64,000 bases of DNA from Mesorhizobium sp. B2-1-8 (lineage in GTDB: Bacteria > Pseudomonadota > Alphaproteobacteria > Rhizobiales > Rhizobiaceae), in assembly GCF_006442545.2 (NCBI RefSeq), contig NZ_CP083952.1, forward strand, positions 62,001 to 126,000, given 5' to 3'. The notes beneath the pieces are model-generated. The model saw only the letters and a list, made by a program, of their open reading frames with translations. It had not been told where the DNA came from and searched no databases. The position numbers and the translations under genes are program-made. Position 1 is the stretch's first letter. Each line of letters begins with the position of its first letter. Below are positions 1 through 64,000 of this stretch, one piece after another.

Positions 1-537
1 GCCGAAGGTGGCCCCGCCGCTCCGGCAGCAGCCGAAAAGCCGATCGCCGACCTCCTGGCCAGCGCCAGCGTCGAAAAGGGCGCTGCCATCTTCAAGAAGT
101 GCCAGGCCTGCCATTCCGGCGAAAAGGGCGGCCCTAACAAGGTCGGTCCGGATCTCTGGGACCTCGTCGACCGCCCGGTCGCCGAGCATGAAGGCTTCGC
201 CTATTCGGCCGGCATGAAGGAATTCTCCAAGGGCGGCACCGAGAAGTGGACCTATGACAACATCAACCACTTCATCACCTCGCCGAAGAAATTCGTGAAG
301 GGCACGGCGATGGGCTTTGCCGGCCTGCCCAAGGAAGAAGATCGCGCCAACGTCATCGCTTATCTGCGCACGCTGTCGGACAACCCCAAGCCGCTGCCGG
401 CACCGGGTGCCGCCGCGGACGCCTCCGCGCCCGCCAAGCCGGCCGATGGGGCCGCTCCGGCGAAACCGGCTGACGGCGCCGCACCGGCCAAACCCGCGGC
501 TCCCGCCGCGCCTGCGCCGGCCGCACCGGCAAAATAA
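1..537 (+). CDS. Class I cytochrome c, CycM-like (5' end outside window)
   Basis: The frame is open from base 1 with no start, so the N-terminus lies upstream. A haem-binding CQACH motif is at visible residues 34-38 and the likely axial methionine is in GTAMGFAGL (Met104), which is the spacing of small class I cytochromes c. The visible domain ends near residue 130. A low-complexity tail of about 45 residues follows, with [13 protein letters not shown] repeats rich in Ala and Pro, probably a flexible periplasmic tail. Membrane-anchored CycM proteins of rhizobia carry electrons to the aa3 oxidase and have an N-terminal anchor before an Ala/Pro linker. The first visible residues ([13 protein letters not shown]) fit such a linker. 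The fold is clear; the exact oxidase partner is inferred. Confidence 0.88.
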
Positions 538-560
538 CCGGAAATGCGGTGATCATCTTG

Positions 561-587
561 AAAAAGCCGGGTTCTGCCCGGCTTTTT
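561..587 (+). terminator. Rho-independent terminator after cytochrome c
   Basis: A perfect 11-bp stem (AAAAAGCCGGG with CCCGGCTTTTT) encloses a 5-base loop and ends in a T run, 23 bases after the cytochrome stop codon. The A tract on the other side would let it also act on the opposite strand. Confidence 0.92.
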
Positions 588-699
588 CGTTAGGAAAAGC
601 TCCGATGCGGCGACAAAGCCGCGCATGGCGGTTTTCACGAGCGCCAAATCATCTAGATTGCGTCTGGATGATCCGCAGGCATGGCGAAGAGGATAGTGC

Positions 700-2577
700 A
701 TGACGGTTGGCCGAACGCTTCTCATGTCGTTGCTGGCGGCGGCCCTGCTGGCGGCGGGGTTGCAGACGACCCTGGCCGACGAGTGGCGCACCACCTCATC
801 GCTGATCGGCGACTCCAAATACGGCGACAATTTCCAGCACTACGACTACGTCAACCCGAACGCGCCCAAGGGCGGCACACTGAATTCAGTGGTGCTCGGC
901 ACCTTCGATAGTTTCAACCCCTACATCGTCCAGGGAACGCCGGCGGCAGGTCTCGTCGGATTCGGCGGCGGCCTGCTCTACGACACCCTGATGGAGCAGG
1001 CGACCGATGAGGGCAGCGTCAGCCATCCGCTGATCGCCGACGCCTATAAATATCCGGCCGACTACTCCTCGGCGACCTACCGGCTCGATCCGCGCGCCAA
1101 ATGGCATGACGGCCAGCCGATCACCGTCGACGACGTGATCTGGTCGTTCCAGGTGCTGAAGGCGAACAGCCCGCAATACAACCGCTATTTCGAGAATGTC
1201 ACCGATGCGGTGGCGGTTTCCGACCGCGAGGTCGAATTCCACTTCAACCAGAAGGGCAACCGCGAACTGCCCAAGATCATGGGCGATCTTGCCGTGCTGC
1301 CAAAGCACTGGTGGGAGGGTACCGATGCCAACGGCAAGAAGCGCGACATCACCAAGTCGACGCTGGAAATTCCACTCGGCTCGGCGGCCTACAAGATCGC
1401 CAGCTTCAAGCCTGGCTCCGAAATCATCTGGCAGCGCGTGCCGGACTATTGGGCCGCCAAACTGCCGGTGAAGGTCGGCCGCGAGAATTTCGATACGCGC
1501 CGATACACCTACATCCTCGACGACAATGCCGCCTGGCTGGCCTTCACCAAGGGCGGGCTGGAAGACATCCACCGCGAAAACAGCTCGCGCAAATGGGCGA
1601 CGGCCTACAATTTTCCGGCTGTCCAAGCCGGTGATGTCATCAAAAAGGACTTCCAGACCCGGTCGCCGCAGCCGATGCAGGGCTTCGTTCTCAACCAGCG
1701 GCGGCCGCAGTTTCAGGACCGGCTGGTGCGTGAGGCACTGACCATGCCGTTCGATTTCGAAAGCATGAATCGTACGCTGTTCTTCGGTTTCAATACCCGC
1801 ACATCGAGCTATTTCCAGGGCACCGAACTGGCGTCCAGCGGATTGCCGCAAGGCAAGGAACTGGAGATCCTGGAAAAATACCGCGACAAGCTGCCGCCGG
1901 AACTCTTCACCCAGGAATTCAAGCTGCCTGTCTACGACTCTCCGCAAGCGGAGCGAAAGTACCTGAAGCAGGCCGTCGATCTGTTCGCCAAGGCCGGATG
2001 GGTCATCAAGGGCGGCAAGATGGTCAACGCCAAGACAGGCGCACCGTTCAAGTTCGAGATCCTCGGCTGGAACGACACAGACCAGGTGATCGCCAGCCCC
2101 TACATTGCCAACCTGCGCAAGATCGGCGTCGACGCTACTCTGCGCATCATCGATCAGACGCAGTACATCAACCGCGTCAACAACTTCGATTTCGATGTCG
2201 TGACGGGTCTGTTCGGCCAGTCGGATTCGCCCGGCAACGAGCAGCGCGATTTCTGGAGCTCGAAAGCCGCCGATGCGCCTGGTTCGCGCAACCTGATGGG
2301 CATCAAGAATCCAATCGTCGACGCGCTGGTCGATCGCATCATCTTTGCCACCGACCGCGATGATCTGGTCGCCGCCACCCATGCGCTCGACCGCGTCCTG
2401 CTGTGGAACTTCTACGTGGTGCCGCAATATTACCGTTCCGCGGTCTGGCTGGCCTATTGGAACAAGTTCAAGTTCCCCGACAAGCAGCCTGCCTATGTGG
2501 GCGTCGACATCGATTCCTGGTGGGTCGATCTCGACAAGGAAAAAGCGCTGGCGGCCAAATACAAGGGCGGCAATTGA
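700..2577 (+). CDS. yejA: Peptide ABC transporter substrate-binding protein, YejA type (copy 1)
   Basis: 625-residue family 5 periplasmic binding protein. Residues 1-26 form a Sec signal peptide ending in TTLADEW. The N-terminal segment with HYDYVNPNAPKGG and the later MQGFVLNQRRPQFQD block are typical of the YejA branch, which feeds the YejBEF importer for oligopeptides and microcin-like peptides. It is the first of five co-directional genes (two binding proteins, permeases YejB and YejE, ATPase YejF). Its stop codon overlaps the next start in TGATG, so the two binding proteins are translationally coupled. In rhizobia the Yej system has been linked to tolerance of host antimicrobial peptides; whether this copy does that cannot be told from sequence. 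Confidence 0.9.
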   Translation: MTVGRTLLMSLLAAALLAAGLQTTLADEWRTTSSLIGDSKYGDNFQHYDYVNPNAPKGGTLNSVVLGTFDSFNPYIVQGTPAAGLVGFGGGLLYDTLMEQATDEGSVSHPLIADAYKYPADYSSATYRLDPRAKWHDGQPITVDDVIWSFQVLKANSPQYNRYFENVTDAVAVSDREVEFHFNQKGNRELPKIMGDLAVLPKHWWEGTDANGKKRDITKSTLEIPLGSAAYKIASFKPGSEIIWQRVPDYWAAKLPVKVGRENFDTRRYTYILDDNAAWLAFTKGGLEDIHRENSSRKWATAYNFPAVQAGDVIKKDFQTRSPQPMQGFVLNQRRPQFQDRLVREALTMPFDFESMNRTLFFGFNTRTSSYFQGTELASSGLPQGKELEILEKYRDKLPPELFTQEFKLPVYDSPQAERKYLKQAVDLFAKAGWVIKGGKMVNAKTGAPFKFEILGWNDTDQVIASPYIANLRKIGVDATLRIIDQTQYINRVNNFDFDVVTGLFGQSDSPGNEQRDFWSSKAADAPGSRNLMGIKNPIVDALVDRIIFATDRDDLVAATHALDRVLLWNFYVVPQYYRSAVWLAYWNKFKFPDKQPAYVGVDIDSWWVDLDKEKALAAKYKGGN

Positions 2578-4445
2578 TGGCGGTGCTACCCCGCCGCGAT
2601 TTCCTGGCTTTGGGCGGCGCCGCCGCTGCCGCAGCCCTGATGCCGGGCAAAGCCTTCGCAAGCATTGCAACCGGGACCAAGCTGCACGGTCTGTCCGCCT
2701 TCGGCGACCTCAAATACAAACCTGACTTCCCGCATTTCGACTATGTCAATCCGGACGCGCCCAAGGGCGGCCAGATGAATTTCGCGCCGCCCAACGCAAC
2801 CCTCAATCAGAGCTTCCTGACTTTCAACACGCTGAATTTCCTGGTGTTGAAGGGGGAGGCGCCGCCGCGCGCCGAACTCTGCTTCGATTCCCTGATGACA
2901 AGCGCCCTCGATGAGCCGGATGCGGTCTACGGCCTGCTTGCCGAGTCCGTCACGCTGTCGCAAGACCGCAACGGCTTCCGCTTCGTGCTTCGGCCGCAAG
3001 CGCGTTTCCACGACGGCTCGCCGCTGACCGCAGAGGACGTCGCCTTCGCGCTGAAGCTTTACAAGGACCAAGGTCACCCGAACCTTTCCAAGGCACTGCG
3101 GCATATGACGGAAGCGGTCGCGGTCGATCCGACCACGCTCGAGCTGACCTTCAATGGCGAGCAGTCGGCGCAAAACATCCTGGCGGTCGTGGTAATGCCG
3201 ATCGTGTCCAAGGCCTTTTATACGGCCAATAAATTCGACGCCTCGACGATGACGCCGCCGCTCGGCTCCGGGCCCTACAAGATTGGGCGCGTGGCGGCCG
3301 GACAGACTGTCGAATATGAGCGCGTGGCCGACTATTGGGGCCGCGATCTCCCTGTGAACCGCGGCCTGTACAATTTCGACCGCATCCGCATCGATTTCTA
3401 CCTCGACCGGCAGGCAGCCTTCGAAGCGTTCAAAAAAGGCGACACGCATTTTCGCGAGGAATTCACCGCGCGCGTATGGGCGACCGGATACGACTTTCCA
3501 GCGTTGAAGGACGGCAAGGTCGTCAAACGGGAATTTCCCGGCGAGAAGACGCCGGACATGCAGGGCGTCGCTCTGAACCAGCGTCGTCCGCAATTCCGCG
3601 ACGAACGGGTGCGACGGGCGATCGCCAGATGCTTCGATTTCGAATGGATGAAGCGGGCGCTGTTTTACGGCTCCTACGAACGTGCTCAGTCGAATTTCGA
3701 ACGGTCGGATTACAAGGCAGAAGGGCTGCCCTCGCCCGAGGAATTGGCCCTGCTGGAGCCGTTCAGGGCCGAGTTGCCGCCAGAAGTCTTTGGTGAAGCG
3801 GTGACGCAGCCCCTCTCCGACGGTTCGGGCCATGACCGCAAGCAGCTGGGCGAGGCTTCGCGATTGCTTGCGCAGGCCGGCTGGAAACGTGCCGGCAGTT
3901 TCCTCGTCAACGACAAGGGTGAGCGGCTGCGGGTTGAAATGCTGGCGGAGGATGACGGCATCGTTCGCATCTACACCCCGTGGTCCGAGAATATGAAGGC
4001 GATCGGAATCGACGCATCGATCCGGCAAGTCGATTCAGCGCAATATGAACAGCGGCAGAGCGATTTCGACTTCGATCTCGACATGCTGCATTGGTCGATC
4101 GGAGCGACACCGACCGATGACGGGCTGGAAATGCTCTATGATTCCCGGATGGCTGACATACCGGGGCAGCGCAATTATCCGGGTACGAAAAGCAAGGCCA
4201 TCGATGCGCTGATCGTGGCGGCCGGCAAGGCACAAAGCCGCGTAGAACTGGTCACCGCGCTCAGGGCGCTCGACCGGGTCTTGCGCGCGCGGCTAGACTG
4301 GATACCAACATACTATCTGGCGAATCACCGCGTCGCCTATTGGGACATGTTCGGCTTTGTCGAGCAAAAGCCCGATTTCGGCTTTCCGGTCGAGACGCTG
4401 TGGTGGTTCGACAAGGGCAAGGCGGCAAAAATTGGCAAAGGCTGA
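2577..4445 (+). CDS. Peptide ABC transporter substrate-binding protein, YejA type (copy 2)
   Basis: 622-residue paralogue of the preceding binding protein, sharing HFDYVNPDAPKGG and MQGVALNQRRPQFRD. The ATG at 2577 overlaps the previous stop by one base. It begins a twin-arginine signal (PRRDFLALGGAAAAAALMPG), whereas copy 1 has a Sec-type leader. The frame is open further upstream, but the Tat signal fixes the start. Tat export implies folding or cofactor binding before secretion, or is simply a family habit, since many alphaproteobacterial binding proteins use it. The two tandem binding proteins probably present different peptides to one YejBEF core. Confidence 0.88.
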   Translation: MAVLPRRDFLALGGAAAAAALMPGKAFASIATGTKLHGLSAFGDLKYKPDFPHFDYVNPDAPKGGQMNFAPPNATLNQSFLTFNTLNFLVLKGEAPPRAELCFDSLMTSALDEPDAVYGLLAESVTLSQDRNGFRFVLRPQARFHDGSPLTAEDVAFALKLYKDQGHPNLSKALRHMTEAVAVDPTTLELTFNGEQSAQNILAVVVMPIVSKAFYTANKFDASTMTPPLGSGPYKIGRVAAGQTVEYERVADYWGRDLPVNRGLYNFDRIRIDFYLDRQAAFEAFKKGDTHFREEFTARVWATGYDFPALKDGKVVKREFPGEKTPDMQGVALNQRRPQFRDERVRRAIARCFDFEWMKRALFYGSYERAQSNFERSDYKAEGLPSPEELALLEPFRAELPPEVFGEAVTQPLSDGSGHDRKQLGEASRLLAQAGWKRAGSFLVNDKGERLRVEMLAEDDGIVRIYTPWSENMKAIGIDASIRQVDSAQYEQRQSDFDFDLDMLHWSIGATPTDDGLEMLYDSRMADIPGQRNYPGTKSKAIDALIVAAGKAQSRVELVTALRALDRVLRARLDWIPTYYLANHRVAYWDMFGFVEQKPDFGFPVETLWWFDKGKAAKIGKG

Positions 4446-4461
4446 ATTTCTTGCGGGTGTT

Positions 4462-4644
4462 GGCGCTGCCCCTCACCTGCCTGCCGGCATCCTCTCCCCG
4501 TATAGTGACGGGGAGAAGGGCGCTCTCATCGGTGATTTCGCCAACTGCAAACGTCGCGATAAGAGCGCCGAGGCTGCGGCCAGTCCCTTTCTCCCCGTCA
4601 CTATACGGGGAGAAATGTCCGGCAGGACAATGAGGGGCGGCGCC
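4462..4644. repeat. Palindromic intergenic repeat, family 1, copy 1
   Basis: 183-bp imperfect inverted repeat filling most of the gap between the second binding-protein gene and yejB. The outer ends (GGCGCTGCCCCTCA and TGAGGGGCGGCGCC) are inverted. Inside are two arms, each a hairpin with stem CTCCCCGT/ACGGGGAG and loop ATAGTG or CACTAT. The arms are complementary to one another. Three related copies lie at 12699, 32296 and 44873. Confidence 0.88.
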
Positions 4645-4724
4645 GGCGTCGACAATTGGACTGAGGCGACTGCCTTGGGGGTGCCGCCGGACACGGTGGC
4701 TCTCCTTGAGGAGGATACCATCTG

Positions 4725-5819
4725 ATGGGCGCCTATATACTGCGCCGTATCCTTTTGATGATCCCGACCCTGTTCGGCATCATGGCGATCTCCTTCGCCG
4801 TCATCCAGTTCGCGCCTGGCGGCCCGGTCGAGCAGGTCATCGCCAAGCTGACCAACCAGGGCGGCAGCGACCGCCTCGGCGGTGGTGGCGGTGATGCTGG
4901 CGGCTCCAATTTCGACGCCGCCGGCGATGTCGGTTCGAAATATCGCGGCGCCCAGGGTCTCGACCCGGAATTCATCAAGAAGCTGGAGAAGCAGTTCGGC
5001 TTCGACAAGCCGCCGCTCGAACGCTTCGGCATGATGCTGTGGAATTACGCCAGGTTCGATTTCGGCAACAGCTATTTTCGCGATATTTCGGTGCTCGACC
5101 TGATCCTCGAGAAGATGCCCGTTTCGATTTCGATCGGGCTCTGGATCACGCTCCTGTCCTATCTGATCTCGATCCCGCTCGGCATCCGCAAGGCGGTGAA
5201 GGACGGCACCCCCTTCGACGTCTGGACCAGCGGCGTCGTCATCGTAGGCTATGCCATTCCGGGCTTCCTGTTCGGCATCCTTTTGATGGTGCTGTTCGCC
5301 GGCGGCTCGTTTTGGGACTGGTTCCCGTTGCGCGGCATCGTCTCGGACAATTGGGACCAGTTGTCGTGGCCGGCCAAGATCGCCGACTATTTCTGGCACA
5401 TGACCTTGCCGCTGACGGCGCTGGTGCTGTCGGCCTTCGCCACGACGACGCTTTTGACCAAGAACTCGTTCCTGGAGGAGATCCGCAAGCAGTATGTGGT
5501 GACGGCGCGCGCCAAGGGCCTGTCGGAACGGCAGGTGCTTTACGGCCATGTGTTCCGCAATGCCATGCTGATCGTCATCGCCGGCTTCCCGGGCGCCTTC
5601 ATCTCGGCCTTCTTCACCGGCTCGCTGCTGATCGAGAACATCTTTTCGCTCGATGGCCTCGGCCTGCTCGGCTTCAGGTCCGTCGTCGAGCGCGACTATC
5701 CCGTGGTGTTCGCCAATCTCTACATCTTCTCGCTTCTCGGCCTGTTCATCGGGCTCTTGTCCGACCTGATGTACACCTGGGTCGATCCGCGTATCGATTT
5801 CGAGCGGAGAGACGTCTGA
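4725..5819 (+). CDS. yejB: Peptide ABC transporter permease YejB
   Basis: 364-residue inner-membrane permease of the BPD_transp_1 family. It starts [20 protein letters not shown], the usual first helix of DppB/YejB proteins. A periplasmic insertion (about residues 40-110) contains a Gly-rich stretch ([15 protein letters not shown]) seen in YejB. The EAA loop is at [20 protein letters not shown], and the C-terminus has the [10 protein letters not shown] block. ATG 4725 follows GGAGG in CTTGAGGAGGATACCATCTG. Its stop overlaps the yejE start in TGATG. It forms the heterodimeric channel with YejE. Confidence 0.93.
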
Positions 5820-6964
5820 TGTCGGAGGCAAGCGTTACCGCCGGTGTCTTGCCGGAGCGGCTCCCACGGCCGTTCCTGTCGCCGCTCAACAAGCGCCGTC
5901 TGCAGAATTTCAAGGCTAATAAACGCGGCTTCTGGTCTTTGTGGATTTTCCTCGTCTTGTTCGTTTTGTCGCTGTTTGCCGAGTTCATCGCCAACGACAA
6001 GCCGATCATCGCGTCCTACAAGGGCGAAATCCTTTTCCCGGTGATGGTCGCTTACCCCGAGGAAAAATTCGGCGGCTTCTATGCCGTCACGGACTACCGC
6101 GACCCGGTGATCCAGGACGAGATCAATGCCCATGGCTGGATGATCTGGCCGCCGATCCGCTACTCCTACCAGACCGTCAACAACGCCATCCCGGAAGCAG
6201 CACCCGCCAAGCCGTCATGGGAATATGACGCCAAGACGCGCTGCAACCAGTATCCACAAGGAGCGGCCGATCCAGCCTGCAATGTCGGCAACTGGAACTG
6301 GCTCGGCACCGACGACCAGGCGCGCGACGTGCTGGCGCGCGTCATCTACGGCTTCCGCATTTCGGTGCTGTTCGGCCTGATCCTGACCGCGGGGTCGGCG
6401 CTGATCGGCGTCGGCGCCGGAGCCTTGCAGGGCTATTTCGGCGGCTGGACCGATCTGCTGTTCCAACGCTTCATCGAGATCTGGTCGGCCATTCCCGTGC
6501 TTTATCTGCTGCTCATCGTCGCCGCCATCCTGCCGCCGGGCTTCTTCATCCTGCTCGGCCTGATGCTGCTGTTCTCCTGGGTGGCGCTGGTCGGCGTGGT
6601 GCGGGCGGAGTTCCTGCGCGCCCGCAACTTCGAATATGTCAACGCGGCGCGCGCGCTCGGCGTGCGCAACCGCACCATCATGTTCCGGCACCTGCTGCCC
6701 AATGCGATGGTGGCGACATTGACGTTCCTGCCCTTTTTGCTGAGCGGCTCGATCTCGACACTGACCTCGCTCGATTATCTCGGCTTCGGCCTGCCGCCCG
6801 GCTCCGCCTCGCTCGGCGAACTGCTCAAGCAGGCACAGCGCAACCTCAACGCGCCTTGGCTCGGCATTTCCGGCTTCGTCGTCATCTCGCTGATGCTGTC
6901 GCTGCTGGTTTTTGTCGGCGAGGCGACGCGCGACGCCTTCGATCCGCGCAAGACGTTCAAATGA
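5819..6964 (+). CDS. yejE: Peptide ABC transporter permease YejE
   Basis: 381-residue permease of the DppC/OppC class. A cytoplasmic N-terminus (residues 1-35, containing NKRRLQNFKANKRGFWSL) precedes the first helix. A long periplasmic loop with paired Cys (CNQYPQGAADPAC) comes before LGTDDQARDVLARVIYGFR, the signature preceding helix 2. The EAA-like loop is VNAARALGVRNRTIMFRHLL. The frame is open far upstream inside yejB. ATG 5819 is chosen because it overlaps the yejB stop by one base and begins the conserved sequence. Partner of YejB; its end overlaps yejF by 4 bases (ATGA). Confidence 0.93.
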   Translation: MSEASVTAGVLPERLPRPFLSPLNKRRLQNFKANKRGFWSLWIFLVLFVLSLFAEFIANDKPIIASYKGEILFPVMVAYPEEKFGGFYAVTDYRDPVIQDEINAHGWMIWPPIRYSYQTVNNAIPEAAPAKPSWEYDAKTRCNQYPQGAADPACNVGNWNWLGTDDQARDVLARVIYGFRISVLFGLILTAGSALIGVGAGALQGYFGGWTDLLFQRFIEIWSAIPVLYLLLIVAAILPPGFFILLGLMLLFSWVALVGVVRAEFLRARNFEYVNAARALGVRNRTIMFRHLLPNAMVATLTFLPFLLSGSISTLTSLDYLGFGLPPGSASLGELLKQAQRNLNAPWLGISGFVVISLMLSLLVFVGEATRDAFDPRKTFK

Positions 6965-8592
6965 GCGAAACCCCCTTGCTCAGCGTCCAGGACCTCAGCG
7001 TCGCCTTCAGCCAGGACGGCGGCCAGTCTGTCGCCGTCGACCACATCTCGTTCGACATCGCCAAGGGCGAGACGGTGGCGCTGGTCGGCGAATCCGGCTC
7101 CGGCAAATCGGTCTCGGCGCTGTCGGTGCTGAAGCTGCTGCCCTACCCCAGCGCCAGCCATCCCTCGGGCAAGATCCTGTTCCAGGGCGCCGACCTGCTG
7201 GCCATGAGCGAGAAGCAATTGCGGCAGGTGCGCGGCAACAAGATCACCATGATCTTCCAGGAGCCGATGACCTCGCTCAATCCGTTGCACACGATCGAGC
7301 ACCAGATCGTCGAAATCCTGAAGCTGCATCAGGGCATGGGCGATCGTCCGGCCAAGGCGCGGACGCTGGCCCTACTCAACGAGGTCGGCATCCGCGATCC
7401 ACAGAAACGGCTCGACGCCTATCCGCACCAGCTTTCGGGCGGCCAGCGCCAACGCGTCATGATCGCCATGGCGCTCGCCAACGAGCCGGAACTGTTGATC
7501 GCCGACGAGCCGACGACGGCGCTCGATGTCACCGTGCAGGCGCAGATCCTCGAACTGCTCGCGGGCCTCAAAAGCCGCAAGGGCATGTCGATGCTGTTCA
7601 TCACCCATGACCTCGGCATCGTACGCAAGATCGCCGACCGGGTCTGCGTGATGACCAAGGGCAAGATCGTCGAGACAGGACCGACCAAGGACATCTTCGC
7701 CAACCCGCAGCACCCCTATACGCGCCACCTCCTGGCCGCCGAGCCGAAAGGCAAGCCGCCGGCCGCCAATGCCGGCGCCAAGCCTGTCATGACCGGCAAG
7801 GACATCAAGGTCTGGTTTCCGATCAAGCAGGGCTTCTTCCGGCGTGTCGTCGATCACGTGAAAGCGGTCGACGGCATCGATGTCACGGTGCGCGCCGGCC
7901 AGACGCTGGGCGTGGTCGGGGAATCCGGTTCGGGCAAGACGACGCTCGGCCTGGCGCTGGCGCGCATGATCTCGTCGACCGGAGCCATCCAGTTCAACGG
8001 CCGCGACATCAACCAGCTCACCTTCAACGCCATGCGGCCGCTCAGGCGCGAACTGCAGATCGTCTTTCAGGATCCGTTCGGTTCGCTCAGCCCGCGCATG
8101 TCGATCGCCGAGATCATCGAGGAAGGCCTGAAGATCCACGAGCCGAAACTGTCACCCGACGAGCGCGACGACAAGGTCGCCGCCGTGCTGAAGGAAGTCG
8201 GCCTCGACCCGGCGACCCGCAACCGCTATCCGCACGAATTTTCCGGTGGCCAGCGCCAGCGTGTCGCCATCGCGCGTGCCATGGTTCTCAACCCGCGCTT
8301 CGTCATGCTGGACGAGCCGACATCGGCGCTCGACATGAGCGTGCAGGCGCAGGTCGTCGATCTCCTGCGCGATTTGCAGGCCAAGCACGACCTCGCCTAT
8401 CTCTTCATCAGCCATGACCTCAAGGTCATCCGGGCGCTGGCCAACGACGTCATCGTCATGCGCAACGGCCAGATCGTCGAAGCCGGCACGTCCGAACAGA
8501 TTTTTGGAAATCCGCAAACCGACTATACTCGGGCGCTGATCTCGGCCGCCTTCAAGATCGAGACGGCGCCGACAGGCGTGGTCAGCGAGTGA
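6961..8592 (+). CDS. yejF: Peptide ABC transporter double ATPase YejF
   Basis: 543-residue protein with two complete ABC ATPase domains. The first (about 5-260) has Walker A GESGSGKS, signature LSGGQRQRV and Walker [10 protein letters not shown]. The second (about 285-535) has [17 protein letters not shown] and [12 protein letters not shown]. Each ends with the oligopeptide-transporter C-terminal extension ([11 protein letters not shown] and [10 protein letters not shown]). It energises YejBE from the cytoplasm. ATG 6961 overlaps the yejE stop in ATGA. All catalytic motifs are intact. Confidence 0.94.
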
Positions 8593-8622
8593 TCCGCACA
8601 AGGAAGGACTGAACGAACCGCG

Positions 8623-9564
8623 ATGGAAAAAGGCCGTATCCTGCTTGCCGTCACCGGCTTTCATCCGCAGCGCTGGCGCGACCTGTTGTCGGCCGAGCGC
8701 GAGGTGGTGCTGGAGCCGGACGGCGCCAAGGATCCCTCGATCACCTATGCGGTGGTGTGGAAGCACAAGCCCAATCTGATGTCGTCGCTGCCCAATCTGC
8801 GCGCCATCTTCTCGATCGGCGCCGGCGTCGACCATATCTTCGCCGATCCCGGCCTGCCCGACGTGCCGATCGTCAAGGTCGTCGCCGATAACTTGACGCA
8901 GTACATGACCGAGTACGTCGTCTGGCGAGTGCTCGACCATCATCGCCAGGGCCTGCTCTACCGGTCGCAGCAGCTGAAGAAGATCTGGCACGAACCGCAA
9001 CAGAGGCCGGCCGGCGACATTTCCGTCGGCATCATGGGTCTCGGCAGTCTCGGCCGGGCCGCGGCCTCGGTGCTTCTGTCGCTCGGCTTCGCGGTCAATG
9101 GCTGGTCGCGCAGCGACCGGCCGATGAAGGGGGTGGCGACCTATTCCGGCGAAGCGGGCCTGATCCCGTTCCTCAACGCCACCGACATTCTGGTGGTGCT
9201 CCTGCCGCTCACTCCGGACACGCAAGGCATCATCAATTACGGCGTGCTGAAGGAATTGCGCAAGCGCAACGGGCTTGGCGGCTCGGTGCTGATCAATGCC
9301 GGACGCGGGCGGCTGCAGAAGGATGCCGACATCGTGCGGGCCTTGGACGACGGCACGCTGAAGGAAGCGAGCCTCGACGTGTTCGAAGTCGAGCCGCTGC
9401 CGAAGACCAATCCGCTGTGGCGCCATCCGAAAGTGTTCGTGACGCCGCATGCCGCGGCGACTTCCGATCCCGTGCACCTGGCGCCGATCATGCTGCGCCA
9501 GATGGACGCCTTCGAGCGCGGCGAGAAGCTCGACAATCTGGTGGACCGCAAGGCGGGATATTAG
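8623..9564 (+). CDS. ghrA: Glyoxylate/hydroxypyruvate reductase A (D-2-hydroxyacid dehydrogenase)
   Basis: 313-residue NAD(P)-dependent D-2-hydroxyacid dehydrogenase of the GhrA branch. The nucleotide-binding Rossmann motif is GIMGLGSLGRAAA (near 135-147). The catalytic triad is visible as Arg in INAGRGRLQ, Glu in DVFEVEPLP and His in VTPHAAAT. GhrA enzymes reduce glyoxylate to glycolate and hydroxypyruvate to glycerate in the cytoplasm. It starts 30 bases after yejF, preceded by AAGGAC, so it could be read through from the Yej operon, although the functions do not obviously belong together. Confidence 0.88.
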   Translation: MEKGRILLAVTGFHPQRWRDLLSAEREVVLEPDGAKDPSITYAVVWKHKPNLMSSLPNLRAIFSIGAGVDHIFADPGLPDVPIVKVVADNLTQYMTEYVVWRVLDHHRQGLLYRSQQLKKIWHEPQQRPAGDISVGIMGLGSLGRAAASVLLSLGFAVNGWSRSDRPMKGVATYSGEAGLIPFLNATDILVVLLPLTPDTQGIINYGVLKELRKRNGLGGSVLINAGRGRLQKDADIVRALDDGTLKEASLDVFEVEPLPKTNPLWRHPKVFVTPHAAATSDPVHLAPIMLRQMDAFERGEKLDNLVDRKAGY

Positions 9565-9577
9565 CCAGACGTCGTCG

Positions 9578-10105
9578 TCACCTGGCCAAGTCCCAGTCCT
9601 GAAAACATTTCTTGATCGCCCGAACCGAAGGCAGCTGCAGCTTTGGCAGGTCGATCCGCTCGAACATCGCCCTGTATCTCTGCCGGTTTTCCGGCGTGGC
9701 CACGGCGATGTGGTGGATCATGTCCCATTTGATGCTGTCGCGCCCGCCTTCCAGGCCACCGCGCCTCTCCCTCTCGAACAGGGTTCGCCTGAAATGACGC
9801 AGCAGACTTGCCGAGGTGGAGATGTCCAGCAGGATCAATCCCGTCGAGCGCTGGAAGCGTTGCGGCATGCAAACCGAGTAGTTTCCGTCCATCACCCACC
9901 GCTCGCCGGCGATCGCGGCGTCATGCAAGGCAATGAACTCGTCCCTCGGGCGCTGCTCCCAATCCGTGTTGGGCAGATGAAAGAGCAGATCGAGATGGAT
10001 GGGCGTCAGGCCACGCTTGCGCGCGATCGCGTCGGCAAGCGTCGACTTGCCGCTGTTGGACGGCCCCAAAATACAGATGCGGTCGCCTAAGTCCGAGAGA
10101 TTCAC
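9578..10105 (-). CDS. P-loop nucleotide kinase-like protein (FlaR/adenylate-kinase-like)
   Basis: 175-residue cytoplasmic P-loop protein. A Walker A-type loop GPSNSGKSTLAD is near residue 15, followed by RKRGLTPIHLDLLFH, the pattern of proteins annotated as topology-modulation (FlaR) or small-molecule kinase-like. DWEQRPRDEFIALHDAA and ERWVMDGNY follow the typical order of this family. A nucleoside or nucleotide kinase role is plausible but the substrate is unknown. It converges on ghrA with 13 bases between the stops. Confidence 0.72.
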   Translation of the reverse strand: MNLSDLGDRICILGPSNSGKSTLADAIARKRGLTPIHLDLLFHLPNTDWEQRPRDEFIALHDAAIAGERWVMDGNYSVCMPQRFQRSTGLILLDISTSASLLRHFRRTLFERERRGGLEGGRDSIKWDMIHHIAVATPENRQRYRAMFERIDLPKLQLPSVRAIKKCFQDWDLAR

Positions 10106-10130
10106 CGGATGGAGCCTTGCGATTGGATCA

Positions 10131-10490
10131 TCAGCCGGGCAGAGCGAACTTCTTCTGCTTGTCCGGCTTGCCGCAGTCGCGGCGGTCGATGGACCGGTTC
10201 ATGGCATCGATTTCGCCTGACGCCTTGTCGCTGTCGCGCTGGGCCTTGGAGCGCAAGTCGGGCGTGAACGGGCCGAAGCCCATGGCAGGATTGGAGAAGG
10301 CCGGCTTGGCGGTCGTCGGGAGGTTGTATTGCTGCGCCAGCCCGTTGCGTTGCCCCAGCAACTGATCGCATGGCACGCTGTCATATTGCAGCGAGGACTC
10401 GACGTTGGCGTCCTGCCGCTCGGATGCTGAATTGCCGACGCAGCCGGTGGTTGCCAGGCAAGACGCCAAGATCATCATGTTCCAGCGCAT
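10131..10490 (-). CDS. Small putative lipoprotein, unknown function
   Basis: 119 residues starting MRWNMMILASCLATTGCVGN, a short hydrophobic leader with two possible lipobox cysteines (Cys11 in ILASC, Cys17 in ATTGC). The rest is polar and carries two further cysteines (SVPCDQL and RRDCGKP). ATG 10490 is chosen because AGGAGG lies 6-8 bases upstream on the coding strand; the frame is open further upstream without a leader. It sits 25 bases upstream of the P-loop kinase on the same strand. I do not recognise the family. Confidence 0.62.
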   Translation of the reverse strand: MRWNMMILASCLATTGCVGNSASERQDANVESSLQYDSVPCDQLLGQRNGLAQQYNLPTTAKPAFSNPAMGFGPFTPDLRSKAQRDSDKASGEIDAMNRSIDRRDCGKPDKQKKFALPG

Positions 10491-10590
10491 CGAAGTGCTC
10501 CTCCTGGTATCCCGCCCTGACGCGACCAGATCGCAAATATCAGTCGCGCACGCAAATCGGACTTTTTCGCAGCAGTACAAAGGGCTGCCC

Positions 10591-11508
10591 TCACATGGCA
10601 TGAGCTTTCCGTGCCACGACGGCCAGGCCTTTGACGGGCTCGCGGCGATCCTGCCGGATGGTGGTCGGCTCCAGCGCCACGATCGAGAGGCCGTTGGCCT
10701 CGAGGGTCCGTCCAACATAGCCCTCCGAATGGGCATAGCGCCGCGACGGCTGCAGCGCGAAGTCGCCGCCATCCGCCAAGCTCTCGACGGAAAAGGCAAA
10801 CAGGCCGCCCTCGGCGAGCAGGCCGGCGACCGTTCCCACAAAACCTTCGAGCCCGCCGATGTAGATCAGCACGTCGGCTGACATCACCAGATCGGCCATG
10901 TCGCCGGAATAGGAAAAGTCCTGCAAATCCGCTTTTGTCAGCGCGTCATAGATACCTTTTGCCCGCGCCATCCTCAGCATCCTTGCCGAGATATCGACCC
11001 CCTCCAGCCGGTCGACGATCGGCCTCAGCCTCTCGCCCATCAATCCGGTGCCGCAGCCCAGGTCGAGCGCCAGGCGGAAGCGGCCTGGCCTTGCCTTGCG
11101 GATGGCGGCGTCGAGTACCTCGGGCAGCCGGTAGTCGAGCTTGCCGACCAGCATCTCCTCGAATGTCTCCGCATAGTGGTCGAACAGCGTTTCGACAAAG
11201 GCACTGGGCGGCGCCATGGAGACCGGACCCTTGCCGATCAGCTGCAATTTGAGGGCCGCGCCCTGGCGATCGGCCGGATCGAGTTTCAGCGACGTCATCC
11301 AGGCTTGCGCCGCAAGGTCGAGCCTGCCTGATGCCTCCTGCATCTCGCCGAGCCGAAACCAGCCCATTGCCCATTGCGGCGCCAGTTCCAGCGCACCGAG
11401 CAGCAACTCGGCCGCAGCAGTATGATCGCCTGAGGCAAAGAGCATTTCGGCATAATCTGCACGGCGATCGGCGTTCGGGTCGCCCGACGAGGTCTGAAGC
11501 GGTTTCAT
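10591..11508 (-). CDS. TPR-containing SAM-dependent methyltransferase
   Basis: 305 residues. The N-terminal quarter (about 10-85) has two TPR-like helical repeats (ADYAEMLFASGDHTAAAELL and MGWFRLGEMQEASGRLDLAA). The C-terminal half is a class I methyltransferase with motif I LALDLGCGTGLMG (near 145), VDISARMLRMAR (motif II) and ADLVMSADVLIYIG (motif IV region). Such TPR-methyltransferases modify unidentified, probably protein, substrates. ATG 11508 follows GGTGGAA; the open frame extends a further 660 bases upstream but looks non-coding there. Divergent from the exonuclease gene. Confidence 0.8.
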   Translation of the reverse strand: MKPLQTSSGDPNADRRADYAEMLFASGDHTAAAELLLGALELAPQWAMGWFRLGEMQEASGRLDLAAQAWMTSLKLDPADRQGAALKLQLIGKGPVSMAPPSAFVETLFDHYAETFEEMLVGKLDYRLPEVLDAAIRKARPGRFRLALDLGCGTGLMGERLRPIVDRLEGVDISARMLRMARAKGIYDALTKADLQDFSYSGDMADLVMSADVLIYIGGLEGFVGTVAGLLAEGGLFAFSVESLADGGDFALQPSRRYAHSEGYVGRTLEANGLSIVALEPTTIRQDRREPVKGLAVVARKAHAM

Positions 11509-11658
11509 GATGATGGTTCCACCGGCAGGGTAGCCAGCCGCCATCTCTGTAGAGCAAAGCATGCCGAAGCTGAACCGAATTGAGCTGGCTTTGCCCGGGG
11601 AGTCAGCAGTCTGGGGCAACGGGCTTCTCGCAGCGGAATTATATCCTATCTTGGGACC

Positions 11659-12669
11659 ATGCGCGCCAGCGACCTGCTTCATCCCCGGCCCGAAGGCCTC
11701 TACTGCCCGCCGGGCGATTTCTTCATCGACCCGGTGCGGCCGGTGAACCGGGCGCTGATCACCCACGGCCATTCCGACCATGCTCGTTCCGGCCACGGCT
11801 CGGTGCTTGCGACGCAGCAGACGCTCGATATCATGGGACTTCGCTATGGCGAGGATTTTGCCGGGACGACGCAGGCAGCCATGCTCGGCGAGACGATTGC
11901 CATCGACGGCGTCGATGTCACCTTTCATCCGGCGGGCCATGTGCTGGGTTCGGCGCAGATTGCTGTCGAGCACCAGGGCAGGCGCATCGTCGCCTCCGGC
12001 GACTACAAGCGGCAGAAGGATGCGACCTGCGCGCCGTTCGAGCCGATCCGCTGCGACGTCTTCATCACCGAGGCAACCTTCGGCCTGCCGGTGTTTCGCC
12101 ATCCACCCGACACGGAAGAGATCGCCCGCCTCTTGAAATCGGCGGCGCAATTTCCGGAGCGCTCGCACTTGGTCGGCGCCTATGCGCTGGGCAAGGCGCA
12201 GCGCGTGATGCGGCTGCTACGCGACGCCGGTTACGACAAGCCGCTCTACATCCATGGCGCGCTGGCCAAGCTCAGCGCGTATTACCAAAGCCAGGGCATC
12301 GATCTCGGCGAACTCGAGCCGGCGACGGTGGAGAGCGGCGGCAAGCAGGATTTCGCCGGGGCCATCGTGGTCGGCCCGCCATCGGCCTTCGCCGACCGCT
12401 GGGCTCGGCGCTTTCCCGATCCGATCTCGTGCTTTGCGTCGGGTTGGATGCGCATCCGCCAGCGCGCCAAGCAAGGCGGCGTCGAACTGCCGCTCATCAT
12501 CTCGGATCATGCCGACTGGGACGAACTGATCGTCACCATCAAGCAGACCGGCGCCGAGGAAATCTGGGTCACGCACGGCCGAGAGGAAGCGCTGGTGCGC
12601 TGGTGCGAACTGGAAGGGATAGCGGCCAGGCCACTGCATCTGGTGGGCTATGAGGACGAGGGCGATTGA
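11659..12669 (+). CDS. Ligase-associated DNA exonuclease (metallo-beta-lactamase fold)
   Basis: 336-residue metallo-beta-lactamase/beta-CASP nuclease-like protein. The zinc-binding HxHxDH is at THGHSDHA (His36, His38, Asp40, His41). Further metal-site pieces are FHPAGHVLGSAQ, ASGDYK and ISDHADWDE. This branch is found next to an ATP-dependent ligase in many bacteria and is thought to process DNA ends, which matches the next gene. No strong ribosome-binding site precedes ATG 11659. Confidence 0.88.
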   Translation: MRASDLLHPRPEGLYCPPGDFFIDPVRPVNRALITHGHSDHARSGHGSVLATQQTLDIMGLRYGEDFAGTTQAAMLGETIAIDGVDVTFHPAGHVLGSAQIAVEHQGRRIVASGDYKRQKDATCAPFEPIRCDVFITEATFGLPVFRHPPDTEEIARLLKSAAQFPERSHLVGAYALGKAQRVMRLLRDAGYDKPLYIHGALAKLSAYYQSQGIDLGELEPATVESGGKQDFAGAIVVGPPSAFADRWARRFPDPISCFASGWMRIRQRAKQGGVELPLIISDHADWDELIVTIKQTGAEEIWVTHGREEALVRWCELEGIAARPLHLVGYEDEGD

Positions 12670-12698
12670 GGATGACACCCATCGATGCCGCGCCCTTC

Positions 12699-12860
12699 GG
12701 CGCCCCCCTCTGGCCTGCCGGCCATCTCCCCCTCGAGTGGGGAGATTGGCAGTTTTGGCGGCTGCGCCCTTGCTTCTGCGTTGAAGATTGGCGAAAGCCG
12801 TCGCGACATCCGATCTCCCACCTCGAGGGGGAGATGTCCGGCAGGACAGAGGGGGGCGCC
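12699..12860. repeat. Palindromic intergenic repeat, family 1, copy 2
   Basis: 162-bp inverted repeat between the exonuclease and ligase genes. The ends are GGCGCCCCCCTCTGGCCTGCC and its near-complement. The arms are TCTCCCCCTCGAGTGGGGAGA and TCTCCCACCTCGAGGGGGAGA, so the central heptamer differs from copy 1 yet remains nearly paired with its partner. It also lengthens the open reading frame upstream of the ligase. Confidence 0.85.
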
Positions 12861-12898
12861 TCGCGCCGGCTTTCACTACTGGCGTGGTGCGTCCAGCC

Positions 12899-14500
12899 AT
12901 GAACCGCTTCGCCGAGCTTCTCGACCGCCTGGTGCTGATGCCATCACGCAACGGCAAGTTGACCCTTTTGACCGACTATTTCCGCAGCGTCGAGGATCCC
13001 GATCGCGGCCTGGCGCTGGCCGCCATCACCGGCGATCTCAAGATTGCCGCGGTCAAGCCGGCCATGCTGCGCACGCTGGTCATCGAACGCATGGACCCGG
13101 TGCTGTTCGGCTATTCCTACGACTATGTCGGCGACCTCGCCGAGACGGTGTCGCTGGTCTGGCCGCAAACGCCTGGCGGGATCGCGAACCGCGAGCCGAC
13201 GCTTGGCGAAGTTGTGGCGAAGCTGCAGGCGGCGAGCCGCTCCGATGGACCGAAGGTGCTGGCGGGGCTGCTCGACAGCGCCGGCATCTCGGCGCGCTTT
13301 GCCATCATCAAGCTGGTCACCGGCGGCCTGCGCATCGGCGTCTCGGCGCGGCTGGCCAAACAGGCGCTGGCCGATTTCGGCAAGGTCGACATGGCCGAGA
13401 TCGAGGAGCTCTGGCATGGGCTATCGCCGCCCTACACGGCGCTGTTCGCCTGGCTGGAAGGCAAGGCCGAAAAACCGCGCAACACGGCGATGGCGCTGTT
13501 TCGCCCGGTCATGCTGTCGAATCCGATCGGCGACGGCGACCTCGAAAAGCTCGATCCCTTGGACTATGCGGCGGAATGGAAATGGGACGGGATCCGCGTC
13601 CAGGCGGTGGCCGAAGGCGGCATCCGCCGGCTCTATTCGCGCACCGGCGACGATGTCTCGGGCGCCTTTCCAGATCTCGCCGACGCCATGCACTTTTCCG
13701 CGACGCTCGATGGCGAACTGCTTGTCGGCGATCCGCGAGACGCGACGGGCACCTTCTCGGACCTGCAGCAACGGCTGAACCGCAAGACGGTGACGCCGAA
13801 GATGCAGCAGCAATATCCGGCCTTCATGCGTTGCTACGACCTGCTGCAGATCGGCGCGGAGGATCTGCGCCCACTGTCCTTCCGCGAGCGGCGCGGCCGT
13901 CTCGAAGCCTTCATCGGGACGCTCGACCCCAGCCGCTTCGATCTTTCCCCCTTCGTCCACTTCACGGACTGGCAGGCGCTCGAGGACCTGCGCCGCGCGC
14001 CGCCGCATCCGATCATCGAAGGGGTGATGCTGAAGCGCTGGGATTCGCCCTATGTCGCTGGCCGGCCGAAGGGGCCGTGGTTCAAATGGAAGCGCGATCC
14101 GCACACGGTGGACGCCGTGCTGATGTATGCCCAGCGTGGCCACGGCAAGCGCTCGAGCTTCTATTCCGACTACACGTTCGGCGTCTGGTCCGGAGCCACG
14201 GGCGAGGAGGAACTGGTGCCGGTCGGCAAGGCCTATTTCGGCTTCACCGACGAGGAGCTGAAGCAGATCGACAAATATGTCAGGGACAACACCGTCGAGC
14301 GCTTCGGACCGGTGCGCTCGGTGCGCGCCGATCGCGACAATGGCCTGGTGCTGGAAGTCGCCTTCGAGGGGCTCAACCGTTCGACCCGGCACAAATCGGG
14401 TGTGGCCATGCGCTTCCCCAGGATTTCACGGTTGCGCTGGGACAAGCCGGCCAACGAGGCCGACCGCATCGAAACCCTGCAGGCGCTGCTCGACCGCTAG
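12899..14500 (+). CDS. ATP-dependent DNA ligase
   Basis: 533-residue ATP-dependent ligase. An N-terminal DNA-binding domain covers about 1-190. The nucleotidyltransferase domain has active-site Lys228 in EWKWDGIRV (motif I KxDG), LDGELLVG (motif III) and EGVMLKRWDSPY (motif IV). The OB domain has GPWFKWKRDPHTVDAVLMYAQ (motif V). ATG 12899 begins MNRFAELLDRLVL; the frame is open upstream through a repeat element, so a longer start would be artefactual. Paired with the exonuclease it belongs to a bacterial repair set. The helicase and PdeM nuclease often found with it are not in this window. Confidence 0.93.
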   Translation: MNRFAELLDRLVLMPSRNGKLTLLTDYFRSVEDPDRGLALAAITGDLKIAAVKPAMLRTLVIERMDPVLFGYSYDYVGDLAETVSLVWPQTPGGIANREPTLGEVVAKLQAASRSDGPKVLAGLLDSAGISARFAIIKLVTGGLRIGVSARLAKQALADFGKVDMAEIEELWHGLSPPYTALFAWLEGKAEKPRNTAMALFRPVMLSNPIGDGDLEKLDPLDYAAEWKWDGIRVQAVAEGGIRRLYSRTGDDVSGAFPDLADAMHFSATLDGELLVGDPRDATGTFSDLQQRLNRKTVTPKMQQQYPAFMRCYDLLQIGAEDLRPLSFRERRGRLEAFIGTLDPSRFDLSPFVHFTDWQALEDLRRAPPHPIIEGVMLKRWDSPYVAGRPKGPWFKWKRDPHTVDAVLMYAQRGHGKRSSFYSDYTFGVWSGATGEEELVPVGKAYFGFTDEELKQIDKYVRDNTVERFGPVRSVRADRDNGLVLEVAFEGLNRSTRHKSGVAMRFPRISRLRWDKPANEADRIETLQALLDR

Positions 14501-14625
14501 AGCAATTCCAGGAAAAGTGCGTAGCGGCTTTCCCGGGAAAAGCGCGTAGCGCTCTCCCTAGGGAATTGCGTGAAAACAAAGAGTTAGAGCGGTTCGGCGA
14601 TTCCAACAAACACTGAACCGCTCTA
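14497..14625. repeat. Dispersed repeat, family 2, copy A
   Basis: 129-bp element beginning CTAGAGCAATTCCAGGAAAA and ending GAACCGCTCTA. An inverted copy lies at 50752-50857. Copy A carries an internal duplication of the GAAAAGTGCGTAGCGG unit. The right part forms a stem AGAGCGGTTC/GAACCGCTCT. The ligase stop codon TAG (14498-14500) lies inside the repeat. Confidence 0.85.
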
Positions 14626-14656
14626 AGGACCGTCGATATGTCGGTCGCGATTCAGT

Positions 14657-15802
14657 TCAAGGCTCGATCGACACGCGGATCTCGTAGATGTTGACCGCCT
14701 TGCCCTGCTTGTCGAAATCGGAATTGATGGCGATGGTTCCGGCCGAGCCCGGATGCTTGTCGGGGAACTTCACGTCGAACAGATATTCGTTTTTCTGCTG
14801 GCCGACCGCGTAACGCTTGCGGCCGCAGTCGCCGAGTTCGCCGAAATTGCAGTCGACGGAGATCTGCGTGTCCTTGCCGTCCTCGGCGCGGGCGATGATG
14901 TCGAACACGGCATGCTTGCCGGCGAGCTTTTCCAGCACGCCCTGCCCGACATCGAAGGCGATCGCCGAGCCGGAGGCGCCGGACTGGATGCGCAGGAACG
15001 GCCCACTGTCATCCTTCACGGCCTCGGCCTTGGCGTCCGACGGGGCGGCGACATGGGTCGGATCTGTCGGTGAAAACACATTGATCCAGGCGCGCGACTG
15101 GTCCGCGGCACCGGGCTTTGCCGGCGCGTTGGCGCCGTCGGCCGGGGTGAAATCGGGGTCCTCGACCGTCGGAGGCGCTTCCGGCGGCGCGGTGTTGAGC
15201 TGCGCGGCCGTCTTGAACACACCGGTCTGCATGGCGAAGTACAGTCCGATGCCAATCGCCGCGAGCAGCGTGACCGTGAAGAAAATGGCGGTCAGCGGCA
15301 GGCGCCGGCCGCGAATGCGCCGCTCATCGCGGTCTGGGGTCACTTCCGTCGCGGCTCCCGGCGCTGCGGGAGCCGACATGTCGATGGCTGGCGCGCCGGG
15401 AAGGTTGGCGTCGGGCATGATGTCGGGAACCACCGGCAGCACGCGCGAGCGCGGCGCGTCGGAGGCGGGCTGCACGGGGCCGTCGACGGTGACAGCGGGC
15501 GATGGCGCCCTCGGGCCGGCCTCGACCGCAGGCGCTGCGCCGCCCTCGGCCTCGCCCGCCGGCGCGTCGATCTGCGGGGCGACGCCGGGCACCGCCGGCA
15601 GGTACTCCGATTCGATTTCGGTGATTTTCGCCTGAATCGCCTTACGGCGCTTGATGGCGACTTCCACCGTCACGCCGGGATTGGCCTGGAGCGCACGGTC
15701 GAGCGCGGCGAAGGCCGACCGATAGACCCTCTCGCGGAACGCTCGGTTCTCGGCATTGCCCTTTTCCAAGGCGTTCCGGATCGCTTTTTCGATCGCGTCC
15801 AA
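14657..15802 (-). CDS. Single-pass membrane protein of unknown function
   Basis: 381 residues if translation begins at TTG 15802, chosen because AGAGGGA lies 8 bases upstream and the coding pattern starts there (DAIEKAIRNALEKGNAENRAF); no ATG fits. Residues 1-65 are helical and charged. About 65-165 is Pro/Ala-rich. One transmembrane helix (LTAIFFTVTLLAAIGIGLYF) is near residue 185. A C-terminal extracytoplasmic beta-rich domain contains two Cys (VDCNFGELGDC) and ends in a domain of the kind that may bind a ligand or cell-wall component. I recognise it only as a conserved rhizobial hypothetical. Confidence 0.72.
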   Translation of the reverse strand: MDAIEKAIRNALEKGNAENRAFRERVYRSAFAALDRALQANPGVTVEVAIKRRKAIQAKITEIESEYLPAVPGVAPQIDAPAGEAEGGAAPAVEAGPRAPSPAVTVDGPVQPASDAPRSRVLPVVPDIMPDANLPGAPAIDMSAPAAPGAATEVTPDRDERRIRGRRLPLTAIFFTVTLLAAIGIGLYFAMQTGVFKTAAQLNTAPPEAPPTVEDPDFTPADGANAPAKPGAADQSRAWINVFSPTDPTHVAAPSDAKAEAVKDDSGPFLRIQSGASGSAIAFDVGQGVLEKLAGKHAVFDIIARAEDGKDTQISVDCNFGELGDCGRKRYAVGQQKNEYLFDVKFPDKHPGSAGTIAINSDFDKQGKAVNIYEIRVSIEP

Positions 15803-16031
15803 GCGAGATCCCTCTGCAAATTGCCACAAGCTTTCACGATGGTTAGCGGCAGGCGACCAATCAATCAACGGGCGGGCGGCCGCATTCTGCCTCGACGTGC
15901 CGTCCAAAGTCCATCTTCGCGATGTTCCGGCAAACAAAATCGGAACATGGCGCCGATTCCAGCATGCAGGGGCGCTAGAACCCCGGTTTCGATCGCGGCG
16001 GCGCTCTTCGCATGATTTGCCAAGTCGCATC

Positions 16032-16060
16032 TTGAATTCGCGGCCCGTTGAGTCTATCAC
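16032..16060 (+). promoter_or_regulatory. Candidate sigma-70 promoter of tRNA-Thr
   Basis: TTGAAT and TATCAC are separated by 17 bases, and the tRNA begins 32 bases after the second box. Spacing and position fit a housekeeping promoter; assigned by eye. Confidence 0.5.
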
Positions 16061-16091
16061 CCTGCCCATCTTGGAGGTCCTGGCCTCCCGG

Positions 16092-16167
16092 GCCGCTTTA
16101 GCTCAGTTGGTAGAGCACATCATTCGTAATGATGGGGTCAGGTGTTCGAGTCACCTAAGCGGCACCA
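16092..16167 (+). tRNA. tRNA-Thr (anticodon CGT)
   Basis: A full cloverleaf can be drawn. The acceptor stem is GCCGCTT/AAGCGGC, the D-arm GCTC/GAGC and the anticodon stem CATCA/TGATG with loop TTCGTAA. The T-arm is AGGTG/CACCT with TTCGAGT, followed by discriminator A and an encoded CCA. Anticodon CGT reads ACG codons, giving threonine. Confidence 0.96.
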
Positions 16168-16370
16168 GTTTTCAAACCAATGATCGAAGCAGCTCGGGTG
16201 CGCGGAAGATGGCCCGAATCCTGGCCGTTTGCTTGTGCCAAGCCGGATAGTCGTGCGACTTGCAGATACCGGCCCAGGCGCGAGGTCCTCCGGCCCTATA
16301 AACGCGTCGAGAAGGTGCGATGGGGCCTTTTTCAAATCACAACAGCAAATGATGGACCGCGCGTTTCTAT

Positions 16371-16407
16371 TTTTTTGGAACAGACGCCTGTTTTTTGGAA
16401 CAGACGC
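16371..16407 (+). repeat. Short tandem duplication
   Basis: TTTTTTGGAACAGACGC occurs twice with a 20-base period (16371-16387 and 16391-16407). Probably a local slippage duplication; no hairpin is apparent. The rest of the 289 bases between the tRNA and the next gene shows nothing else. Confidence 0.75.
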
Positions 16408-16456
16408 TTGGGTCGCACATTTCCTGCCGTGGTTTCTACGGACAGGAGGTTTCAAA

Positions 16457-16666
16457 TTGCCAAGGCGTGTCGACAAGGAAAGGCTCGAAAGGGCGGACCG
16501 CGAGGCGAAGCGGGTGCTGGATGCCGAGCGTCACGCAAGGGACGCCAAGACAACTCGCCTGAGGGAGCAGAGACTGCAGCAGGAGGCATTGGCGGACAAG
16601 TCTCCGCCTGCGCGCCGACGCGAGCCGGTCAGGAAGCAGGCGCGGCGTGTGATCGAGGTGGACTGA
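16457..16666 (+). CDS. Small highly charged protein, unknown
   Basis: 69 residues starting at TTG 16457, with ACAGGAGGT 7-12 bases upstream supporting this start over upstream ATGs. The sequence is very rich in Arg, Lys and Glu (ERADREAKRVLDAERHARDA) and would be a single long helix or coiled coil, ending in a basic tail. Small proteins of this sort are common in rhizobial genomes without known function. The strong ribosome-binding site and helical periodicity argue for a real gene. Confidence 0.55.
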   Translation: MPRRVDKERLERADREAKRVLDAERHARDAKTTRLREQRLQQEALADKSPPARRREPVRKQARRVIEVD

Positions 16667-16801
16667 TCCGCGGAGGTCGCCGGTTCGCCCCTGGAGCGCG
16701 ATCCGCGTTGCCGCATAAGGCGGCAACCCAGAAGACCCATATGCCATTGTCGGGACACCGGTTTTGGTATGAAATAACAGGCGTCAGCATGGGAGGTCCA
16801 A

Positions 16802-16990
16802 ATGCCCAACACTTTCAAGACCGGAGACGTCGTCAAGCTGAGGTCGGGAGGCCCGAAGATGACGGTCAGCGACGGCGCCGCTTCCGGCATGTATCTGTGC
16901 CACTGGTTCAACAAAGAGGGCGAGGTGTGGACGCCGCAGCATGCCGGCTTCAAGCAGGAGCAGCTGGTAGCCGCCGACCAATCGACGTAA
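16802..16990 (+). CDS. YodC-family protein (DUF2158)
   Basis: 62 residues, MPNTFKTGDVVKLRSGGPKM, followed by the conserved YLCHWF and a closing block. This matches the small YodC/DUF2158 family (FKxGDxVxLKSGGPxMTV with a W-F core). GGGAGG precedes the ATG by 5 bases. Function unknown; the compact beta fold resembles KOW/SH3-like modules. Confidence 0.85.
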   Translation: MPNTFKTGDVVKLRSGGPKMTVSDGAASGMYLCHWFNKEGEVWTPQHAGFKQEQLVAADQST

Positions 16991-17203
16991 TTCCCGCTTT
17001 CGCCAAGGAATGGCCGGCCCGGGCGTATCCAGACGCGCTGGAGGAGGTGTTCTGCTGCTCCCCGGGCCGCGAAGGTCCGTCATCGCCGGCAAGCGGCGTG
17101 ATCGGCATGGGTGGCCGACGGATTTCTCCGATCGCGACGTTTAACGGTTGAAGCGTGACCATGGCATTGGGCCATGGCATGCGCCAACCGGAGACGTAAA
17201 GCC

Positions 17204-17641
17204 ATGATACGCCGTTCGATCCTTGCCGCTGCCTTGAGCCTGCTGACCACCGCGGCTCCGGCCCAGACAGCGGCACAGCCACCGGCCGCGACGCCACCGG
17301 CCGCCGCGTCGCCCGCTGCTACATCGTCGGCCGCCAAGTCCGACATCACACTGGCCAAGTTCCAGAAACGGCGGGAGAAGGCGATCATGGCCGCCGACAC
17401 GGACGGCGACGGCAAGATCAGCCTGCTGGAGTGGGAGGCTTTTCAGGCCAAGCGCAACGTCAAGGGCGATCCGGCCAAATCCTTCGCGCGCATCGATTCC
17501 AATCATGACGGCTTGATCGACCGGGCCGAGCTCGATGCGTTCTTCGCCAAGCGCTTTGCCCGGCTCGACAAGAATGGCGACGGCATGCTGACGGCCGACG
17601 AGATGCCGGGCCACAAATCCGCTCCCAAGCCGGAGCAGTGA
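17204..17641 (+). CDS. Secreted EF-hand calcium-binding protein
   Basis: 145 residues. Signal peptide MIRRSILAAALSLLTTAAPAQT is followed by an Ala/Pro-rich linker. Three EF-hand loops follow: DTDGDGKISLLE, DSNHDGLIDRAE and DKNGDGMLTADE, all with the expected acidic ligands. It is likely a periplasmic calcium-binding protein. ATG 17204 is preferred to 17174 because it starts the signal peptide and has GGAGA upstream. It lies 45 bases before the sigma-factor gene and may be in its regulon, which is inference. Confidence 0.84.
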   Translation: MIRRSILAAALSLLTTAAPAQTAAQPPAATPPAAASPAATSSAAKSDITLAKFQKRREKAIMAADTDGDGKISLLEWEAFQAKRNVKGDPAKSFARIDSNHDGLIDRAELDAFFAKRFARLDKNGDGMLTADEMPGHKSAPKPEQ

Positions 17642-17686
17642 CCAAGAGGCTATGACGTGTGATGGATATCGGAAGTGCGCCAGCCG

Positions 17687-18229
17687 ATGAGCGGCGATCC
17701 GGACGAGGAGTTGGTTCGTCGGGTCGGTGCTGGCGATCCCGCGGCGGTGCAGGCGCTCGTCGCGCGGAAGTTGCCGCGTATCCTTTCGCTTGCCGTGCGC
17801 ATGCTGGGCGATGCGGCGGAGGCCGAGGATGTCGCGCAGGAAACCTTTATGCGCATCTGGCGTCATGCCTCGAAGTGGCGGCGTGGCAATGCACGCTTCG
17901 ACACCTGGATCCACCGCGTCACGCTCAACCTTTGCTACGACCGGCTGCGTCGGCGCCGCGAATGGGTGACCGACGAAGTGCCGGACATTGTCGATCCCGC
18001 CCCGCTTCCCGATTCCCATCCTGGCGACGAGGCGCATCGGGTCGAGCGGGCCTTGCAGGCAATCGCGCCACGCCAGCGCGAGGCGATCATCCTGGTCTAC
18101 TACCAGGAGATGTCCAACATCGAGGCGGCCGCGACCCTGGAGATCAGTGTCGATGCCCTGGAGAGCCTGCTGTCGCGCGGCCGGCGGGCGCTGCAGGCGA
18201 TGCTGGCCAGGGATGGCTGCGATGACTGA
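17687..18229 (+). CDS. ECF-type RNA polymerase sigma factor
   Basis: 180 residues from ATG 17687 (a GTG four codons upstream is an alternative). Region 2 contains AEAEDVAQETFMRIWRHA (about 45-65) and RFDTWIHRVTLNLCYDRLRR. Region 4 contains RQREAIILVYYQEMSNIEAA and LESLLSRGRRAL. No region 1 or 3 is present, as in ECF factors. The following two genes encode single-pass membrane proteins, the usual arrangement for a membrane-controlled sigma factor that redirects polymerase under envelope or metal stress. Confidence 0.92.
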   Translation: MSGDPDEELVRRVGAGDPAAVQALVARKLPRILSLAVRMLGDAAEAEDVAQETFMRIWRHASKWRRGNARFDTWIHRVTLNLCYDRLRRRREWVTDEVPDIVDPAPLPDSHPGDEAHRVERALQAIAPRQREAIILVYYQEMSNIEAAATLEISVDALESLLSRGRRALQAMLARDGCDD

Positions 18230-18342
18230 GAAAGGCGCGCGCCCAAATACTGTACATTCAACCCGCCTTGCGGGTGTCCGGGTGGTCTGCGTCGTTTCCA
18301 ACCCGCGTGGGCACCCGGCACCAAGGGGCAAGGGGAAAACAA

Positions 18343-18795
18343 ATGGCTGAAGACATCGAAGACGGGCCGGCAATGGATGCCAAGCGTTTCGCGGCGCTCG
18401 CGCAAGCCTATGGCGGCGATGTGCGCCGCTGGCCGGAAGCAGAACGCGAAGCCGCCTGGGCCTTTGCGTCAAGCGAAGCGGGCCAGGCCATTTCGCGACA
18501 CGCCGGCAGACTTGACGCCCTGCTCGACAGCTATCGGGTCCAGCATCCCGGCAAGGCGCTGCACGGCAGCATCCTGCGCGCGGCCGACCGGCACCTCGTC
18601 CAGCGCCGACACCATCGGTTCTGGTGGTTGGGCCTGGGTCTCGCCGGCATTGGCCTGGCGGGCGCCGTTGCCGGATTGGCGCTGGTGAGCGTTGTCACGC
18701 CGGAAACCGGATCGGATCACTATGTGCTGGATGCCAACGCGACGGCGTTCGGCGATGCCGGCCCCGATGCCGAAAATGGTGAGGAGAGCCTATGA
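18343..18795 (+). CDS. Candidate anti-sigma membrane protein
   Basis: 150 residues from ATG 18343 with AGGGGA upstream. The cytoplasmic N-terminal half (KRFAALAQAYGGDVRRWPEAE) precedes one transmembrane helix (WWLGLGLAGIGLAGAVAGLA, about 92-115) and a short acidic periplasmic tail. This topology and its place directly after the sigma gene suggest an anti-sigma factor. It lacks the HxxxCxxC zinc motif, so the assignment rests on context. It ends in a 4-base overlap (ATGA) with the next gene. Confidence 0.62.
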   Translation: MAEDIEDGPAMDAKRFAALAQAYGGDVRRWPEAEREAAWAFASSEAGQAISRHAGRLDALLDSYRVQHPGKALHGSILRAADRHLVQRRHHRFWWLGLGLAGIGLAGAVAGLALVSVVTPETGSDHYVLDANATAFGDAGPDAENGEESL

Positions 18796-19253
18796 GCGCG
18801 CGCTGGGTTCGTGGTCTGGTCATCGCCTCGGTCGTGCTGAACGTCTTTCTTGCCGGGGCATTTGTCAGCGGGGCCGTCTGGCTGAGAAATGCCAGGGCAG
18901 GCGCCGGGTACTCGTTGGAGTCGGTTGGCGGACAGCTTCCCGAAAAAGATCGCAAGTCCTTTCGCAAGGCGCTGCGGCAAGTACGCATTGAAGCCCGCCA
19001 GACTATTCTTGACGGCCAGCAGGCAAGGCAGGAGGCGGCGGACCTGTTGCGCCAACCCGTTGTGGACACCGTGGCTTTGTCCGCCGCCCTGGAGCGGGCG
19101 CGCAACGCTGACGTGACCGTGCGCACGCGGCTTGAACAGGCCATTGTCGACTTCGCGGCGAACACATCGCCGCAGAACCGGAGCGCGCTGGCCGCGGCAC
19201 TGATGCGCCATGTGGAACGCCGCGCGGCCGTAGCACCAAAAAAATCGCCGTGA
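18792..19253 (+). CDS. Periplasmic heavy-metal-sensor-like protein (Metal_resist/CpxP-like)
   Basis: 153 residues with an N-terminal anchor (GLVIASVVLNVFLAGAFVSG) and a long-helix periplasmic domain (PEKDRKSFRKALRQVRIEAR, then DLLRQPVVDTVALSAALERA). This is the layout of the Metal_resist group related to CpxP and ZraP, which sense or chaperone under metal and envelope stress. Translation is coupled to the preceding candidate anti-sigma gene. Together with the sigma factor it looks like a signalling module. Confidence 0.75.
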   Translation: MSARWVRGLVIASVVLNVFLAGAFVSGAVWLRNARAGAGYSLESVGGQLPEKDRKSFRKALRQVRIEARQTILDGQQARQEAADLLRQPVVDTVALSAALERARNADVTVRTRLEQAIVDFAANTSPQNRSALAAALMRHVERRAAVAPKKSP

Positions 19254-19362
19254 CGACCGACGGAAAACGCTCGCAAGGCCGTTTAACTGGGGGAAGGGCA
19301 GACCTGCCGGACCAATCGGTACGAACAGGTTTTCATTCTCGGACAACATTCGGAGTAACGTC

Positions 19363-19644
19363 ATGAATCGTCTGACACAATACGCGGCAGCAGCCGTCCT
19401 CGCCTTGACCGGAACCGGCGCAACCGTCGCGACGTCCGCCGCCATGCCTATGACGGTGCAACCGGCCGCCCCGGCGCTGATCGAGCATGTGGCCTGGGGC
19501 TGCGGGCTCGGCTGGCATCCCAATCACTGGGGGCGCTGCGTTCCCAACCGTGTCGTGGTGTATCCGCGCTACCGCTATTGGCACGGCCCGGCCTATTACG
19601 GCTGGCATCCGCACCGCCACTGGCACCGCTGGCATCGCTGGTAG
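19363..19644 (+). CDS. Small secreted His/Trp-rich protein, GCG/CRPN type
   Basis: 93 residues. Signal peptide (residues 1-27) is followed by WGCGLGWHPNHWGRCVPN, which resembles the GCG...CRPN motif of small rhizobial surface proteins, then a tail rich in Tyr, His, Trp and Arg (RHWHRWHRW). Two Cys could form a disulfide and the His-rich end could bind metal. Preceded by CGGAGTAACGTC. It is probably part of the envelope-stress group by position. Confidence 0.68.
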   Translation: MNRLTQYAAAAVLALTGTGATVATSAAMPMTVQPAAPALIEHVAWGCGLGWHPNHWGRCVPNRVVVYPRYRYWHGPAYYGWHPHRHWHRWHRW

Positions 19645-19761
19645 GCGCGTGGGGGGCCGGGCGGCACACGCCGGCCCGGCCGCCTATTCCCAACTTGAGC
19701 TGGGAAACAGCCCAGTCGGGCGTCGCGCGCCTCCCGTGATATCCAACCATGGAGAGCTGAC

Positions 19762-21243
19762 ATGGCAGCCCCGGCTAAAGGTTCCGCCCTACTGGATCCA
19801 GCCCTGATTGCCTTCAATCGCTTCGGGCTCGGGGCCCGGCCTGGCGACCGCGACAGGCTGGCGAACGACCCTCGCGGCTATCTCAAGGCGGAACTGCGAC
19901 GGCCGGACGTCGCCATGATCTCGCCTGACGATCCGGCCTACACCGATCTCGAGGGAAGCACGTCTGCCATCCAGGCCAGCATGGCGGCAAACCTCCAGCG
20001 CAAGCTGGACCGGGAGCGGATGGCGACAGAGCAGCCGGCAACGGGCACGCCAGCCTCGGCCTCGGCTATGCCGCCGCCGGCCGCATCGGGCGTGTCGTCG
20101 CCCGCTGCCAAGGCCAAACCCGCCGTGCCGCCTGTCGAGGTCACCTTGTTCCGGGCCGAGGCGCAGGCGCGCTTCGACAAAGCCTTGCGGGCCGAGGCCG
20201 GCTTCGTCGAGCGTCTGGTCTATTTTTGGTCGAACCATTTCTGCGTCTCCGTGGCGAAGGGCAACATCGTGCGCGCCAGCGCCGGGGCCTTCGAACGGGA
20301 AGCCATCCGGCCCTTCGTGCTCGGGCGTTTCGCCGACATGCTCATGGCGGTGGAGCGGCATCCGGCGATGCTGTTCTATCTCGACAACCAGCACTCTATC
20401 GGCCCGAATTCGCGCGCCGGCAAGAACCGCCAGCGCGGCCTCAACGAGAACCTCGCCCGCGAGATCCTGGAACTGCACACGCTCGGTGTCGGCAGCGGCT
20501 ACAGCCAGGCCGACGTCACCAGCTTCGCGCGCATCCTGACCGGCTGGACGATGGCCGGACGGGAAGGACGGCTGGGCGAACCCGGCAGTTTCGTCTTCAA
20601 CGCCAATGCGCACGAGCCGGGCGAGGCGGTGCTGCTCGGCAAGACCTATCCGGCCGGCGGCATGGGGCAGGCCGAGGCCGCGCTCGATGACATCGCCCGT
20701 CATCCGGCGACCGCGCAACACATCGCGACGCAACTTGCCCGCCATTTCATAGCCGACGATCCGCCGCCGGCGGCGGTCGCCCGTCTCGCCAAGGTGTTCA
20801 TCAAGAACGACGGCAATCTCAGGGCACTGGCGGCGGCGCTCATCGACCTGCCGGAGGCGTGGTCGACACCATTGGCCAAGATGCGCTCGCCCCTCGACTA
20901 TGTCACCGCCATCAGGCGGGCGGCCGGCCCGGGACCGAACGATCCCGGCCAGCCGCTCAAATGGCTCAACGCGCTGGGCGAGCCGCTCTGGCGGCCGCCG
21001 GGACCGAACGGCTTTTCCGACCAGGCGGACAGCTGGGCATCGGCGGAGGGCATGAAGACACGGCTCGACATCGCCTGGCAGGCTGCCAGGCAAGTGAAAG
21101 ACATCGGCAATCCCAACGACATGCTCGACGCGGTCATCGGTCCCTCCGCCTCGCCGGAAACGCGCCAGGCGGTCGCCCGCGCCGAGTCCAAGCAGCAAGG
21201 CCTGGCGCTGTTGCTGATGGCGCCCGAATTCCAGCGCCGATAG
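19762..21243 (+). CDS. DUF1800 family protein
   Basis: 493 residues of the DUF1800 family, with AFNRFGLGARPGDRDRL at the N-terminus, VYFWSNHFCVSVAKG in the middle and AREILELHTLGVGSGYSQADV as the most conserved block. A variable Ala/Pro linker covers about 88-120. The family almost always pairs with a DUF1501 protein, as it does here 28 bases downstream. Biochemical role not established; a cell-surface or secreted hydrolase-like role has been suggested for the pair. Confidence 0.9.
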   Translation: MAAPAKGSALLDPALIAFNRFGLGARPGDRDRLANDPRGYLKAELRRPDVAMISPDDPAYTDLEGSTSAIQASMAANLQRKLDRERMATEQPATGTPASASAMPPPAASGVSSPAAKAKPAVPPVEVTLFRAEAQARFDKALRAEAGFVERLVYFWSNHFCVSVAKGNIVRASAGAFEREAIRPFVLGRFADMLMAVERHPAMLFYLDNQHSIGPNSRAGKNRQRGLNENLAREILELHTLGVGSGYSQADVTSFARILTGWTMAGREGRLGEPGSFVFNANAHEPGEAVLLGKTYPAGGMGQAEAALDDIARHPATAQHIATQLARHFIADDPPPAAVARLAKVFIKNDGNLRALAAALIDLPEAWSTPLAKMRSPLDYVTAIRRAAGPGPNDPGQPLKWLNALGEPLWRPPGPNGFSDQADSWASAEGMKTRLDIAWQAARQVKDIGNPNDMLDAVIGPSASPETRQAVARAESKQQGLALLLMAPEFQRR

Positions 21244-21271
21244 CGCCAGCGCGGACAATGGAGACAATGTC

Positions 21272-22510
21272 ATGAGCCTGCTGTGTGAAACACCTCATCC
21301 TTCCCGCCGCGCCGTGCTGATGACCGGCGGCTCGCTGTTCGCCTGGGCCTATCTGCCGCGCTTCGCCCGCGCCGCCGACAATCGCGACCCGCGCCTGATC
21401 GTCATCGTACTGCGCGGCGCGCTGGACGGCCTGTCGGCGATCGCTCCGGTCGGCGATCCCGACTATGCCGGCCTGCATGGTGACATCGCGCTATCGCTTT
21501 CCGGCCCGCATGCGGCGCTGCCGCTCGATGGTTTCTTCGCGGTCAATCCGGCGATGCCGGAGTTCGCGCGCCTGTTCAAGGCGAACCAGGCGGCGGTCGT
21601 GCATGCGGCGGCGACCGGCTATCGCGAGCGCTCGCATTTCGACGGACAGGATGTGCTGGAAAGCGGCTTTGCCGGTCCCGGCCATGTCGCTACCGGCTGG
21701 CTCAACCGGGCGCTCGAGAACCTGCCGGCGGGCGACCGCGTGGCGACGCTTGGCGGCCTGGCCGTCGGGCCGTCGACGCCGCTGGTGATCCGTGGCGCTG
21801 CACCAGTACTCGGCTGGGCGCCGCAATCGCTACCGGCGCCCGCCGGCGACCTCGCGACGCGTGTTCTCGATCTCTACCAGCACCGCGACCCGGTTCTGGC
21901 GGTGGCGCTGCAAAAGGGCCTCGACGCCGACCGCATGGCGCTCGACGACCAGATCGGCTCCAAGGCGATGAAGCCTAGAGGCGGCCTCGACAGCGCCGCC
22001 GGTATGCGGCAGGCCGCGCAAGGTGCCGCCAGGCTGATCGCGGCCGATGACGGGCCGCGCGTCGCGGCACTGGCCTTCGACGGCTGGGACACGCATGTCA
22101 ACGAAGGCGGCGCGACCGGCCGGCTCGCCACTTTGCTCGGCGGCCTCGACGGTGCCTTCGAGGAATTCGAAAAAGGTCTCGGCGAGCGCTGGAAGGATAC
22201 GGCGATCGTCGCCATCACCGAATTCGGCCGCACGGCGCGGATCAACGGCACGGTCGGCACCGATCACGGCACCGGCACCGTGGTGCTGCTCGCCGGCGGC
22301 GCGATCAAGGGCGGCCGCGTCATCGCCGACTGGCCGGGGCTGAAGCCGGCGCAACTTTACCAGCAGCGCGACCTTGCGCCGACCAGCGATGTCAGGGCGG
22401 TGCTGAAAGGCCTGCTCGCCGACCAGTTCGGACTTTCGGCCGCCGTGCTCGGCGAGAAAGTGTTTCCGGACTCGGGTGCGGTGAAGCCGATGATGAACCT
22501 GATCGCCTGA
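21272..22510 (+). CDS. DUF1501 family protein, Tat-exported
   Basis: 412 residues. The twin-arginine leader SRRAVLMTGGSLFAWAYLP is followed by the sulfatase/alkaline-phosphatase-like DUF1501 domain: VIVLRGALDGLSAI near the start, FDGWDTHVNEGG in the middle and ITEFGRTARINGTVGTDHGT towards the C-terminus. The conserved GTDHG resembles metal-binding motifs of that superfamily. Partner of the upstream DUF1800 gene; both are likely to be co-transcribed. Confidence 0.9.
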   Translation: MSLLCETPHPSRRAVLMTGGSLFAWAYLPRFARAADNRDPRLIVIVLRGALDGLSAIAPVGDPDYAGLHGDIALSLSGPHAALPLDGFFAVNPAMPEFARLFKANQAAVVHAAATGYRERSHFDGQDVLESGFAGPGHVATGWLNRALENLPAGDRVATLGGLAVGPSTPLVIRGAAPVLGWAPQSLPAPAGDLATRVLDLYQHRDPVLAVALQKGLDADRMALDDQIGSKAMKPRGGLDSAAGMRQAAQGAARLIAADDGPRVAALAFDGWDTHVNEGGATGRLATLLGGLDGAFEEFEKGLGERWKDTAIVAITEFGRTARINGTVGTDHGTGTVVLLAGGAIKGGRVIADWPGLKPAQLYQQRDLAPTSDVRAVLKGLLADQFGLSAAVLGEKVFPDSGAVKPMMNLIA

Positions 22511-22520
22511 GGCTCTGGCA

Positions 22521-22544
22521 ACGCCGCGTTTCCTGACGCGGCGT
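22521..22544. terminator. Stem-loop between convergent genes
   Basis: Perfect 8-bp stem ACGCCGCG/CGCGGCGT with an 8-base loop, lying in the 54-base gap between the DUF1501 gene and the convergent acyltransferase. It lacks a T run, so a terminator role is likely but not certain. Confidence 0.6.
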
Positions 22545-22564
22545 CGCCTCGCTCTTGTCGGTGA

Positions 22565-25500
22565 TCAGGCGGCCTCGACCTTGGCGGGCGCGAAGTCTTC
22601 GCCGCGCACCAGCTTGGTCACGCCGACGAAGTCGATCTTGCCCGAGCCAAGCACCGGCACATGCGACACGACTCGCACTTCGGCCGGCACCATCAGGTCC
22701 ATGGCGCCGTTCGCCTTGGCGAAGGCCAGAAACTCGGCGCGCGTCGCCCTTTCGGCTTCGGTGACGAGCACCAGCTTTTCGCCCTTGCGCGGATCCGGCA
22801 CGGTCGCGACCGCCGAGAGCGAACCTTTCCATAGCTCGCCCGCCATCGCCTCGACGGCAGCCAGCGAAATCATCTCGCCGCCGATCTTGGCGAAGCGCTT
22901 GGCGCGGCCACGGATGCTGACGAAACCGGCCTCGTCGATGCTGACGATGTCGCCGGTGTCGTGCCAGCCATCATGCAGCGGTTCGAGCACACCAGGCTTT
23001 TCGGCCCTGAGATAGCCCGCCATGACGTTGGGGCCGCGCACGAACAACCGTCCGCCACCTTCGACGCCGATCACCGGTTCCAGGCGGCATTCCATGCCGG
23101 GCATGATTTTTCCGACCGTGCCTGATTTGTTGTACATCGGCGTGTTGATGGAGATGACCGGCGCCGTCTCGGTAACGCCGTAGCCTTCGAGAATGCGCAG
23201 GCCGAACTTCTCCATATAGGTTTCGCGGGTCGAGGCCTTGACCGGCTCCGCACCGGAAAAGCAATAGCGCACCGAGCGGAAATCATAGGGATGCGCCGTG
23301 CGCGCATAGCCGTTGAGGAAGGTGTCGGTGCCGAAGATGATCGTCGCGTTCGAGGCATAGACCAGTTCCGGCACAATGCGGTAGTGCAGCGGCGACGGAT
23401 AGAAATAGACGGGGACGCCCGACACCAGCGGCAGCACCGTGCCCGCCGTCAACCCGAAGGAATGGAAGATCGGCAGCACGTTGAACACCTTGTCGCCCGA
23501 ATGGAAATCGATGCGCGAGGCGGCCTGCGCGGCATTGGCCAGGATGTTGCGGTGGGTAAGCACCACGCCCTTCGGCGTGCCTTCGGAGCCCGAGGTGAAC
23601 AGGATCACGGCCGGGTCGGTGGCCTTGCGGGCAACCCTGGGCGTGCTCTTGCGCAACAGGCCAAGCAGCTTATCCTTGAGGCCGATGGTTGCACGCAGAT
23701 CATCGAGCCAGACGATGTTCACCGACCGGCCGACCTCCTCGACCGTCGCGCCGAGCTTGGCCTGCTCGACAAAAGCCCGAGAGGTCAGAATGGTGGTTAC
23801 CTGCGCCGCCTTGCAGGCGGACAGGATGTTGGCGGCACCGGCTGTGAAGTTGATCATCGCCGGGACCTTGCCGGCCGACATGACGCCGAGCAGCGCAGCA
23901 CAGGCGCCATTGGCGTTGGGCAGCATGATGCCGAGCGTGTCCTGTCCGGCATAGAGCGTTTCGAACTTCTCGCCGAGCACGGCGACACCAGTGAGCAGCT
24001 TGCCGTAGCTCAGCGAACCGGCGACCGGATCCTGCACGGCGAGTTGCTTCATGCCGCGCTCGGTCGCCGTCTCGATGATCCTTTCGAGCACGGTCTTGTC
24101 GATATGCTGGGTGCGGAAGACGAGGTCGGACATCACCTGGTAGAGTGCGGCACCGGCGGCGGCCCGGCGCTTGCGGCCTTTCAGCTCGTCGTCGACCTTG
24201 AGCTTGACCGGCGGCAATATGGTCACCCTGACCTTCGGGAACAGGCGGTGGCGGACATGCTGCGCCGTCAGCCGCGAGAAGGGGCTTTTCTCCAGCCCCT
24301 CGATACGGATCGGCACCACCATCGAGCCGGTCTTGTCGGCCACCATGGCGGCGCCGTCATAGACCTTCATCAGCCCGCCGGTGACGGTGATGCGGCCCTC
24401 CGGGAAGATGACCAGCGGGTCGCCGTTCTGCACGATCTTGATCAGCGTGCGCGTCGACATCGGCTTGGCCGGATTGAGCGGCAGGGCTCGGGTCAGTTTG
24501 AGGAACGGCTTCATCCACCAGGCCCGCGCGATCGTGTAGTCGATGGCGAAGACCGGCTCTTCATCGGTCAGCGTCAGCGCCAGCGGACCGTCGAGGAAGC
24601 TGACATGGTTGAGCGCCAGGATCGGTGCCGGGCCCGCGGCCTTGAGGTTCTCCAACCCTTCCACTTCGAGCCTATGGAAGGCGCGGAAGAGAATGGAGAC
24701 GAAGTCGCGGAAGGCGTTGGTCGGCAGATATTTCAACATCAGCCAGGCGGCCACGGCATTGAAGGCGGCAAGCCCGAACAGCACGCTGGCAATGGAGACG
24801 CCGGCGGCCTGAATGGCGGCGACGAGGATGCCGCCCAGCGTCATGAAGCCGGCGTTGACGATGCTGACAGCGGCGACGACGCGGGCGCGGCGCGCCTCGG
24901 GCGACCAGGCCTGCACGGCAGCGAAGGTCGGCACCACCAGGAAGGCGCTGGAAATGGCCATGCCGGCAAGGTCGATCGCAACACGGATCGTGTTCGGCCC
25001 GGCGAAGAAGAGGCCAAGGGTTTCGGCCTTGGGCGAAGGCTGCATGCTCCAGATCGTCCAGGCAAGGTGCAAGCCGAACAGCGCCAGCAGCGCCGTGCCG
25101 ACCGGCGCCGGAAGCAGCACCATGCGGCCCTGCGACATCCAGGCGGCGATCGCCGAGCCGATGGCGATGGAGACGGCGAACACCGCGAGATAGGCGGTGA
25201 CCGCGATCTCGTTGCCGCCGAGCTGATCCTTGATCAGCGTCGGCAGGATCGAAAGCACGATGGCGCCGATCAGCCAGAACCACGAGGTCATCAATCCGGC
25301 GCGCCAGATGCGCGTGTCGGTGCGCAATTCGCTGACCTGCCGCCATGTCGAGCGGAAGATGTTCCAGTCGATGACAAGGTTCGGCGCGGCCGAGCCGGTC
25401 GAAGGGATGGAACGGCTGACGACCCAGCAGCCGACCGCCAGGATCATCATCATCGGGCCGAAGACGGCGACACCAATGCCGTCGGCGGAGACGATGCCGC

Positions 25501-25975
25501 CCACGATCGTGCCGCCGAGGATGGCGGCGAAGGTCGCCGACTCGATCCAGGCGTTGGCGCGGGGCAACTCCTGGCGTTCGAGATGATCGGGCAGGATGCC
25601 GTATTTGATCGGCCCAAACAGTGCTGAGATGACGCCGAACATCAACAGCGCCGTCATCAGCACGGGAATGGAGGACAGCGCGATGCCGACGACCGCGACG
25701 GCGGCGGCGCCGATCTCCGCAAATTTCAGCCGGCGGGCGATGAGCGCCTTGTCGAAGCGGTCGGCAATCTCGCCGCCCAGCGCCGACAGGAGCAGGAACG
25801 GAGCCATGAACACGGCGCCGGCCAAAGTGACCAGCGAGGCCGCCTGATCGGCGGCAAGTGTGAAGAGGATCAGGAACACCAGCGTGTTCTTGAGGAAATT
25901 CTCGTTGAAGGCGGACAGGAACTGCGTCCAGAAAAGCGGCGCGAAGCGCCGCGAAAGCATGAGATGCGTGTTCAT
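22565..25975 (-). CDS. aas: Fused lysophospholipid transporter / acyltransferase / acyl-ACP ligase (Aas-LplT type)
   Basis: 1136 residues in three parts. About 1-420 is a 12-helix MFS domain like LplT (PLFWTQFLSAFNENFLKNTL). About 430-620 is a PlsC-type acyltransferase with NHVSFLDG (His near 455) and FPEGRIT. About 640-1130 is an AMP-forming ligase with LFTSGSEGTPKGVVLTHRN (near 790) and DTGDIV. Together these import lysophospholipid and re-acylate it with an activated fatty acid in the inner membrane. E. coli uses separate LplT and Aas; the fusion is known in alphaproteobacteria. Three operator-like palindromes lie about 200 bases upstream. Confidence 0.92.
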   Translation of the reverse strand: MNTHLMLSRRFAPLFWTQFLSAFNENFLKNTLVFLILFTLAADQAASLVTLAGAVFMAPFLLLSALGGEIADRFDKALIARRLKFAEIGAAAVAVVGIALSSIPVLMTALLMFGVISALFGPIKYGILPDHLERQELPRANAWIESATFAAILGGTIVGGIVSADGIGVAVFGPMMMILAVGCWVVSRSIPSTGSAAPNLVIDWNIFRSTWRQVSELRTDTRIWRAGLMTSWFWLIGAIVLSILPTLIKDQLGGNEIAVTAYLAVFAVSIAIGSAIAAWMSQGRMVLLPAPVGTALLALFGLHLAWTIWSMQPSPKAETLGLFFAGPNTIRVAIDLAGMAISSAFLVVPTFAAVQAWSPEARRARVVAAVSIVNAGFMTLGGILVAAIQAAGVSIASVLFGLAAFNAVAAWLMLKYLPTNAFRDFVSILFRAFHRLEVEGLENLKAAGPAPILALNHVSFLDGPLALTLTDEEPVFAIDYTIARAWWMKPFLKLTRALPLNPAKPMSTRTLIKIVQNGDPLVIFPEGRITVTGGLMKVYDGAAMVADKTGSMVVPIRIEGLEKSPFSRLTAQHVRHRLFPKVRVTILPPVKLKVDDELKGRKRRAAAGAALYQVMSDLVFRTQHIDKTVLERIIETATERGMKQLAVQDPVAGSLSYGKLLTGVAVLGEKFETLYAGQDTLGIMLPNANGACAALLGVMSAGKVPAMINFTAGAANILSACKAAQVTTILTSRAFVEQAKLGATVEEVGRSVNIVWLDDLRATIGLKDKLLGLLRKSTPRVARKATDPAVILFTSGSEGTPKGVVLTHRNILANAAQAASRIDFHSGDKVFNVLPIFHSFGLTAGTVLPLVSGVPVYFYPSPLHYRIVPELVYASNATIIFGTDTFLNGYARTAHPYDFRSVRYCFSGAEPVKASTRETYMEKFGLRILEGYGVTETAPVISINTPMYNKSGTVGKIMPGMECRLEPVIGVEGGGRLFVRGPNVMAGYLRAEKPGVLEPLHDGWHDTGDIVSIDEAGFVSIRGRAKRFAKIGGEMISLAAVEAMAGELWKGSLSAVATVPDPRKGEKLVLVTEAERATRAEFLAFAKANGAMDLMVPAEVRVVSHVPVLGSGKIDFVGVTKLVRGEDFAPAKVEAA

Positions 25976-26180
25976 GGCGATTTCCCATTTGGCGGAACCA
26001 CGCGGCGATGCTCCGGTGATCCCCGCGGGTTCATGCGCTGTTTCAATCGTTGTAATAGCGTGAGCTGGTTAAACTTCTTACCGGTCAGATCTTCCCCGGG
26101 ATCGCAGGCCCAGGCTCGTTCCGGCCAGCGACCCTGCCCCGCGTCAACGTGGAGTTGTTCAACATTTCCGCTTCTCCCTA

Positions 26181-26193
26181 TGAACAATGTTCA
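26181..26193. promoter_or_regulatory. Operator-like palindrome TGAACNNNGTTCA, site 1
   Basis: TGAACAATGTTCA, perfect 5-bp half sites around a 3-base spacer. First of three such sites; centre-to-centre distance to site 2 is 34 bases. Confidence 0.65.
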
Positions 26194-26214
26194 TGGTGCC
26201 AACGTACCACAATG

Positions 26215-26227
26215 TGAACAGTGTTCA
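26215..26227. promoter_or_regulatory. Operator-like palindrome TGAACNNNGTTCA, site 2
   Basis: TGAACAGTGTTCA. Same half sites as sites 1 and 3 with a different spacer; 22 bases, about two helical turns, from site 3. Confidence 0.65.
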
Positions 26228-26236
26228 AGAGAAAAA

Positions 26237-26249
26237 TGAACGACGTTCA
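26237..26249. promoter_or_regulatory. Operator-like palindrome TGAACNNNGTTCA, site 3
   Basis: TGAACGACGTTCA. It overlaps the ATG of the 44-codon open frame at 26236. Symmetry and length fit a TetR-family dimer site; no TetR gene is present nearby. Confidence 0.63.
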
Positions 26250-26362
26250 CGAAGAGCGGATTGATCGGAGAGAAGATGCAACGGTGGCGGCCAGCCGTGT
26301 TGCCGTGGCTAGAGTCACGGAGGCGATTGGCGGCGCAATCGGCGGAGGCCGCCCGTTGAAAC

Positions 26363-27943
26363 TCAGATGACTGAAGATGATCCCAGCGTTGCCACGGTCT
26401 TCAGCGCGCCATCGAGCATGTCGCCCTTCTCGTCCTTCAGCGCCGCCTCGCGCAGGCGGCGGATCCAGTCGGCGGCGTCGTCGCGGCCCTTGAGCAGGTC
26501 GAGAGATGAGAGTACCCGGTCGAACTTCGACTGGGCGCGGACATGGGTGTCGCTGTAGCCCTTGATCAGCCGGCGGCAGTTGAGGATTTCGACGGCCAGC
26601 GCATAGTCTGAGGGTACGTAGCCAAGCGCCAGCGTATACCAACGTTCCAGATGCGCCGTCTCGACTTGGTGGCGCAGCAGGCGGCGACGCCAGCGGCGCA
26701 GGCCGCCGATGAACCACAGGGCGGCAAAGCCGGCAAAGCTGTCGGTGCGGATGCGGCGGCCACGGTTGATGCGGCGGTCGAGGAAGCCAGCGAGTTTGGG
26801 CCGGTTCTCGATGTAGCTGCCCAGCCCCGCCGGCAGCGTGCCGCAGAACTCCTCGATGCGCGGATGAAAGTATTCGGTCACTTGCAGGACCGAACCGTCC
26901 TTGACGCCAACCTCCTTGCGGACCCGCCTGTCGCGGGTCGAACGCGTCTTCAGATCGGCGACGCGGATCATGTCGTCGTAGCACATGGCATTGGCCAGAT
27001 GCTTGGCGGCGGCGATGGACAGCGCATGGGCGTGGCCGGCGCTGTCCAGCGCGACGGCCTTGTCCAGCCGGTCGAGATATTCGCGCCCATAGGCGATGTC
27101 CTGATAGTCGACGACCTTTTTCAAGCCGCGAAGCGCCATGTCGCGCACCGCCACCGGCATCTGGTCGATGCGAGCGGCCAGCGCCTGCCATCCCTGCAAC
27201 AGGTTTTGTGGACCGCTCACGCGCCCGGGACCCAGGGCGGATTCGGCAATCGCCGGCTCCGCCGGCTTTGACGAAGGTGTTGCCGCCATGCCGCGCGCGC
27301 GATCGAACGCGGCGCCGAAGGCGGCGAGGCTGGCCTTGACGCCACGGCCGCCGGTGCCGATCGCCTGCTCATAACTTTCACGGGTGAACGGCAGTGCGTC
27401 GGAGCCGGCCAGCGCGCCAAGCAGGCTTGCAGAGATCATCGAGCCATTGTCGGCGGCGATCTTCTCCATGTCGAAGGCGATGAAGCGCTTCGACGCGGCT
27501 TCCGCCGTGGCTTGGACCTTGGACGACGAAGCGCGGCCGTCGCCCGGTTCAATCTTTTCCGAGACGGCGGCGATGCGGTGCGAGGAAGCGATCAGCGTGG
27601 TGCGGTTGGGGGTGACGAAGCCCCTGATGATGGCACGGCCGGCTTCCATCAATTCGGCGGCGATCAATATGTCGACATCGCCCTGCGAGGGCGACAGGGC
27701 GAAGACCGGCAGGCGGCCCGTGTCGCGGGCCATTTCGATATAATAGATGGTGGCGCCGGTGCGCTGGGCGACGCCGGCGACCGACGTCGATTGCGCGACA
27801 TAGCCATTGCGCTCGGCGACATCGGTGATCCAGTCGGCGAGCACGCCGCCGCCCTGGCCGCCAACCGCCAGCACGGCTAGCTTGATGACCGGCTCATCGG
27901 CAGCACCGGACCTGGGACGCAGGGAGGGAACAGGCTCAAGCAT
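26363..27943 (-). CDS. iorB: Indolepyruvate oxidoreductase, subunit beta family
   Basis: 526 residues. The N-terminal 200 form the pyruvate-ferredoxin-oxidoreductase gamma/IorB domain (LAVLAVGGQGGGVLADWITD, TSVAGVAQRTGATIYYIEM). The remaining 300 are an extension found in the long proteobacterial IorB type (for example LANAMCYDDMIRVADLKTR). With IorA it would oxidatively decarboxylate aryl pyruvates such as indolepyruvate to the aryl-acetyl-CoA, passing electrons to ferredoxin. ATG 27943 overlaps the end of iorA by 8 bases, so the subunits are coupled. The extension may replace the separate ferredoxin or give substrate specificity; unknown. Confidence 0.88.
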   Translation of the reverse strand: MLEPVPSLRPRSGAADEPVIKLAVLAVGGQGGGVLADWITDVAERNGYVAQSTSVAGVAQRTGATIYYIEMARDTGRLPVFALSPSQGDVDILIAAELMEAGRAIIRGFVTPNRTTLIASSHRIAAVSEKIEPGDGRASSSKVQATAEAASKRFIAFDMEKIAADNGSMISASLLGALAGSDALPFTRESYEQAIGTGGRGVKASLAAFGAAFDRARGMAATPSSKPAEPAIAESALGPGRVSGPQNLLQGWQALAARIDQMPVAVRDMALRGLKKVVDYQDIAYGREYLDRLDKAVALDSAGHAHALSIAAAKHLANAMCYDDMIRVADLKTRSTRDRRVRKEVGVKDGSVLQVTEYFHPRIEEFCGTLPAGLGSYIENRPKLAGFLDRRINRGRRIRTDSFAGFAALWFIGGLRRWRRRLLRHQVETAHLERWYTLALGYVPSDYALAVEILNCRRLIKGYSDTHVRAQSKFDRVLSSLDLLKGRDDAADWIRRLREAALKDEKGDMLDGALKTVATLGSSSVI

Positions 27944-30089
27944 CGGCGAATGTCAGGCGCCGGCTTTCGCGCCGCCTCTGCAGGACGCCGATCGTCGCGC
28001 GGCGCGTGGCTTCGAGGAAACGATCCCAGCGGCTTGGATTGTGTACGACATCGGCGCGGTAGAAGGACGGGCAGAGCACAGCCGCGTCCGCCACCTCGCC
28101 GCAATTGCCGCAGCCGACGCAGTTCTGATCGATCGATGCGACCGGATCGTCGCGCAGCGGATCGTCCAGCGACTTCACCGACAGCGACGGACAGCCGGAG
28201 AGCCGCATGCAGGCATGGTCGCCGGTGCAGATGTCCTCGTCGACGCCGAATTTCGGCTTGACGACACGCTCGCCGCCTTTGATCGCCTTGTCGACCAGCG
28301 GCTTTTCGCGGCGCTGGCGGTTGAGCATGCATTCCGACGAAGCGACGATGACTTTTGGCCCCTTTTCGTCCGTCGTCAGCGCCTCGCGCAAGGTGTCCTG
28401 CATCTTGCCGACATCGTAGGTGCGGTCGACGTGGCGCAGCCATTTGACGCCCATGCCTTTCACCGCCTCGGTGATCGGATGCTTGGTCGACTTCGTCTTG
28501 TTGCCGGCGCGCGACGACAGGATGTCCTGCCCCCCAGTGGCCGCGGAGTAAAAATTGTCGACGATGACGATGACGCCGTCATTCTTGTTGAACACCGCAT
28601 TGCCGATCGAGGAGGTCAGGCCGTTGTGCCAGAAGCCGCCGTCGCCGACGAAGGAGATCGAGCGGCGCTTGGCGTCGGGCGAATTGAACGCCGAGGCCGA
28701 GGCCGGACCCAGCCCGTAGCCCATGGTTGTAGCGCCGAGTTCGAAAGGCGGCATGATCGAGAACAGATGGCAGCCGATGTCGGAGGCGATGTGGTGCTTG
28801 CCGAGCTCCTGCTCGACCAGCTTGGTCGCAGCAAAGATCGGCCGTTCCGGGCAGCCTATGCAAAAGCCGGGCGGGCGGCCCGGCACGACGTTGATCAGAT
28901 CAGCCGTGTCGACGCCGTCGCCGATCTTGTTGGGCGCGCGCACTTCGCCCGGCAACAGATGCGGTGCCTCGGCGCGCAGGAAGGCGCCGATGCCGTCGAG
29001 CATGACCTGGCCGGTATATTCGCCGGCCATCGGCAGATGCTCCTTGCCGACCAGCCTGGTGCCGCGCCCCGCCTTGTGCATCATCGCGGCAAAGGCCTGT
29101 TCGATGTAGTTGGGCTGGCCTTCCTCGACCACCAGCACCGCCTGCTTGCCTTCGCAGAAAGACAGGAATTCGTCGTCGATCAGGGGATAGACGGCGTTGA
29201 GCACGTAGAGCGGCACATCGGTGTCGCCATAGGTGTCGGCAAGGCCGAGCCGCTGCAGCGCGCGGATGACCGAATTATACATGCCGCCCTGCATGACGAT
29301 GCCGACCGAGCCGTGGTCCGAGCCGAAGAACTCGTTGATCTTGTTCCTGGTGATGAAATCCACCGCTGCCGGCCAGCGCTTCGCCACCTTCTCCTTCTCG
29401 TGCAGGAAGGAGGCGGGCGGCAGCACGATGCGGCCGGTGTCGCGGCGCGGTGCGTCCAGCGCATCGGCGACCGTCATCGGCGGGCGCTTGTTGTCCTTGG
29501 CGATGAAATGGCCATGCACATGGCAGCAGCGGATGCGCACCTGCAGCATGACCGGCGTGTTGGAGATTTCCGACAGCTCGAAACCATCCTCCACCGCCTT
29601 GACGATCGACGGCAGGTTCGGACGCGGGTCGAGCAGCCAGACCTGGCTCTTCATGGCGAAGGCATGGCTGCGCTCCTGCATGATCGAGGAGCCCTCGCCA
29701 TAATCCTCGCCGACGATGATCAGCGCGCCGCCGGTGACGCCGCCGGAGGCGAGATTGGCCAGCGCGTCTGAAGCGACGTTGGTGCCGACCGTCGACTTGA
29801 AGGTCGCGGCACCACGGATCGGGTAGTGCACCGAGGCGGCGAGCATGGCGGTGGCGGTGGCTTCCGAGGCGCTGGCCTCGAAATGCACGCCGAGCTCGCC
29901 CAGAATGTCCTGCGCGTCGGCCAGCACGTCCATCAGATGGCTGATCGGCGCGCCCTGGTAGCCGCCGACATAGCCGACGCCGCATTGCAGCAGCGCCTTG
30001 GTGATGGCGAGGATGCCCTCGCCGGCAAATTCCTCGCCGGCGCCGAGCCTGAGTTTTTCGACTTCCTTGGCAAAAGACCGTTCGGCCAT
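27936..30089 (-). CDS. iorA: Indolepyruvate ferredoxin oxidoreductase subunit alpha
   Basis: 717-residue thiamine-diphosphate enzyme. The N-terminal pyrimidine-binding part has GVGYVGGYQGAPISHLMD and EASASEATATAMLAA. The TPP/Mg site is FVGDGGFWHNG followed by VIVIVDN (near 480-510). The C-terminus carries a ferredoxin-like domain with CTGDHACMRLSGCP and CVGCGNCGE...CP, enough Cys for two 4Fe-4S clusters. ATG 30089 has a strong AAGGAGG 6 bases upstream. It lies downstream of the MarR gene and an isatin-hydrolase-like gene on the same strand, pointing to breakdown of indolic or other aryl-pyruvate compounds. Confidence 0.92.
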   Translation of the reverse strand: MAERSFAKEVEKLRLGAGEEFAGEGILAITKALLQCGVGYVGGYQGAPISHLMDVLADAQDILGELGVHFEASASEATATAMLAASVHYPIRGAATFKSTVGTNVASDALANLASGGVTGGALIIVGEDYGEGSSIMQERSHAFAMKSQVWLLDPRPNLPSIVKAVEDGFELSEISNTPVMLQVRIRCCHVHGHFIAKDNKRPPMTVADALDAPRRDTGRIVLPPASFLHEKEKVAKRWPAAVDFITRNKINEFFGSDHGSVGIVMQGGMYNSVIRALQRLGLADTYGDTDVPLYVLNAVYPLIDDEFLSFCEGKQAVLVVEEGQPNYIEQAFAAMMHKAGRGTRLVGKEHLPMAGEYTGQVMLDGIGAFLRAEAPHLLPGEVRAPNKIGDGVDTADLINVVPGRPPGFCIGCPERPIFAATKLVEQELGKHHIASDIGCHLFSIMPPFELGATTMGYGLGPASASAFNSPDAKRRSISFVGDGGFWHNGLTSSIGNAVFNKNDGVIVIVDNFYSAATGGQDILSSRAGNKTKSTKHPITEAVKGMGVKWLRHVDRTYDVGKMQDTLREALTTDEKGPKVIVASSECMLNRQRREKPLVDKAIKGGERVVKPKFGVDEDICTGDHACMRLSGCPSLSVKSLDDPLRDDPVASIDQNCVGCGNCGEVADAAVLCPSFYRADVVHNPSRWDRFLEATRRATIGVLQRRRESRRLTFADA

Positions 30090-30149
30090 CTCTGCCTCCT
30101 TCCGTTGCCGCCGACAGCCGGCGGCGCGTGCGTTCTAGAATCCTTGTTT

Positions 30150-30196
30150 ATGCATGTCGTTCCCCAGAACCGGGTCCACTTTTGGGCGACATGCAT
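30150..30196. repeat. Short palindromic repeat ATGCATGTCG...CGACATGCAT
   Basis: 47-bp element with perfect 10-bp ends ATGCATGTCG/CGACATGCAT around a centre containing CCCCAGAACCGGGTCC. Elements of this type are scattered in rhizobial genomes. Its last base is the first base of the MarR stop codon, so it may terminate or stabilise that transcript before iorA. Confidence 0.72.
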
Positions 30197-30678
30197 TAGA
30201 TGTCGTGCTTGCGAATGTTCTTCAGCATCTTCAAAAGCGTGGCGATAAGCGCTGCATATTCCGCGTCGTCGATATCGTCGAACATAGCCTCGAAGGCGTC
30301 GTGCATGGCCGGCCAGGCGCGGGTGAACTCGGCGCGGCCTTCGTCGGTCAGGAACACGTGGCGGATGCGGCTGTCGGTGACACCTTGCTCACGCCGCACG
30401 AACCCTTGCCCCTCCAGCGTGTCCAGCGTGCGGCTCAAGGTCGACTGCTCGATGACAGTATAGACCGAGAGGTCGTTGACGGTGACGCCGTCGGTGACCG
30501 ACAGCACGGCCAGCGTGCGCACCTGCGAAATCGTCAGGCCCTGCTTGCGGAAATCTTCACGCAAGGTGGCGTTGTAGCGGCCCATGATGCGGTTCATCAG
30601 ATAGGGCGCGAATTGCTGCAGGCCGATCTGACCGAGGGTCGAAATGCGTTGGCGTTTTTCGGCGACCTTCTGTTCCAT
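30196..30678 (-). CDS. MarR-family transcriptional regulator
   Basis: 160 residues with a winged helix-turn-helix: LTISQVRTLAVLSVTDGVTV, the recognition part YTVIEQSTLSRTLDTLEGQG and the wing RREQGVTDSRIRHVFLTDEG. ATG 30678 overlaps the stop of the upstream FAD oxidoreductase in ATGA; the longer open frame has no leader or RBS. As the regulator co-transcribed with the catabolic minus arm, it is one of two candidates (with 43560-44030) to bind the TTTNAAGCWTNAAA palindromes in the island. Confidence 0.9.
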   Translation of the reverse strand: MEQKVAEKRQRISTLGQIGLQQFAPYLMNRIMGRYNATLREDFRKQGLTISQVRTLAVLSVTDGVTVNDLSVYTVIEQSTLSRTLDTLEGQGFVRREQGVTDSRIRHVFLTDEGRAEFTRAWPAMHDAFEAMFDDIDDAEYAALIATLLKMLKNIRKHDI

Positions 30679-32252
30679 CACAGTTTCCCCGCCAGCAGGA
30701 AACCGGAGCCGCCGCCAAGGCCAGCACCGGGATGGGTCGAGGCACCGATATGGTAGAGGTTCTTGATGCCGGTCTGGTGGTTGCGGCTGGTCTTGAACGG
30801 CCGCCACAGGAAGGACTGGTCAATGGTCGAGGAGCCGCCGTAGGGATCGCCGCCGACCAGGTTGACGTTCATCGCCTCGAGATCGGCCGGCGAATAGGCG
30901 CGGCGCGCGATGATGCTGTCCTTGAAGCCGTCGATATGGCTGGCGAGGATCGCTTCGGCACGGTCGGCATAGGCTTCGCGCAGCGCCTCGGTCCATTGAC
31001 CGTCAGCCGGCGCCTGCAGCTTGCCGGCAGCGTCGCCCTTGATGTGGCGCGGCGCCTCGGGCAATTGCAGCCACAGGATCGCCTTGCCTTCCGGGCAGCG
31101 CGACGGGTCGAGCGCATGCGGCTGGCCGACACAGATGGTCGGCACGTCAGGCAGCATGCCGCGCGCCGCCTCGTTGCAGGCTTTCGAGACGCCATCCAGG
31201 CCAGGCGTCAGATGCAGCAGCGCCACCTTGTCGAGGCCCTCGCCGCCGCGCCAGGCCGGCGGCTTGTCGAGGGCGTAGTGGATCTGGAAGTTGCCTTTGC
31301 CATAGCGGTACTTCCGCGTCGCTTCGACATCGTCCTTCGGAGCGTCCTTGCCGAGCAGGCGACCATAAAGCTGCGTCGGCGTGACCGAGCAGATGACGCT
31401 CTTGGTGGCGTGAACGGTTTCGCCCGAGGCCAGCCGTACGCCTGTGGCGCGACCTCCGGTCAGGAGGATGGAGGCAACGTCCGCTTCGGTGGAAATGACG
31501 CCGCCACGCTCCTTGATGAGCGCCTCGAAAGCCGACAGCAGGTTCTTCGCGCCGCCCTTGACGATCGGCGCGCCGGCAGCCTCCAGCGCGAAGGCGATCA
31601 CCTTGGCGATCTGGCCGGAAAAGCCGTCTTCCGGGCCAAGCCCGGCATGCAGCACCCACGGCGCCCAGAGCGCGCGGACGGTCTCGGACTGATAAGCGCT
31701 TTCCAGCCAGCCGCGCGCCGACACAAGGGCGTCACCGAGAAAGGCGGCAAGCCCGCGCGGACCACGCCGCCAGGCGTCGCCGGCCAGCAGCTTGGCCGTC
31801 GGATAGGACCACAGACTGCCGCTGAGCAAGCCGAACAGCAGGCCGGCATTGCGCTCGATGCCGCCGACATCTTCCGCATGGCGGTCACCGTCGCCGGCCG
31901 CGATCGCGTTGAACGCAGCGATGTTGGCGGCGCGGTCGGTGGTGAGCACCGCGTGGCTGCCATCCGGCCGCAGCACGCCCGTTGGCGTGCCGGTGTGGCA
32001 GAATTCCAGCCCGTGCCGGGCGAGGTCGGCGCCCAGTGCCGCGAAGGCCGGCGAGGTGATGAACAGCACGAAGGTCGTCGCCATCACGTCGTGGATGAAG
32101 CCGGGCGCGGTGATCTCCTCGGTGCGCATGCAGCCGCCGATACGGTCATTGCGCTCCAGCACGAGCACCCTGGCGCCATTACCGCCAAGCATCGCCGCGC
32201 AAACCAGCCCATTGATGCCGCTGCCGACGATGATGTGATCGGGGGCGTTCAT
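30678..32252 (-). CDS. NAD(P)/FAD-dependent oxidoreductase, CrtI/CrtO-like (copy 1)
   Basis: 524 residues. N-terminal FAD-binding motif IIVGSGINGLVCAAMLGG with VLERNDRIGGCMR, and C-terminal FAD-closing block NLYHIGASTHPGAGLGGGSG. The fold is that of the phytoene desaturase/amine-oxidase group, but no carotenoid genes are nearby. A paralogue of the same length lies at 33465 on the opposite strand, beyond the isatin-hydrolase-like gene. In this setting a dehydrogenase step on an indolic ring compound (for example dioxindole to isatin) is conceivable; this is inference only. Overlaps the MarR gene by one base. Confidence 0.82.
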   Translation of the reverse strand: MNAPDHIIVGSGINGLVCAAMLGGNGARVLVLERNDRIGGCMRTEEITAPGFIHDVMATTFVLFITSPAFAALGADLARHGLEFCHTGTPTGVLRPDGSHAVLTTDRAANIAAFNAIAAGDGDRHAEDVGGIERNAGLLFGLLSGSLWSYPTAKLLAGDAWRRGPRGLAAFLGDALVSARGWLESAYQSETVRALWAPWVLHAGLGPEDGFSGQIAKVIAFALEAAGAPIVKGGAKNLLSAFEALIKERGGVISTEADVASILLTGGRATGVRLASGETVHATKSVICSVTPTQLYGRLLGKDAPKDDVEATRKYRYGKGNFQIHYALDKPPAWRGGEGLDKVALLHLTPGLDGVSKACNEAARGMLPDVPTICVGQPHALDPSRCPEGKAILWLQLPEAPRHIKGDAAGKLQAPADGQWTEALREAYADRAEAILASHIDGFKDSIIARRAYSPADLEAMNVNLVGGDPYGGSSTIDQSFLWRPFKTSRNHQTGIKNLYHIGASTHPGAGLGGGSGFLLAGKL

Positions 32253-32295
32253 TGATGATTCCCCGGGGCCAGCAGGTAGGCATGCGAGGTCAGCC

Positions 32296-32469
32296 CTCTA
32301 CGGCGCCCCCCTCTGTCCTGCCGGACATCTCCCCCACGAGGGGGGAGATCGGCTGTCATCGTTGCCTTCGCCAATTTCCAACGTTGCAAGAACGAGCGGG
32401 GCGCCAAAGCTGCCAATCTCCCCCCTCGTGGGGGAGATGTCCGGCAGGACAGAGGGGGGCGCCGTAGAG
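32296..32469. repeat. Palindromic intergenic repeat, family 1, copy 3
   Basis: 174-bp inverted repeat with ends CTCTACGGCGCC/GGCGCCGTAGAG. The arms are TCTCCCCCACGAGGGGGGAGA and TCTCCCCCCTCGTGGGGGAGA, perfect complements. It lies in the 302-base gap between the cyclase 3' end and the first FAD oxidoreductase gene. Confidence 0.9.
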
Positions 32470-32554
32470 CGACGGCCTTGCCAGGCTGCCCCTTCCCACC
32501 CATCACTACAACATCTGCTGCAACCATGATCTTCTCCCGAAGACCGCCCTCGCC

Positions 32555-33346
32555 CTATTTCCCCGGCACCAGCGCCAGTGCGCGGATCGGGCTGCCCGTG
32601 CCGTGCTCGATCTTGAGCGGTGCGGCGATCAGGATCGCGCCTTTCGGCGGCAGCTGGTCGAGATTGCAGAGGCTGGCCAGGCCATAGCGGTTGGCCTTGT
32701 GCATCAGCGTGTGCGCCGGGAATGGCGGCTCCATGCCGCCGGCCTTGCCGGCATCGGTGCCGATGGTCTCCGAGCCCCAGCCCTTGATATTCTTGCTGAT
32801 CAGGAACTGGATGGCTTCAGCCGTCGGGCCGGGCGTGTGCGGGCCGGTCTCGTTGGCGTTGAGGAACTCGGCTTCCGAGCCGTTGCGCTTGTACCAGTCG
32901 GTGCGCATCACCACCCACTCGCCGGCATTGATGGCGCCATGCTTGGCTTCCCAGGCCTTGATGTGGTCGACGGTGAGCAGGAAATCAGGGTCGGCGGCGG
33001 CCTCTTTCGAACAGTCGATGACATTGACCGGACCGATGAAATTCTGCGCTGGAATGGTGTCGGTGGCGCCGTCCGGATAGTCCTTACCGCTGATCCAATG
33101 CTGCGGCGCGTCGAAATGCGTGCCGGAATGCTCGCCGAGTTTCAGCCAGTTCCACGCCCACCACGGACCGTTCTTGTCGTAGCGGGAGATCGAGTGGATC
33201 TCGATCTTCGGCGTGTCGACCGCGAGCTCCGGCGGCAGCTTGATCAGCGGCGTGTCCGGTCCAAGCGGCGCCGTCAGGTCGACCACCTTGATGGCGCCGG
33301 AAAGGAGCTGGCCGGCGACTTCGCCGAGAAGTTTTTGGGTGTCCAT
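32555..33346 (-). CDS. Cyclase-family hydrolase, probable isatin hydrolase
   Basis: 263 residues of the cyclase/kynurenine-formamidase-like metal hydrolase family. The metal-binding signature HxGTHxDxPxH is present as HSGTHFDAPQHW (near residue 75). The later blocks GSETIGTDAGKAGG, PPFPAHTLMHKANRYGL and NLDQLPPKGAILIAAPLK match what I recall of bacterial isatin hydrolases more closely than kynurenine formamidases. Isatin hydrolase opens isatin to isatinate using Mn2+. ATG 33346 follows AGAGGGAACAG. The gene opens the minus arm of the island, and the operator at 33435-33448 lies in the shared divergent promoter region. Confidence 0.82.
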   Translation of the reverse strand: MDTQKLLGEVAGQLLSGAIKVVDLTAPLGPDTPLIKLPPELAVDTPKIEIHSISRYDKNGPWWAWNWLKLGEHSGTHFDAPQHWISGKDYPDGATDTIPAQNFIGPVNVIDCSKEAAADPDFLLTVDHIKAWEAKHGAINAGEWVVMRTDWYKRNGSEAEFLNANETGPHTPGPTAEAIQFLISKNIKGWGSETIGTDAGKAGGMEPPFPAHTLMHKANRYGLASLCNLDQLPPKGAILIAAPLKIEHGTGSPIRALALVPGK

Positions 33347-33434
33347 GGTCTCTGTTCCCTCTTGTCTGACATGATCAAGGCTCGTCTCGGCCCTTAATAT
33401 CCTACTAGACGAAAACATATGCATCTGCAATTAT

Positions 33435-33448
33435 CTTTAAGCATAAAG
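33435..33448. promoter_or_regulatory. Island operator, site A
   Basis: CTTTAAGCATAAAG, a palindrome apart from two central A/T positions. It lies between the divergent cyclase and second FAD oxidoreductase genes, 16 bases before the GTG start of the latter. One of four matching sites (40435, 47854, 48735). Confidence 0.72.
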
Positions 33449-33464
33449 GAAATGGGAACGGGGC

Positions 33465-35039
33465 GTGAGCGAGTTCGACGCCATCTTTGTCGGGGCGGGC
33501 CACAACACTCTGGCATGCGCTGCGCATCTGGCGCTCAAGGGCTGGAAAACCGGGGTTTTCGAGCGCAGCGCAACAATCGGCGGCGCCGTCCAGACCCGCG
33601 AATTCACCCTCCCCGGCTTCCGCCACGACTTCGGCGCGATGAATCTGAGCCTGTTCGCCGGCTCCGCCTTCCACCGGAAATATGCAAATGAATTGAAAGC
33701 GCAGGGGCTGGAATTCGCGCCGGTCGCCGACTGTTTCGCCAGCGCGTTCCCGGATGGACGCTGGTTCGGCGTCAGCAACGATCTGGAAAAGACCGCCAGC
33801 CGGATGGCCGCGTTTTCAGCCGCCGATGCCGCAACATGGCGCAAGCTGGTCACCGCCTTCCCCACCGAAGCCGAACATTTGTTCAAGCTGCTGGGCTCGC
33901 CAATGAGCGCCCGGGCGCTTGCGGCAACCGCATGGAACCTGTGGCGCAAGAAGGGTGTTTCCGGCGCGCTCGACACCGGCCGGTTGCTGTTGTCTTCGCC
34001 GCGTGCCTGGCTGGAGGAGACTTTCGAGTCTCCACACATCGGGGCGACGCTCGCAACCTGGGGCATGCATCTCGACTTCGCGCCCGACATCGCCGGCGGT
34101 GCCGTGTTTCCCTATCTGGAATCGATGGCCAACCAGAGTTTCGGCATGGTGCTGGGCAAGGGTGGCGCCGACACGATCATCCGTGCGCTGGCCGGCATGG
34201 TGACGTCGGCCGGCGGCAAGATCGTCACCAGCGCCGATGTCGCCGAGATCAAGGTCTCCGGCGGCAAAGCGACAGGCGTACGGCTTGCCTCCGGCGAGAC
34301 GCATACGGCCACCAGGGCGGTCATTGCAGGCGTCGCGCCCAAGGCGCTGACCGGCAAGTTGCTGCCCGGAGGTTCCGGCGACACCCGCTTCGACACGGCG
34401 ATGCAAAAATTCAGGCATGCGCCGGGCACGATGATGATCCACCTGGCGCTGGACGATTTGCCGGACTGGCGCGTCGGGGCAGAGTTGCGCCAGTTCGCCT
34501 ATGTGCATCTGGCGCCATCGCTCGACCAGATGTCGCGCACCTATCAGCAGGCGATGGCAGGTATGTTGCCGGACGAACCGGTGCTGGTCGTCGGCCAGCC
34601 GACCGCGGTCGATCCGTCGCGAGCGCCTGCGGGCAAGCATGTTCTGTGGGTGCAGGTGCGCATGCTACCCGCCGAAATCCTTGGCGATGCAACAGGCAAG
34701 ATCGCGCCAGCGCATTGGGACGAGGTCAAGGAGGTCTATGCCGACCGCGTGCTCGACATCATCGAAACCTACGCGCCCGGCCTGCGCGCAAAAATCCTCG
34801 GCCGCGCGGTGTTTTCGCCCATCGATCTCGAGCGCGAGAACCCGAACCTCGTCGGCGGCGACCAGGTCTGCGGCAGCCATCACCTGGCGCAGAACTTCCT
34901 GTTCCGCCCGGCGCGCGGCTATGCCGGCTGGAACACGCCGCTGACCAATCTGCATCTCACCGGCGCCGCGACATGGCCCGGTGCCGGCACCGGTGCCGCC
35001 TCGGGCTTCATGCTCGCGCAACAACTCGGCGGGAGGTAG
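33465..35039 (+). CDS. NAD(P)/FAD-dependent oxidoreductase, CrtI/CrtO-like (copy 2)
   Basis: 524 residues, homologous to copy 1 along its length: FVGAGHNTLACAAHLALKGW with VFERSATIGGAVQTREFTLP at the N-terminus and LHLTGAATWPGAGTGAASG at the C-terminus. The start is GTG 33465; the ATG at 33452 is out of frame and the FAD motif follows immediately. The palindrome at site A covers the space just upstream, suggesting direct repression. First gene of the long plus-strand arm leading to the ABC importer. The substrate is unknown; oxidation of an indolic intermediate is inferred from context. Confidence 0.82.
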   Translation: MSEFDAIFVGAGHNTLACAAHLALKGWKTGVFERSATIGGAVQTREFTLPGFRHDFGAMNLSLFAGSAFHRKYANELKAQGLEFAPVADCFASAFPDGRWFGVSNDLEKTASRMAAFSAADAATWRKLVTAFPTEAEHLFKLLGSPMSARALAATAWNLWRKKGVSGALDTGRLLLSSPRAWLEETFESPHIGATLATWGMHLDFAPDIAGGAVFPYLESMANQSFGMVLGKGGADTIIRALAGMVTSAGGKIVTSADVAEIKVSGGKATGVRLASGETHTATRAVIAGVAPKALTGKLLPGGSGDTRFDTAMQKFRHAPGTMMIHLALDDLPDWRVGAELRQFAYVHLAPSLDQMSRTYQQAMAGMLPDEPVLVVGQPTAVDPSRAPAGKHVLWVQVRMLPAEILGDATGKIAPAHWDEVKEVYADRVLDIIETYAPGLRAKILGRAVFSPIDLERENPNLVGGDQVCGSHHLAQNFLFRPARGYAGWNTPLTNLHLTGAATWPGAGTGAASGFMLAQQLGGR

Positions 35040-35142
35040 GCGAGACGATTTCATGAGGGCGACGAGAGGCAAGGCGCTGCTGCCGACGAAGCCTGAACCG
35101 GACGAAGCCGCGCGAAGACAATAACCAACAAGGGGAACGACC

Positions 35143-36672
35143 ATGACAATCAACAGACGCGAATTGCTGGGGTACAGTGCCGCGGCACTTGGCGTGGCCG
35201 CCGTCGGCCTGCCGAAGATCGCCCAAGCTGCCGCCGGCGAACTGACCATCGCCTACAACGTCAACCTGCCGTCCTGGGATCCGACCACCGGGCCGTCGGC
35301 CGTCAACCCGACAATCCAGGGTCTCTACCAGTCGGTGTTCGACCAGTTCATCCCGCAGAAGCCGGACCTGTCCTTCGCGCCTGGCCTGCTCACCGAATGG
35401 GGCTGGAACGACGACCGCACCAAGATCATGATGACGGTGCGCGAAGGCGTGAAATGGCATGACGGTTCGCCGTTCACGCCGGAAGACGTCGTCTGGTCGC
35501 TGCAGCGGGCGGGCGACGAAAAGACCGGCAACCCGATCCAGTTCGTCTGGAAGAACGTCAGCAATTTCAAGATCGACGGCAACAAGATCACTGGCGACGT
35601 CGTGCAGTTCGACCCGGTCTATTTCAAATGGATGTCGTTCCTGACCGGCTACATCATGCCGAAGGCTTATTACGAGAAGGTCGGCGCCGAAGGTTTCGAG
35701 AAGGCGCCGATCGGAACCGGCCCGTACATGGTCGAGAAGTTCGAGCGCAATGCCTTCCTGCGTCTGAAGGCCAATCCCAACTATTGGGGCGGCAAGCCGG
35801 CCTTCGAGAATGTGACGATCAAGTTCGTCACCGATGCGGCAAGCCGCGTCGCCGAGATCGAATCCGGATCCTCGCAGGTGACGCTCGAAATCCCCTATGA
35901 GGAATACGACCGGCTGATCGCCAAGGACGGGCTTGCCGGCTCGATCAAGAACGTTTCCGACATCGGCATGATCTTCTTCAACAACAAGGATGCCATGCTC
36001 GACAAGAACGTCCGCCAAGCAGCCGTGATGGCTGTCGACAAGGAGCTTTTGGTCAAGCGGCTGCTGCGCGGCTACGGCCAGCCGATCGACACGCTGGAGA
36101 CACCGGAATACGCGGCCTACGACGCTTCGATCAAGGTCGAGCACAATCCTGAGAAGGCCAAGGAATTGCTCGCCGCTTCTGGCTATTCGCAAGAGAAGCC
36201 CGCCAAGATCACCGTCCAGACGACCAAGGGCTTCAAGCCCAAGGACTATGAGATGGTGCAGGCCATCGTCGGCATGTGGCGCAAGGTCGGCATCGAGGCA
36301 ACGATCGAGGTCTACGAGATCGCCAAGCACTACGAGCTGCGGGCCGCGCACAAGCTGGCGCCGGCGGCCTTCTACAACTGGGGCAACGCCATCGGCGATC
36401 CGACCACGTCGACCGGTTTCGCCATGTTCGGACCCTCGCCGCATTCGTCATGGAAGACCGACGACCTCGACGCCAAGATCGGCCCGCTCTGGGGCGAGAA
36501 GGACGAGGCCAAGCGCATCGCCGGCTGGAAGGCGGTCGATAAATACATCGCCGAGCAGGCCTATGTGCTGCCGCTGATGCAGTACGCGCAGCCGATCGTG
36601 CATGCCAAGGGCGTCAACGTGGTGCAGCATATTTCCGGCGCGCTGCTGCCGGCCCTGATGACCCCGGCCTGA
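35143..36672 (+). CDS. Peptide-type ABC transporter substrate-binding protein (family 5)
   Basis: 509 residues. The Tat-type leader INRRELLGYSAAALGVAAVG is followed by a family 5 solute-binding fold (VREGVKWHDGSPFTPEDVVW, PIGTGPYMVEKFERNAFLRL). It heads a complete importer: two permeases and two ATPases follow. ATG 35143 is preceded by CAAGGGGAACGACC. The position between the FAD oxidoreductase and the CoA-linked monooxygenase suggests that it imports the compound degraded by the island, perhaps an amino-acid or peptide conjugate; this is inference. Confidence 0.9.
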   Translation: MTINRRELLGYSAAALGVAAVGLPKIAQAAAGELTIAYNVNLPSWDPTTGPSAVNPTIQGLYQSVFDQFIPQKPDLSFAPGLLTEWGWNDDRTKIMMTVREGVKWHDGSPFTPEDVVWSLQRAGDEKTGNPIQFVWKNVSNFKIDGNKITGDVVQFDPVYFKWMSFLTGYIMPKAYYEKVGAEGFEKAPIGTGPYMVEKFERNAFLRLKANPNYWGGKPAFENVTIKFVTDAASRVAEIESGSSQVTLEIPYEEYDRLIAKDGLAGSIKNVSDIGMIFFNNKDAMLDKNVRQAAVMAVDKELLVKRLLRGYGQPIDTLETPEYAAYDASIKVEHNPEKAKELLAASGYSQEKPAKITVQTTKGFKPKDYEMVQAIVGMWRKVGIEATIEVYEIAKHYELRAAHKLAPAAFYNWGNAIGDPTTSTGFAMFGPSPHSSWKTDDLDAKIGPLWGEKDEAKRIAGWKAVDKYIAEQAYVLPLMQYAQPIVHAKGVNVVQHISGALLPALMTPA

Positions 36673-36690
36673 TATCGGCCCGGAATTGCC

Positions 36691-36716
36691 GCGCGCCGTC
36701 GCCAATGACGGCGCGC
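36691..36716 (+). terminator. Intercistronic stem-loop after the binding-protein gene
   Basis: Perfect 10-bp stem GCGCGCCGTC/GACGGCGCGC with a 6-base loop, followed by ATTTT, in the 88-base gap before the permease gene. Such attenuators typically give the binding protein more transcript than the membrane parts. Confidence 0.75.
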
Positions 36717-36760
36717 ATTTTCCATCGGGCATACGAGCCCAAGGGCTCCTGAAGATTTAA

Positions 36761-37768
36761 ATGCTCCTGCAACGATTCCTGATCCGTCTGCTGACGATGC
36801 TGATCACGCTGTTCGGCGTGGCCGTCGTCGTATTCGTGGTCATCCGCGTCGCGCCCGGCGACCCGATCGCCATGATGCTGCCGCCCGGCGCCACCAGTGA
36901 CGACATCGCCCGGCTGCGCGCGCTCTACGGGCTCGACAAAACGATCGTCGAACAGTTCTTCATCTGGCTGTCCGGTGTCGCCAGAGGCGATTTCGGCACC
37001 TCGATCTCGCTGCGGCAAGACGTGCTCGGCCTCGTCTTCAACCGGCTTCCGGCAACGCTGGAGCTTGCCATCGTCGCGCTTGTCATGGCGGTGGCGATCG
37101 GCGGCACGACGGCGATACTCGGCGCGCGCGAACGCGGTACGGCGGTCGAAGCCGGCATCGACATCGCCAGCGGTGCAGCGCTTTCCATCCCCGATTTCCT
37201 CTGGGGCCTGGTGTTGATCCTGCTCTTCGGCGTGCTGGTGCCGATCTTCGACATTTCGGGCCGCGTGTCGCCGCAACTCGACCTGCCCTTCGTCACCCAG
37301 TTCTATTTGTTCGAGAGCCTGCTGCGGCTGCGCTTCGACCTGACCTGGGATCTCTTGAAACACATGCTGATGCCGGCGATTGCCCTGGCGCTGCCGCTCG
37401 CGGCAATCATCTCGCAGCTGTTGAAACAATCGCTGAAGGAAGTGCTCGACCTCGACTACGTCGTGCTGGCGCGGGTCAAGGGTTTTTCGGAAACGCAGGT
37501 CATCCTGCGCGAGGCGCTGAAGAACGCCGCCCTGCCGACACTGACCCTGGTCGGCGTGCAATTCACCTTCCTCATCGGCGGCACGGTCATCGTCGAACGG
37601 CTGTTCTCCTATGAGGGCCTCGGCAACATGGCGATCGACGCCGTCATCAACCGCGACCTGCCGCTGATCCAGGGCATCGTGCTGGTCTTCGCGCTGCTGT
37701 TCGTGCTGATCAACCTTGCCGTCGACATGATGTATGCGCTGCTCAATCCGAGGCTGCGCCGTGGATGA
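36761..37768 (+). CDS. ABC transporter permease, DppB-like
   Basis: 335 residues, BPD_transp_1 family. It begins MLLQRFLIRLLTMLITLFGV and contains VIRVAPGDPIAMML, the typical DppB first helix and periplasmic start. The EAA loop is VVLARVKGFSETQVILREAL; the C-terminal helix is followed by DMMYALLNPRLRRG. The protein forms half of the membrane channel, with the next gene overlapping its 3' end by 8 bases. Confidence 0.92.
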   Translation: MLLQRFLIRLLTMLITLFGVAVVVFVVIRVAPGDPIAMMLPPGATSDDIARLRALYGLDKTIVEQFFIWLSGVARGDFGTSISLRQDVLGLVFNRLPATLELAIVALVMAVAIGGTTAILGARERGTAVEAGIDIASGAALSIPDFLWGLVLILLFGVLVPIFDISGRVSPQLDLPFVTQFYLFESLLRLRFDLTWDLLKHMLMPAIALALPLAAIISQLLKQSLKEVLDLDYVVLARVKGFSETQVILREALKNAALPTLTLVGVQFTFLIGGTVIVERLFSYEGLGNMAIDAVINRDLPLIQGIVLVFALLFVLINLAVDMMYALLNPRLRRG

Positions 37769-38609
37769 GGCACGCATCTCGCGACGCGGATTGAGCCCGA
37801 GGCTGTGGCTGGCCGGCGGCTGGCTCCTCATCGCGCTCTTGGCGGCGATTTTCGCGCCGCTGGTCGCGCCGCAGGATCCGCTGGCGCAGGATTTAATGCT
37901 CGAACGTCTGCCGCCGTTCTGGCTCGATGGCGCCGAGCCGGGTTATTGGCTCGGCACCGACAGCCTCGGCCGCGACCTGCTCTCGCGCCTGATCTTCGGC
38001 GGCCGCATCGCCTTCATCGTTGCTTTCGTGGCGGCCATCGCCGCCTGCGTCGTCGGCTCGACGCTTGGGCTGATCGCTGGCTATTTCGGCGGCTGGGCGG
38101 ACCGGATCATCTCGCGCATCGTCGACATCTGGATGGCGTTCCCGCCTGTGCTGTTCGCCATCCTGCTGGTGGCCGTGCTCGGCACCGGCTTGAGCTCGGT
38201 CATTCTCGCCATCGCGATCATCGACTGGACGCGCTTCTGCCGGGTCATTCGTGCCGAAGCCATGGGGCAGTCGCGCATGGACTATGTCGAGAATGCCCGC
38301 ATCGCCGGCTACGGCCGCATCGGCATCATGCTGCGCGAGGTGCTGCCCAATGTAGTGCCGTCTATCGTGGCGCTGCTGTCGCTGGAAATGGGCATCGCCG
38401 TCATCGTCGAGGCGATCCTGTCCTTCGTCAATCTGTCGATCTCGACCGACGATCCGACCTGGGGCGGCATCATCGCCGAGGGCCGGCTGTCGATCCATCA
38501 GGCCTGGTGGGTGCTGGTTTTCCCGCTGATCATGCTCATCCTCACCGTGCTCTCGTTCAGCCAGTTCGGCGAAGCGCTGAAGACGCGTTTCGATCCGGTT
38601 CTGCGATGA
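37761..38609 (+). CDS. ABC transporter permease, DppC-like
   Basis: 282 residues from GTG 37761, which overlaps the preceding stop; the ATG-initiated frame upstream at 37734 lacks support. YWLGTDSLGRDLLSRLIFGGR is the DppC signature before the core domain. The EAA loop is YVENARIAGYGRIGIMLREV. NLSISTDDPTWGGIIAEGR near the C-terminus is standard. Second half of the importer channel. Confidence 0.92.
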   Translation: MDEARISRRGLSPRLWLAGGWLLIALLAAIFAPLVAPQDPLAQDLMLERLPPFWLDGAEPGYWLGTDSLGRDLLSRLIFGGRIAFIVAFVAAIAACVVGSTLGLIAGYFGGWADRIISRIVDIWMAFPPVLFAILLVAVLGTGLSSVILAIAIIDWTRFCRVIRAEAMGQSRMDYVENARIAGYGRIGIMLREVLPNVVPSIVALLSLEMGIAVIVEAILSFVNLSISTDDPTWGGIIAEGRLSIHQAWWVLVFPLIMLILTVLSFSQFGEALKTRFDPVLR

Positions 38610-39484
38610 GCGCCTGTCTCGACATCGCCAATCTGAGCGCCGTGCTGGCCAACGGCCAGCGCGTGCTGCGCTCGGTATCGCTCTCAGTGCAGCCCTGCGA
38701 GGTGCGTGCCCTGGTAGGCGAAAGCGGCGCCGGCAAGACGATGATCGGCAAGGCGGTGCTTGGCGTCCTGCCATCGAGTGTGCGCATCGTCGAAGGCGAT
38801 ATGCGGCTCGAGGGCGAAGACCTCGGCAAACTCCAGCCCAAGGCGCGGCGCACGCTGATCGGCGCGCGCACGGCGCTGATCCCGCAGGACCCGCTGACCG
38901 CGCTCAACCCGTCGCGCCGCATCGGCCCGCAGATGACCGACCGGCTGGTGCGCATCCTCGGCTGGAGCGGCGACAGGGCCGACCGGCGCATCCGGCAATT
39001 GCTGGACGAGGTGCAGATCCGCGACCCCGACCGCGTGCTGAAGAGCTATCCGCACGAGCTGTCCGGCGGCATGCGCCAGCGCGTGCTGATTGCCGCCGCC
39101 TTCGCCGCCGAGCCACGGCTGATCGTCGCCGACGAGCCGACCACGGCGCTCGACGTCACCGTGCAGAAACAGATCCTTCGGCTGATCGCCGCGTTGCAGC
39201 GCGAGCACGGCACGGCGATCCTGTTCGTCACCCACGATCTCGGCGTCGTCGCCAAGATCAGCCAGAAAGTGTCGGTGCTCTATGCCGGCAAGGTGGTGGA
39301 AGAGGCCGACACCGCTGATCTCTTCGCAGCACCACGGCACCCCTACACCCGGGCGCTGATGGCTGCGACGCCGCGCTATACCGATCCGTTCGCTTCGCTG
39401 AAACCCGTGGACGAGACGGTACTGGCCGGACTTGCGGCCGAGATCGCGGCAGCCGACCGGGCCTGGAGGCGTCCGCATGGCTGA
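38606..39484 (+). CDS. ABC transporter ATPase, DppD-like
   Basis: 292 residues, [20 protein letters not shown]. Walker [13 protein letters not shown] (near 38), signature [12 protein letters not shown], Walker [14 protein letters not shown]-loop FVTHDLG. The C-terminal peptide-transporter extension is [20 protein letters not shown] 38606 overlaps the permease stop (ATGA). Works as a pair with the next ATPase. Confidence 0.93.
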
Positions 39485-40307
39485 GCCGCTGTTTTCCGTG
39501 CGCGGGCTGAAGGTCGCGCTGCCCGACATGACGCGCAAGCCGCTGATCGGCCGCGCACCGCTGGCCGAGATTCTGAAAGGCCTGGACTTCGACCTGCCCA
39601 GCGGCTCGGTGACGGGCATCGTCGGCGAATCCGGTTCGGGAAAATCGACGCTTGGCCGTACGCTGGTGCGGCTGTTGGAGCCGAGTGTCGGCAGCATCCG
39701 GTTCGAGGGCCGCGACATCACCCATCTGCCGGAAGCGGCACTGCGGCCACTGCGCCGCGACCTGCAGATGATCTTCCAGGATCCGATGTCGTCGCTCAAC
39801 CCGCGCCGCACCATTGCCAGCATCATCGCCGCGCCGCTCAAGCAGAACGGGCTTGGCGACAATCTGAAGACGCGTGTCGCGGAGGCCCTGCAACGCGTCG
39901 GCCTGCCGCAAAGCTTCGCCACCCGCTACCGCCACGAACTGTCGGGCGGCCAACGCCAACGCGTCGGCATCGCACGCGCGCTGGCGCTGTCGCCGAAATT
40001 CGTGCTGGCCGACGAGATCGTCTCCGGGCTCGACGTCTCGACGCAGGCGCAGATTCTCACCTTGCTGGAGAAGCTTGCCGCGGAGATGGGCCTGACGGTC
40101 GCCTTCATCAGCCACGACCTGTCGGTCATCCGGCGGCTCTGCCAACAGGTGATCGTCATGCGCGAGGGCAGGATCGTCGAGGCGAACGCCACCGACGCGC
40201 TGTTCGACGATCCCAGGGAGACTTACACGCGAGACCTGCTTGCCGCAATTCCGCTTCCCGAGATCGACGCGGACTGGCTGCGGCCGCCCGGGAAGGCGCC
40301 GGCATAG
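39477..40307 (+). CDS. ABC transporter ATPase, DppF/OppF-like
   Basis: 276 residues, [18 protein letters not shown]. Walker [13 protein letters not shown], signature [12 protein letters not shown], Walker B FVLADEIVSGLD. Ile-Val replaces the more common Pro-Thr after the DE pair, as seen in a subset of OppF proteins. H-loop FISHDLS. ATG 39477 overlaps the previous gene by 8 bases. Last gene of the importer; 197 bases of promoter region follow. Confidence 0.92.
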   Translation: MAEPLFSVRGLKVALPDMTRKPLIGRAPLAEILKGLDFDLPSGSVTGIVGESGSGKSTLGRTLVRLLEPSVGSIRFEGRDITHLPEAALRPLRRDLQMIFQDPMSSLNPRRTIASIIAAPLKQNGLGDNLKTRVAEALQRVGLPQSFATRYRHELSGGQRQRVGIARALALSPKFVLADEIVSGLDVSTQAQILTLLEKLAAEMGLTVAFISHDLSVIRRLCQQVIVMREGRIVEANATDALFDDPRETYTRDLLAAIPLPEIDADWLRPPGKAPA

Positions 40308-40434
40308 ACTGTCCATCCCGCACGGTGCTTGCCGCGATCCTGTTCGGCTCGATGGGAGCGGCCTCGGCGGATACGCCTGAAGGTCGTCACGGCAAGCGCG
40401 CGACCCACGTCCGCATAATCATTTCGACATAAAA

Positions 40435-40449
40435 CTTTAAGCTTGAAAT
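40435..40449. promoter_or_regulatory. Island operator, site B
   Basis: CTTTAAGCTTGAAAT, a near-perfect palindrome 56 bases before the monooxygenase start. Its right half contains the candidate -35 box TTGAAA, so a bound repressor would block polymerase. Confidence 0.75.
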
Positions 40450-40471
40450 ATCTTGCCGCCGGCGCGATACT
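40443..40471 (+). promoter_or_regulatory. Candidate promoter of the CoA-aromatic operon
   Basis: TTGAAA and GATACT separated by 17 bases, ending 33 bases before the ATG at 40505. The first box lies within operator site B. Confidence 0.6.
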
Positions 40472-40504
40472 CGATATGCAGCAAGCGAAGAGGAGAGCGC
40501 ACGG

Positions 40505-42799
40505 ATGAAGGTTGCGGTTCTCGGCGGCGGACCAGCCGGCCTCTACTTTGCCATTTCAATGAAGCTGAGGGACGCCGCGCACGAGGTGACGGTTTTCGAG
40601 CGCAACCGCGCCGACGACACGTTCGGCTGGGGCGTCGTGCTGTCGGCCGAGACGCTCGACAATCTTGCGAAGAACGATCCGGTCAGCGCCGTCTGGATCA
40701 AGAAGCATTTTGCCTATTGGGACGACATCGCCGTCATCCATGACGGCGTGCGCACGGTCTCGTCAGGCCACGGCTTCTGCGGCATCGGCCGCAAGCGCCT
40801 GCTGGTTCTCTTGCAGCGCCGCGCCCGCGAACTCGGCGTCAAGCTGATGTTCGAAACCGACATCGCCGATCCAAAACCCTATATGGAGACGCATGACCTG
40901 GTCGTCGCCGCGGATGGGTTGAACTCCAGGGCGCGCAACAGCTTCGTCGATGTCTTCAAGCCCGACATCGACACGCGCAAATGCAAGTTCGTCTGGCTCG
41001 GCACCAACCAGAAATTCGACGACGCCTTCACCTTCATCTTCGAAAGGACCGAGCATGGCTGGGTGTGGGCGCACGCCTACCAGTTCGACAGCGAGACCGC
41101 GACCTTCATCGTCGAGTGCAGCGAACAGACCTGGGCCGCCTTCGGCTTCGGCGCGATGACGCAGCAGGAGTCCATCGCGGTGTGTGAGCGCATCTTTGCC
41201 AAACATCTCGGCGGCCACGCGCTGATGACCAATGCCAATCACATCCGTGGCTCGGCCTGGATCAACTTCCCGCGCGTGCTGTGCGAGCGCTGGTCGTACA
41301 AGAATCTGGCGCTGATGGGCGACGCGGCGGCCTCGGCGCATTTTTCGATCGGCTCGGGCACCAAGCTTGCCCTGGAAAGTGCGGTGGCGCTGGCCGACTA
41401 TGTCGAGACCGAACCGGACCTCGAGGCCGCGTTCCGCAAATATGAGGATGCCCGCCGCACCGAGGTGCTGAAGCTGCAGTCGGCGGCGCGCAATTCTCTG
41501 GAATGGTTCGAGGAGGTCGAGCGCTATCTCGGCCTCGACCCGGTGCAGTTCAACTATTCGCTTTTGACCCGTTCGCAACGCATCAGCCACGAGAATCTGC
41601 GGCTGCGCGATGCCGAGTGGCTGGGCGGCGCGGAAGAATGGTTCCAGCGCCAGGCCGGCGCCGGCGGCAACAGGCTACGTCGGGCGCCGATGTTCGCGCC
41701 CTTCAAGCTCCGCGACATGGTCCTCAACAATCGCGTCGTCGTTTCGCCGATGGCGCAGTACAAGGCCGTCGACGGCTGCCCGACCGACTGGCATTTCACC
41801 CATTATGCCGAGCGCGCCAAGGGCGGCGCCGGCCTGGTCTATATCGAGATGACCTGCGTCAGCCCGGAAGGGCGCATCACGCCCGGCTGCCCCGGCTTCT
41901 ACGCGCCCGAACATGAGGTGGCCTGGAAGCGACTGGTCGACTTCGTGCATACCGAGACCGAGGCGAAAATCTGCGCCCAGATCGGCCATTCCGGCGCCAA
42001 GGGTTCCACCCGAGTCGGCTGGGAAGGCACCGACGTGCCGCTGGTCTCGGGCAACTGGCCTGTCATGGCGGCATCGGCCGTTGCGTGGTCGCCTGAGAAC
42101 CAAGTTCCGAAGGCGATGAACCGCGCCGACATGGATTTGGTGCGCGATCAATTCGTGGCCTCAGCCGAGATGGCCGATCGCTGCGGCTTCGACATGCTCG
42201 AAATCCACGCCGCGCACGGCTATCTGCTGTCGTCGTTCATCACGCCGGTCACCAACCGGCGCACGGACGCCTATGGCGGTCCGCTGGAAAACCGCATGCG
42301 CTATCCCCTCGAAATCTTCCACGCGGTGCGCGCCGCCTGGCCGGCGGGAAAACCGATCTCGATGCGCATTTCGGCCAATGACTGGGTCGGCATCGAAGGC
42401 GTGACGCCGGCAGATGCCGTCGAGATCGCGCGGATGCTGCACGAGGCCGGCGTCGACATCTGCGACGTTTCGGCCGGCCAGACTTCTGTGTTGGCAAAGC
42501 CGGTCTACGGACGCATGTTCCAGACGCCGTTTTCGGACCGCATTCGCAACGAGGTCGGCATGGCGACGATGGCGGTCGGCAACATCTTCGAGCCCGACCA
42601 CGTCAATTCGATCCTGATGGCCGGCCGCGCCGATCTGGTGGCGCTGGCGCGGCCGCATCTCTCCGATCCCTACTGGACGCTGCATGCGGCGGTGACGCTC
42701 GGCGACCGTGGCGTCAAATGGCCGGATCCCTATCTGCCCGGACGCGACCAGCTCTACCGGCTGGCCGAGCGCGATGCGGCCGCGGGGCTGAAAGTATGA
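40505..42799 (+). CDS. Fused salicylyl-/anthraniloyl-CoA monooxygenase and OYE-type reductase
   Basis: 764 residues. About 1-390 is a class A flavin monooxygenase ([19 protein letters not shown] at the N-terminus, [18 protein letters not shown] near 280). About 395-764 is an old-yellow-enzyme-type FMN reductase ([36 protein letters not shown] near 563, [18 protein letters not shown]). This fusion is known from 2-aminobenzoyl-CoA monooxygenase/reductase and from proteins annotated bifunctional salicylyl-CoA 5-hydroxylase. It hydroxylates and then reduces the CoA-bound ring, removing aromaticity without ring cleavage. The RidA deaminase downstream favours the anthraniloyl substrate. Confidence 0.9.
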
Positions 42800-43566
42800 C
42801 GGCCGCGACAATCTCCGGCAAGCATGCGCTGGTGACCGGCGGCGGCTCCGGCGTCGGCCGGGCCATCGCGCTCAATTTGGCCGAGGCTGGTGCCGACGTG
42901 ACCATATGCGGGCGCCGCGAAGCTGAACTCGTCAAGGTTGCCGGCGAAAACGGCCGCATCCATGGCATTGTCGCCGACGTCACCGATGAGGTGGCGATGG
43001 CCTCGCTTTACCAAACGGCGGAAACCGCGCGCGGACCGTTCGACATCGTCGTCGCCAATGCCGGCATGGCCGGCAGCACGCCGGCGCACAAGACCTCGCT
43101 GGCCGACTGGCAGCGAACGCTCGACGTCAATTTGACCGGGGCCTTCCTGACGGTGAAGCCGGCGCTGGCCGGCATGGCCGCGCGCAAGGCAGGACGGATC
43201 GTCTTCATCGCCTCCACCGCCGGTCTGAAAGGCTACGCCTATGTCGCGCCTTACGTCGCGGCCAAGCATGGCGTTGTCGGCCTGATGCGGGCGCTTGCCG
43301 CCGAGACGGCGAAATCCGGCGTCACCGTCAATGCCGTATGTCCGGGCTTCGTCGAGACCGACATGCTGGAAGAGTCCATCCAGCGCATCATCGAGAAGAC
43401 CGGCCGCTCGGCTGGCGAGGCGCGAGCCAGCCTCGTCTCGACCAATCCGCAAGGCCGTTTCATCCAGCCGCAGGAAATTGCCGAAGCCGTGCTGTGGCTG
43501 TGCGGCGACGCGGCGGCGTCGATCACCGGACAGGCGATTTCTATCTCGGGAGGTGAAACATGGTAG
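42796..43566 (+). CDS. Short-chain dehydrogenase/reductase
   Basis: 256 residues of the classical SDR family. NAD(P) motif [12 protein letters not shown] (near 14), NAG at VANAGMAG, catalytic Ser in FIASTAGL, Tyr and Lys in [11 protein letters not shown]. Likely acts on a hydroxyacyl-CoA made by the preceding fused enzyme and the hydratase below. ATG 42796 overlaps the upstream stop by 4 bases; its own stop overlaps the MarR start. Substrate inferred from context. Confidence 0.9.
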
Positions 43567-44030
43567 CCGGCCCCCTGCCCGTGCCATCGGGACCCGGCAA
43601 GGACCGGTTGCGTCTTTGGATAAGGCTGCTGCGGGCTTCACGCACGATAGAGGCCGAGCTGCGCGAACGGCTAAAGAAGGAATTCGATACGACCCTGCCG
43701 CGCTTCGATGTGATGGCCGCGCTTTACCGGGCGCCGGAAGGCATGCTGATGAGCGACCTGTCGCGCTTCCTGCTGGTGTCCAACGGCAATGTCACCGGCA
43801 TTGTCGACCGGCTGGTGTCGGAAGGACTTGTCGCCCGCGCGCGCCGCAATGGCGACCGCCGCACCTCCATGGTGCGGCTGACCGACGAAGGCACGAAGTC
43901 CTTCGCCACCATCGCCGCCGCGCATGAGGGTTGGATCGGTGAATTGCTGGGCAAGGTCAGCGATGAGGATGCGCGCCGGCTGACCGGCATGCTGACCTCG
44001 TTCCGCAGCAACTGGGAGGGACGCGAATGA
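43560..44030 (+). CDS. MarR-family transcriptional regulator
   Basis: 156 residues with a winged helix: [20 protein letters not shown], recognition region [20 protein letters not shown], wing [19 protein letters not shown]. It is embedded in the operon, overlapping the SDR gene by 7 bases and the hydratase gene by 4. Local MarR proteins in aromatic CoA-ester operons usually respond to the CoA thioester and repress their own operon. The palindrome at 40435-40449 is the obvious target; not proven by sequence. Confidence 0.92.
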
Positions 44031-44839
44031 CTGCAATGGCCGGCCTGAAGCCGAAGCATTTCCTGTGGGAGGTCGAGGGCAGGATCGCCAAGATCCGGCT
44101 CGACCGGCCGGAGCGCAAGAATCCGCTGACTTTCGACAGCTATGCCGAGCTACGCGACACGTTCCGCGACCTCGTCTATGCCGACGATATCGACGCCGTG
44201 GTGTTCCTGTCCAATGGCGGCAATTTCTGCTCCGGCGGCGATGTCCACGACATCATCGGTCCGCTGGTCAAGATGGACATGAAGCAACTTCTCGCCTTCA
44301 CCCGCATGACCGGCGATTTCGTCAAGGCGATGCTCAATTGCGGCAAGCCGATCATCGCGGCTGTCGACGGCGTGGCGGTCGGCGCCGGCGCCATCATCGC
44401 CATGAGTTCGGACATTCGCATCGCCACGCCGGAAGCCAAGACGGCGTTCCTGTTCACACGTGTCGGCCTTGCCGGCTGCGACATGGGCGCCTGCGCGATC
44501 CTGCCGCGCATCATCGGCCAGGGCCGCGCCGCCGAACTGCTCTACACCGGCCGCACCATGACGGCTGATGAAGGCGAGCGCTGGGGGTTCTACAACAGGC
44601 TGGTCGATGCCGCGGCTCTGGAGGCCGACGCGCTGGAGATGGCGGCCCGCATCGCTTCCGGCCCGACCTTCGCCCATGGCATCACCAAGACGCAGCTCAA
44701 CCAGGAATGGTCGATGGGCCTCGACCAGGCGATCGAGGCCGAAGCGCAGGCGCAGGCGATCTGCATGCAGACGCGCGATTTCGAGCGGGCGTACCTGGCT
44801 TTCGTGGCCAAGGAAAAGCCGGTGTTCGAGGGAAATTGA
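44027..44839 (+). CDS. Enoyl-CoA hydratase/isomerase family protein
   Basis: 270 residues of the crotonase fold. [20 protein letters not shown] is at the N-terminus, oxyanion-hole elements at [15 protein letters not shown] and [20 protein letters not shown], and [20 protein letters not shown] in the substrate region. The usual second catalytic Glu position carries Asp/Met in GCDMG, so the exact reaction (hydration, or hydrolytic ring opening) is open. Beta-oxidation-like step of the CoA aromatic pathway. Confidence 0.87.
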
Positions 44840-44872
44840 GGATGGGCGTTCTATCGGAGACGTTGGCGGGAC

Positions 44873-45040
44873 AGCGCCCCCCTCTGTCCTTCCGGACATC
44901 TCCCCCTCTAGGGGGGAGATTGGCTGTCACGTATGCTTTCGCAAACCGCCAACGTCGCAGAAAGGGCGCCGCTGCCGACACTGCCAATCTCCCCCCTAGA
45001 GGGGGAGATGTCCGGCAGGACAGAGGGGGGCGCCGTAGAG
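44873..45040. repeat. Palindromic intergenic repeat, family 1, copy 4
   Basis: 168-bp inverted repeat between the hydratase and acyl-CoA dehydrogenase genes. The arms TCTCCCCCTCTAGGGGGGAGA and TCTCCCCCCTAGAGGGGGAGA are perfect complements; right end GGCGCCGTAGAG as in copy 3. Confidence 0.9.
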
Positions 45041-45070
45041 CACTAATCTTGAAGTACCGCGGAGGCACCC

Positions 45071-46219
<1,149 letters not shown>

Positions 46220-46296
46220 ACAGGTCGCGTTGACGGATTGGATTGTTTTGAAACGCGGATATTGCGGACCCGATATTGGATAGGCGGAGAGACGAC

Positions 46297-46692
46297 ATGC
46301 ACGAGATCCTGCAGCCGGAAGGCTGGGCAAAACCGGTCGGCTACGCCAATGGCGTGGCGGCGCGCGGCAGGCTCGTCTTCGTCGGCGGACAGATCGGCTG
46401 GAACGGGCAGTGCCAGTTCGAAACCGACGATTTCGCCGGCCAGGTGCGGCAGACGCTCCAGAACATCGTCGCGGTGCTGGCCGAGGCCGGCGCGGAGCCA
46501 CGGCACATCACCTCGATGACCTGGTATTTTACCGACAAGGCCGAATATCTCGGCAACCTCAAGGGGATCGGCGAGGCCTATCGCGAGGTGATCGGCCGAC
46601 ATTTTCCGGCCATGGCCGCCATGCAGGTGGTGGCGCTCGTGGAAGACCGCGCCAAGGTGGAGATCCAGGCGACCGCCGTCGTTCCGGAATAA
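46297..46692 (+). CDS. RidA-family enamine/imine deaminase
   Basis: 131 residues of the RidA (YjgF/TdcF/UK114) family. Visible blocks are GRLVFVGGQIGWN, QTLQNIVAVLAEAGAEP and MQVVALVEDRAKVEIQATAV. RidA proteins hydrolyse imines and enamines, releasing ammonia. The anthraniloyl-CoA route creates an amino-enone after ring reduction, so a deaminase here fits. ATG 46297 has GGCGGAGAG upstream. It converges on the next gene with 23 bases between stops. Confidence 0.88.
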   Translation: MHEILQPEGWAKPVGYANGVAARGRLVFVGGQIGWNGQCQFETDDFAGQVRQTLQNIVAVLAEAGAEPRHITSMTWYFTDKAEYLGNLKGIGEAYREVIGRHFPAMAAMQVVALVEDRAKVEIQATAVVPE

Positions 46693-46715
46693 AGAATTCG
46701 TCTCTCCGGAATATT

Positions 46716-47807
46716 TTATTCGCGAAGTCCGGCCTGCCTCAGCAAGGGCAGCACGTGGTCGCAAAAATAGGGCAATTCCTGCGTATAGTTGACGAAGGAC
46801 AGGGCGATACCTTGATAGCCGTGCGCGGCAATGGCGGCCATCTCGGCGGCAATCGTCTGCGGCGTTCCAACCAGCGGATAGGTGCCGGCGCCGCCGGCGA
46901 AACGCTGGCGGTAGCGGTCATAGGCATGCGGGTCGTGCGACTGCGAGAATTCCTTCTTGCCGGCCATATGCGCATCGACCGCCTCGTGGTCGGCCAGATC
47001 GACGGCATATCTGTTATAATAGGCCTGTGCCTCTTCCATGGTCGGGCGGCAGACGACATGGGCCACGGTGTAGACGCCGACCTCGCGGCCCACCTTGTCG
47101 GCCCGCTCGCCGATGTCGGCGACATGCTTGCCGGCATCGCCCATCTCGGAAAAGGTCGTGAACAGATAGTCGCATCTGGCGGCGGCGAAATCGCGGCCCG
47201 GGCCGCCGAAAGCGGCGTTCATGGTCACCGGGCGCGGAACCTGCAGGCTGGCCGGCCGGCTGACCGCCTGGGTGAGGTGATAATAGGTGCCTTCATAGTC
47301 GAGCGGCTCCGCCGACGCGTAGAGCTTTTCCAGGATTTCGATCCATTCGGCCGCCTGGTCGTAACCCTTCTCGACCAGCGGCGTGCCGAACATGCCGAAT
47401 TCCTTCGGGTTCCAACCGCAGACGATGTTCAAACCGGCACGGCCCTGGCTGATGTGGTCAACCGTCGCCAGCGCCTTGGCGGCATAGAGCGGATGCACCA
47501 GGGGCACATGCACGGTCATGAACAGACCGATCCGGTCGGTGGCCACGCCGAGCGCCGCCGCCCATGTGAAGGTCTCGAACGACCGCTCGCGTACCTTGTT
47601 GCGGCCGCCAAAGCCGCGCCAGCGGGCGATCGGCAGCAGGAACTCCAGCCCGGCGCGGTCGGCGATCTGGGCGGCCGTCAGATTGTCCTGCCAGCTTGCC
47701 GTCCAGCGCTCCGGCACATCCGATATGGCAAGGCCGCCATCGGCGTTGGTCGAGAAGACCCCAAGCTTCAGTTTGTTGGAGCCGTGCAACGGATGTGCCT
47801 TGTTCAT
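46716..47807 (-). CDS. LLM-class flavin-dependent monooxygenase, RutA-like
   Basis: 363 residues of the luciferase-like (alpha/beta barrel) FMN monooxygenases. LPIARWRGFGGRNKVRERSF, VDHISQGRAGLNIVCGWNPKEF and NAAFGGPGRDFAA resemble RutA, which opens the uracil ring oxidatively. No flavin reductase partner (RutF-like) is seen in this window. ATG 47807 follows GGGAGG; a longer frame is open upstream. Divergent from the HpcH/HpaI gene, with operator site C between them overlapping a candidate -35 TTGAAA. Confidence 0.85.
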   Translation of the reverse strand: MNKAHPLHGSNKLKLGVFSTNADGGLAISDVPERWTASWQDNLTAAQIADRAGLEFLLPIARWRGFGGRNKVRERSFETFTWAAALGVATDRIGLFMTVHVPLVHPLYAAKALATVDHISQGRAGLNIVCGWNPKEFGMFGTPLVEKGYDQAAEWIEILEKLYASAEPLDYEGTYYHLTQAVSRPASLQVPRPVTMNAAFGGPGRDFAAARCDYLFTTFSEMGDAGKHVADIGERADKVGREVGVYTVAHVVCRPTMEEAQAYYNRYAVDLADHEAVDAHMAGKKEFSQSHDPHAYDRYRQRFAGGAGTYPLVGTPQTIAAEMAAIAAHGYQGIALSFVNYTQELPYFCDHVLPLLRQAGLRE

Positions 47808-47853
47808 GTCGCGACCTCCCGGCGAAGATCGCACGCTACGGCTCCGCGAAAAT

Positions 47854-47869
47854 ATTTCAAGCATGAAAT
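47854..47869. promoter_or_regulatory. Island operator, site C
   Basis: ATTTCAAGCATGAAAT, palindromic apart from the central CA/TG. It sits between the divergent flavin monooxygenase and aldolase genes. On the minus strand its half TTGAAA is followed about 16-17 bases later by TAGCGT, a possible promoter. Confidence 0.72.
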
Positions 47870-47928
47870 AGCTTCGCCTCGCGCTGGTTTGCCGATATGA
47901 ATTTGGCGGGATGAAAAAGGGGATCGGC

Positions 47929-48705
47929 ATGAGCGAGTTCCGCCAGAAATGCATCGGCAAGACCAGCCTCGTCGGCTCCTTCGCCGCCATTCCTCACCCC
48001 GTCGCGGTCGAATTGCTGGCGCTGTCCGGCCTCGATTTCCTCTGCATCGACTGGGAGCATGCCCAGATTTCCCGCGACATGGTCGAGAGCATGGTACGCG
48101 CCGCCGATGTGCATCGCGTGCCGGCGATGGTGCGCGTTCCCGGACATGCGCCCGAAGCCATCCAGGCGGCGTTGGACAGCGGCGCGCAAGGCGTGCTGGT
48201 GCCCCGCGTCTCAACACCGGCGCAGGCGGCGATGGCGGTGAAAGCGTCCCGCTATCCGCCACGAGGCGAACGCGGCGTCGGACCCGGCCGCGCGGCCGGT
48301 TATGGTTATCGTATTCCCGAATATCTTGCGGGCGCCAATGAGCGGACCATCGTCGCGATCCAGGTCGAAACTTCTGAAGGGCTGGCCAACATCGAGGCGA
48401 TCGCTGATGTCGACGGCGTCGACGTGATCTTTGTCGGCCCCGGCGATCTCTCCGTGTCGATCGATGCGATCGGACCGAAGGGCGCCGACAAGCTCACGGA
48501 TGCGATCCGCAGGATCATCGGCGTGACGATCGCGCACGACAAGACCTCCGGCATATTTTGCGCCAGCCCGCAGACTGTCGGCCAATGGGCAGCCGTCGGC
48601 GCCAGCTTTTTCGTCCTGGCCAGCGACACGATGTTTCTCGGTGCGGGCGCCGCGGCCAACCATGCCGCTGCCCTGGCCGAACTGGCGCGGGAAAACCCGC
48701 GCTAG
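47929..48705 (+). CDS. HpcH/HpaI-family aldolase
   Basis: 258 residues from ATG 47929, with AAGGGGAT upstream; an ATG six codons earlier at 47911 is possible. HpaI-type class II aldolase: FLCIDWEHAQI, AIQVETSEGLANIEAIA (metal-binding Glu) and IFVGPGDLSVSI (metal-binding Asp), then PRVSTPAQAAMA. These enzymes cleave 2-oxo-4-hydroxy acids to pyruvate plus aldehyde. In the island it could release pyruvate or a semialdehyde from the last intermediate; substrate unknown. Confidence 0.88.
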   Translation: MSEFRQKCIGKTSLVGSFAAIPHPVAVELLALSGLDFLCIDWEHAQISRDMVESMVRAADVHRVPAMVRVPGHAPEAIQAALDSGAQGVLVPRVSTPAQAAMAVKASRYPPRGERGVGPGRAAGYGYRIPEYLAGANERTIVAIQVETSEGLANIEAIADVDGVDVIFVGPGDLSVSIDAIGPKGADKLTDAIRRIIGVTIAHDKTSGIFCASPQTVGQWAAVGASFFVLASDTMFLGAGAAANHAAALAELARENPR

Positions 48706-49124
48706 CGCCCAGCCGAGGGCAAGCCGAGCAACTTTTTTAAGCTTAAAACTTTTGCCTTGAAAACCGCGGCACTTTGGATAAGCATTCAGGATCAACGGCC
48801 GCCGTCGGGCTGGAGGGTTTCCGGGCATTTCATCATTCTGCTCCGGGTAGGAGAGGTTTCAGTCCTTGTCGTTTGTGCTGCCCCAGTCATCGTCCAGTGC
48901 ACGCTACGCCTGTGATGCGTGCGCCCAGGAACCCGCATACCGAGACCATCGCCAACCTTGCCGCGCGCATGAATGCCTACGCGACGGTGACCAGATTGCG
49001 GCCACGCTCGAGCCCATGGTCGCCATCATGAATTGACGCCCCGCTGGGAGGCGGGACGGCAACAAACCGTGCGGGGCAGCCCGCCCGATCAACAACCAGA
49101 GGGAACACCCCAGAGGGACCACCA
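48706..49124. other. Intergenic region with operator D and possible gene relic
   Basis: 419 bases. The left part has operator site D and a candidate promoter (TTGCCT, 17 bases, TGGATA). The centre shows nothing recognisable. At 48915-49034 two adjacent frames read NPHTETIANLAARMNAY and then DGDQIAATLEPMVAIMN with a stop, as if a protein C-terminus had been frameshifted. The right part is leader for the following binding-protein gene. Confidence 0.5.
48735..48748. promoter_or_regulatory. Island operator, site D
   Basis: TTTTAAGCTTAAAA, a perfect 14-base palindrome, the most symmetric of the four island sites. Upstream of the amino-acid ABC binding-protein gene; 377 bases to its start. Confidence 0.7.
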
Positions 49125-49922
49125 ATGAACCTGACCCGTCGCAATCTCATCCTTTTCGCAGCGGCAATCGGTATCGGCGCCGGGCCGGCAACCGCCTATG
49201 CCGCCGATGTGCTCAATGTCGGCGCCTACCCGACCAACCCGCCCTTCGAATACAAGAACGAGAGCGGTACCTTCGAGGGTTTTGAGGTCGACATCGTCAA
49301 CGAGGCGGCCAAGCGCGCCGGCATGACAACAGACATCGCCGATCTCGGCTTCCAGGCACTGTTCGCCGCGACCACTTCCAAGCGCATCGACGTCGCCATC
49401 TCCTCGATCACGATCACGCCGGAGCGGCTGAAGTCGCAGTCGTTCACCCAGCCCTATTATGATTCCGACATGGGCATCGCCACCAAGACCGACAGCGCGG
49501 TCAATGCCGAGGCCGACCTCAAGGGCAAGATCGTCGGCGTGCTCTCGGGCTCGACCGGCGAGACCTGGGTCAAGGCGCACCAGGACGCCGACGGCTTCAG
49601 CGACGTGAAGGGCTATGACACGCAGCAGAACCTGCTGCTCGACCTCAGCGCAGGCCGTGTCGACGCCGCCGTCAGCGACATTCCCGGCATGGAATATTCC
49701 TTCACCAAGATGAAGGACCTGAAGGTCAAGCAGCGCATCAAGACCGGCGAGCAGTACGGCCTGATGATGACCAAGGATCATCCGCTGCTCGGCAAGCTCA
49801 ACGACGCGCTGAGCGCGATGAAGAAGGACGGTACGCTGGCCGCCATCCACAAGAAGTGGTTCGGCAGCGACGCCCCGGCCGATTCCTCGACCGTCAAGGA
49901 AATGCCGCTGCCCAAGGCCTGA
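49125..49922 (+). CDS. Amino-acid ABC transporter substrate-binding protein (family 3)
   Basis: 265 residues. Sec signal peptide MNLTRRNLILFAAAIGIGAG is followed by a family 3 fold: NVGAYPTNPPFEYKNESGTF, GFEVDIVNEAAKRAGM, DVAISSITITPERLKSQSF and GVLSGSTGETWVK. Such proteins bind polar amino acids or related compounds. The permease 158 bases downstream completes the membrane part. Because it lies behind operator D it is likely to serve the island. ATG 49125; RBS GAGGGAC. Confidence 0.9.
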   Translation: MNLTRRNLILFAAAIGIGAGPATAYAADVLNVGAYPTNPPFEYKNESGTFEGFEVDIVNEAAKRAGMTTDIADLGFQALFAATTSKRIDVAISSITITPERLKSQSFTQPYYDSDMGIATKTDSAVNAEADLKGKIVGVLSGSTGETWVKAHQDADGFSDVKGYDTQQNLLLDLSAGRVDAAVSDIPGMEYSFTKMKDLKVKQRIKTGEQYGLMMTKDHPLLGKLNDALSAMKKDGTLAAIHKKWFGSDAPADSSTVKEMPLPKA

Positions 49923-50080
49923 GCCGCGATCGACAGGACGGAAGGCGTGCCGGCTCCGAAAGGGTCGGCCGTTTTCACGCATAACCTTCCCGGGACCAGC
50001 ATCCGTTCGGCAAGGCCGATCTCGATCCCGGGTCGGGCTCTCTGGCGTCAGATGACGCAACACCGTTCGGGAATGCTCCG

Positions 50081-50755
50081 ATGTCGCTGATCGACACTTT
50101 CTTCAACGCAGACGTCATCGCGTCGAGCCTGCCGGCGCTGCTGCGCGGCTTCCTGAACACGCTGCTGCTCGGCCTGCTCAGCATCGGCATCGGCATTCCC
50201 ATCGGCCTGGTGATCAGCCTGTTGCGACTCTATGCGCCGAAGCCGCTGCGCTGGCTGGCGGTCGGCTACACCGACATCTTCCGTGCCTTGCCGGTCCTAG
50301 TCGTGCTGATCCTGATCTACTATGCGCTGCCTTTCCTCGGCATTCGCCTGTCGTCCTGGGCTTCGGCGGTGACCGCGTTCGCCATCATCATGTCGGCCTA
50401 TTCGGCCGAAGTGTTCCGCTCCGGCATAGAGAGCATTCCGCGCGGCCAGTTCGAGGCCTCGCAGGCGCTCGGCCTGCCGTTCCTTTTGACCTTGCGCAAG
50501 GTGGTGCTGCCGCAGGCGGTGCGCGTCGTCATCCCGCCGATGACCAGCAACTGCGTCTCGATGTTCAAGGACACTTCGCTGGCCTCAACCGTGGCGCTGC
50601 CGGAACTGCTGAAGGAAGCGACCAACGCGCAATCGCTCTACGCCAACCCCTCGCCGCTGATCGGCGCGGCACTCGTCTATCTCATCTTCCTTTGGCCGAT
50701 GGTTCGTCTCGTCAGCCTGCTTGAAGCCCGCTTCAAGGACGAGAAGGCCCGCTAG
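50081..50755 (+). CDS. Amino-acid ABC transporter permease (HisM/GlnP type)
   Basis: 224 residues with 5 membrane spans. [20 protein letters not shown] opens the typical HisM/GlnP permease; [20 protein letters not shown] is the conserved segment before the EAA loop. No ATPase gene follows, so the transporter must borrow one from elsewhere. Its stop codon TAG is supplied by the family 2 repeat copy B. Confidence 0.92.
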
Positions 50756-50857
50756 AGCGGTTCAGTGTTCGTTGGAATCACCGAACCGCTCTAACTCTTT
50801 GTTTTCACGCAATTCCGGACGGAAAACCGCTACGCACTTTTCCTGGAATTGCTCTAG
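50752..50857. repeat. Dispersed repeat, family 2, copy B (inverted relative to copy A)
   Basis: 106 bp, reverse complement of the element at 14497-14625 without its internal duplication. Starts with the stem AGAGCGGTTC/GAACCGCTCT and ends GGAATTGCTCTAG. Provides the permease stop codon and fills most of the gap before the aminotransferase gene. Confidence 0.87.
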
Positions 50858-50886
50858 CCACCACAATCACTTCGCAGGAGATATTC

Positions 50887-52149
50887 TTGAGCAATCCCCA
50901 GGCCACCGGCGGCTTTCCCGTCGACACCATCCGCGCCATGTTCCCTGCCCTGCAGCGGGCCGGCGATTTCATCTTCATGGACAATGCCGCCGGCGCGCAG
51001 ATCCCGCAGAGCGTGCTCGACGCGGTGACCAACCACCTGGTTTCGCACAATGTGCAGCGCGGCGGCCGCTATGGCCGCAGCGTCACCGTCGACCAGTCGG
51101 TCGCCGATGCTCGGACAAGCGTCGCCTTGCTGATCAATGCCTACAGCCCGGCGGAAATCTGCTTCGGCATGAACGCCACCTCCTTCATCCGCCTCGTCAG
51201 CCTCGGCATCGGCCAGATGCTTGCAGAGCGCGATGAAATCGTCATCACCGACATGGACCATGATGCCAACATCGCCACGTGGCTGGCGCTGGAATCCGCC
51301 GGTGCCAAATTCAAGTGGTGGCGCATGCGCGAGGACGGCAATCTGCATGTCGACGATTTGCGTCCACTGGTCTCCGACCGCACCCGCCTCATCGCCTGCA
51401 CGGTGACCGCACACTCGATCGGTTCGATCGTCGATGTCGCTTCGGTGGCCAAAATCGCGCATGCCGCCGGCGCCGAAGTGTTCCTCGACTGCGTGCACTA
51501 CGGGCCGCACGGGATGATCGACGTGCAAGCCTGGGACTGCGACTACCTCGTCTGCTCCGGCTACAAGAACTTCTCGCCGCATATGGGTTTCCTGTGGGGC
51601 CGCTTCGAAACGCTGAAGCGCCTGCCGACCTTCCGCGAGGACTTCATCCCCAACGAGCCGCCCTACAAGGTCGAGGCCGGCACCTTCATCTATGAGAACG
51701 TGTCCGGCATGGATGCCGCCGTACAGTACCTGGAACTGATCGGCCGCAATCTCGCGCCGTCCAACAACCGCTCGCGGCGCGAGAATATCGTCGCCTGCAT
51801 GGGCGCCATCCGCGACTATGAGCTGGTGCTGGCGCGCGAGATGATGAGCGTGCTGAAGAACTGCGGCGCGACCATCTACGGCGTCGCCGACGAAGCCCGC
51901 ATCAACGAGCGCGTGCCGACCTTCTGCTTCAACATCGGCAAGCTGTCGCCACAGCGGATCGTCGAGGAAATGGCCGAGATGCAGATCGGCATCCGCGACG
52001 GCCACATGTATGCGCCCCGCCTGATGAAACGCCTCAACCTGTCGATGGACAGCGGCGCCATCCGCGCCTCGCTGGTGCATTACAACACGGTCGAGGAGAT
52101 CCACAAGTTCGGCGAGGCGCTGCGCGCCATCATCGCCAAGCTGCAGTGA
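50887..52149 (+). CDS. Class V aminotransferase-fold protein, cysteine-desulfurase-like
   Basis: 420 residues of PLP fold type [19 protein letters not shown] at the N-terminus, [33 protein letters not shown] and [16 protein letters not shown], where the Lys would bind PLP. Annotated relatives are called cysteine desulfurase-like proteins. The fold also covers kynureninases, so an amino-group or C-C cleavage step in the island is possible. TTG 50887 is the start because AGGAGAT lies 7 bases upstream; no ATG fits. Confidence 0.82.
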
Positions 52150-52196
52150 CCTCAGACCTTTGGTCGGAACCTCTCCGTGGGAGTCGCGGCCCCCTC

Positions 52197-52265
52197 GACG
52201 TCGTCATCCTATGGCGAAGCAAGGAGCGAAGCGACGCGGCGCAGACCATAGGATGACGAAGAGAC
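52197..52265. repeat. Palindromic repeat between convergent genes
   Basis: Perfect 13-bp arms CGTCATCCTATGG (52202-52214) and CCATAGGATGACG (52246-52258), flanked by GACGT/ACGTC. The centre contains GAAGCAAGGAGCGAAGCGACG. Such elements occur in many rhizobial intergenic regions and may act as a bidirectional terminator here. Confidence 0.8.
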
Positions 52266-52266
52266 G

Positions 52267-53097
52267 TCAGGCCGCCTTCTTCTTCGCCAACCTCGCCTTG
52301 ATCGAGGCGACGTCGGCTCGCGGCGTGGCGGCGAACAGCGTCCTGGTGTAGCTGTGCTTGGGGTCGGCAAAGACCTCGTCGCGCGAGCCGTATTCGACGG
52401 CCTCGCCGAAATACATCACCATCACGTCGTCGGCGATGTAGCGCACCACGGAGAGGTCGTGGCTGATGAAGACATAGGTCAGCTTGAATTCGTCCTGCAG
52501 GTCGGCGAGCAGGTTGAGCACCTGCGCCTGCACCGAGAGATCGAGCGCGGAGACCGGCTCATCCAGCACCAGCAGGCTAGGGTTGAGCATCAGCGCACGG
52601 GCTATGGCGATGCGTTGGCGCTGGCCGCCCGAGAACATGTGTGGATAGCGGTTGTAGTGCTCGTGGCCGAGGCCGACCTTCTTCAGCATCTTCATGGCGA
52701 GGTCGCGCCGTTCGGCGGCCGGCTTGTCGGTGTTGATGAGCAGCGGCTCGCCGAGCACGTCGCCGATCTTCTGGCGCGGGTTCAGCGAGCCATAAGGGTT
52801 CTGGAAGACGATCTGCACCTTGCGGCGCATCTCCTTCGTCAGTCCGCCCTTGGCGATGTCGACCTTGTTGCCGTCGATGAACAATTCGCCCGACGTCGCG
52901 GGATCGATCAAGGTGATGATGCGGGCGAGCGTGGACTTGCCGCAGCCGCTTTCGCCGACGATGGCGAGCGTCTTGCCCTTGTCCACCGTGAAGGAGACGC
53001 CCTTGACCGCATGCACGGTGCGCGGTCCGCTGAACAGGCCACCGCCGATATGGTAGTCGCGAACGATGTTCTTGCCTTCGAGGACCGTGGTGCTCAT
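52267..53097 (-). CDS. dppF: Dipeptide-type ABC transporter ATPase, DppF-like
   Basis: 276 residues. Walker A GESGCGKSTLAR, Q-loop IVFQNPYGSLNPRQ, signature [12 protein letters not shown], Walker B LLVLDEPVSALD, H-loop FISHDLSV, and extension DPKHSYTRTLFAATPR. Last gene of a five-gene operon in the order dppA-B-C-D-F on the minus strand. ATG 53097 overlaps the end of the dppD-like gene (ATGA). Confidence 0.93.
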   Translation of the reverse strand: MSTTVLEGKNIVRDYHIGGGLFSGPRTVHAVKGVSFTVDKGKTLAIVGESGCGKSTLARIITLIDPATSGELFIDGNKVDIAKGGLTKEMRRKVQIVFQNPYGSLNPRQKIGDVLGEPLLINTDKPAAERRDLAMKMLKKVGLGHEHYNRYPHMFSGGQRQRIAIARALMLNPSLLVLDEPVSALDLSVQAQVLNLLADLQDEFKLTYVFISHDLSVVRYIADDVMVMYFGEAVEYGSRDEVFADPKHSYTRTLFAATPRADVASIKARLAKKKAA

Positions 53098-53951
53098 GCG
53101 GAGGCTCCCGCTACCGAGGGGGCCGGCTCGAACAGCATGTCGGAAACGGTCGGCAGCCGGTCGCCGACGGCGTTTTCCGGCAACGCCGACAGCAGCGCGC
53201 GCGTGTAGTTGCTCTTCGGCGATTCAAACAGCGACAGCACGTCGGCCTCTTCCATCTTGCGGCCCTTGTACTGGACGATGACGCGGTCGGCGGTCTCGGC
53301 CACCACGCCCATATTGTGGGTGATCATGATCAGGCCCATGCCGTATTTGGCCTGCAGCGAGACGAGCAGATCGAGGATCTGCTTCTGGATGGTGACATCG
53401 AGCGCTGTCGTCGGCTCGTCGGCGATCAAAAGCTTCGGATTGCAGGCAATGGCGATGGCGATCATGACGCGCTGGCACTGACCGCCGGACATCTGATGCG
53501 GAAACGAGCTCAGCCGTTCTTCCGGATCGGCAATACCGACCAGCTTCATCAGTTCGATGGCGCGGGCGCGGCGCTGTGCTCGGTCCATGCCCATGTGGAA
53601 GCGCAGCACTTCCTCGATCTGGAAGCCGACCGTGAAACACGGGTTGAGGCTTGCGATCGGCTCCTGGAAGATCATCGAGATGTCCTTGCCGACGATCTTG
53701 CGGCGCTCGGACGGGCTGAGCTTCAACAGGTCGACGCCGTCGAAGGCCATGCGGTCGGCCTTGACCGTCGCGGTGTTGGGCAACAGCCCCATGACCGCCA
53801 GCATCGACACCGACTTGCCGGAGCCGGACTCGCCGACGATCGCCAGCACCTCGCGCGGCTCGATCGAAAGGTCGATGCCTTGCACGGCCATGAATGGCCC
53901 GGCGGCGGTGTCGAAGGAAACGGTGAGGTTCTTGATCTCGAGCAGGGACAT
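53094..53951 (-). CDS. dppD: Dipeptide-type ABC transporter ATPase, DppD-like
   Basis: 285 residues. Walker [31 protein letters not shown], signature [14 protein letters not shown] (Cys replaces the usual Arg in GGQ-R, still a plausible signature), Walker [16 protein letters not shown] 53951 begins [14 protein letters not shown]; the longer open frame upstream overlaps the permease. Pairs with the DppF-like ATPase. Confidence 0.92.
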
Positions 53952-53953
53952 GC

Positions 53954-54877
53954 TCACGACCTCTTCAGCTTGGGGTCGAGGGCGTCGCGCAGGCCGTCGC
54001 CGATCAGGTTGATGGCAAAGACGGTGATCAGGATGGCGAGGCCCGGGAAAGTCACCACCCACCAGGCGCGCAGGATGAACTCGCGCGCTTCGGCAAGCAT
54101 GGTGCCCCATTCCGGTGTCGGCGGCTGGGCGCCCATGCCGAGGAAGCCGAGTGCTGCAGCCTCGAGAATGGCGTTGGAGAAGGACAGCGTCGCCTGCACG
54201 ATCAGCGGCGCGATGCAGTTGGGCAGGATGGTGACCAGCATCAGCCTGACATGGCTGGCGCCAGCGACCTTGGCCGAGACCACATATTCGCGGGTCTTCT
54301 CCGCCATCACCGCGGCGCGGGTGAGCCGGGCAAAGTGCGGCTGCAGCACGAAGGCGATGGCGATCATGGCATTGACGAGGCCGGGGCCGAGCACCGCGAC
54401 CAGCACCAGCGCGAGCAGCAGCGACGGGAAGGCCAGGATGATGTCCATGATGCGCATGATCAGCGTGTCGACCCAGCCGCGGCAGTAGCCGGCAAGCAAG
54501 CCGAGGATGACGCCGGAGATCAGTGCCGTGGTGACGACGACGAAACCGATGGCGAGCGAGAAGCGCGAACCGTAGATAAGGCGCGAAAGCATATCGCGGC
54601 CGACGGCATCGGTGCCGAGCAGGAACTGCGCGTTGCCGCCCGCCTGCCAGGCCGGCGGCGTCAGGAAGAAGTCGCGGAACTGATCGTCCGGCGAATGCGG
54701 GGCGAGCAGCGGCGCGAAGATGGCGACAAGGATCAGCAGGGCGAAGACGACGAGGCCTATCACCGCGCCCTTGTTGATGGAAAAATAGTGCCAGAATTCG
54801 GCGAACATCTGCAGCCGCGCGTCCCGCGGTTCGACGACGGTCGCGGCTTCGATGGTGGCTGGGCCTTCATTGGTCAT
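53954..54877 (-). CDS. dppC: Dipeptide-type ABC transporter permease, DppC-like
   Basis: 307 residues from ATG 54877 (MTNEGPATIEAA). A cytoplasmic N-terminus precedes the first helix (GAVIGLVVFALLILVAIFAP). FLLGTDAVGRDMLSRLIYGSR is the DppC signature; VVSAKVAGASHVRLMLVTIL is the EAA loop. One base separates it from the DppB-like stop. Confidence 0.93.
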   Translation of the reverse strand: MTNEGPATIEAATVVEPRDARLQMFAEFWHYFSINKGAVIGLVVFALLILVAIFAPLLAPHSPDDQFRDFFLTPPAWQAGGNAQFLLGTDAVGRDMLSRLIYGSRFSLAIGFVVVTTALISGVILGLLAGYCRGWVDTLIMRIMDIILAFPSLLLALVLVAVLGPGLVNAMIAIAFVLQPHFARLTRAAVMAEKTREYVVSAKVAGASHVRLMLVTILPNCIAPLIVQATLSFSNAILEAAALGFLGMGAQPPTPEWGTMLAEAREFILRAWWVVTFPGLAILITVFAINLIGDGLRDALDPKLKRS

Positions 54878-54878
54878 G

Positions 54879-55886
54879 TCAATTCGCCCGGATACGCGGG
54901 TTGATGACGGCATAGAGCACGTCGACGATAAGGTTCACCGACATGACGATCAGCGCGATCAGAAGCAACCCGCCTTGCACGGTGAAATAGTCGCGCTTGG
55001 AGATGGCGTCGATCATCCACTTGCCGATGCCCGGCCACGAAAAGATGCTCTCGGTCAGAATGGCGCCGGTGAGCAGCGTGCCGACCTGCAGGCCGATGGT
55101 GGTGACGACCGGGATCAGCGCATTGCGGAAGGCATGCAGGCCGATGACACGGCGCGGCGCCAGGCCCTTGGCGCGCGCGGTGCGAACATAGTCCTCACCC
55201 AGCACTTCGAGCATGGCCGAGCGTGTCTGCCTGGCGATGACCGCCAGCGGAATGGTGCCGAGCACGATGGTGGGCAGGATGAGGTGCGACACCGCCGAGC
55301 GGAAGGCGCCCTTCTGGCCCGAGATGAGGGAATCGATGGTCATGAAGCCGGTCACCGGCTTGAAGAAGTAGAGAAGGTCTATGCGGCCCGAGACCGGCGT
55401 CCAGTGCAGCATGCCGGAGAAGACGATGATCAGCAGCAGCCCCCACCAGAAGATGGGCATGGAATAGCCGGCGAGCGCGGTGCCCATGGTCAGCTGATCG
55501 AACCAGGAGCCACGGCGGATCGCGGCGAAGATGCCGAAGGCGACACCGAAGATGACGGCGAAGATCATGGCGAAGATGGCGAGTTCGACCGTGGCCGGGA
55601 ACCGCACCAGGAAATCCTTGAGCACCGGTGTCTTGGTGGAAAACGAGGTGCCGAAATCGCCGCTGAGGATGTTGGTCAGATAGGTCAGATACTGTTGCCA
55701 GATCGGCAGGTCGAAACCGAACTGATGCATCAGCGCCGTGTGGCGTTCGGGCGACAGGCCACGTTCGCCCGCAAGCACCAGCACCGGATCACCGGGCAGG
55801 ATGCGCACGAAGCCGAAAGCGAGGATGGTTATCCCGATGAAGGTCGGGATGATGAGGGCGAGCTTGCCGAGGATGTAACGCAGCAT
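54879..55886 (-). CDS. dppB: Dipeptide-type ABC transporter permease, DppB-like
   Basis: 335 residues, starting MLRYILGKLALIIPTFIGIT. GFVRILPGDPVLVLAGERG, EAA loop YVRTARAKGLAPRRVIGLHA, and C-terminal NLIVDVLYAVINPRIRAN are standard. Channel partner of the DppC-like protein. A 50-base gap with GC-rich inverted sequence separates it from the binding-protein gene. Confidence 0.93.
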   Translation of the reverse strand: MLRYILGKLALIIPTFIGITILAFGFVRILPGDPVLVLAGERGLSPERHTALMHQFGFDLPIWQQYLTYLTNILSGDFGTSFSTKTPVLKDFLVRFPATVELAIFAMIFAVIFGVAFGIFAAIRRGSWFDQLTMGTALAGYSMPIFWWGLLLIIVFSGMLHWTPVSGRIDLLYFFKPVTGFMTIDSLISGQKGAFRSAVSHLILPTIVLGTIPLAVIARQTRSAMLEVLGEDYVRTARAKGLAPRRVIGLHAFRNALIPVVTTIGLQVGTLLTGAILTESIFSWPGIGKWMIDAISKRDYFTVQGGLLLIALIVMSVNLIVDVLYAVINPRIRAN

Positions 55887-55936
55887 GGCGGGCGAGGTGG
55901 GGCGGCGCCCTGTGGCGCCGCCCCGTTTCGCGAACC

Positions 55937-57529
55937 TTATTCGGCGATATCGACGCCGTCAAAGCGGTGGATGCCGAGCGGATCCATCGCAAAGCCGGAG
56001 ACTGTCTTCTGCATCGGCATGAACACCTTGGAATGGGCCAGCGTCGCCCACGGTGCCTGCTCCTTGAAGATGACCTGTGCCTGTTCGTAGAGCTTGGTGC
56101 GCTCGGCCTGATCGGAAACCGTCTTGGCCTTGTTGATGAGCGCATCGAAGTCCTTGTTGCACCATTCCGCGCGGTTGTTCGAACCGACGGAAGCGCAGCT
56201 CAGGAGCACGCCGAGGAAGTTGTCCGGATCGCCGTTGTCGCCGGTCCAGCCGACGATGACGGCGCCGTCGTGATCGACCGCCGAAGCGCGCTTGAGGTAT
56301 TCACCCCAATCGTAGCTGACGATGTTGACGGTGACGCCGACCTTGGCGAAGTCGGCCTGGATCAGCTCGGCGGTGCGGCGCGCGTTCGGCATGTACGGAC
56401 GCGACACCGGCATGGCCCAGACGTTCATCTTGAGGTCCTTGACGCCAGCCTCTTCAAGCATCTTCTTGGCCGCGTCCGGATCGTACGGATCGTCCTTCAC
56501 GTTCTTGTTGTAGGACCACATGGTCGGCGGGATCGGGTTGATCGCCACCTGGCCCGCGCCCTGGAACACGGCGTCGATGATGGCCTTCTTGTTGATGGCC
56601 ATGTTGAGCGCCTTGCGGACGCGCACGTCGTCGAACGGCTTCTGCTGGGTGTTGTACATCAGCGCGCCGACGTTGAGGCCTTCCTGCTCCGCGACCGTCA
56701 GGTTCGGATCAGCCTGCAGGCCTTTAATATCGGCTGGCGCCGGGTAGGACATGATGTTGCATTCGCCGGCCTTCAGCTTCTGCGCGCGCACCGCCGGATC
56801 GGTGGTGATGGCGAAGACCAGATCGTCGATCTTCTGCTTGCCGCCCCAATAGTCCGGGTTGGCCTTGTAGCGGATTGCGGCGTCGGTCTGGTAGTCGACG
56901 AAGATGAACGGGCCGGTGCCGACCGGCTTCTGGTTGAACAGTTCAGGCGTCTTGTCGGCCTGCAGTTTGTCGGCATATTCCTTCGAGACGATCGAGGCGA
57001 AATCCATGCCAAGCGTCGGAATGAAGGTGATCGCCGGCTCCTTGAGAGTGAACTTCACCGTCAGGTCGTCGACCTTCTCGACCTTGGTGATGTTGTCGCC
57101 GAACTGGTCATTGTAATACTGATAGGCGATGCCCGGTATGTACTGGAACCAGGGGCCGTTCTTGTCGACCTGGCGCTGGAACGAAAACACCACGTCGTCG
57201 GCGTTCATGTCGCGCGTCGGGGTGAAATAGTCGGTGGGCGCGAACTTGACGCCCTTGCGCAGCTTGAAAGTATATTCCTTGCCGTCGTCGGAAATCGCCC
57301 AGCTCTCAGCCAGGCCGGGCGAGACCGAGGTCTTGCCGTGATCGAATTCGACGAGGCGGTTGAAAACGGTACGCGAGGACGCATCGAACGTCTGTCCCGC
57401 GGTGTACGGCGCCGGATCGAAACCTTCCGGCGACGCCTCCGCGCAATAGACCAGGGTTTTCGCGTTGGCCACGCCTCCCAGGACGCTTGCAGCCAGCAAC
57501 GCGGCTGCAAAAGTCAATTTCTTCTTCAT
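55937..57529 (-). CDS. dppA: Dipeptide-type ABC transporter substrate-binding protein, DppA-like
   Basis: 530 residues. Sec signal MKKKLTFAAALLAASVLGGV with cleavage near VANAKT. The body has TLVYCAEASPEGFDPAPYTA, a DppA-type opening, then KLRKGVKFAPTDYFTPTRDMN and PVGTGPFIFVDYQTDAAIRY. The conserved pair of Cys (EWCNKDFD and CASVG) is also typical of DppA. It binds di- or oligopeptides (haem in some species). ATG 57529 follows GGGAG; a GTG-initiated longer frame lacks a leader. Confidence 0.93.
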   Translation of the reverse strand: MKKKLTFAAALLAASVLGGVANAKTLVYCAEASPEGFDPAPYTAGQTFDASSRTVFNRLVEFDHGKTSVSPGLAESWAISDDGKEYTFKLRKGVKFAPTDYFTPTRDMNADDVVFSFQRQVDKNGPWFQYIPGIAYQYYNDQFGDNITKVEKVDDLTVKFTLKEPAITFIPTLGMDFASIVSKEYADKLQADKTPELFNQKPVGTGPFIFVDYQTDAAIRYKANPDYWGGKQKIDDLVFAITTDPAVRAQKLKAGECNIMSYPAPADIKGLQADPNLTVAEQEGLNVGALMYNTQQKPFDDVRVRKALNMAINKKAIIDAVFQGAGQVAINPIPPTMWSYNKNVKDDPYDPDAAKKMLEEAGVKDLKMNVWAMPVSRPYMPNARRTAELIQADFAKVGVTVNIVSYDWGEYLKRASAVDHDGAVIVGWTGDNGDPDNFLGVLLSCASVGSNNRAEWCNKDFDALINKAKTVSDQAERTKLYEQAQVIFKEQAPWATLAHSKVFMPMQKTVSGFAMDPLGIHRFDGVDIAE

Positions 57530-57997
57530 TGAGCACTCCCTGATGTTCTTCCAAGCCCCTCTATCAGGCTCGCGAAGCGCGCATATAAGCACCGTTTTTC
57601 CGGCTTTGGAACACCCCGCTTGCTTACCCCTCGGGAAGCAGAAAAAGAATCCGCGATTTGGCTAAACGACAGAAAAAATTAGCAGTTCTTTCCATTCACG
57701 ATATTATTAACGACCGCATTTTTTTATTGATCCGGCGGCCGGCGACAAGGGTGCCGCGCGCCGTCTTCATGCGACCATCGATGCGGAAAGATGCCGGCTC
57801 CAAGTGCAGCCGGCAGGAACGATTTTCGGCGGCAATTCTTTCGGCGTCTTGCCGCAAGGGCAAGACTTGCACCGCCGCCGATAGAGGCAATACATAGATG
57901 GACAACCAGCGGCAGCGGAGGACGTCTCCATCAATCCGGAGGCGGCGCGGCACGGGCCAACGAGAAACAGGCGACCAGGGTTGTCGAGGAGGAACGG
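57530..57997. other. Divergent intergenic region dppA / acyl-CoA ligase
   Basis: 468 bases. On the minus side TTCCAA and TTATAT, 17 bases apart near 57583-57612, could be the dppA promoter. A markedly AT-rich stretch (57640-57730, with runs of A and T) lies in the middle. The right third is open in the ligase frame but reads as non-protein-like sequence. No repeat or RNA gene was recognised. Confidence 0.5.
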
Positions 57998-60019
57998 GTG
58001 GCAAAAGCATCGAAGGCGCCAGTGAAGGCGTCGGCCAAGGCGGTCTCGAAACCAGCCGCTGGAGCCGATGGGCAAGGCAAGGCTGCGGGCAAAGCCGCGA
58101 CCGCGAAGGCGGCGACCAAAACCGCCAAGAATACCCCCGCGGCAAAAGCAGCGGCCACCGCCAAGAAGCCGGCGACGAAAGCCGCGCCGGCAAAGGCATC
58201 CGCGACCAAGGCCGGAACAGGCAATGCCGGAACCGGCAAGATCGCGATGACGAAGAGCTCGCCACCAGCGAAAACTTCACCGGTCTCGAAACCGGCAACG
58301 GCAGCCAGCCAGCGGTTGCCGAAGGCGCTCACCGAACTCACCGCCGGCCTGCCGCAAAAACCATGGCTCAACAGCTATCCCAAGAACATGCCGGCCGAGA
58401 TCGGCGCCCTTCCCTACAGTTCCATCGGCGACTTCCTCGTCGGCGCCTGCAAGCAGTTCGCCGGCCAGCCGGCTTTCACGTGCATGGGTAAGTCCATCAC
58501 CTACGCTGAACTCGAACAGCTTTCGGCGGCCTTCGGTGCCTATCTGCAGTCCACCGGATTGCAGAAGGGCGCGCGCGTCGCCCTGATGATGCCGAACGTG
58601 CTGCAGTATCCCGTGGCGATGATGGCGGTCGCCCGCGCCGGCTTCACGGTGGTGAACGTCAATCCGCTCTACACGCCGCGCGAATTGGAGCATCAGCTCA
58701 AGGATTCCGGGGCGCAGGCCATCGTCATCCTCGAGAACTTCGCCAGTACCTTGCAGGCGGTCGTCGCCAGGACCTCGGTCAAGCACGTCATTGTCGCCGC
58801 CATGGGCGACATGCTCGGCGGCCTGAAGGGCTCGATCGTCAATCTGGTGGTGCGCCGCGTCAAGAAAATGGTGTCGGCCTGGTCATTGCCCGGCCATGTC
58901 AAGTTCAATGCGGCCCTGAAGGCTGGCCGTGGCATGACTTTCAAGCCGGCCACTGTAGCCGCCAGTGATGTCGCCTTCCTGCAGTATACCGGCGGCACCA
59001 CCGGAATCTCGAAAGGCGCGACCCTCCTGCACAGCAATGTGCTGGCCAATGTCGCGCAGAATTCGCTGTGGCTGCAGGACGCCTACACGGTCAAGCCAAA
59101 GCCAGCCCATCTCAACCTCGTCTGCGCACTGCCGCTCTACCATATTTTCGCGCTGACGGTGAATGCGCTGATGGGCATGCAAATGGGCGGCCAGAACATC
59201 CTGATCCCCAATCCGCGCGACATTCCCGGCTTCGTCAAGGAAATGGGCAAATATCCGATCCATATCTTTCCGGGCCTCAACACGCTGTTCAACGCGCTCT
59301 TGAACAATGAGGACTTCCGCAAGCTCGACTTCAGGCCGCTGCTTCTTACCCTGGGCGGCGGCATGGCGGTACAGAAGGGCGTCGCCGAGCGCTGGAAAGC
59401 ACTGACCGGTTGCCCCGTCAGCGAAGGTTATGGCCTTTCGGAGACCTCCCCGGTGGCGACGGCCAACAAGTTCAGCTCCGGCGAGTTCACCGGCACTATC
59501 GGCCTGCCGCTGCCCTCGACCGAAATCGCCATCCGCGACGACGACGGCAACAACGTGCCGCTGGGCGAGGTCGGCGAGATCTGCATCAGGGGACCGCAGG
59601 TGATGGCCGGTTACTGGAACCGGCAGGACGAGACCACCAAGGTAATGACCGAGGACGGCTTCTTCAAGTCGGGCGACATGGGCTTCATGGACGAACGCGG
59701 CTACACCAAGATCGTCGACCGCAAGAAGGACATGATCCTCGTCTCCGGTTTCAACGTCTATCCGAACGAACTCGAGGAGGTCGTGGCGGCACATCCCGGC
59801 GTGCTCGAAGTGGCGGCGATCGGCGTGCCGGACGAGCATTCGGGCGAGGTGCCGAAGCTGTTCATCGTCAAGAAGGATCCGGCCCTGACCGCCGAAGCCA
59901 TCATCGCCTTTTGCCGCGAGAACCTGACCGGCTACAAGCGGCCCAGATACATCGAGTTCAGGACGGAATTGCCGAAGACGCCGGTCGGCAAGATCCTGCG
60001 CCGGGCTTTGCGCGAATAG
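57998..60019 (+). CDS. fadD: Long-chain fatty acid-CoA ligase with Lys/Ala-rich N-terminal tail
   Basis: 673 residues from GTG 57998, with GAGGAGGAAC just upstream. Residues 1-105 are a low-complexity tail built of KAAT/PAKA units (for example KAATAKAATKTAKNTPAAK), like histone H1 or AlgP C-termini. From about 107 a full FadD-type ligase follows: QYTGGTTGISKGATLLH (near 328), SEGYGLSETSP, SGDMGFMDERGY and DRKKDMILVSGFNVYPNE. It activates fatty acids to acyl-CoA. The tail is unusual for the family and could bind nucleic acid or membrane. Confidence 0.88.
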   Translation: MAKASKAPVKASAKAVSKPAAGADGQGKAAGKAATAKAATKTAKNTPAAKAAATAKKPATKAAPAKASATKAGTGNAGTGKIAMTKSSPPAKTSPVSKPATAASQRLPKALTELTAGLPQKPWLNSYPKNMPAEIGALPYSSIGDFLVGACKQFAGQPAFTCMGKSITYAELEQLSAAFGAYLQSTGLQKGARVALMMPNVLQYPVAMMAVARAGFTVVNVNPLYTPRELEHQLKDSGAQAIVILENFASTLQAVVARTSVKHVIVAAMGDMLGGLKGSIVNLVVRRVKKMVSAWSLPGHVKFNAALKAGRGMTFKPATVAASDVAFLQYTGGTTGISKGATLLHSNVLANVAQNSLWLQDAYTVKPKPAHLNLVCALPLYHIFALTVNALMGMQMGGQNILIPNPRDIPGFVKEMGKYPIHIFPGLNTLFNALLNNEDFRKLDFRPLLLTLGGGMAVQKGVAERWKALTGCPVSEGYGLSETSPVATANKFSSGEFTGTIGLPLPSTEIAIRDDDGNNVPLGEVGEICIRGPQVMAGYWNRQDETTKVMTEDGFFKSGDMGFMDERGYTKIVDRKKDMILVSGFNVYPNELEEVVAAHPGVLEVAAIGVPDEHSGEVPKLFIVKKDPALTAEAIIAFCRENLTGYKRPRYIEFRTELPKTPVGKILRRALRE

Positions 60020-60732
60020 TGGATCTCGCCGACGACGATGTGCCGGGCCGGCGCCTCCGCCTCGACCCGACGGACTTCATCAAGGCGAATATGCGCCTTG
60101 CCCCGGTACCAGCGCTTCCCGAAATCCAGCTTTACACCGCTCACCCGGGCAGCGGATTGAGGCGCCTCGTCGACCCCGAAGACGATGGCGATACGGACGA
60201 TGACACGCCGGAACCGCAGCCGCCCTACTGGGCCTATGCGTGGGCGGGCGGCGCCGTGCTGGCGCGCCATATACTCGACCATCCGAAGATCGTGGCCGGC
60301 CGCCGCGTGCTCGACCTCGGAGCCGGCTCCGGCATTGTCGGCATCGCCGCCGCGAAGGCCGGCGCGCGCGAGGTGATTGCGGCCGAGATCGATCGCAACG
60401 GCGTTGCCGCGATCGGCCTCAATGCGGCGGCGAACGGCGTCGAAATCGCCCTTGTTGACAAGGATGTCACCACAGGCCCGCCGCCGGCCGTCGACCTCGT
60501 TCTCGCGGGCGACGTGTTCTACGGCCGCGAGGTTGCCCTGCGGGTTATCCCGTTCCTCGATCGCTGCCTGGCAGCCGGTATCGAGGTGCTGGTCGGCGAC
60601 CCCCGCCGCAGCGACCTGCCGCTGCACCGGCTGCGATTGCTCGCCGAACATCAAGTGCCGGATTTCGGTGACGCGAGGGGCACTGCAACCAAGCCGAGCG
60701 GGGTGTTTTCCTTCGAGACGGAATGTCGCTGA
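60019..60732 (+). CDS. Class I methyltransferase, ETF-beta lysine methyltransferase-like
   Basis: 237 residues from GTG 60019, overlapping the ligase stop by one base (TAGTG). Motif I VLDLGAGSGIVGIAAAKAGA, acidic EIDRNG, and LVLAGDVFYGRE as motif post-I/IV. PPYWAYAWAGGAVLARHILD before motif I is the hallmark of the ETFB-lysine/METTL20 and PrmA-related group. Being coupled to an acyl-CoA ligase it could modify ETF, the electron acceptor of acyl-CoA dehydrogenases. Substrate inferred. Confidence 0.82.
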   Translation: MDLADDDVPGRRLRLDPTDFIKANMRLAPVPALPEIQLYTAHPGSGLRRLVDPEDDGDTDDDTPEPQPPYWAYAWAGGAVLARHILDHPKIVAGRRVLDLGAGSGIVGIAAAKAGAREVIAAEIDRNGVAAIGLNAAANGVEIALVDKDVTTGPPPAVDLVLAGDVFYGREVALRVIPFLDRCLAAGIEVLVGDPRRSDLPLHRLRLLAEHQVPDFGDARGTATKPSGVFSFETECR

Positions 60733-60837
60733 AACCCCGACTCAAATACAATCGCCCTTGCAGACGATCCTATACAAGCTATAGTCCAATCATGGGGTAT
60801 CGGCTCGATATAGAAGCCTTGCTAGCCTCGCTAGAGC

Positions 60838-61926
60838 TTGATCAAAACACCTCCGATCGACCACAATTTGTTTTCGAAGTTTCGTTCGCCCAGTCGAGGT
60901 TCCGGCAATCCGGAGCTGATGACCAACCCCGTCTGGGCATGGGCGGTTGAGCACCGTCTCACCGGTTACGGTCTGAACAAGGCGTTCCTCGGCCCACGCT
61001 CGGAGCATGTAGGGCCGTGCTGGAGCTTCAGCCGGTACGGGGGCACTGAAACACTGCTGCCAGACGGTCGCCTTGTCAGGATCGGCGGCGAGTATGAAGA
61101 TCACTACGATGCCGATTTCTATATTTACAATGATGTGATCGTGAGCGACGCCGAGGGGCACACCGAGATTTTTGGCTACTCGGATAAGGTTTTTCCGCCC
61201 ACCGATTTCCACACGGCAAATCTTGTCGACGACCGCATATTTATGATCGGCAACCTATCTTACCCCTTTATTCGGGCCGACAAGGCGCAAGTGCTCGTGC
61301 TGGACACAACAAGTTATGGCATCGGTCACTTCGAAACGACAGGCGAGGCTCCGCCATGGATATACAAGCACTCTTCAGAACTTGTGAAAAATGGTGGTGC
61401 GATCCTGGTTCGCGGCGGTCTCCTCATCGGGCCAGCGTGGCCTGTCGTGGTCGAGAACATCGACGACTGGCGCCTGGACATCACCGCGGGCCGGTGGGAA
61501 CGCCTCACCAAGCGGCCATGGCCTCGATTTTCATTCGTTCGAGATGACGGCTTGCCTAACCATCTAACTTGGCTTCGCCGCGCTCTGTCGGATCAAAAAT
61601 GGGGGAAAAGCGAAAACAGAAGCAGCTTTCTAGCCGAGCGCCTTCGCGAACTTGGCCCCAACCCTCGGATAGACTTGATCGAAACGTTGTACACGCCCGA
61701 GCTTCCACACTCGAATATCCCTGAAATGGCGGACGAGCATGGCGTCCACCGTCTGTGTGTCGAAGGCGTCACCGTGCGCTATGTCGAGGACTGGCACGAT
61801 ATCCAGTTGACGGTCGAAGGTGTTCTTCCAGACCAGACCGTCGAAATGATCCGCCTGGATCTATTGACCAAACTGGCCGCCATCGAGAATGCGAATATCG
61901 ACTGCGTCCGCCTGACAGTCGACTAG
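60838..61926 (+). CDS. Orphan protein of unknown function, atypical composition
   Basis: 362 residues from TTG 60838; an ATG at 60919 preceded by CGGAG is an alternative but would drop a protein-like N-terminus (NLFSKFRSPSRGSGNPE). No signal peptide or membrane helix. Repeated beta-strand-like segments (LLPDGRLVRIGGEYED, VIVSDAEGHTEIFGY, NGGAILVRGGLLIGPAWPVV) suggest a propeller-like or barrel fold. Codon use and GC are visibly lower than the neighbours, which points to recent acquisition. I do not recognise the family. Confidence 0.7.
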   Translation: MIKTPPIDHNLFSKFRSPSRGSGNPELMTNPVWAWAVEHRLTGYGLNKAFLGPRSEHVGPCWSFSRYGGTETLLPDGRLVRIGGEYEDHYDADFYIYNDVIVSDAEGHTEIFGYSDKVFPPTDFHTANLVDDRIFMIGNLSYPFIRADKAQVLVLDTTSYGIGHFETTGEAPPWIYKHSSELVKNGGAILVRGGLLIGPAWPVVVENIDDWRLDITAGRWERLTKRPWPRFSFVRDDGLPNHLTWLRRALSDQKWGKSENRSSFLAERLRELGPNPRIDLIETLYTPELPHSNIPEMADEHGVHRLCVEGVTVRYVEDWHDIQLTVEGVLPDQTVEMIRLDLLTKLAAIENANIDCVRLTVD

Positions 61927-62004
61927 TGCCTGGAAGAACTCCCTGTACTCGTTCGACTATTGGCGACAAAGCACAGATTGATTGCGCTTGCCCCGCCTTC
62001 CTGA

Positions 62005-62736
62005 TCAGACCGTCTCTTTGACCCGTGCCGATAGCAAATCCGGCAGATCGGCAACCGAATCCAGGACGACGTCGGCGATCTCGGCCAGCGACTCACGTGT
62101 GCCGGTGCCGGAGAGCACGCCGACTGCGAGGCCGCAGCCGCCGGCACGCGCCATTTCGAGATCGTGCCTGTTGTCACCGACCATGGCGATCTCCGCCGGC
62201 TTCAGCCCGGTAAGATCGCAGAACGCCTGGATGGTGTCGGGGGCCGGCTTGGGGTTCGCCACGGCGTCGTAACCATAGGCCGCGTCGAACAGCTGGGCGA
62301 CGCCCAGCGTGACCAAGGTCTTCTCCGCGCCGCTGGTCGAATCGTTGGTGGCGACGCCAAGCCGGTAGGATCGCTTGTGCAGCAGAGCCAGCGTGTCGAC
62401 GATATCAGGCAGCGCCACCGCCATCGCCGAGCCCTGCACCGAAGTGATCTCGTTGAAGCGGGCGACGGCCAGCATCTGGTCCTCGTTGGACAGGCGCGGA
62501 AACCACAGTTCGACGACGTCGAGATTGGTGCCGGAGGCAAAGATGGAATCGGGTTTGAAGCGCCGGTTGGCGAAATCGAAGCCGGCGGCCGCCAGCAGTC
62601 TGTCGGCCTTCCAGCGATCGCCCTCGGCTGCATCCATGGCCATGAAATCGGCCACGCCCAGCCAGGTCGCGTTGAAGTCGACAAGTGTCCCGTCCTTGTC
62701 GAACAATATCCCCTTGATGTCTGCCAAACTTTTCAC
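62005..62736 (-). CDS. HAD-family phosphatase (phosphoglycolate phosphatase-like)
   Basis: 243 residues. HAD motif [17 protein letters not shown] with nucleophile Asp, motif II VATNDST, motif III Lys in NPKPAPDT and motif [14 protein letters not shown]. The cap is of the small helical type, as in Gph. It is likely a 2-phosphoglycolate or sugar phosphatase. GTG 62736 overlaps the pgi stop by 4 bases (GTGA), so both genes are probably translated together; TTG 62727 is an alternative with better spacing from CGGAG. Confidence 0.87.
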
Positions 62737-64000
62737 TCCGAACCACGCAATTGGTGGATGTATCCCACAAGGCCAGCGGTCGACGCGTCGCGCTTGGCGG
62801 CGCTTTCCTTGCCTTCGACGACAGGCAGAAGGCCAGTCGCCAGTTCCTTGCCGAGCTCGACGCCCCACTGGTCGAAGGAGTTGATGTTGAACAGCGTGCC
62901 CTCGACGAAGACGCGGTGTTCGTAGAGCGCGATCAGCCGGCCGAAGGTGCGCGGATCGAGCTTGCGGTAGAGGATGGTCACCGAGGGCCGGTTGCCGGAG
63001 AAGACACGATGCGGCGCGATACGGTCGACATCGGCAGGCTTCATGCCCTTGGCCAGCATCTGCGCGCGCGCCTCCTCCAGCGTACGGCCCTTCATCAAGG
63101 CTTCCGACTGCGCCAGGCAGTTGGCGAGCAGCAGGTCATGCTGGTGCTTGAGATCAGGCTCGTGGCCGATGGCGGCGGCGAGGAACTCGACCGGGATCAG
63201 ATCGGTGCCCTGGTGCAGCAGCTGGAAGAAGGCGTGCTGGCCGTTGGTGCCTGGCTCGCCCCAGACCAACGGTCCGGTCGGCGTCGTCACCGCAGTGCCG
63301 TCAAGGGTGACGCTCTTACCGTTCGATTCCATGTCGAGTTGCTGAAGATAGGCCGGCAGCCTGGACAGGCGCTGGTCGTAGGGGATGACCGCGCGGGCCG
63401 GGTAGCCGCAGATCACGCGGTGCCACCAGCCGACAAGCCCCAGGAGCGCCGGCAGGTTCTTGCGGAGCGGCGCGATGCGGAAATGCTCGTCCATCTCGTG
63501 CGCGCCATCGAGAAAGGCACGGAAATTACGCGGGCCGACGGCGATCATGACCGGCAGGCCGATCGCGCCCCACAGCGAATAGCGGCCGCCGACCCAGTCC
63601 CAGAAGCCGAAGACGCGATCCTGCTCGATGCCGAACTTGGCCACCAGGTCGAGCGCGGTCGAGACGGCGGCGAAATGCTTGCCCACGGCCTCCTTGCCGA
63701 GCGCCTTCTGCACCCAGTCGCGCGCCGTCTGCGCATTGGTCATCGTCTCGACCGTGGTGAAGGTCTTGGACGCGATGATGAACAGCGTGGTTTCGGCGGA
63801 CAGCCCCTTCAGCGTGTCGTGGATGTGGGCGCTGTCGATGTTGGAAACGTAGTGCGCGCGCGGGCCGTCATGATAGGGGGCGAGCGCCAGCGTCGCCATG
63901 GCCGGACCAAGGTCCGAGCCGCCGATGCCGATGTTGACGATGTCGGTGATCTTCTTGCCGGTGGCGCCTGTCGCCTTGCCGGAGCGGATGGCATCGGCGA
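62733..64000 (-). CDS. pgi: Glucose-6-phosphate isomerase (5' end outside window)
   Basis: About 422 C-terminal residues of the enzyme; the start lies beyond base 64000. [15 protein letters not shown] near the window edge, [29 protein letters not shown] and [15 protein letters not shown] are PGI signatures, and catalytic-site residues appear intact (Lys in the last block; His in [17 protein letters not shown]). Interconverts glucose-6-phosphate and fructose-6-phosphate in the cytoplasm. Ends inside the start of the HAD phosphatase gene. Confidence 0.96.

Follow-up and report, generated by a model that had tools for sequence, protein, structure and literature searches.

A putative Rieske-free variant of isatin-route indole catabolism in a Mesorhizobium gene island, with a proposed bridging role for IorAB

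Here we describe a gene island of Mesorhizobium sp. B2-1-8 that appears to encode a variant of indole catabolism through isatin that dispenses with a Rieske enzyme (Table 1). The window analysed is a stretch of 64,000 nucleotides (contig NZ_CP083952.1, positions 62,001 to 126,000). On balance we favour the view that the island encodes the uptake of an indolic compound and its breakdown via isatin, with IorAB bridging to 2-aminobenzoyl-CoA. An Opp-type importer would bring the compound in, the CrtI-type dehydrogenases FAD1 and FAD2 would oxidise it in steps ending in isatin, and isatin hydrolase (IH) would convert isatin to isatinate (2-aminophenylglyoxylate). Comparative data suggest that IorAB would then combine isatinate with CoA by oxidative decarboxylation, passing electrons to ferredoxin and yielding 2-aminobenzoyl-CoA. 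By homology to the known route, ABM would hydroxylate and reduce the ring of this thioester, and the SDR, hydratase, acyl-CoA dehydrogenase and RidA would deliver ring carbon and amino nitrogen to central metabolism. MarR1 may control the divergent IH and FAD2 promoters via a conserved TGCATNTGCAA element.

Results

The cyclase encoded in the island groups with isatin hydrolases, scoring 437 bits at 71% identity against 4J0N (the crystallised LaIHB of Labrenzia aggregata), 321 bits against 5NNB and 305 bits against 5NMP, compared with 31 bits at most against kynurenine formamidase entries. An earlier sequence-only reading of this DNA, which had taken the protein for isatin hydrolase-like and staked its case on this grouping, is borne out. 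The protein belongs to cyclase family PF04199 by profile search (133 bits), and the HxGTHxDxPxH motif and isatin-hydrolase-like blocks noticed earlier are present as HSGTHFDAPQH, the aromatic clamp WAWNW and GLAS; the published signature comprises the metal motif HxG[T/A]HxDxPxH, a WxW/FxW clamp and GLAS or GLQC (PMC6117287). Homology and motifs thus support its assignment as a B-type isatin hydrolase, predicted to open isatin to isatinate. LaIHB shares all three elements with the island copy while differing in host and substrate supply, and a Labrenzia sp. homologue (locus L004), 90% identical to 4J0N, lies in the same gene order as the island gene. Two other identities were rejected for the cyclase, namely kynurenine formamidase (KynB), at 31 bits, and C-C cyclohydrolase, the dihydrophloroglucinol cyclohydrolase being 25% identical to isatin hydrolase in the available part of PMC10470551.

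Table 1. Features of the island, in coordinates of the window.
Feature	Position	Strand	Basis
IorB, small chain of the proposed isatinate:ferredoxin oxidoreductase, POR gamma domain and DUF6537 (indolepyruvate oxidoreductase beta family protein)	26363..27943	-	NF006179, PF20169, PF01558
IorA, TPP- and Fe-S-binding large chain	27936..30089	-	PF02775; IOR_alpha below cut-off
MarR1	30196..30678	-	PF12802/PF01047; start ATG at 30678
FAD1, CrtI/CrtD-type FAD oxidoreductase	30678..32252	-	
Isatin hydrolase, B type	32555..33346	-	homology to 4J0N and motifs
Conserved element CTAGACGAAAACATATGCATCTGCAA, candidate MarR1 operator in divergent promoter	33405..33430	+	cross-locus pattern
FAD2, FAD1 paralogue	33465..35039	+	CrtO profile below cut-off
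Opp/Dpp-type (SBP_bac_5) substrate-binding protein	35143..36672	+	PF00496, 255 bits
Opp-type permease B	36761..37768	+	profile search
Opp-type permease C	37734..38609	+	profile search; GTG start at 37761 also possible
Opp-type ATPase D	38606..39484	+	open frame, ATG at 38606; homology, without Pfam scan
Opp-type ATPase F	39432..40307	+	PF00005; ATG start at 39477 likely
ABM, fused FAD monooxygenase / Old Yellow Enzyme	40505..42799	+	NF006101, PF01494, PF00724
SDR dehydrogenase	42796..43566	+	PF00106, 194 bits; 4-base overlap with ABM
MarR2	43560..44030	+	PF12802
Enoyl-CoA hydratase family protein	44027..44839	+	NF006107, 483 bits (cut-off 330)
Acyl-CoA dehydrogenase	45071..46219	+	PF00441, 152 bits
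RidA-family enamine/imine deaminase	46276..46692	+	PF01042, 74 bits
Luciferase-like flavin monooxygenase (RutA/SfnG-like)	46716..47807	-	PF00296, 164 bits; open frame to 47990, likely start near 47807
HpcH/HpaI-type aldolase	47929..48705	+	PF03328, 120 bits
SBP3-type (polar amino acid) binding protein	49125..49922	+	TIGR01096, 168 bits (below cut-off 256); PF00497
Amino-acid-type ABC permease	50081..50755	+	TIGR01726, 101 bits (cut-off 42)
Class-V aminotransferase-like protein	50887..52149	+	TIGR01976, 599 bits (cut-off 352)

Profile searches recovered the gene families that the sequence-only reading had listed, including the two MarR genes, two FAD oxidoreductases, IorAB and the fused monooxygenase/OYE protein. 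The class-V aminotransferase-like gene, which lay inside the region then delimited and went unnamed, is syntenic in the genus.

Relatives show synteny across the island, whose core is found again in Rhodobacteraceae and Hyphomicrobiales. Five further genomes of the genus (G421, G594, G494, G514 and G391) preserve the gene order between ABM and the aminotransferase-like gene, and the identical order SBP5-FAD2-IH-FAD1-MarR-IorA-IorB occurs in 45 of the 58 isatin hydrolase loci with FAD genes among the best loci listed; the arrangement is therefore not one of chance. These loci come from the best 80 of at least 577 confirmed isatin hydrolase loci, a set that leans to B-type hydrolases because it was ranked by similarity to LaIHB, and in which L056 and L138 are one and the same genome. 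The 61-locus count excludes 19 of the 80, in which the flank on one side of the hydrolase is shorter than 6 kb. Of the same best 80 of at least 577 loci, 51 have a homologue that is 40% or more identical to ATPase D, which also matches a gene annotated as ABC transporter ATP-binding protein in the plasmid locus L119. The locus set and the genome set used below share genomes (G391/L072, G594/L078, G634/L056 and G795/L025, for example) and are thus not independent.

IorB scores 713 bits against NF006179 (cut-off 348), and its gene overlaps that of IorA by 8 bases. In IorA a TPP motif is found at residue 482, along with 11 cysteines (410 to 673) that are invariant in 112/112 aligned sequences, and the pair has the TPP motif, Fe-S cysteines and POR gamma domain of an IOR-type 2-oxoacid:ferredoxin oxidoreductase. 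IorA nevertheless falls outside the indolepyruvate IOR_alpha equivalog (TIGR03336), at 271.9 bits against a cut-off of 650.9. Since isatinate is a 2-oxoacid, a CoA-dependent oxidoreductase acting on it would yield 2-aminobenzoyl-CoA directly, with neither free anthranilate nor a ligase. Where IorAB had previously been counted as one more part of the pathway, its membership stands and comparative data sharpen its role: the pair is the likely link from isatinate to 2-aminobenzoyl-CoA, the substrate of ABM, so that free anthranilate need not be formed.

ABM scores 1258 bits against NF006101 (cut-off 1078), a family that NCBI names salicylyl-CoA 5-hydroxylase/oxidoreductase. RidA, TDO and isatin hydrolase occur as neighbours of ABM, the context on which the choice between 2-aminobenzoyl-CoA and salicylyl-CoA turns, and we propose that ABM is a 2-aminobenzoyl-CoA monooxygenase/reductase. 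The anthraniloyl-CoA type pathway suggested from the sequence accords with the downstream genes, as ABM, SDR, hydratase, acyl-CoA dehydrogenase and RidA match the 2-aminobenzoyl-CoA route by homology.

The association of IorA with ABM extends across genomes. ABM is present in 92 of the 100 IorA-bearing genomes of two orders combined, that is, in 66/71 among 397 genomes of the host's own order (odds ratio 62) and in 26/29 among 167 genomes of a second order (odds ratio 18.5); the eight without ABM comprise six with a divergent IorA (50-56%) and two, G312 and G669, at 71%. No 2-aminobenzoate-CoA-ligase orthologue was found in 10 of 193 ABM genomes, all of which carry IorA (10/92 IorA-positive versus 0/101 IorA-negative, p 0.0005, with statistics that ignore shared ancestry). 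Initial searches, which scored only the top 2 or 3 candidates of each own-order genome and the top 6 or 8 of each genome in the second order, gave 13 ligase-free ABM genomes, one of them without IorA; rechecking all candidates in those 13, three of which hold contig-end ligase fragments (G468, G461 and G664), brought the number to 10, and the ABM- and IorA-negative counts rest on the limited-candidate searches. Orthologue calls were decided at limits of 1e-140 for the ligase, 1e-150 for ABM and 1e-100 for IorA. In G391, a genome of the same genus that is listed as 100% complete and contains the island, no ligase was found even at E 1e-60.

The position of the ligase points the same way. Among own-order genomes whose IorA is no more than 30 kb from ABM, 6 of 23 have the ligase 15 kb or less away from ABM, versus 80 of 100 others (79 before the all-candidate recheck). 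The second order shows the same direction and is not significant alone, either for a ligase beside ABM (6/9 with nearby IorA versus 56/61 others, p 0.06) or for ligase-free genomes (2/26 versus 0/44, p 0.13, shared ancestry ignored). Against a bypass, a ligase is still found somewhere in 82 of the 92 IorA-positive ABM genomes. That of the Mesorhizobium genome lies 3.85 Mb along the contig and adjoins a tryptophan 2,3-dioxygenase gene, as expected for a separate kynurenine route.

For the entry module, FAD1 and FAD2 are 39.5% identical and score below cut-off against both the CrtO profile (176 and 220 bits, cut-off 1000) and crtI_fam (112 and 140 bits, cut-off 238). Carotenoid dehydrogenases of the CrtI, CrtD and CrtO types are alike in fold but only 18% identical to the island enzymes, which have no carotenoid context. 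Fold and gene order suggest that FAD1 and FAD2 form part of an entry module whose oxidation ends in isatin and, together with the Opp importer, may stand in place of a Rieske entry enzyme. The earlier remark that the island has no Rieske entry enzyme holds for close matches in the rest of the genome too, where three Rieske alpha subunits are 26-33% identical to the IadD-type protein of Azospirillum thermophilum over half its length; this reference protein, assigned by gene order, is matched at 68-80% by five other IorAB loci (L145, L150, L152, L155 and L157). The styrene/indole monooxygenase PF17885, found beside 6 of the best 80 of at least 577 loci, was set aside as an entry enzyme; it has no match in the genome, although the same search was blank in control genomes and is hence no proof.

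MarR1 scores 148 bits against 3CJN, 82 bits against 7KYM (Bradyrhizobium japonicum IadR) and 33 bits against 7KFO, and is likely a repressor of the divergent operons. The candidate operator pattern occurs in 47 of 58 FAD-type loci among the best loci listed, always between FAD2 and IH. It has 0 matches in 7.4 Mb of shuffled sequence, a control that preserves base content only for a pattern written after viewing the aligned sites. Within the window no second copy exceeds 20/31 matching bases.

Discussion

We consider it an even chance that the whole IorAB lineage, including IadAB, is an isatinate:ferredoxin oxidoreductase that forms 2-aminobenzoyl-CoA directly, as a core served by interchangeable entry modules of which one is the Rieske-free FAD/Opp type. 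The iad-type locus of Azospirillum has the same IorAB lineage as the island, together with an A-type isatin hydrolase, and the available parts of the literature on iad loci (PMC9613470, PMC12633357) assign no reaction to IadAB. According to the same excerpts, a Variovorax strain that lacks the locus (genes 77-53, a span that includes iadA as gene 72) and was supplied with iadC-K2 accumulates C8H7NO3, for which the authors excluded N-formylanthranilate (PMC9613470, PMC12633357); in our reading, this compound fits isatinate by formula. Against the bridge, Variovorax forms free anthranilate without iadAB, and accumulation of C8H7NO3 was observed only on overexpression (PMC12633357).

An unlikely alternative would have IorAB act at the first step, converting indolepyruvate or another arylpyruvate to the acyl-CoA, with isatinate giving free anthranilate that the distant ligase activates. 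The family name and the annotation of plasmid homologues favour this role, as do the existence of that ligase and the known formation of free anthranilate by iad systems, but IorA lies under the equivalog cut-off (272 versus 651 bits), ten genomes with ABM and IorA show no ligase orthologue, and the same lineage accompanies a Rieske entry module that acts on indole-3-acetate (IAA) itself, with no arylpyruvate step required.

It seems quite unlikely that the island is strictly a locus for breaking down auxin (IAA), as an iad variant without Rieske genes in which IAA is attacked by the FAD enzymes. Such a locus would be consistent with the presence of iorAB, described as iad locus markers in the available part of PMC9613470, and with the isatin hydrolase gene and the relatedness of MarR1 to B. 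japonicum IadR (7KYM, 82 bits). Against it, the defining iadDE genes are absent from the island, the best IadD-type matches in the genome reaching the low identities given above, FAD1 has a CrtI-type fold and is no known indole oxygenase, profile search found no AMP-forming ligase or thiolase of the IadF/IadG type in the island, and both importers are of types other than that of Variovorax IadK2, a binding protein for IAA that is classed as B-III type in the excerpts of PMC10374108.

Very improbable is a substrate of the oxidised-tryptophan type, such as dioxindolylalanine, imported by the ABC system, deaminated to the pyruvate and cleaved by the HpcH-type aldolase to isatin and pyruvate. By our chemical reasoning, retro-aldol cleavage of 3-hydroxyoxindole pyruvate would give these products; the aldolase, SBP3 and permease genes keep their synteny in the five genomes of the genus and are found again alongside isatin hydrolase and IorAB in L056/L138, L083 and L148. 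At 40% identity, however, the aldolase is found in 1 and SBP3 in 6 of the best 80 of at least 577 loci, and no deaminating enzyme was identified. That the island joins two independent neighbours, one operon for detoxifying isatin (IH-FAD1-MarR-IorAB) and an anthranilate/salicylate CoA pathway unrelated to it, is scarcely credible: the 10 kb flanks do lack ABM in many Rhodobacteraceae loci (it is present in 20 of the best 80 of at least 577), but the association of IorA with ABM is strong in two orders, and IorA-IorB-thioesterase-ABM form a contiguous, co-directional run in L175.

If the favoured reading of isatin passage and an IorAB bridge is true, it would supply the missing connection of isatin with the aerobic aminobenzoyl-CoA pathway and give a reaction to IadAB, whose genes mark auxin-degrading loci and to which the iad papers cited here assign none. 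It would also mean that a Rieske-free route to isatin extends across rhizobia and Rhodobacteraceae, invisible to surveys based on iadDE or iacA markers.

Comparison with known systems

The clusters of the Ruegeria pomeroyi DSS-3 megaplasmid and Phyllobacterium sp. T1293 have ABM-SDR-MarR-ECH-ACAD followed by RidA, as in the island. Both differ from it in carrying an AMP-forming ligase in the operon (76% mutual identity), where the island has IorAB and no ligase, and the Ruegeria cluster also carries a tryptophan 2,3-dioxygenase family gene that the island lacks. A plasmid locus of Azospirillum thermophilum (NZ_CP029358) combines iorAB with an ABM operon lacking the ABM-type ligase, the AMP-binding proteins within this locus being only 28-29% identical to that enzyme; it differs from the island in its Rieske entry genes and an adjoining IadF-type AMP-binding gene.

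As described in the available part of PMC9613470, the iad loci of Variovorax paradoxus CL14 and Bradyrhizobium japonicum USDA110 share with the island the iorAB pair and MarR control, and proceed via isatin and isatinic acid, as proposed here. Their hydrolase, IadI, is annotated as a kynurenine formamidase (PMC12633357), and that of the Azospirillum iad-type locus is of the A type. The island has a B-type hydrolase, and in place of the Rieske IadDE/IadC and the IadF-G module it has the CrtI-type FAD pair and the Opp importer, with the ABM operon linked.

Gene content and conservation of the island

The island is a real, conserved catabolic unit. Searches with NCBIfam and Pfam profiles over 22.5-60 kb of the window (C1:62001-126000 of a 6.87 Mb genome in 2 contigs) recovered every enzyme listed by the sequence-only reading, on the strands given and near the coordinates proposed. 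The minus-strand order is hydrolase, FAD1 (one of two paralogous CrtI-type FAD oxidoreductases), MarR1, and the IOR-type oxidoreductase pair IorA and IorB. The divergent arm comprises FAD2, an importer of the Opp type (one binding protein, two permeases and two ATPases), ABM (a fused FAD monooxygenase/Old Yellow Enzyme, the proposed 2-aminobenzoyl-CoA monooxygenase/reductase), an SDR, MarR2, a hydratase, an acyl-CoA dehydrogenase and RidA, after which come a luciferase-like monooxygenase, an HpcH-type aldolase, an amino-acid-type ABC pair and a class-V aminotransferase-like gene. Overlaps of 1-8 bases (ABM/SDR, SDR/MarR2, MarR2/hydratase, IorA/IorB and FAD1/MarR1) resemble those of coupled genes, and the right-hand gene order is also kept in five further genomes of the genus (G421, G594, G494, G514, G391). 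The Dpp-type operon beyond the island, whose top matches are to Dpp models and mostly below cut-off, is probably separate from it.

Coordinates of features within the window
Feature	Position	Strand
Isatin hydrolase gene (IH)	32555-33346	-
Conserved IH/FAD2 promoter element, window copy	33405-33430	
Intergenic repeat, copies between island genes	32287-32470; 44873-45045	
Block related to the intergenic repeat	about 12727-12841	
Dpp-type dipeptide ABC operon	52267-57592	opposite to island

The cyclase, suspected from the outset of being isatin hydrolase-like, belongs to that group: its score reaches 437 bits with the Labrenzia isatin hydrolase B (4J0N; 71% identity), compared with 321 and 305 bits for A-type isatin hydrolases and at most 31 bits for kynurenine formamidases, which settles the comparison that the sequence-only reading had itself proposed. 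It carries the metal motif, tryptophan clamp and GLAS signature, described in PMC6117287 as marks of isatin hydrolase activity. For both the hydrolase and FAD1 the closest homologue is named Mesorhizobium and shows 92% identity, and in M. loti DSM 2626 (L071) the hydrolase, FAD pair, MarR1, IorAB, importer and ABM are all present at 90-98%.

GTDB representatives were scanned for hydrolase loci, and among the best 80 of 577, FAD1 or FAD2 was present in 58, hydrolase and IorA without a FAD gene in 15, and neither in 7; for the 61 of these 80 having at least 6 kb on each side, IorA was found in 55, FAD1 in 45, FAD2 in 45 and the Opp/Dpp-type binding-protein gene SBP5 in 44. Within the 58 FAD-type loci of this set, 45 keep the exact order SBP5-FAD2-IH-FAD1-MarR-IorA-IorB and 47 carry the element TAGAC-(8-10)-TG[CT][AG]TNTGCAA, each time between FAD2 and IH; the element never occurred in 7.4 Mb of shuffled sequence. 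A shorter core, TTGCANN[CT]GCA, occurs in 11/15 FAD-less and 47/58 FAD-containing loci of the same 80, at most 150 bases upstream of the hydrolase, and in 4 of 1382 background segments, each 150 bases long. A GC-rich, imperfectly palindromic repeat with shared GGCGCCCCCCTCTGTCC and CCGGACATCTCCCCC blocks occurs twice between island genes, and resembles a rhizobial intergenic mosaic repeat family. A kynureninase-like class-V aminotransferase, different from the window's class-V gene, lies near the hydrolase in 10 of the best 80 of 577 loci (e.g. L004, 16602-17915).

Proposed role of IorAB

Isatinate, the isatin hydrolase product, is 2-aminophenylglyoxylate, a 2-oxoacid. As a 2-oxoacid:ferredoxin oxidoreductase, IorAB would convert isatinate and CoA to 2-aminobenzoyl-CoA, the substrate of ABM, a proposal based on chemical reasoning and four comparative tests whose p-values ignore shared ancestry. 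With kinship so ignored, ABM and IorA co-occur both in Rhizobiales (397 genomes: ABM 123, IorA 71, both 66; odds ratio 62, p ~1e-34) and in a second order (167 genomes: 70, 29 and 26; odds ratio 18.5, p ~7e-9). The AMP-forming 2-aminobenzoate-CoA ligase was sought in the 193 ABM genomes using that of the Ruegeria ABM operon, and 13 lacked a match at E 1e-140. Re-searching these at E 1e-60 and scoring every candidate yielded contig-end ligase fragments of 63-82% identity in three (G468, G461, G664), just 32-34% paralogues in two (G544, G567) and no ligase match whatever in eight. The ligase is thus missing from 10/92 IorA-positive versus 0/101 IorA-negative ABM genomes (p 0.0005, both orders, uncorrected for kinship), that is, 8/66 versus 0/57 in Rhizobiales and 2/26 versus 0/44 in the second order. 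Again disregarding relatedness, the ligase adjoins ABM in 6/23 Rhizobiales genomes with a nearby IorA (spanning 13 genera) versus 80/100 others (p 2e-6), and in 6/9 versus 56/61 in the second order (p 0.06).

In Mesorhizobium sp. B2-1-8 the ligase lies 3.85 Mb away along the contig, adjoining tryptophan 2,3-dioxygenase, and in a relative (G621) dioxygenase and ligase both sit within the ABM operon with the island adjacent. Both placements look as though a single ABM received input from two routes, one running kynurenine-anthranilate-ligase, the other isatin-isatinate-IorAB. No assignment of isatinate oxidation to IorAB was found in the literature searched, a partial survey, and the role proposed here is partly novel and testable.

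Proposed entry modules and comparison with known systems

Several gene sets adjoin the hydrolase or IorAB elsewhere. A PF17885 styrene/indole-monooxygenase-like gene borders the hydrolase cluster at six loci (L017, L033, L045, L048, L053, L066), four of which (L017, L048, L053, L066) also have a flavin reductase and a luciferase-like monooxygenase; this set may serve as an entry module for indole. At L117 (Shinella sp. PSBB067) and at L178, IorAB is accompanied by A-type isatin hydrolases and by genes resembling iadF, iadH and a thiolase gene, and the stretch at each locus has no Rieske match; this is a third kind of arrangement beside the FAD-type and Rieske-type ones. Within 20 kb, L025 combines iadCDEF-type Rieske genes, thiolase, IorAB and both A-type and B-type isatin hydrolases with an ABM-type operon including the ligase.

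According to a 2025 preprint (PMC12633357), the Rieske-type auxin-degradation genes iadC-K2 suffice, without iadAB, to yield anthranilate, and C8H7NO3 accumulates only in iadC-K2-overexpressing strains; its main text mentions neither iadA nor indolepyruvate. By our own reading, this formula is that of isatinate.

Rieske-type and FAD-type loci, each labelled from at most 38 kb of sequence, intermingle by topology alone in a tree built from 112 IorA proteins, so isatin is the likely intermediate common to both, with IorAB working at or after isatin, not at entry. The genes of the island predict a variant of indole catabolism that takes the isatin route and dispenses with Rieske enzymes. IorAB of the same lineage as the island's is also accompanied by Rieske (iad-type) genes on annotated plasmids and in further genomes (Azospirillum thermophilum, L145, L150, L152, L155, L157), and the hydrolase at the Azospirillum thermophilum locus differs in being of A-type, 63% identical to 5NNB and bearing a GLQC signature.
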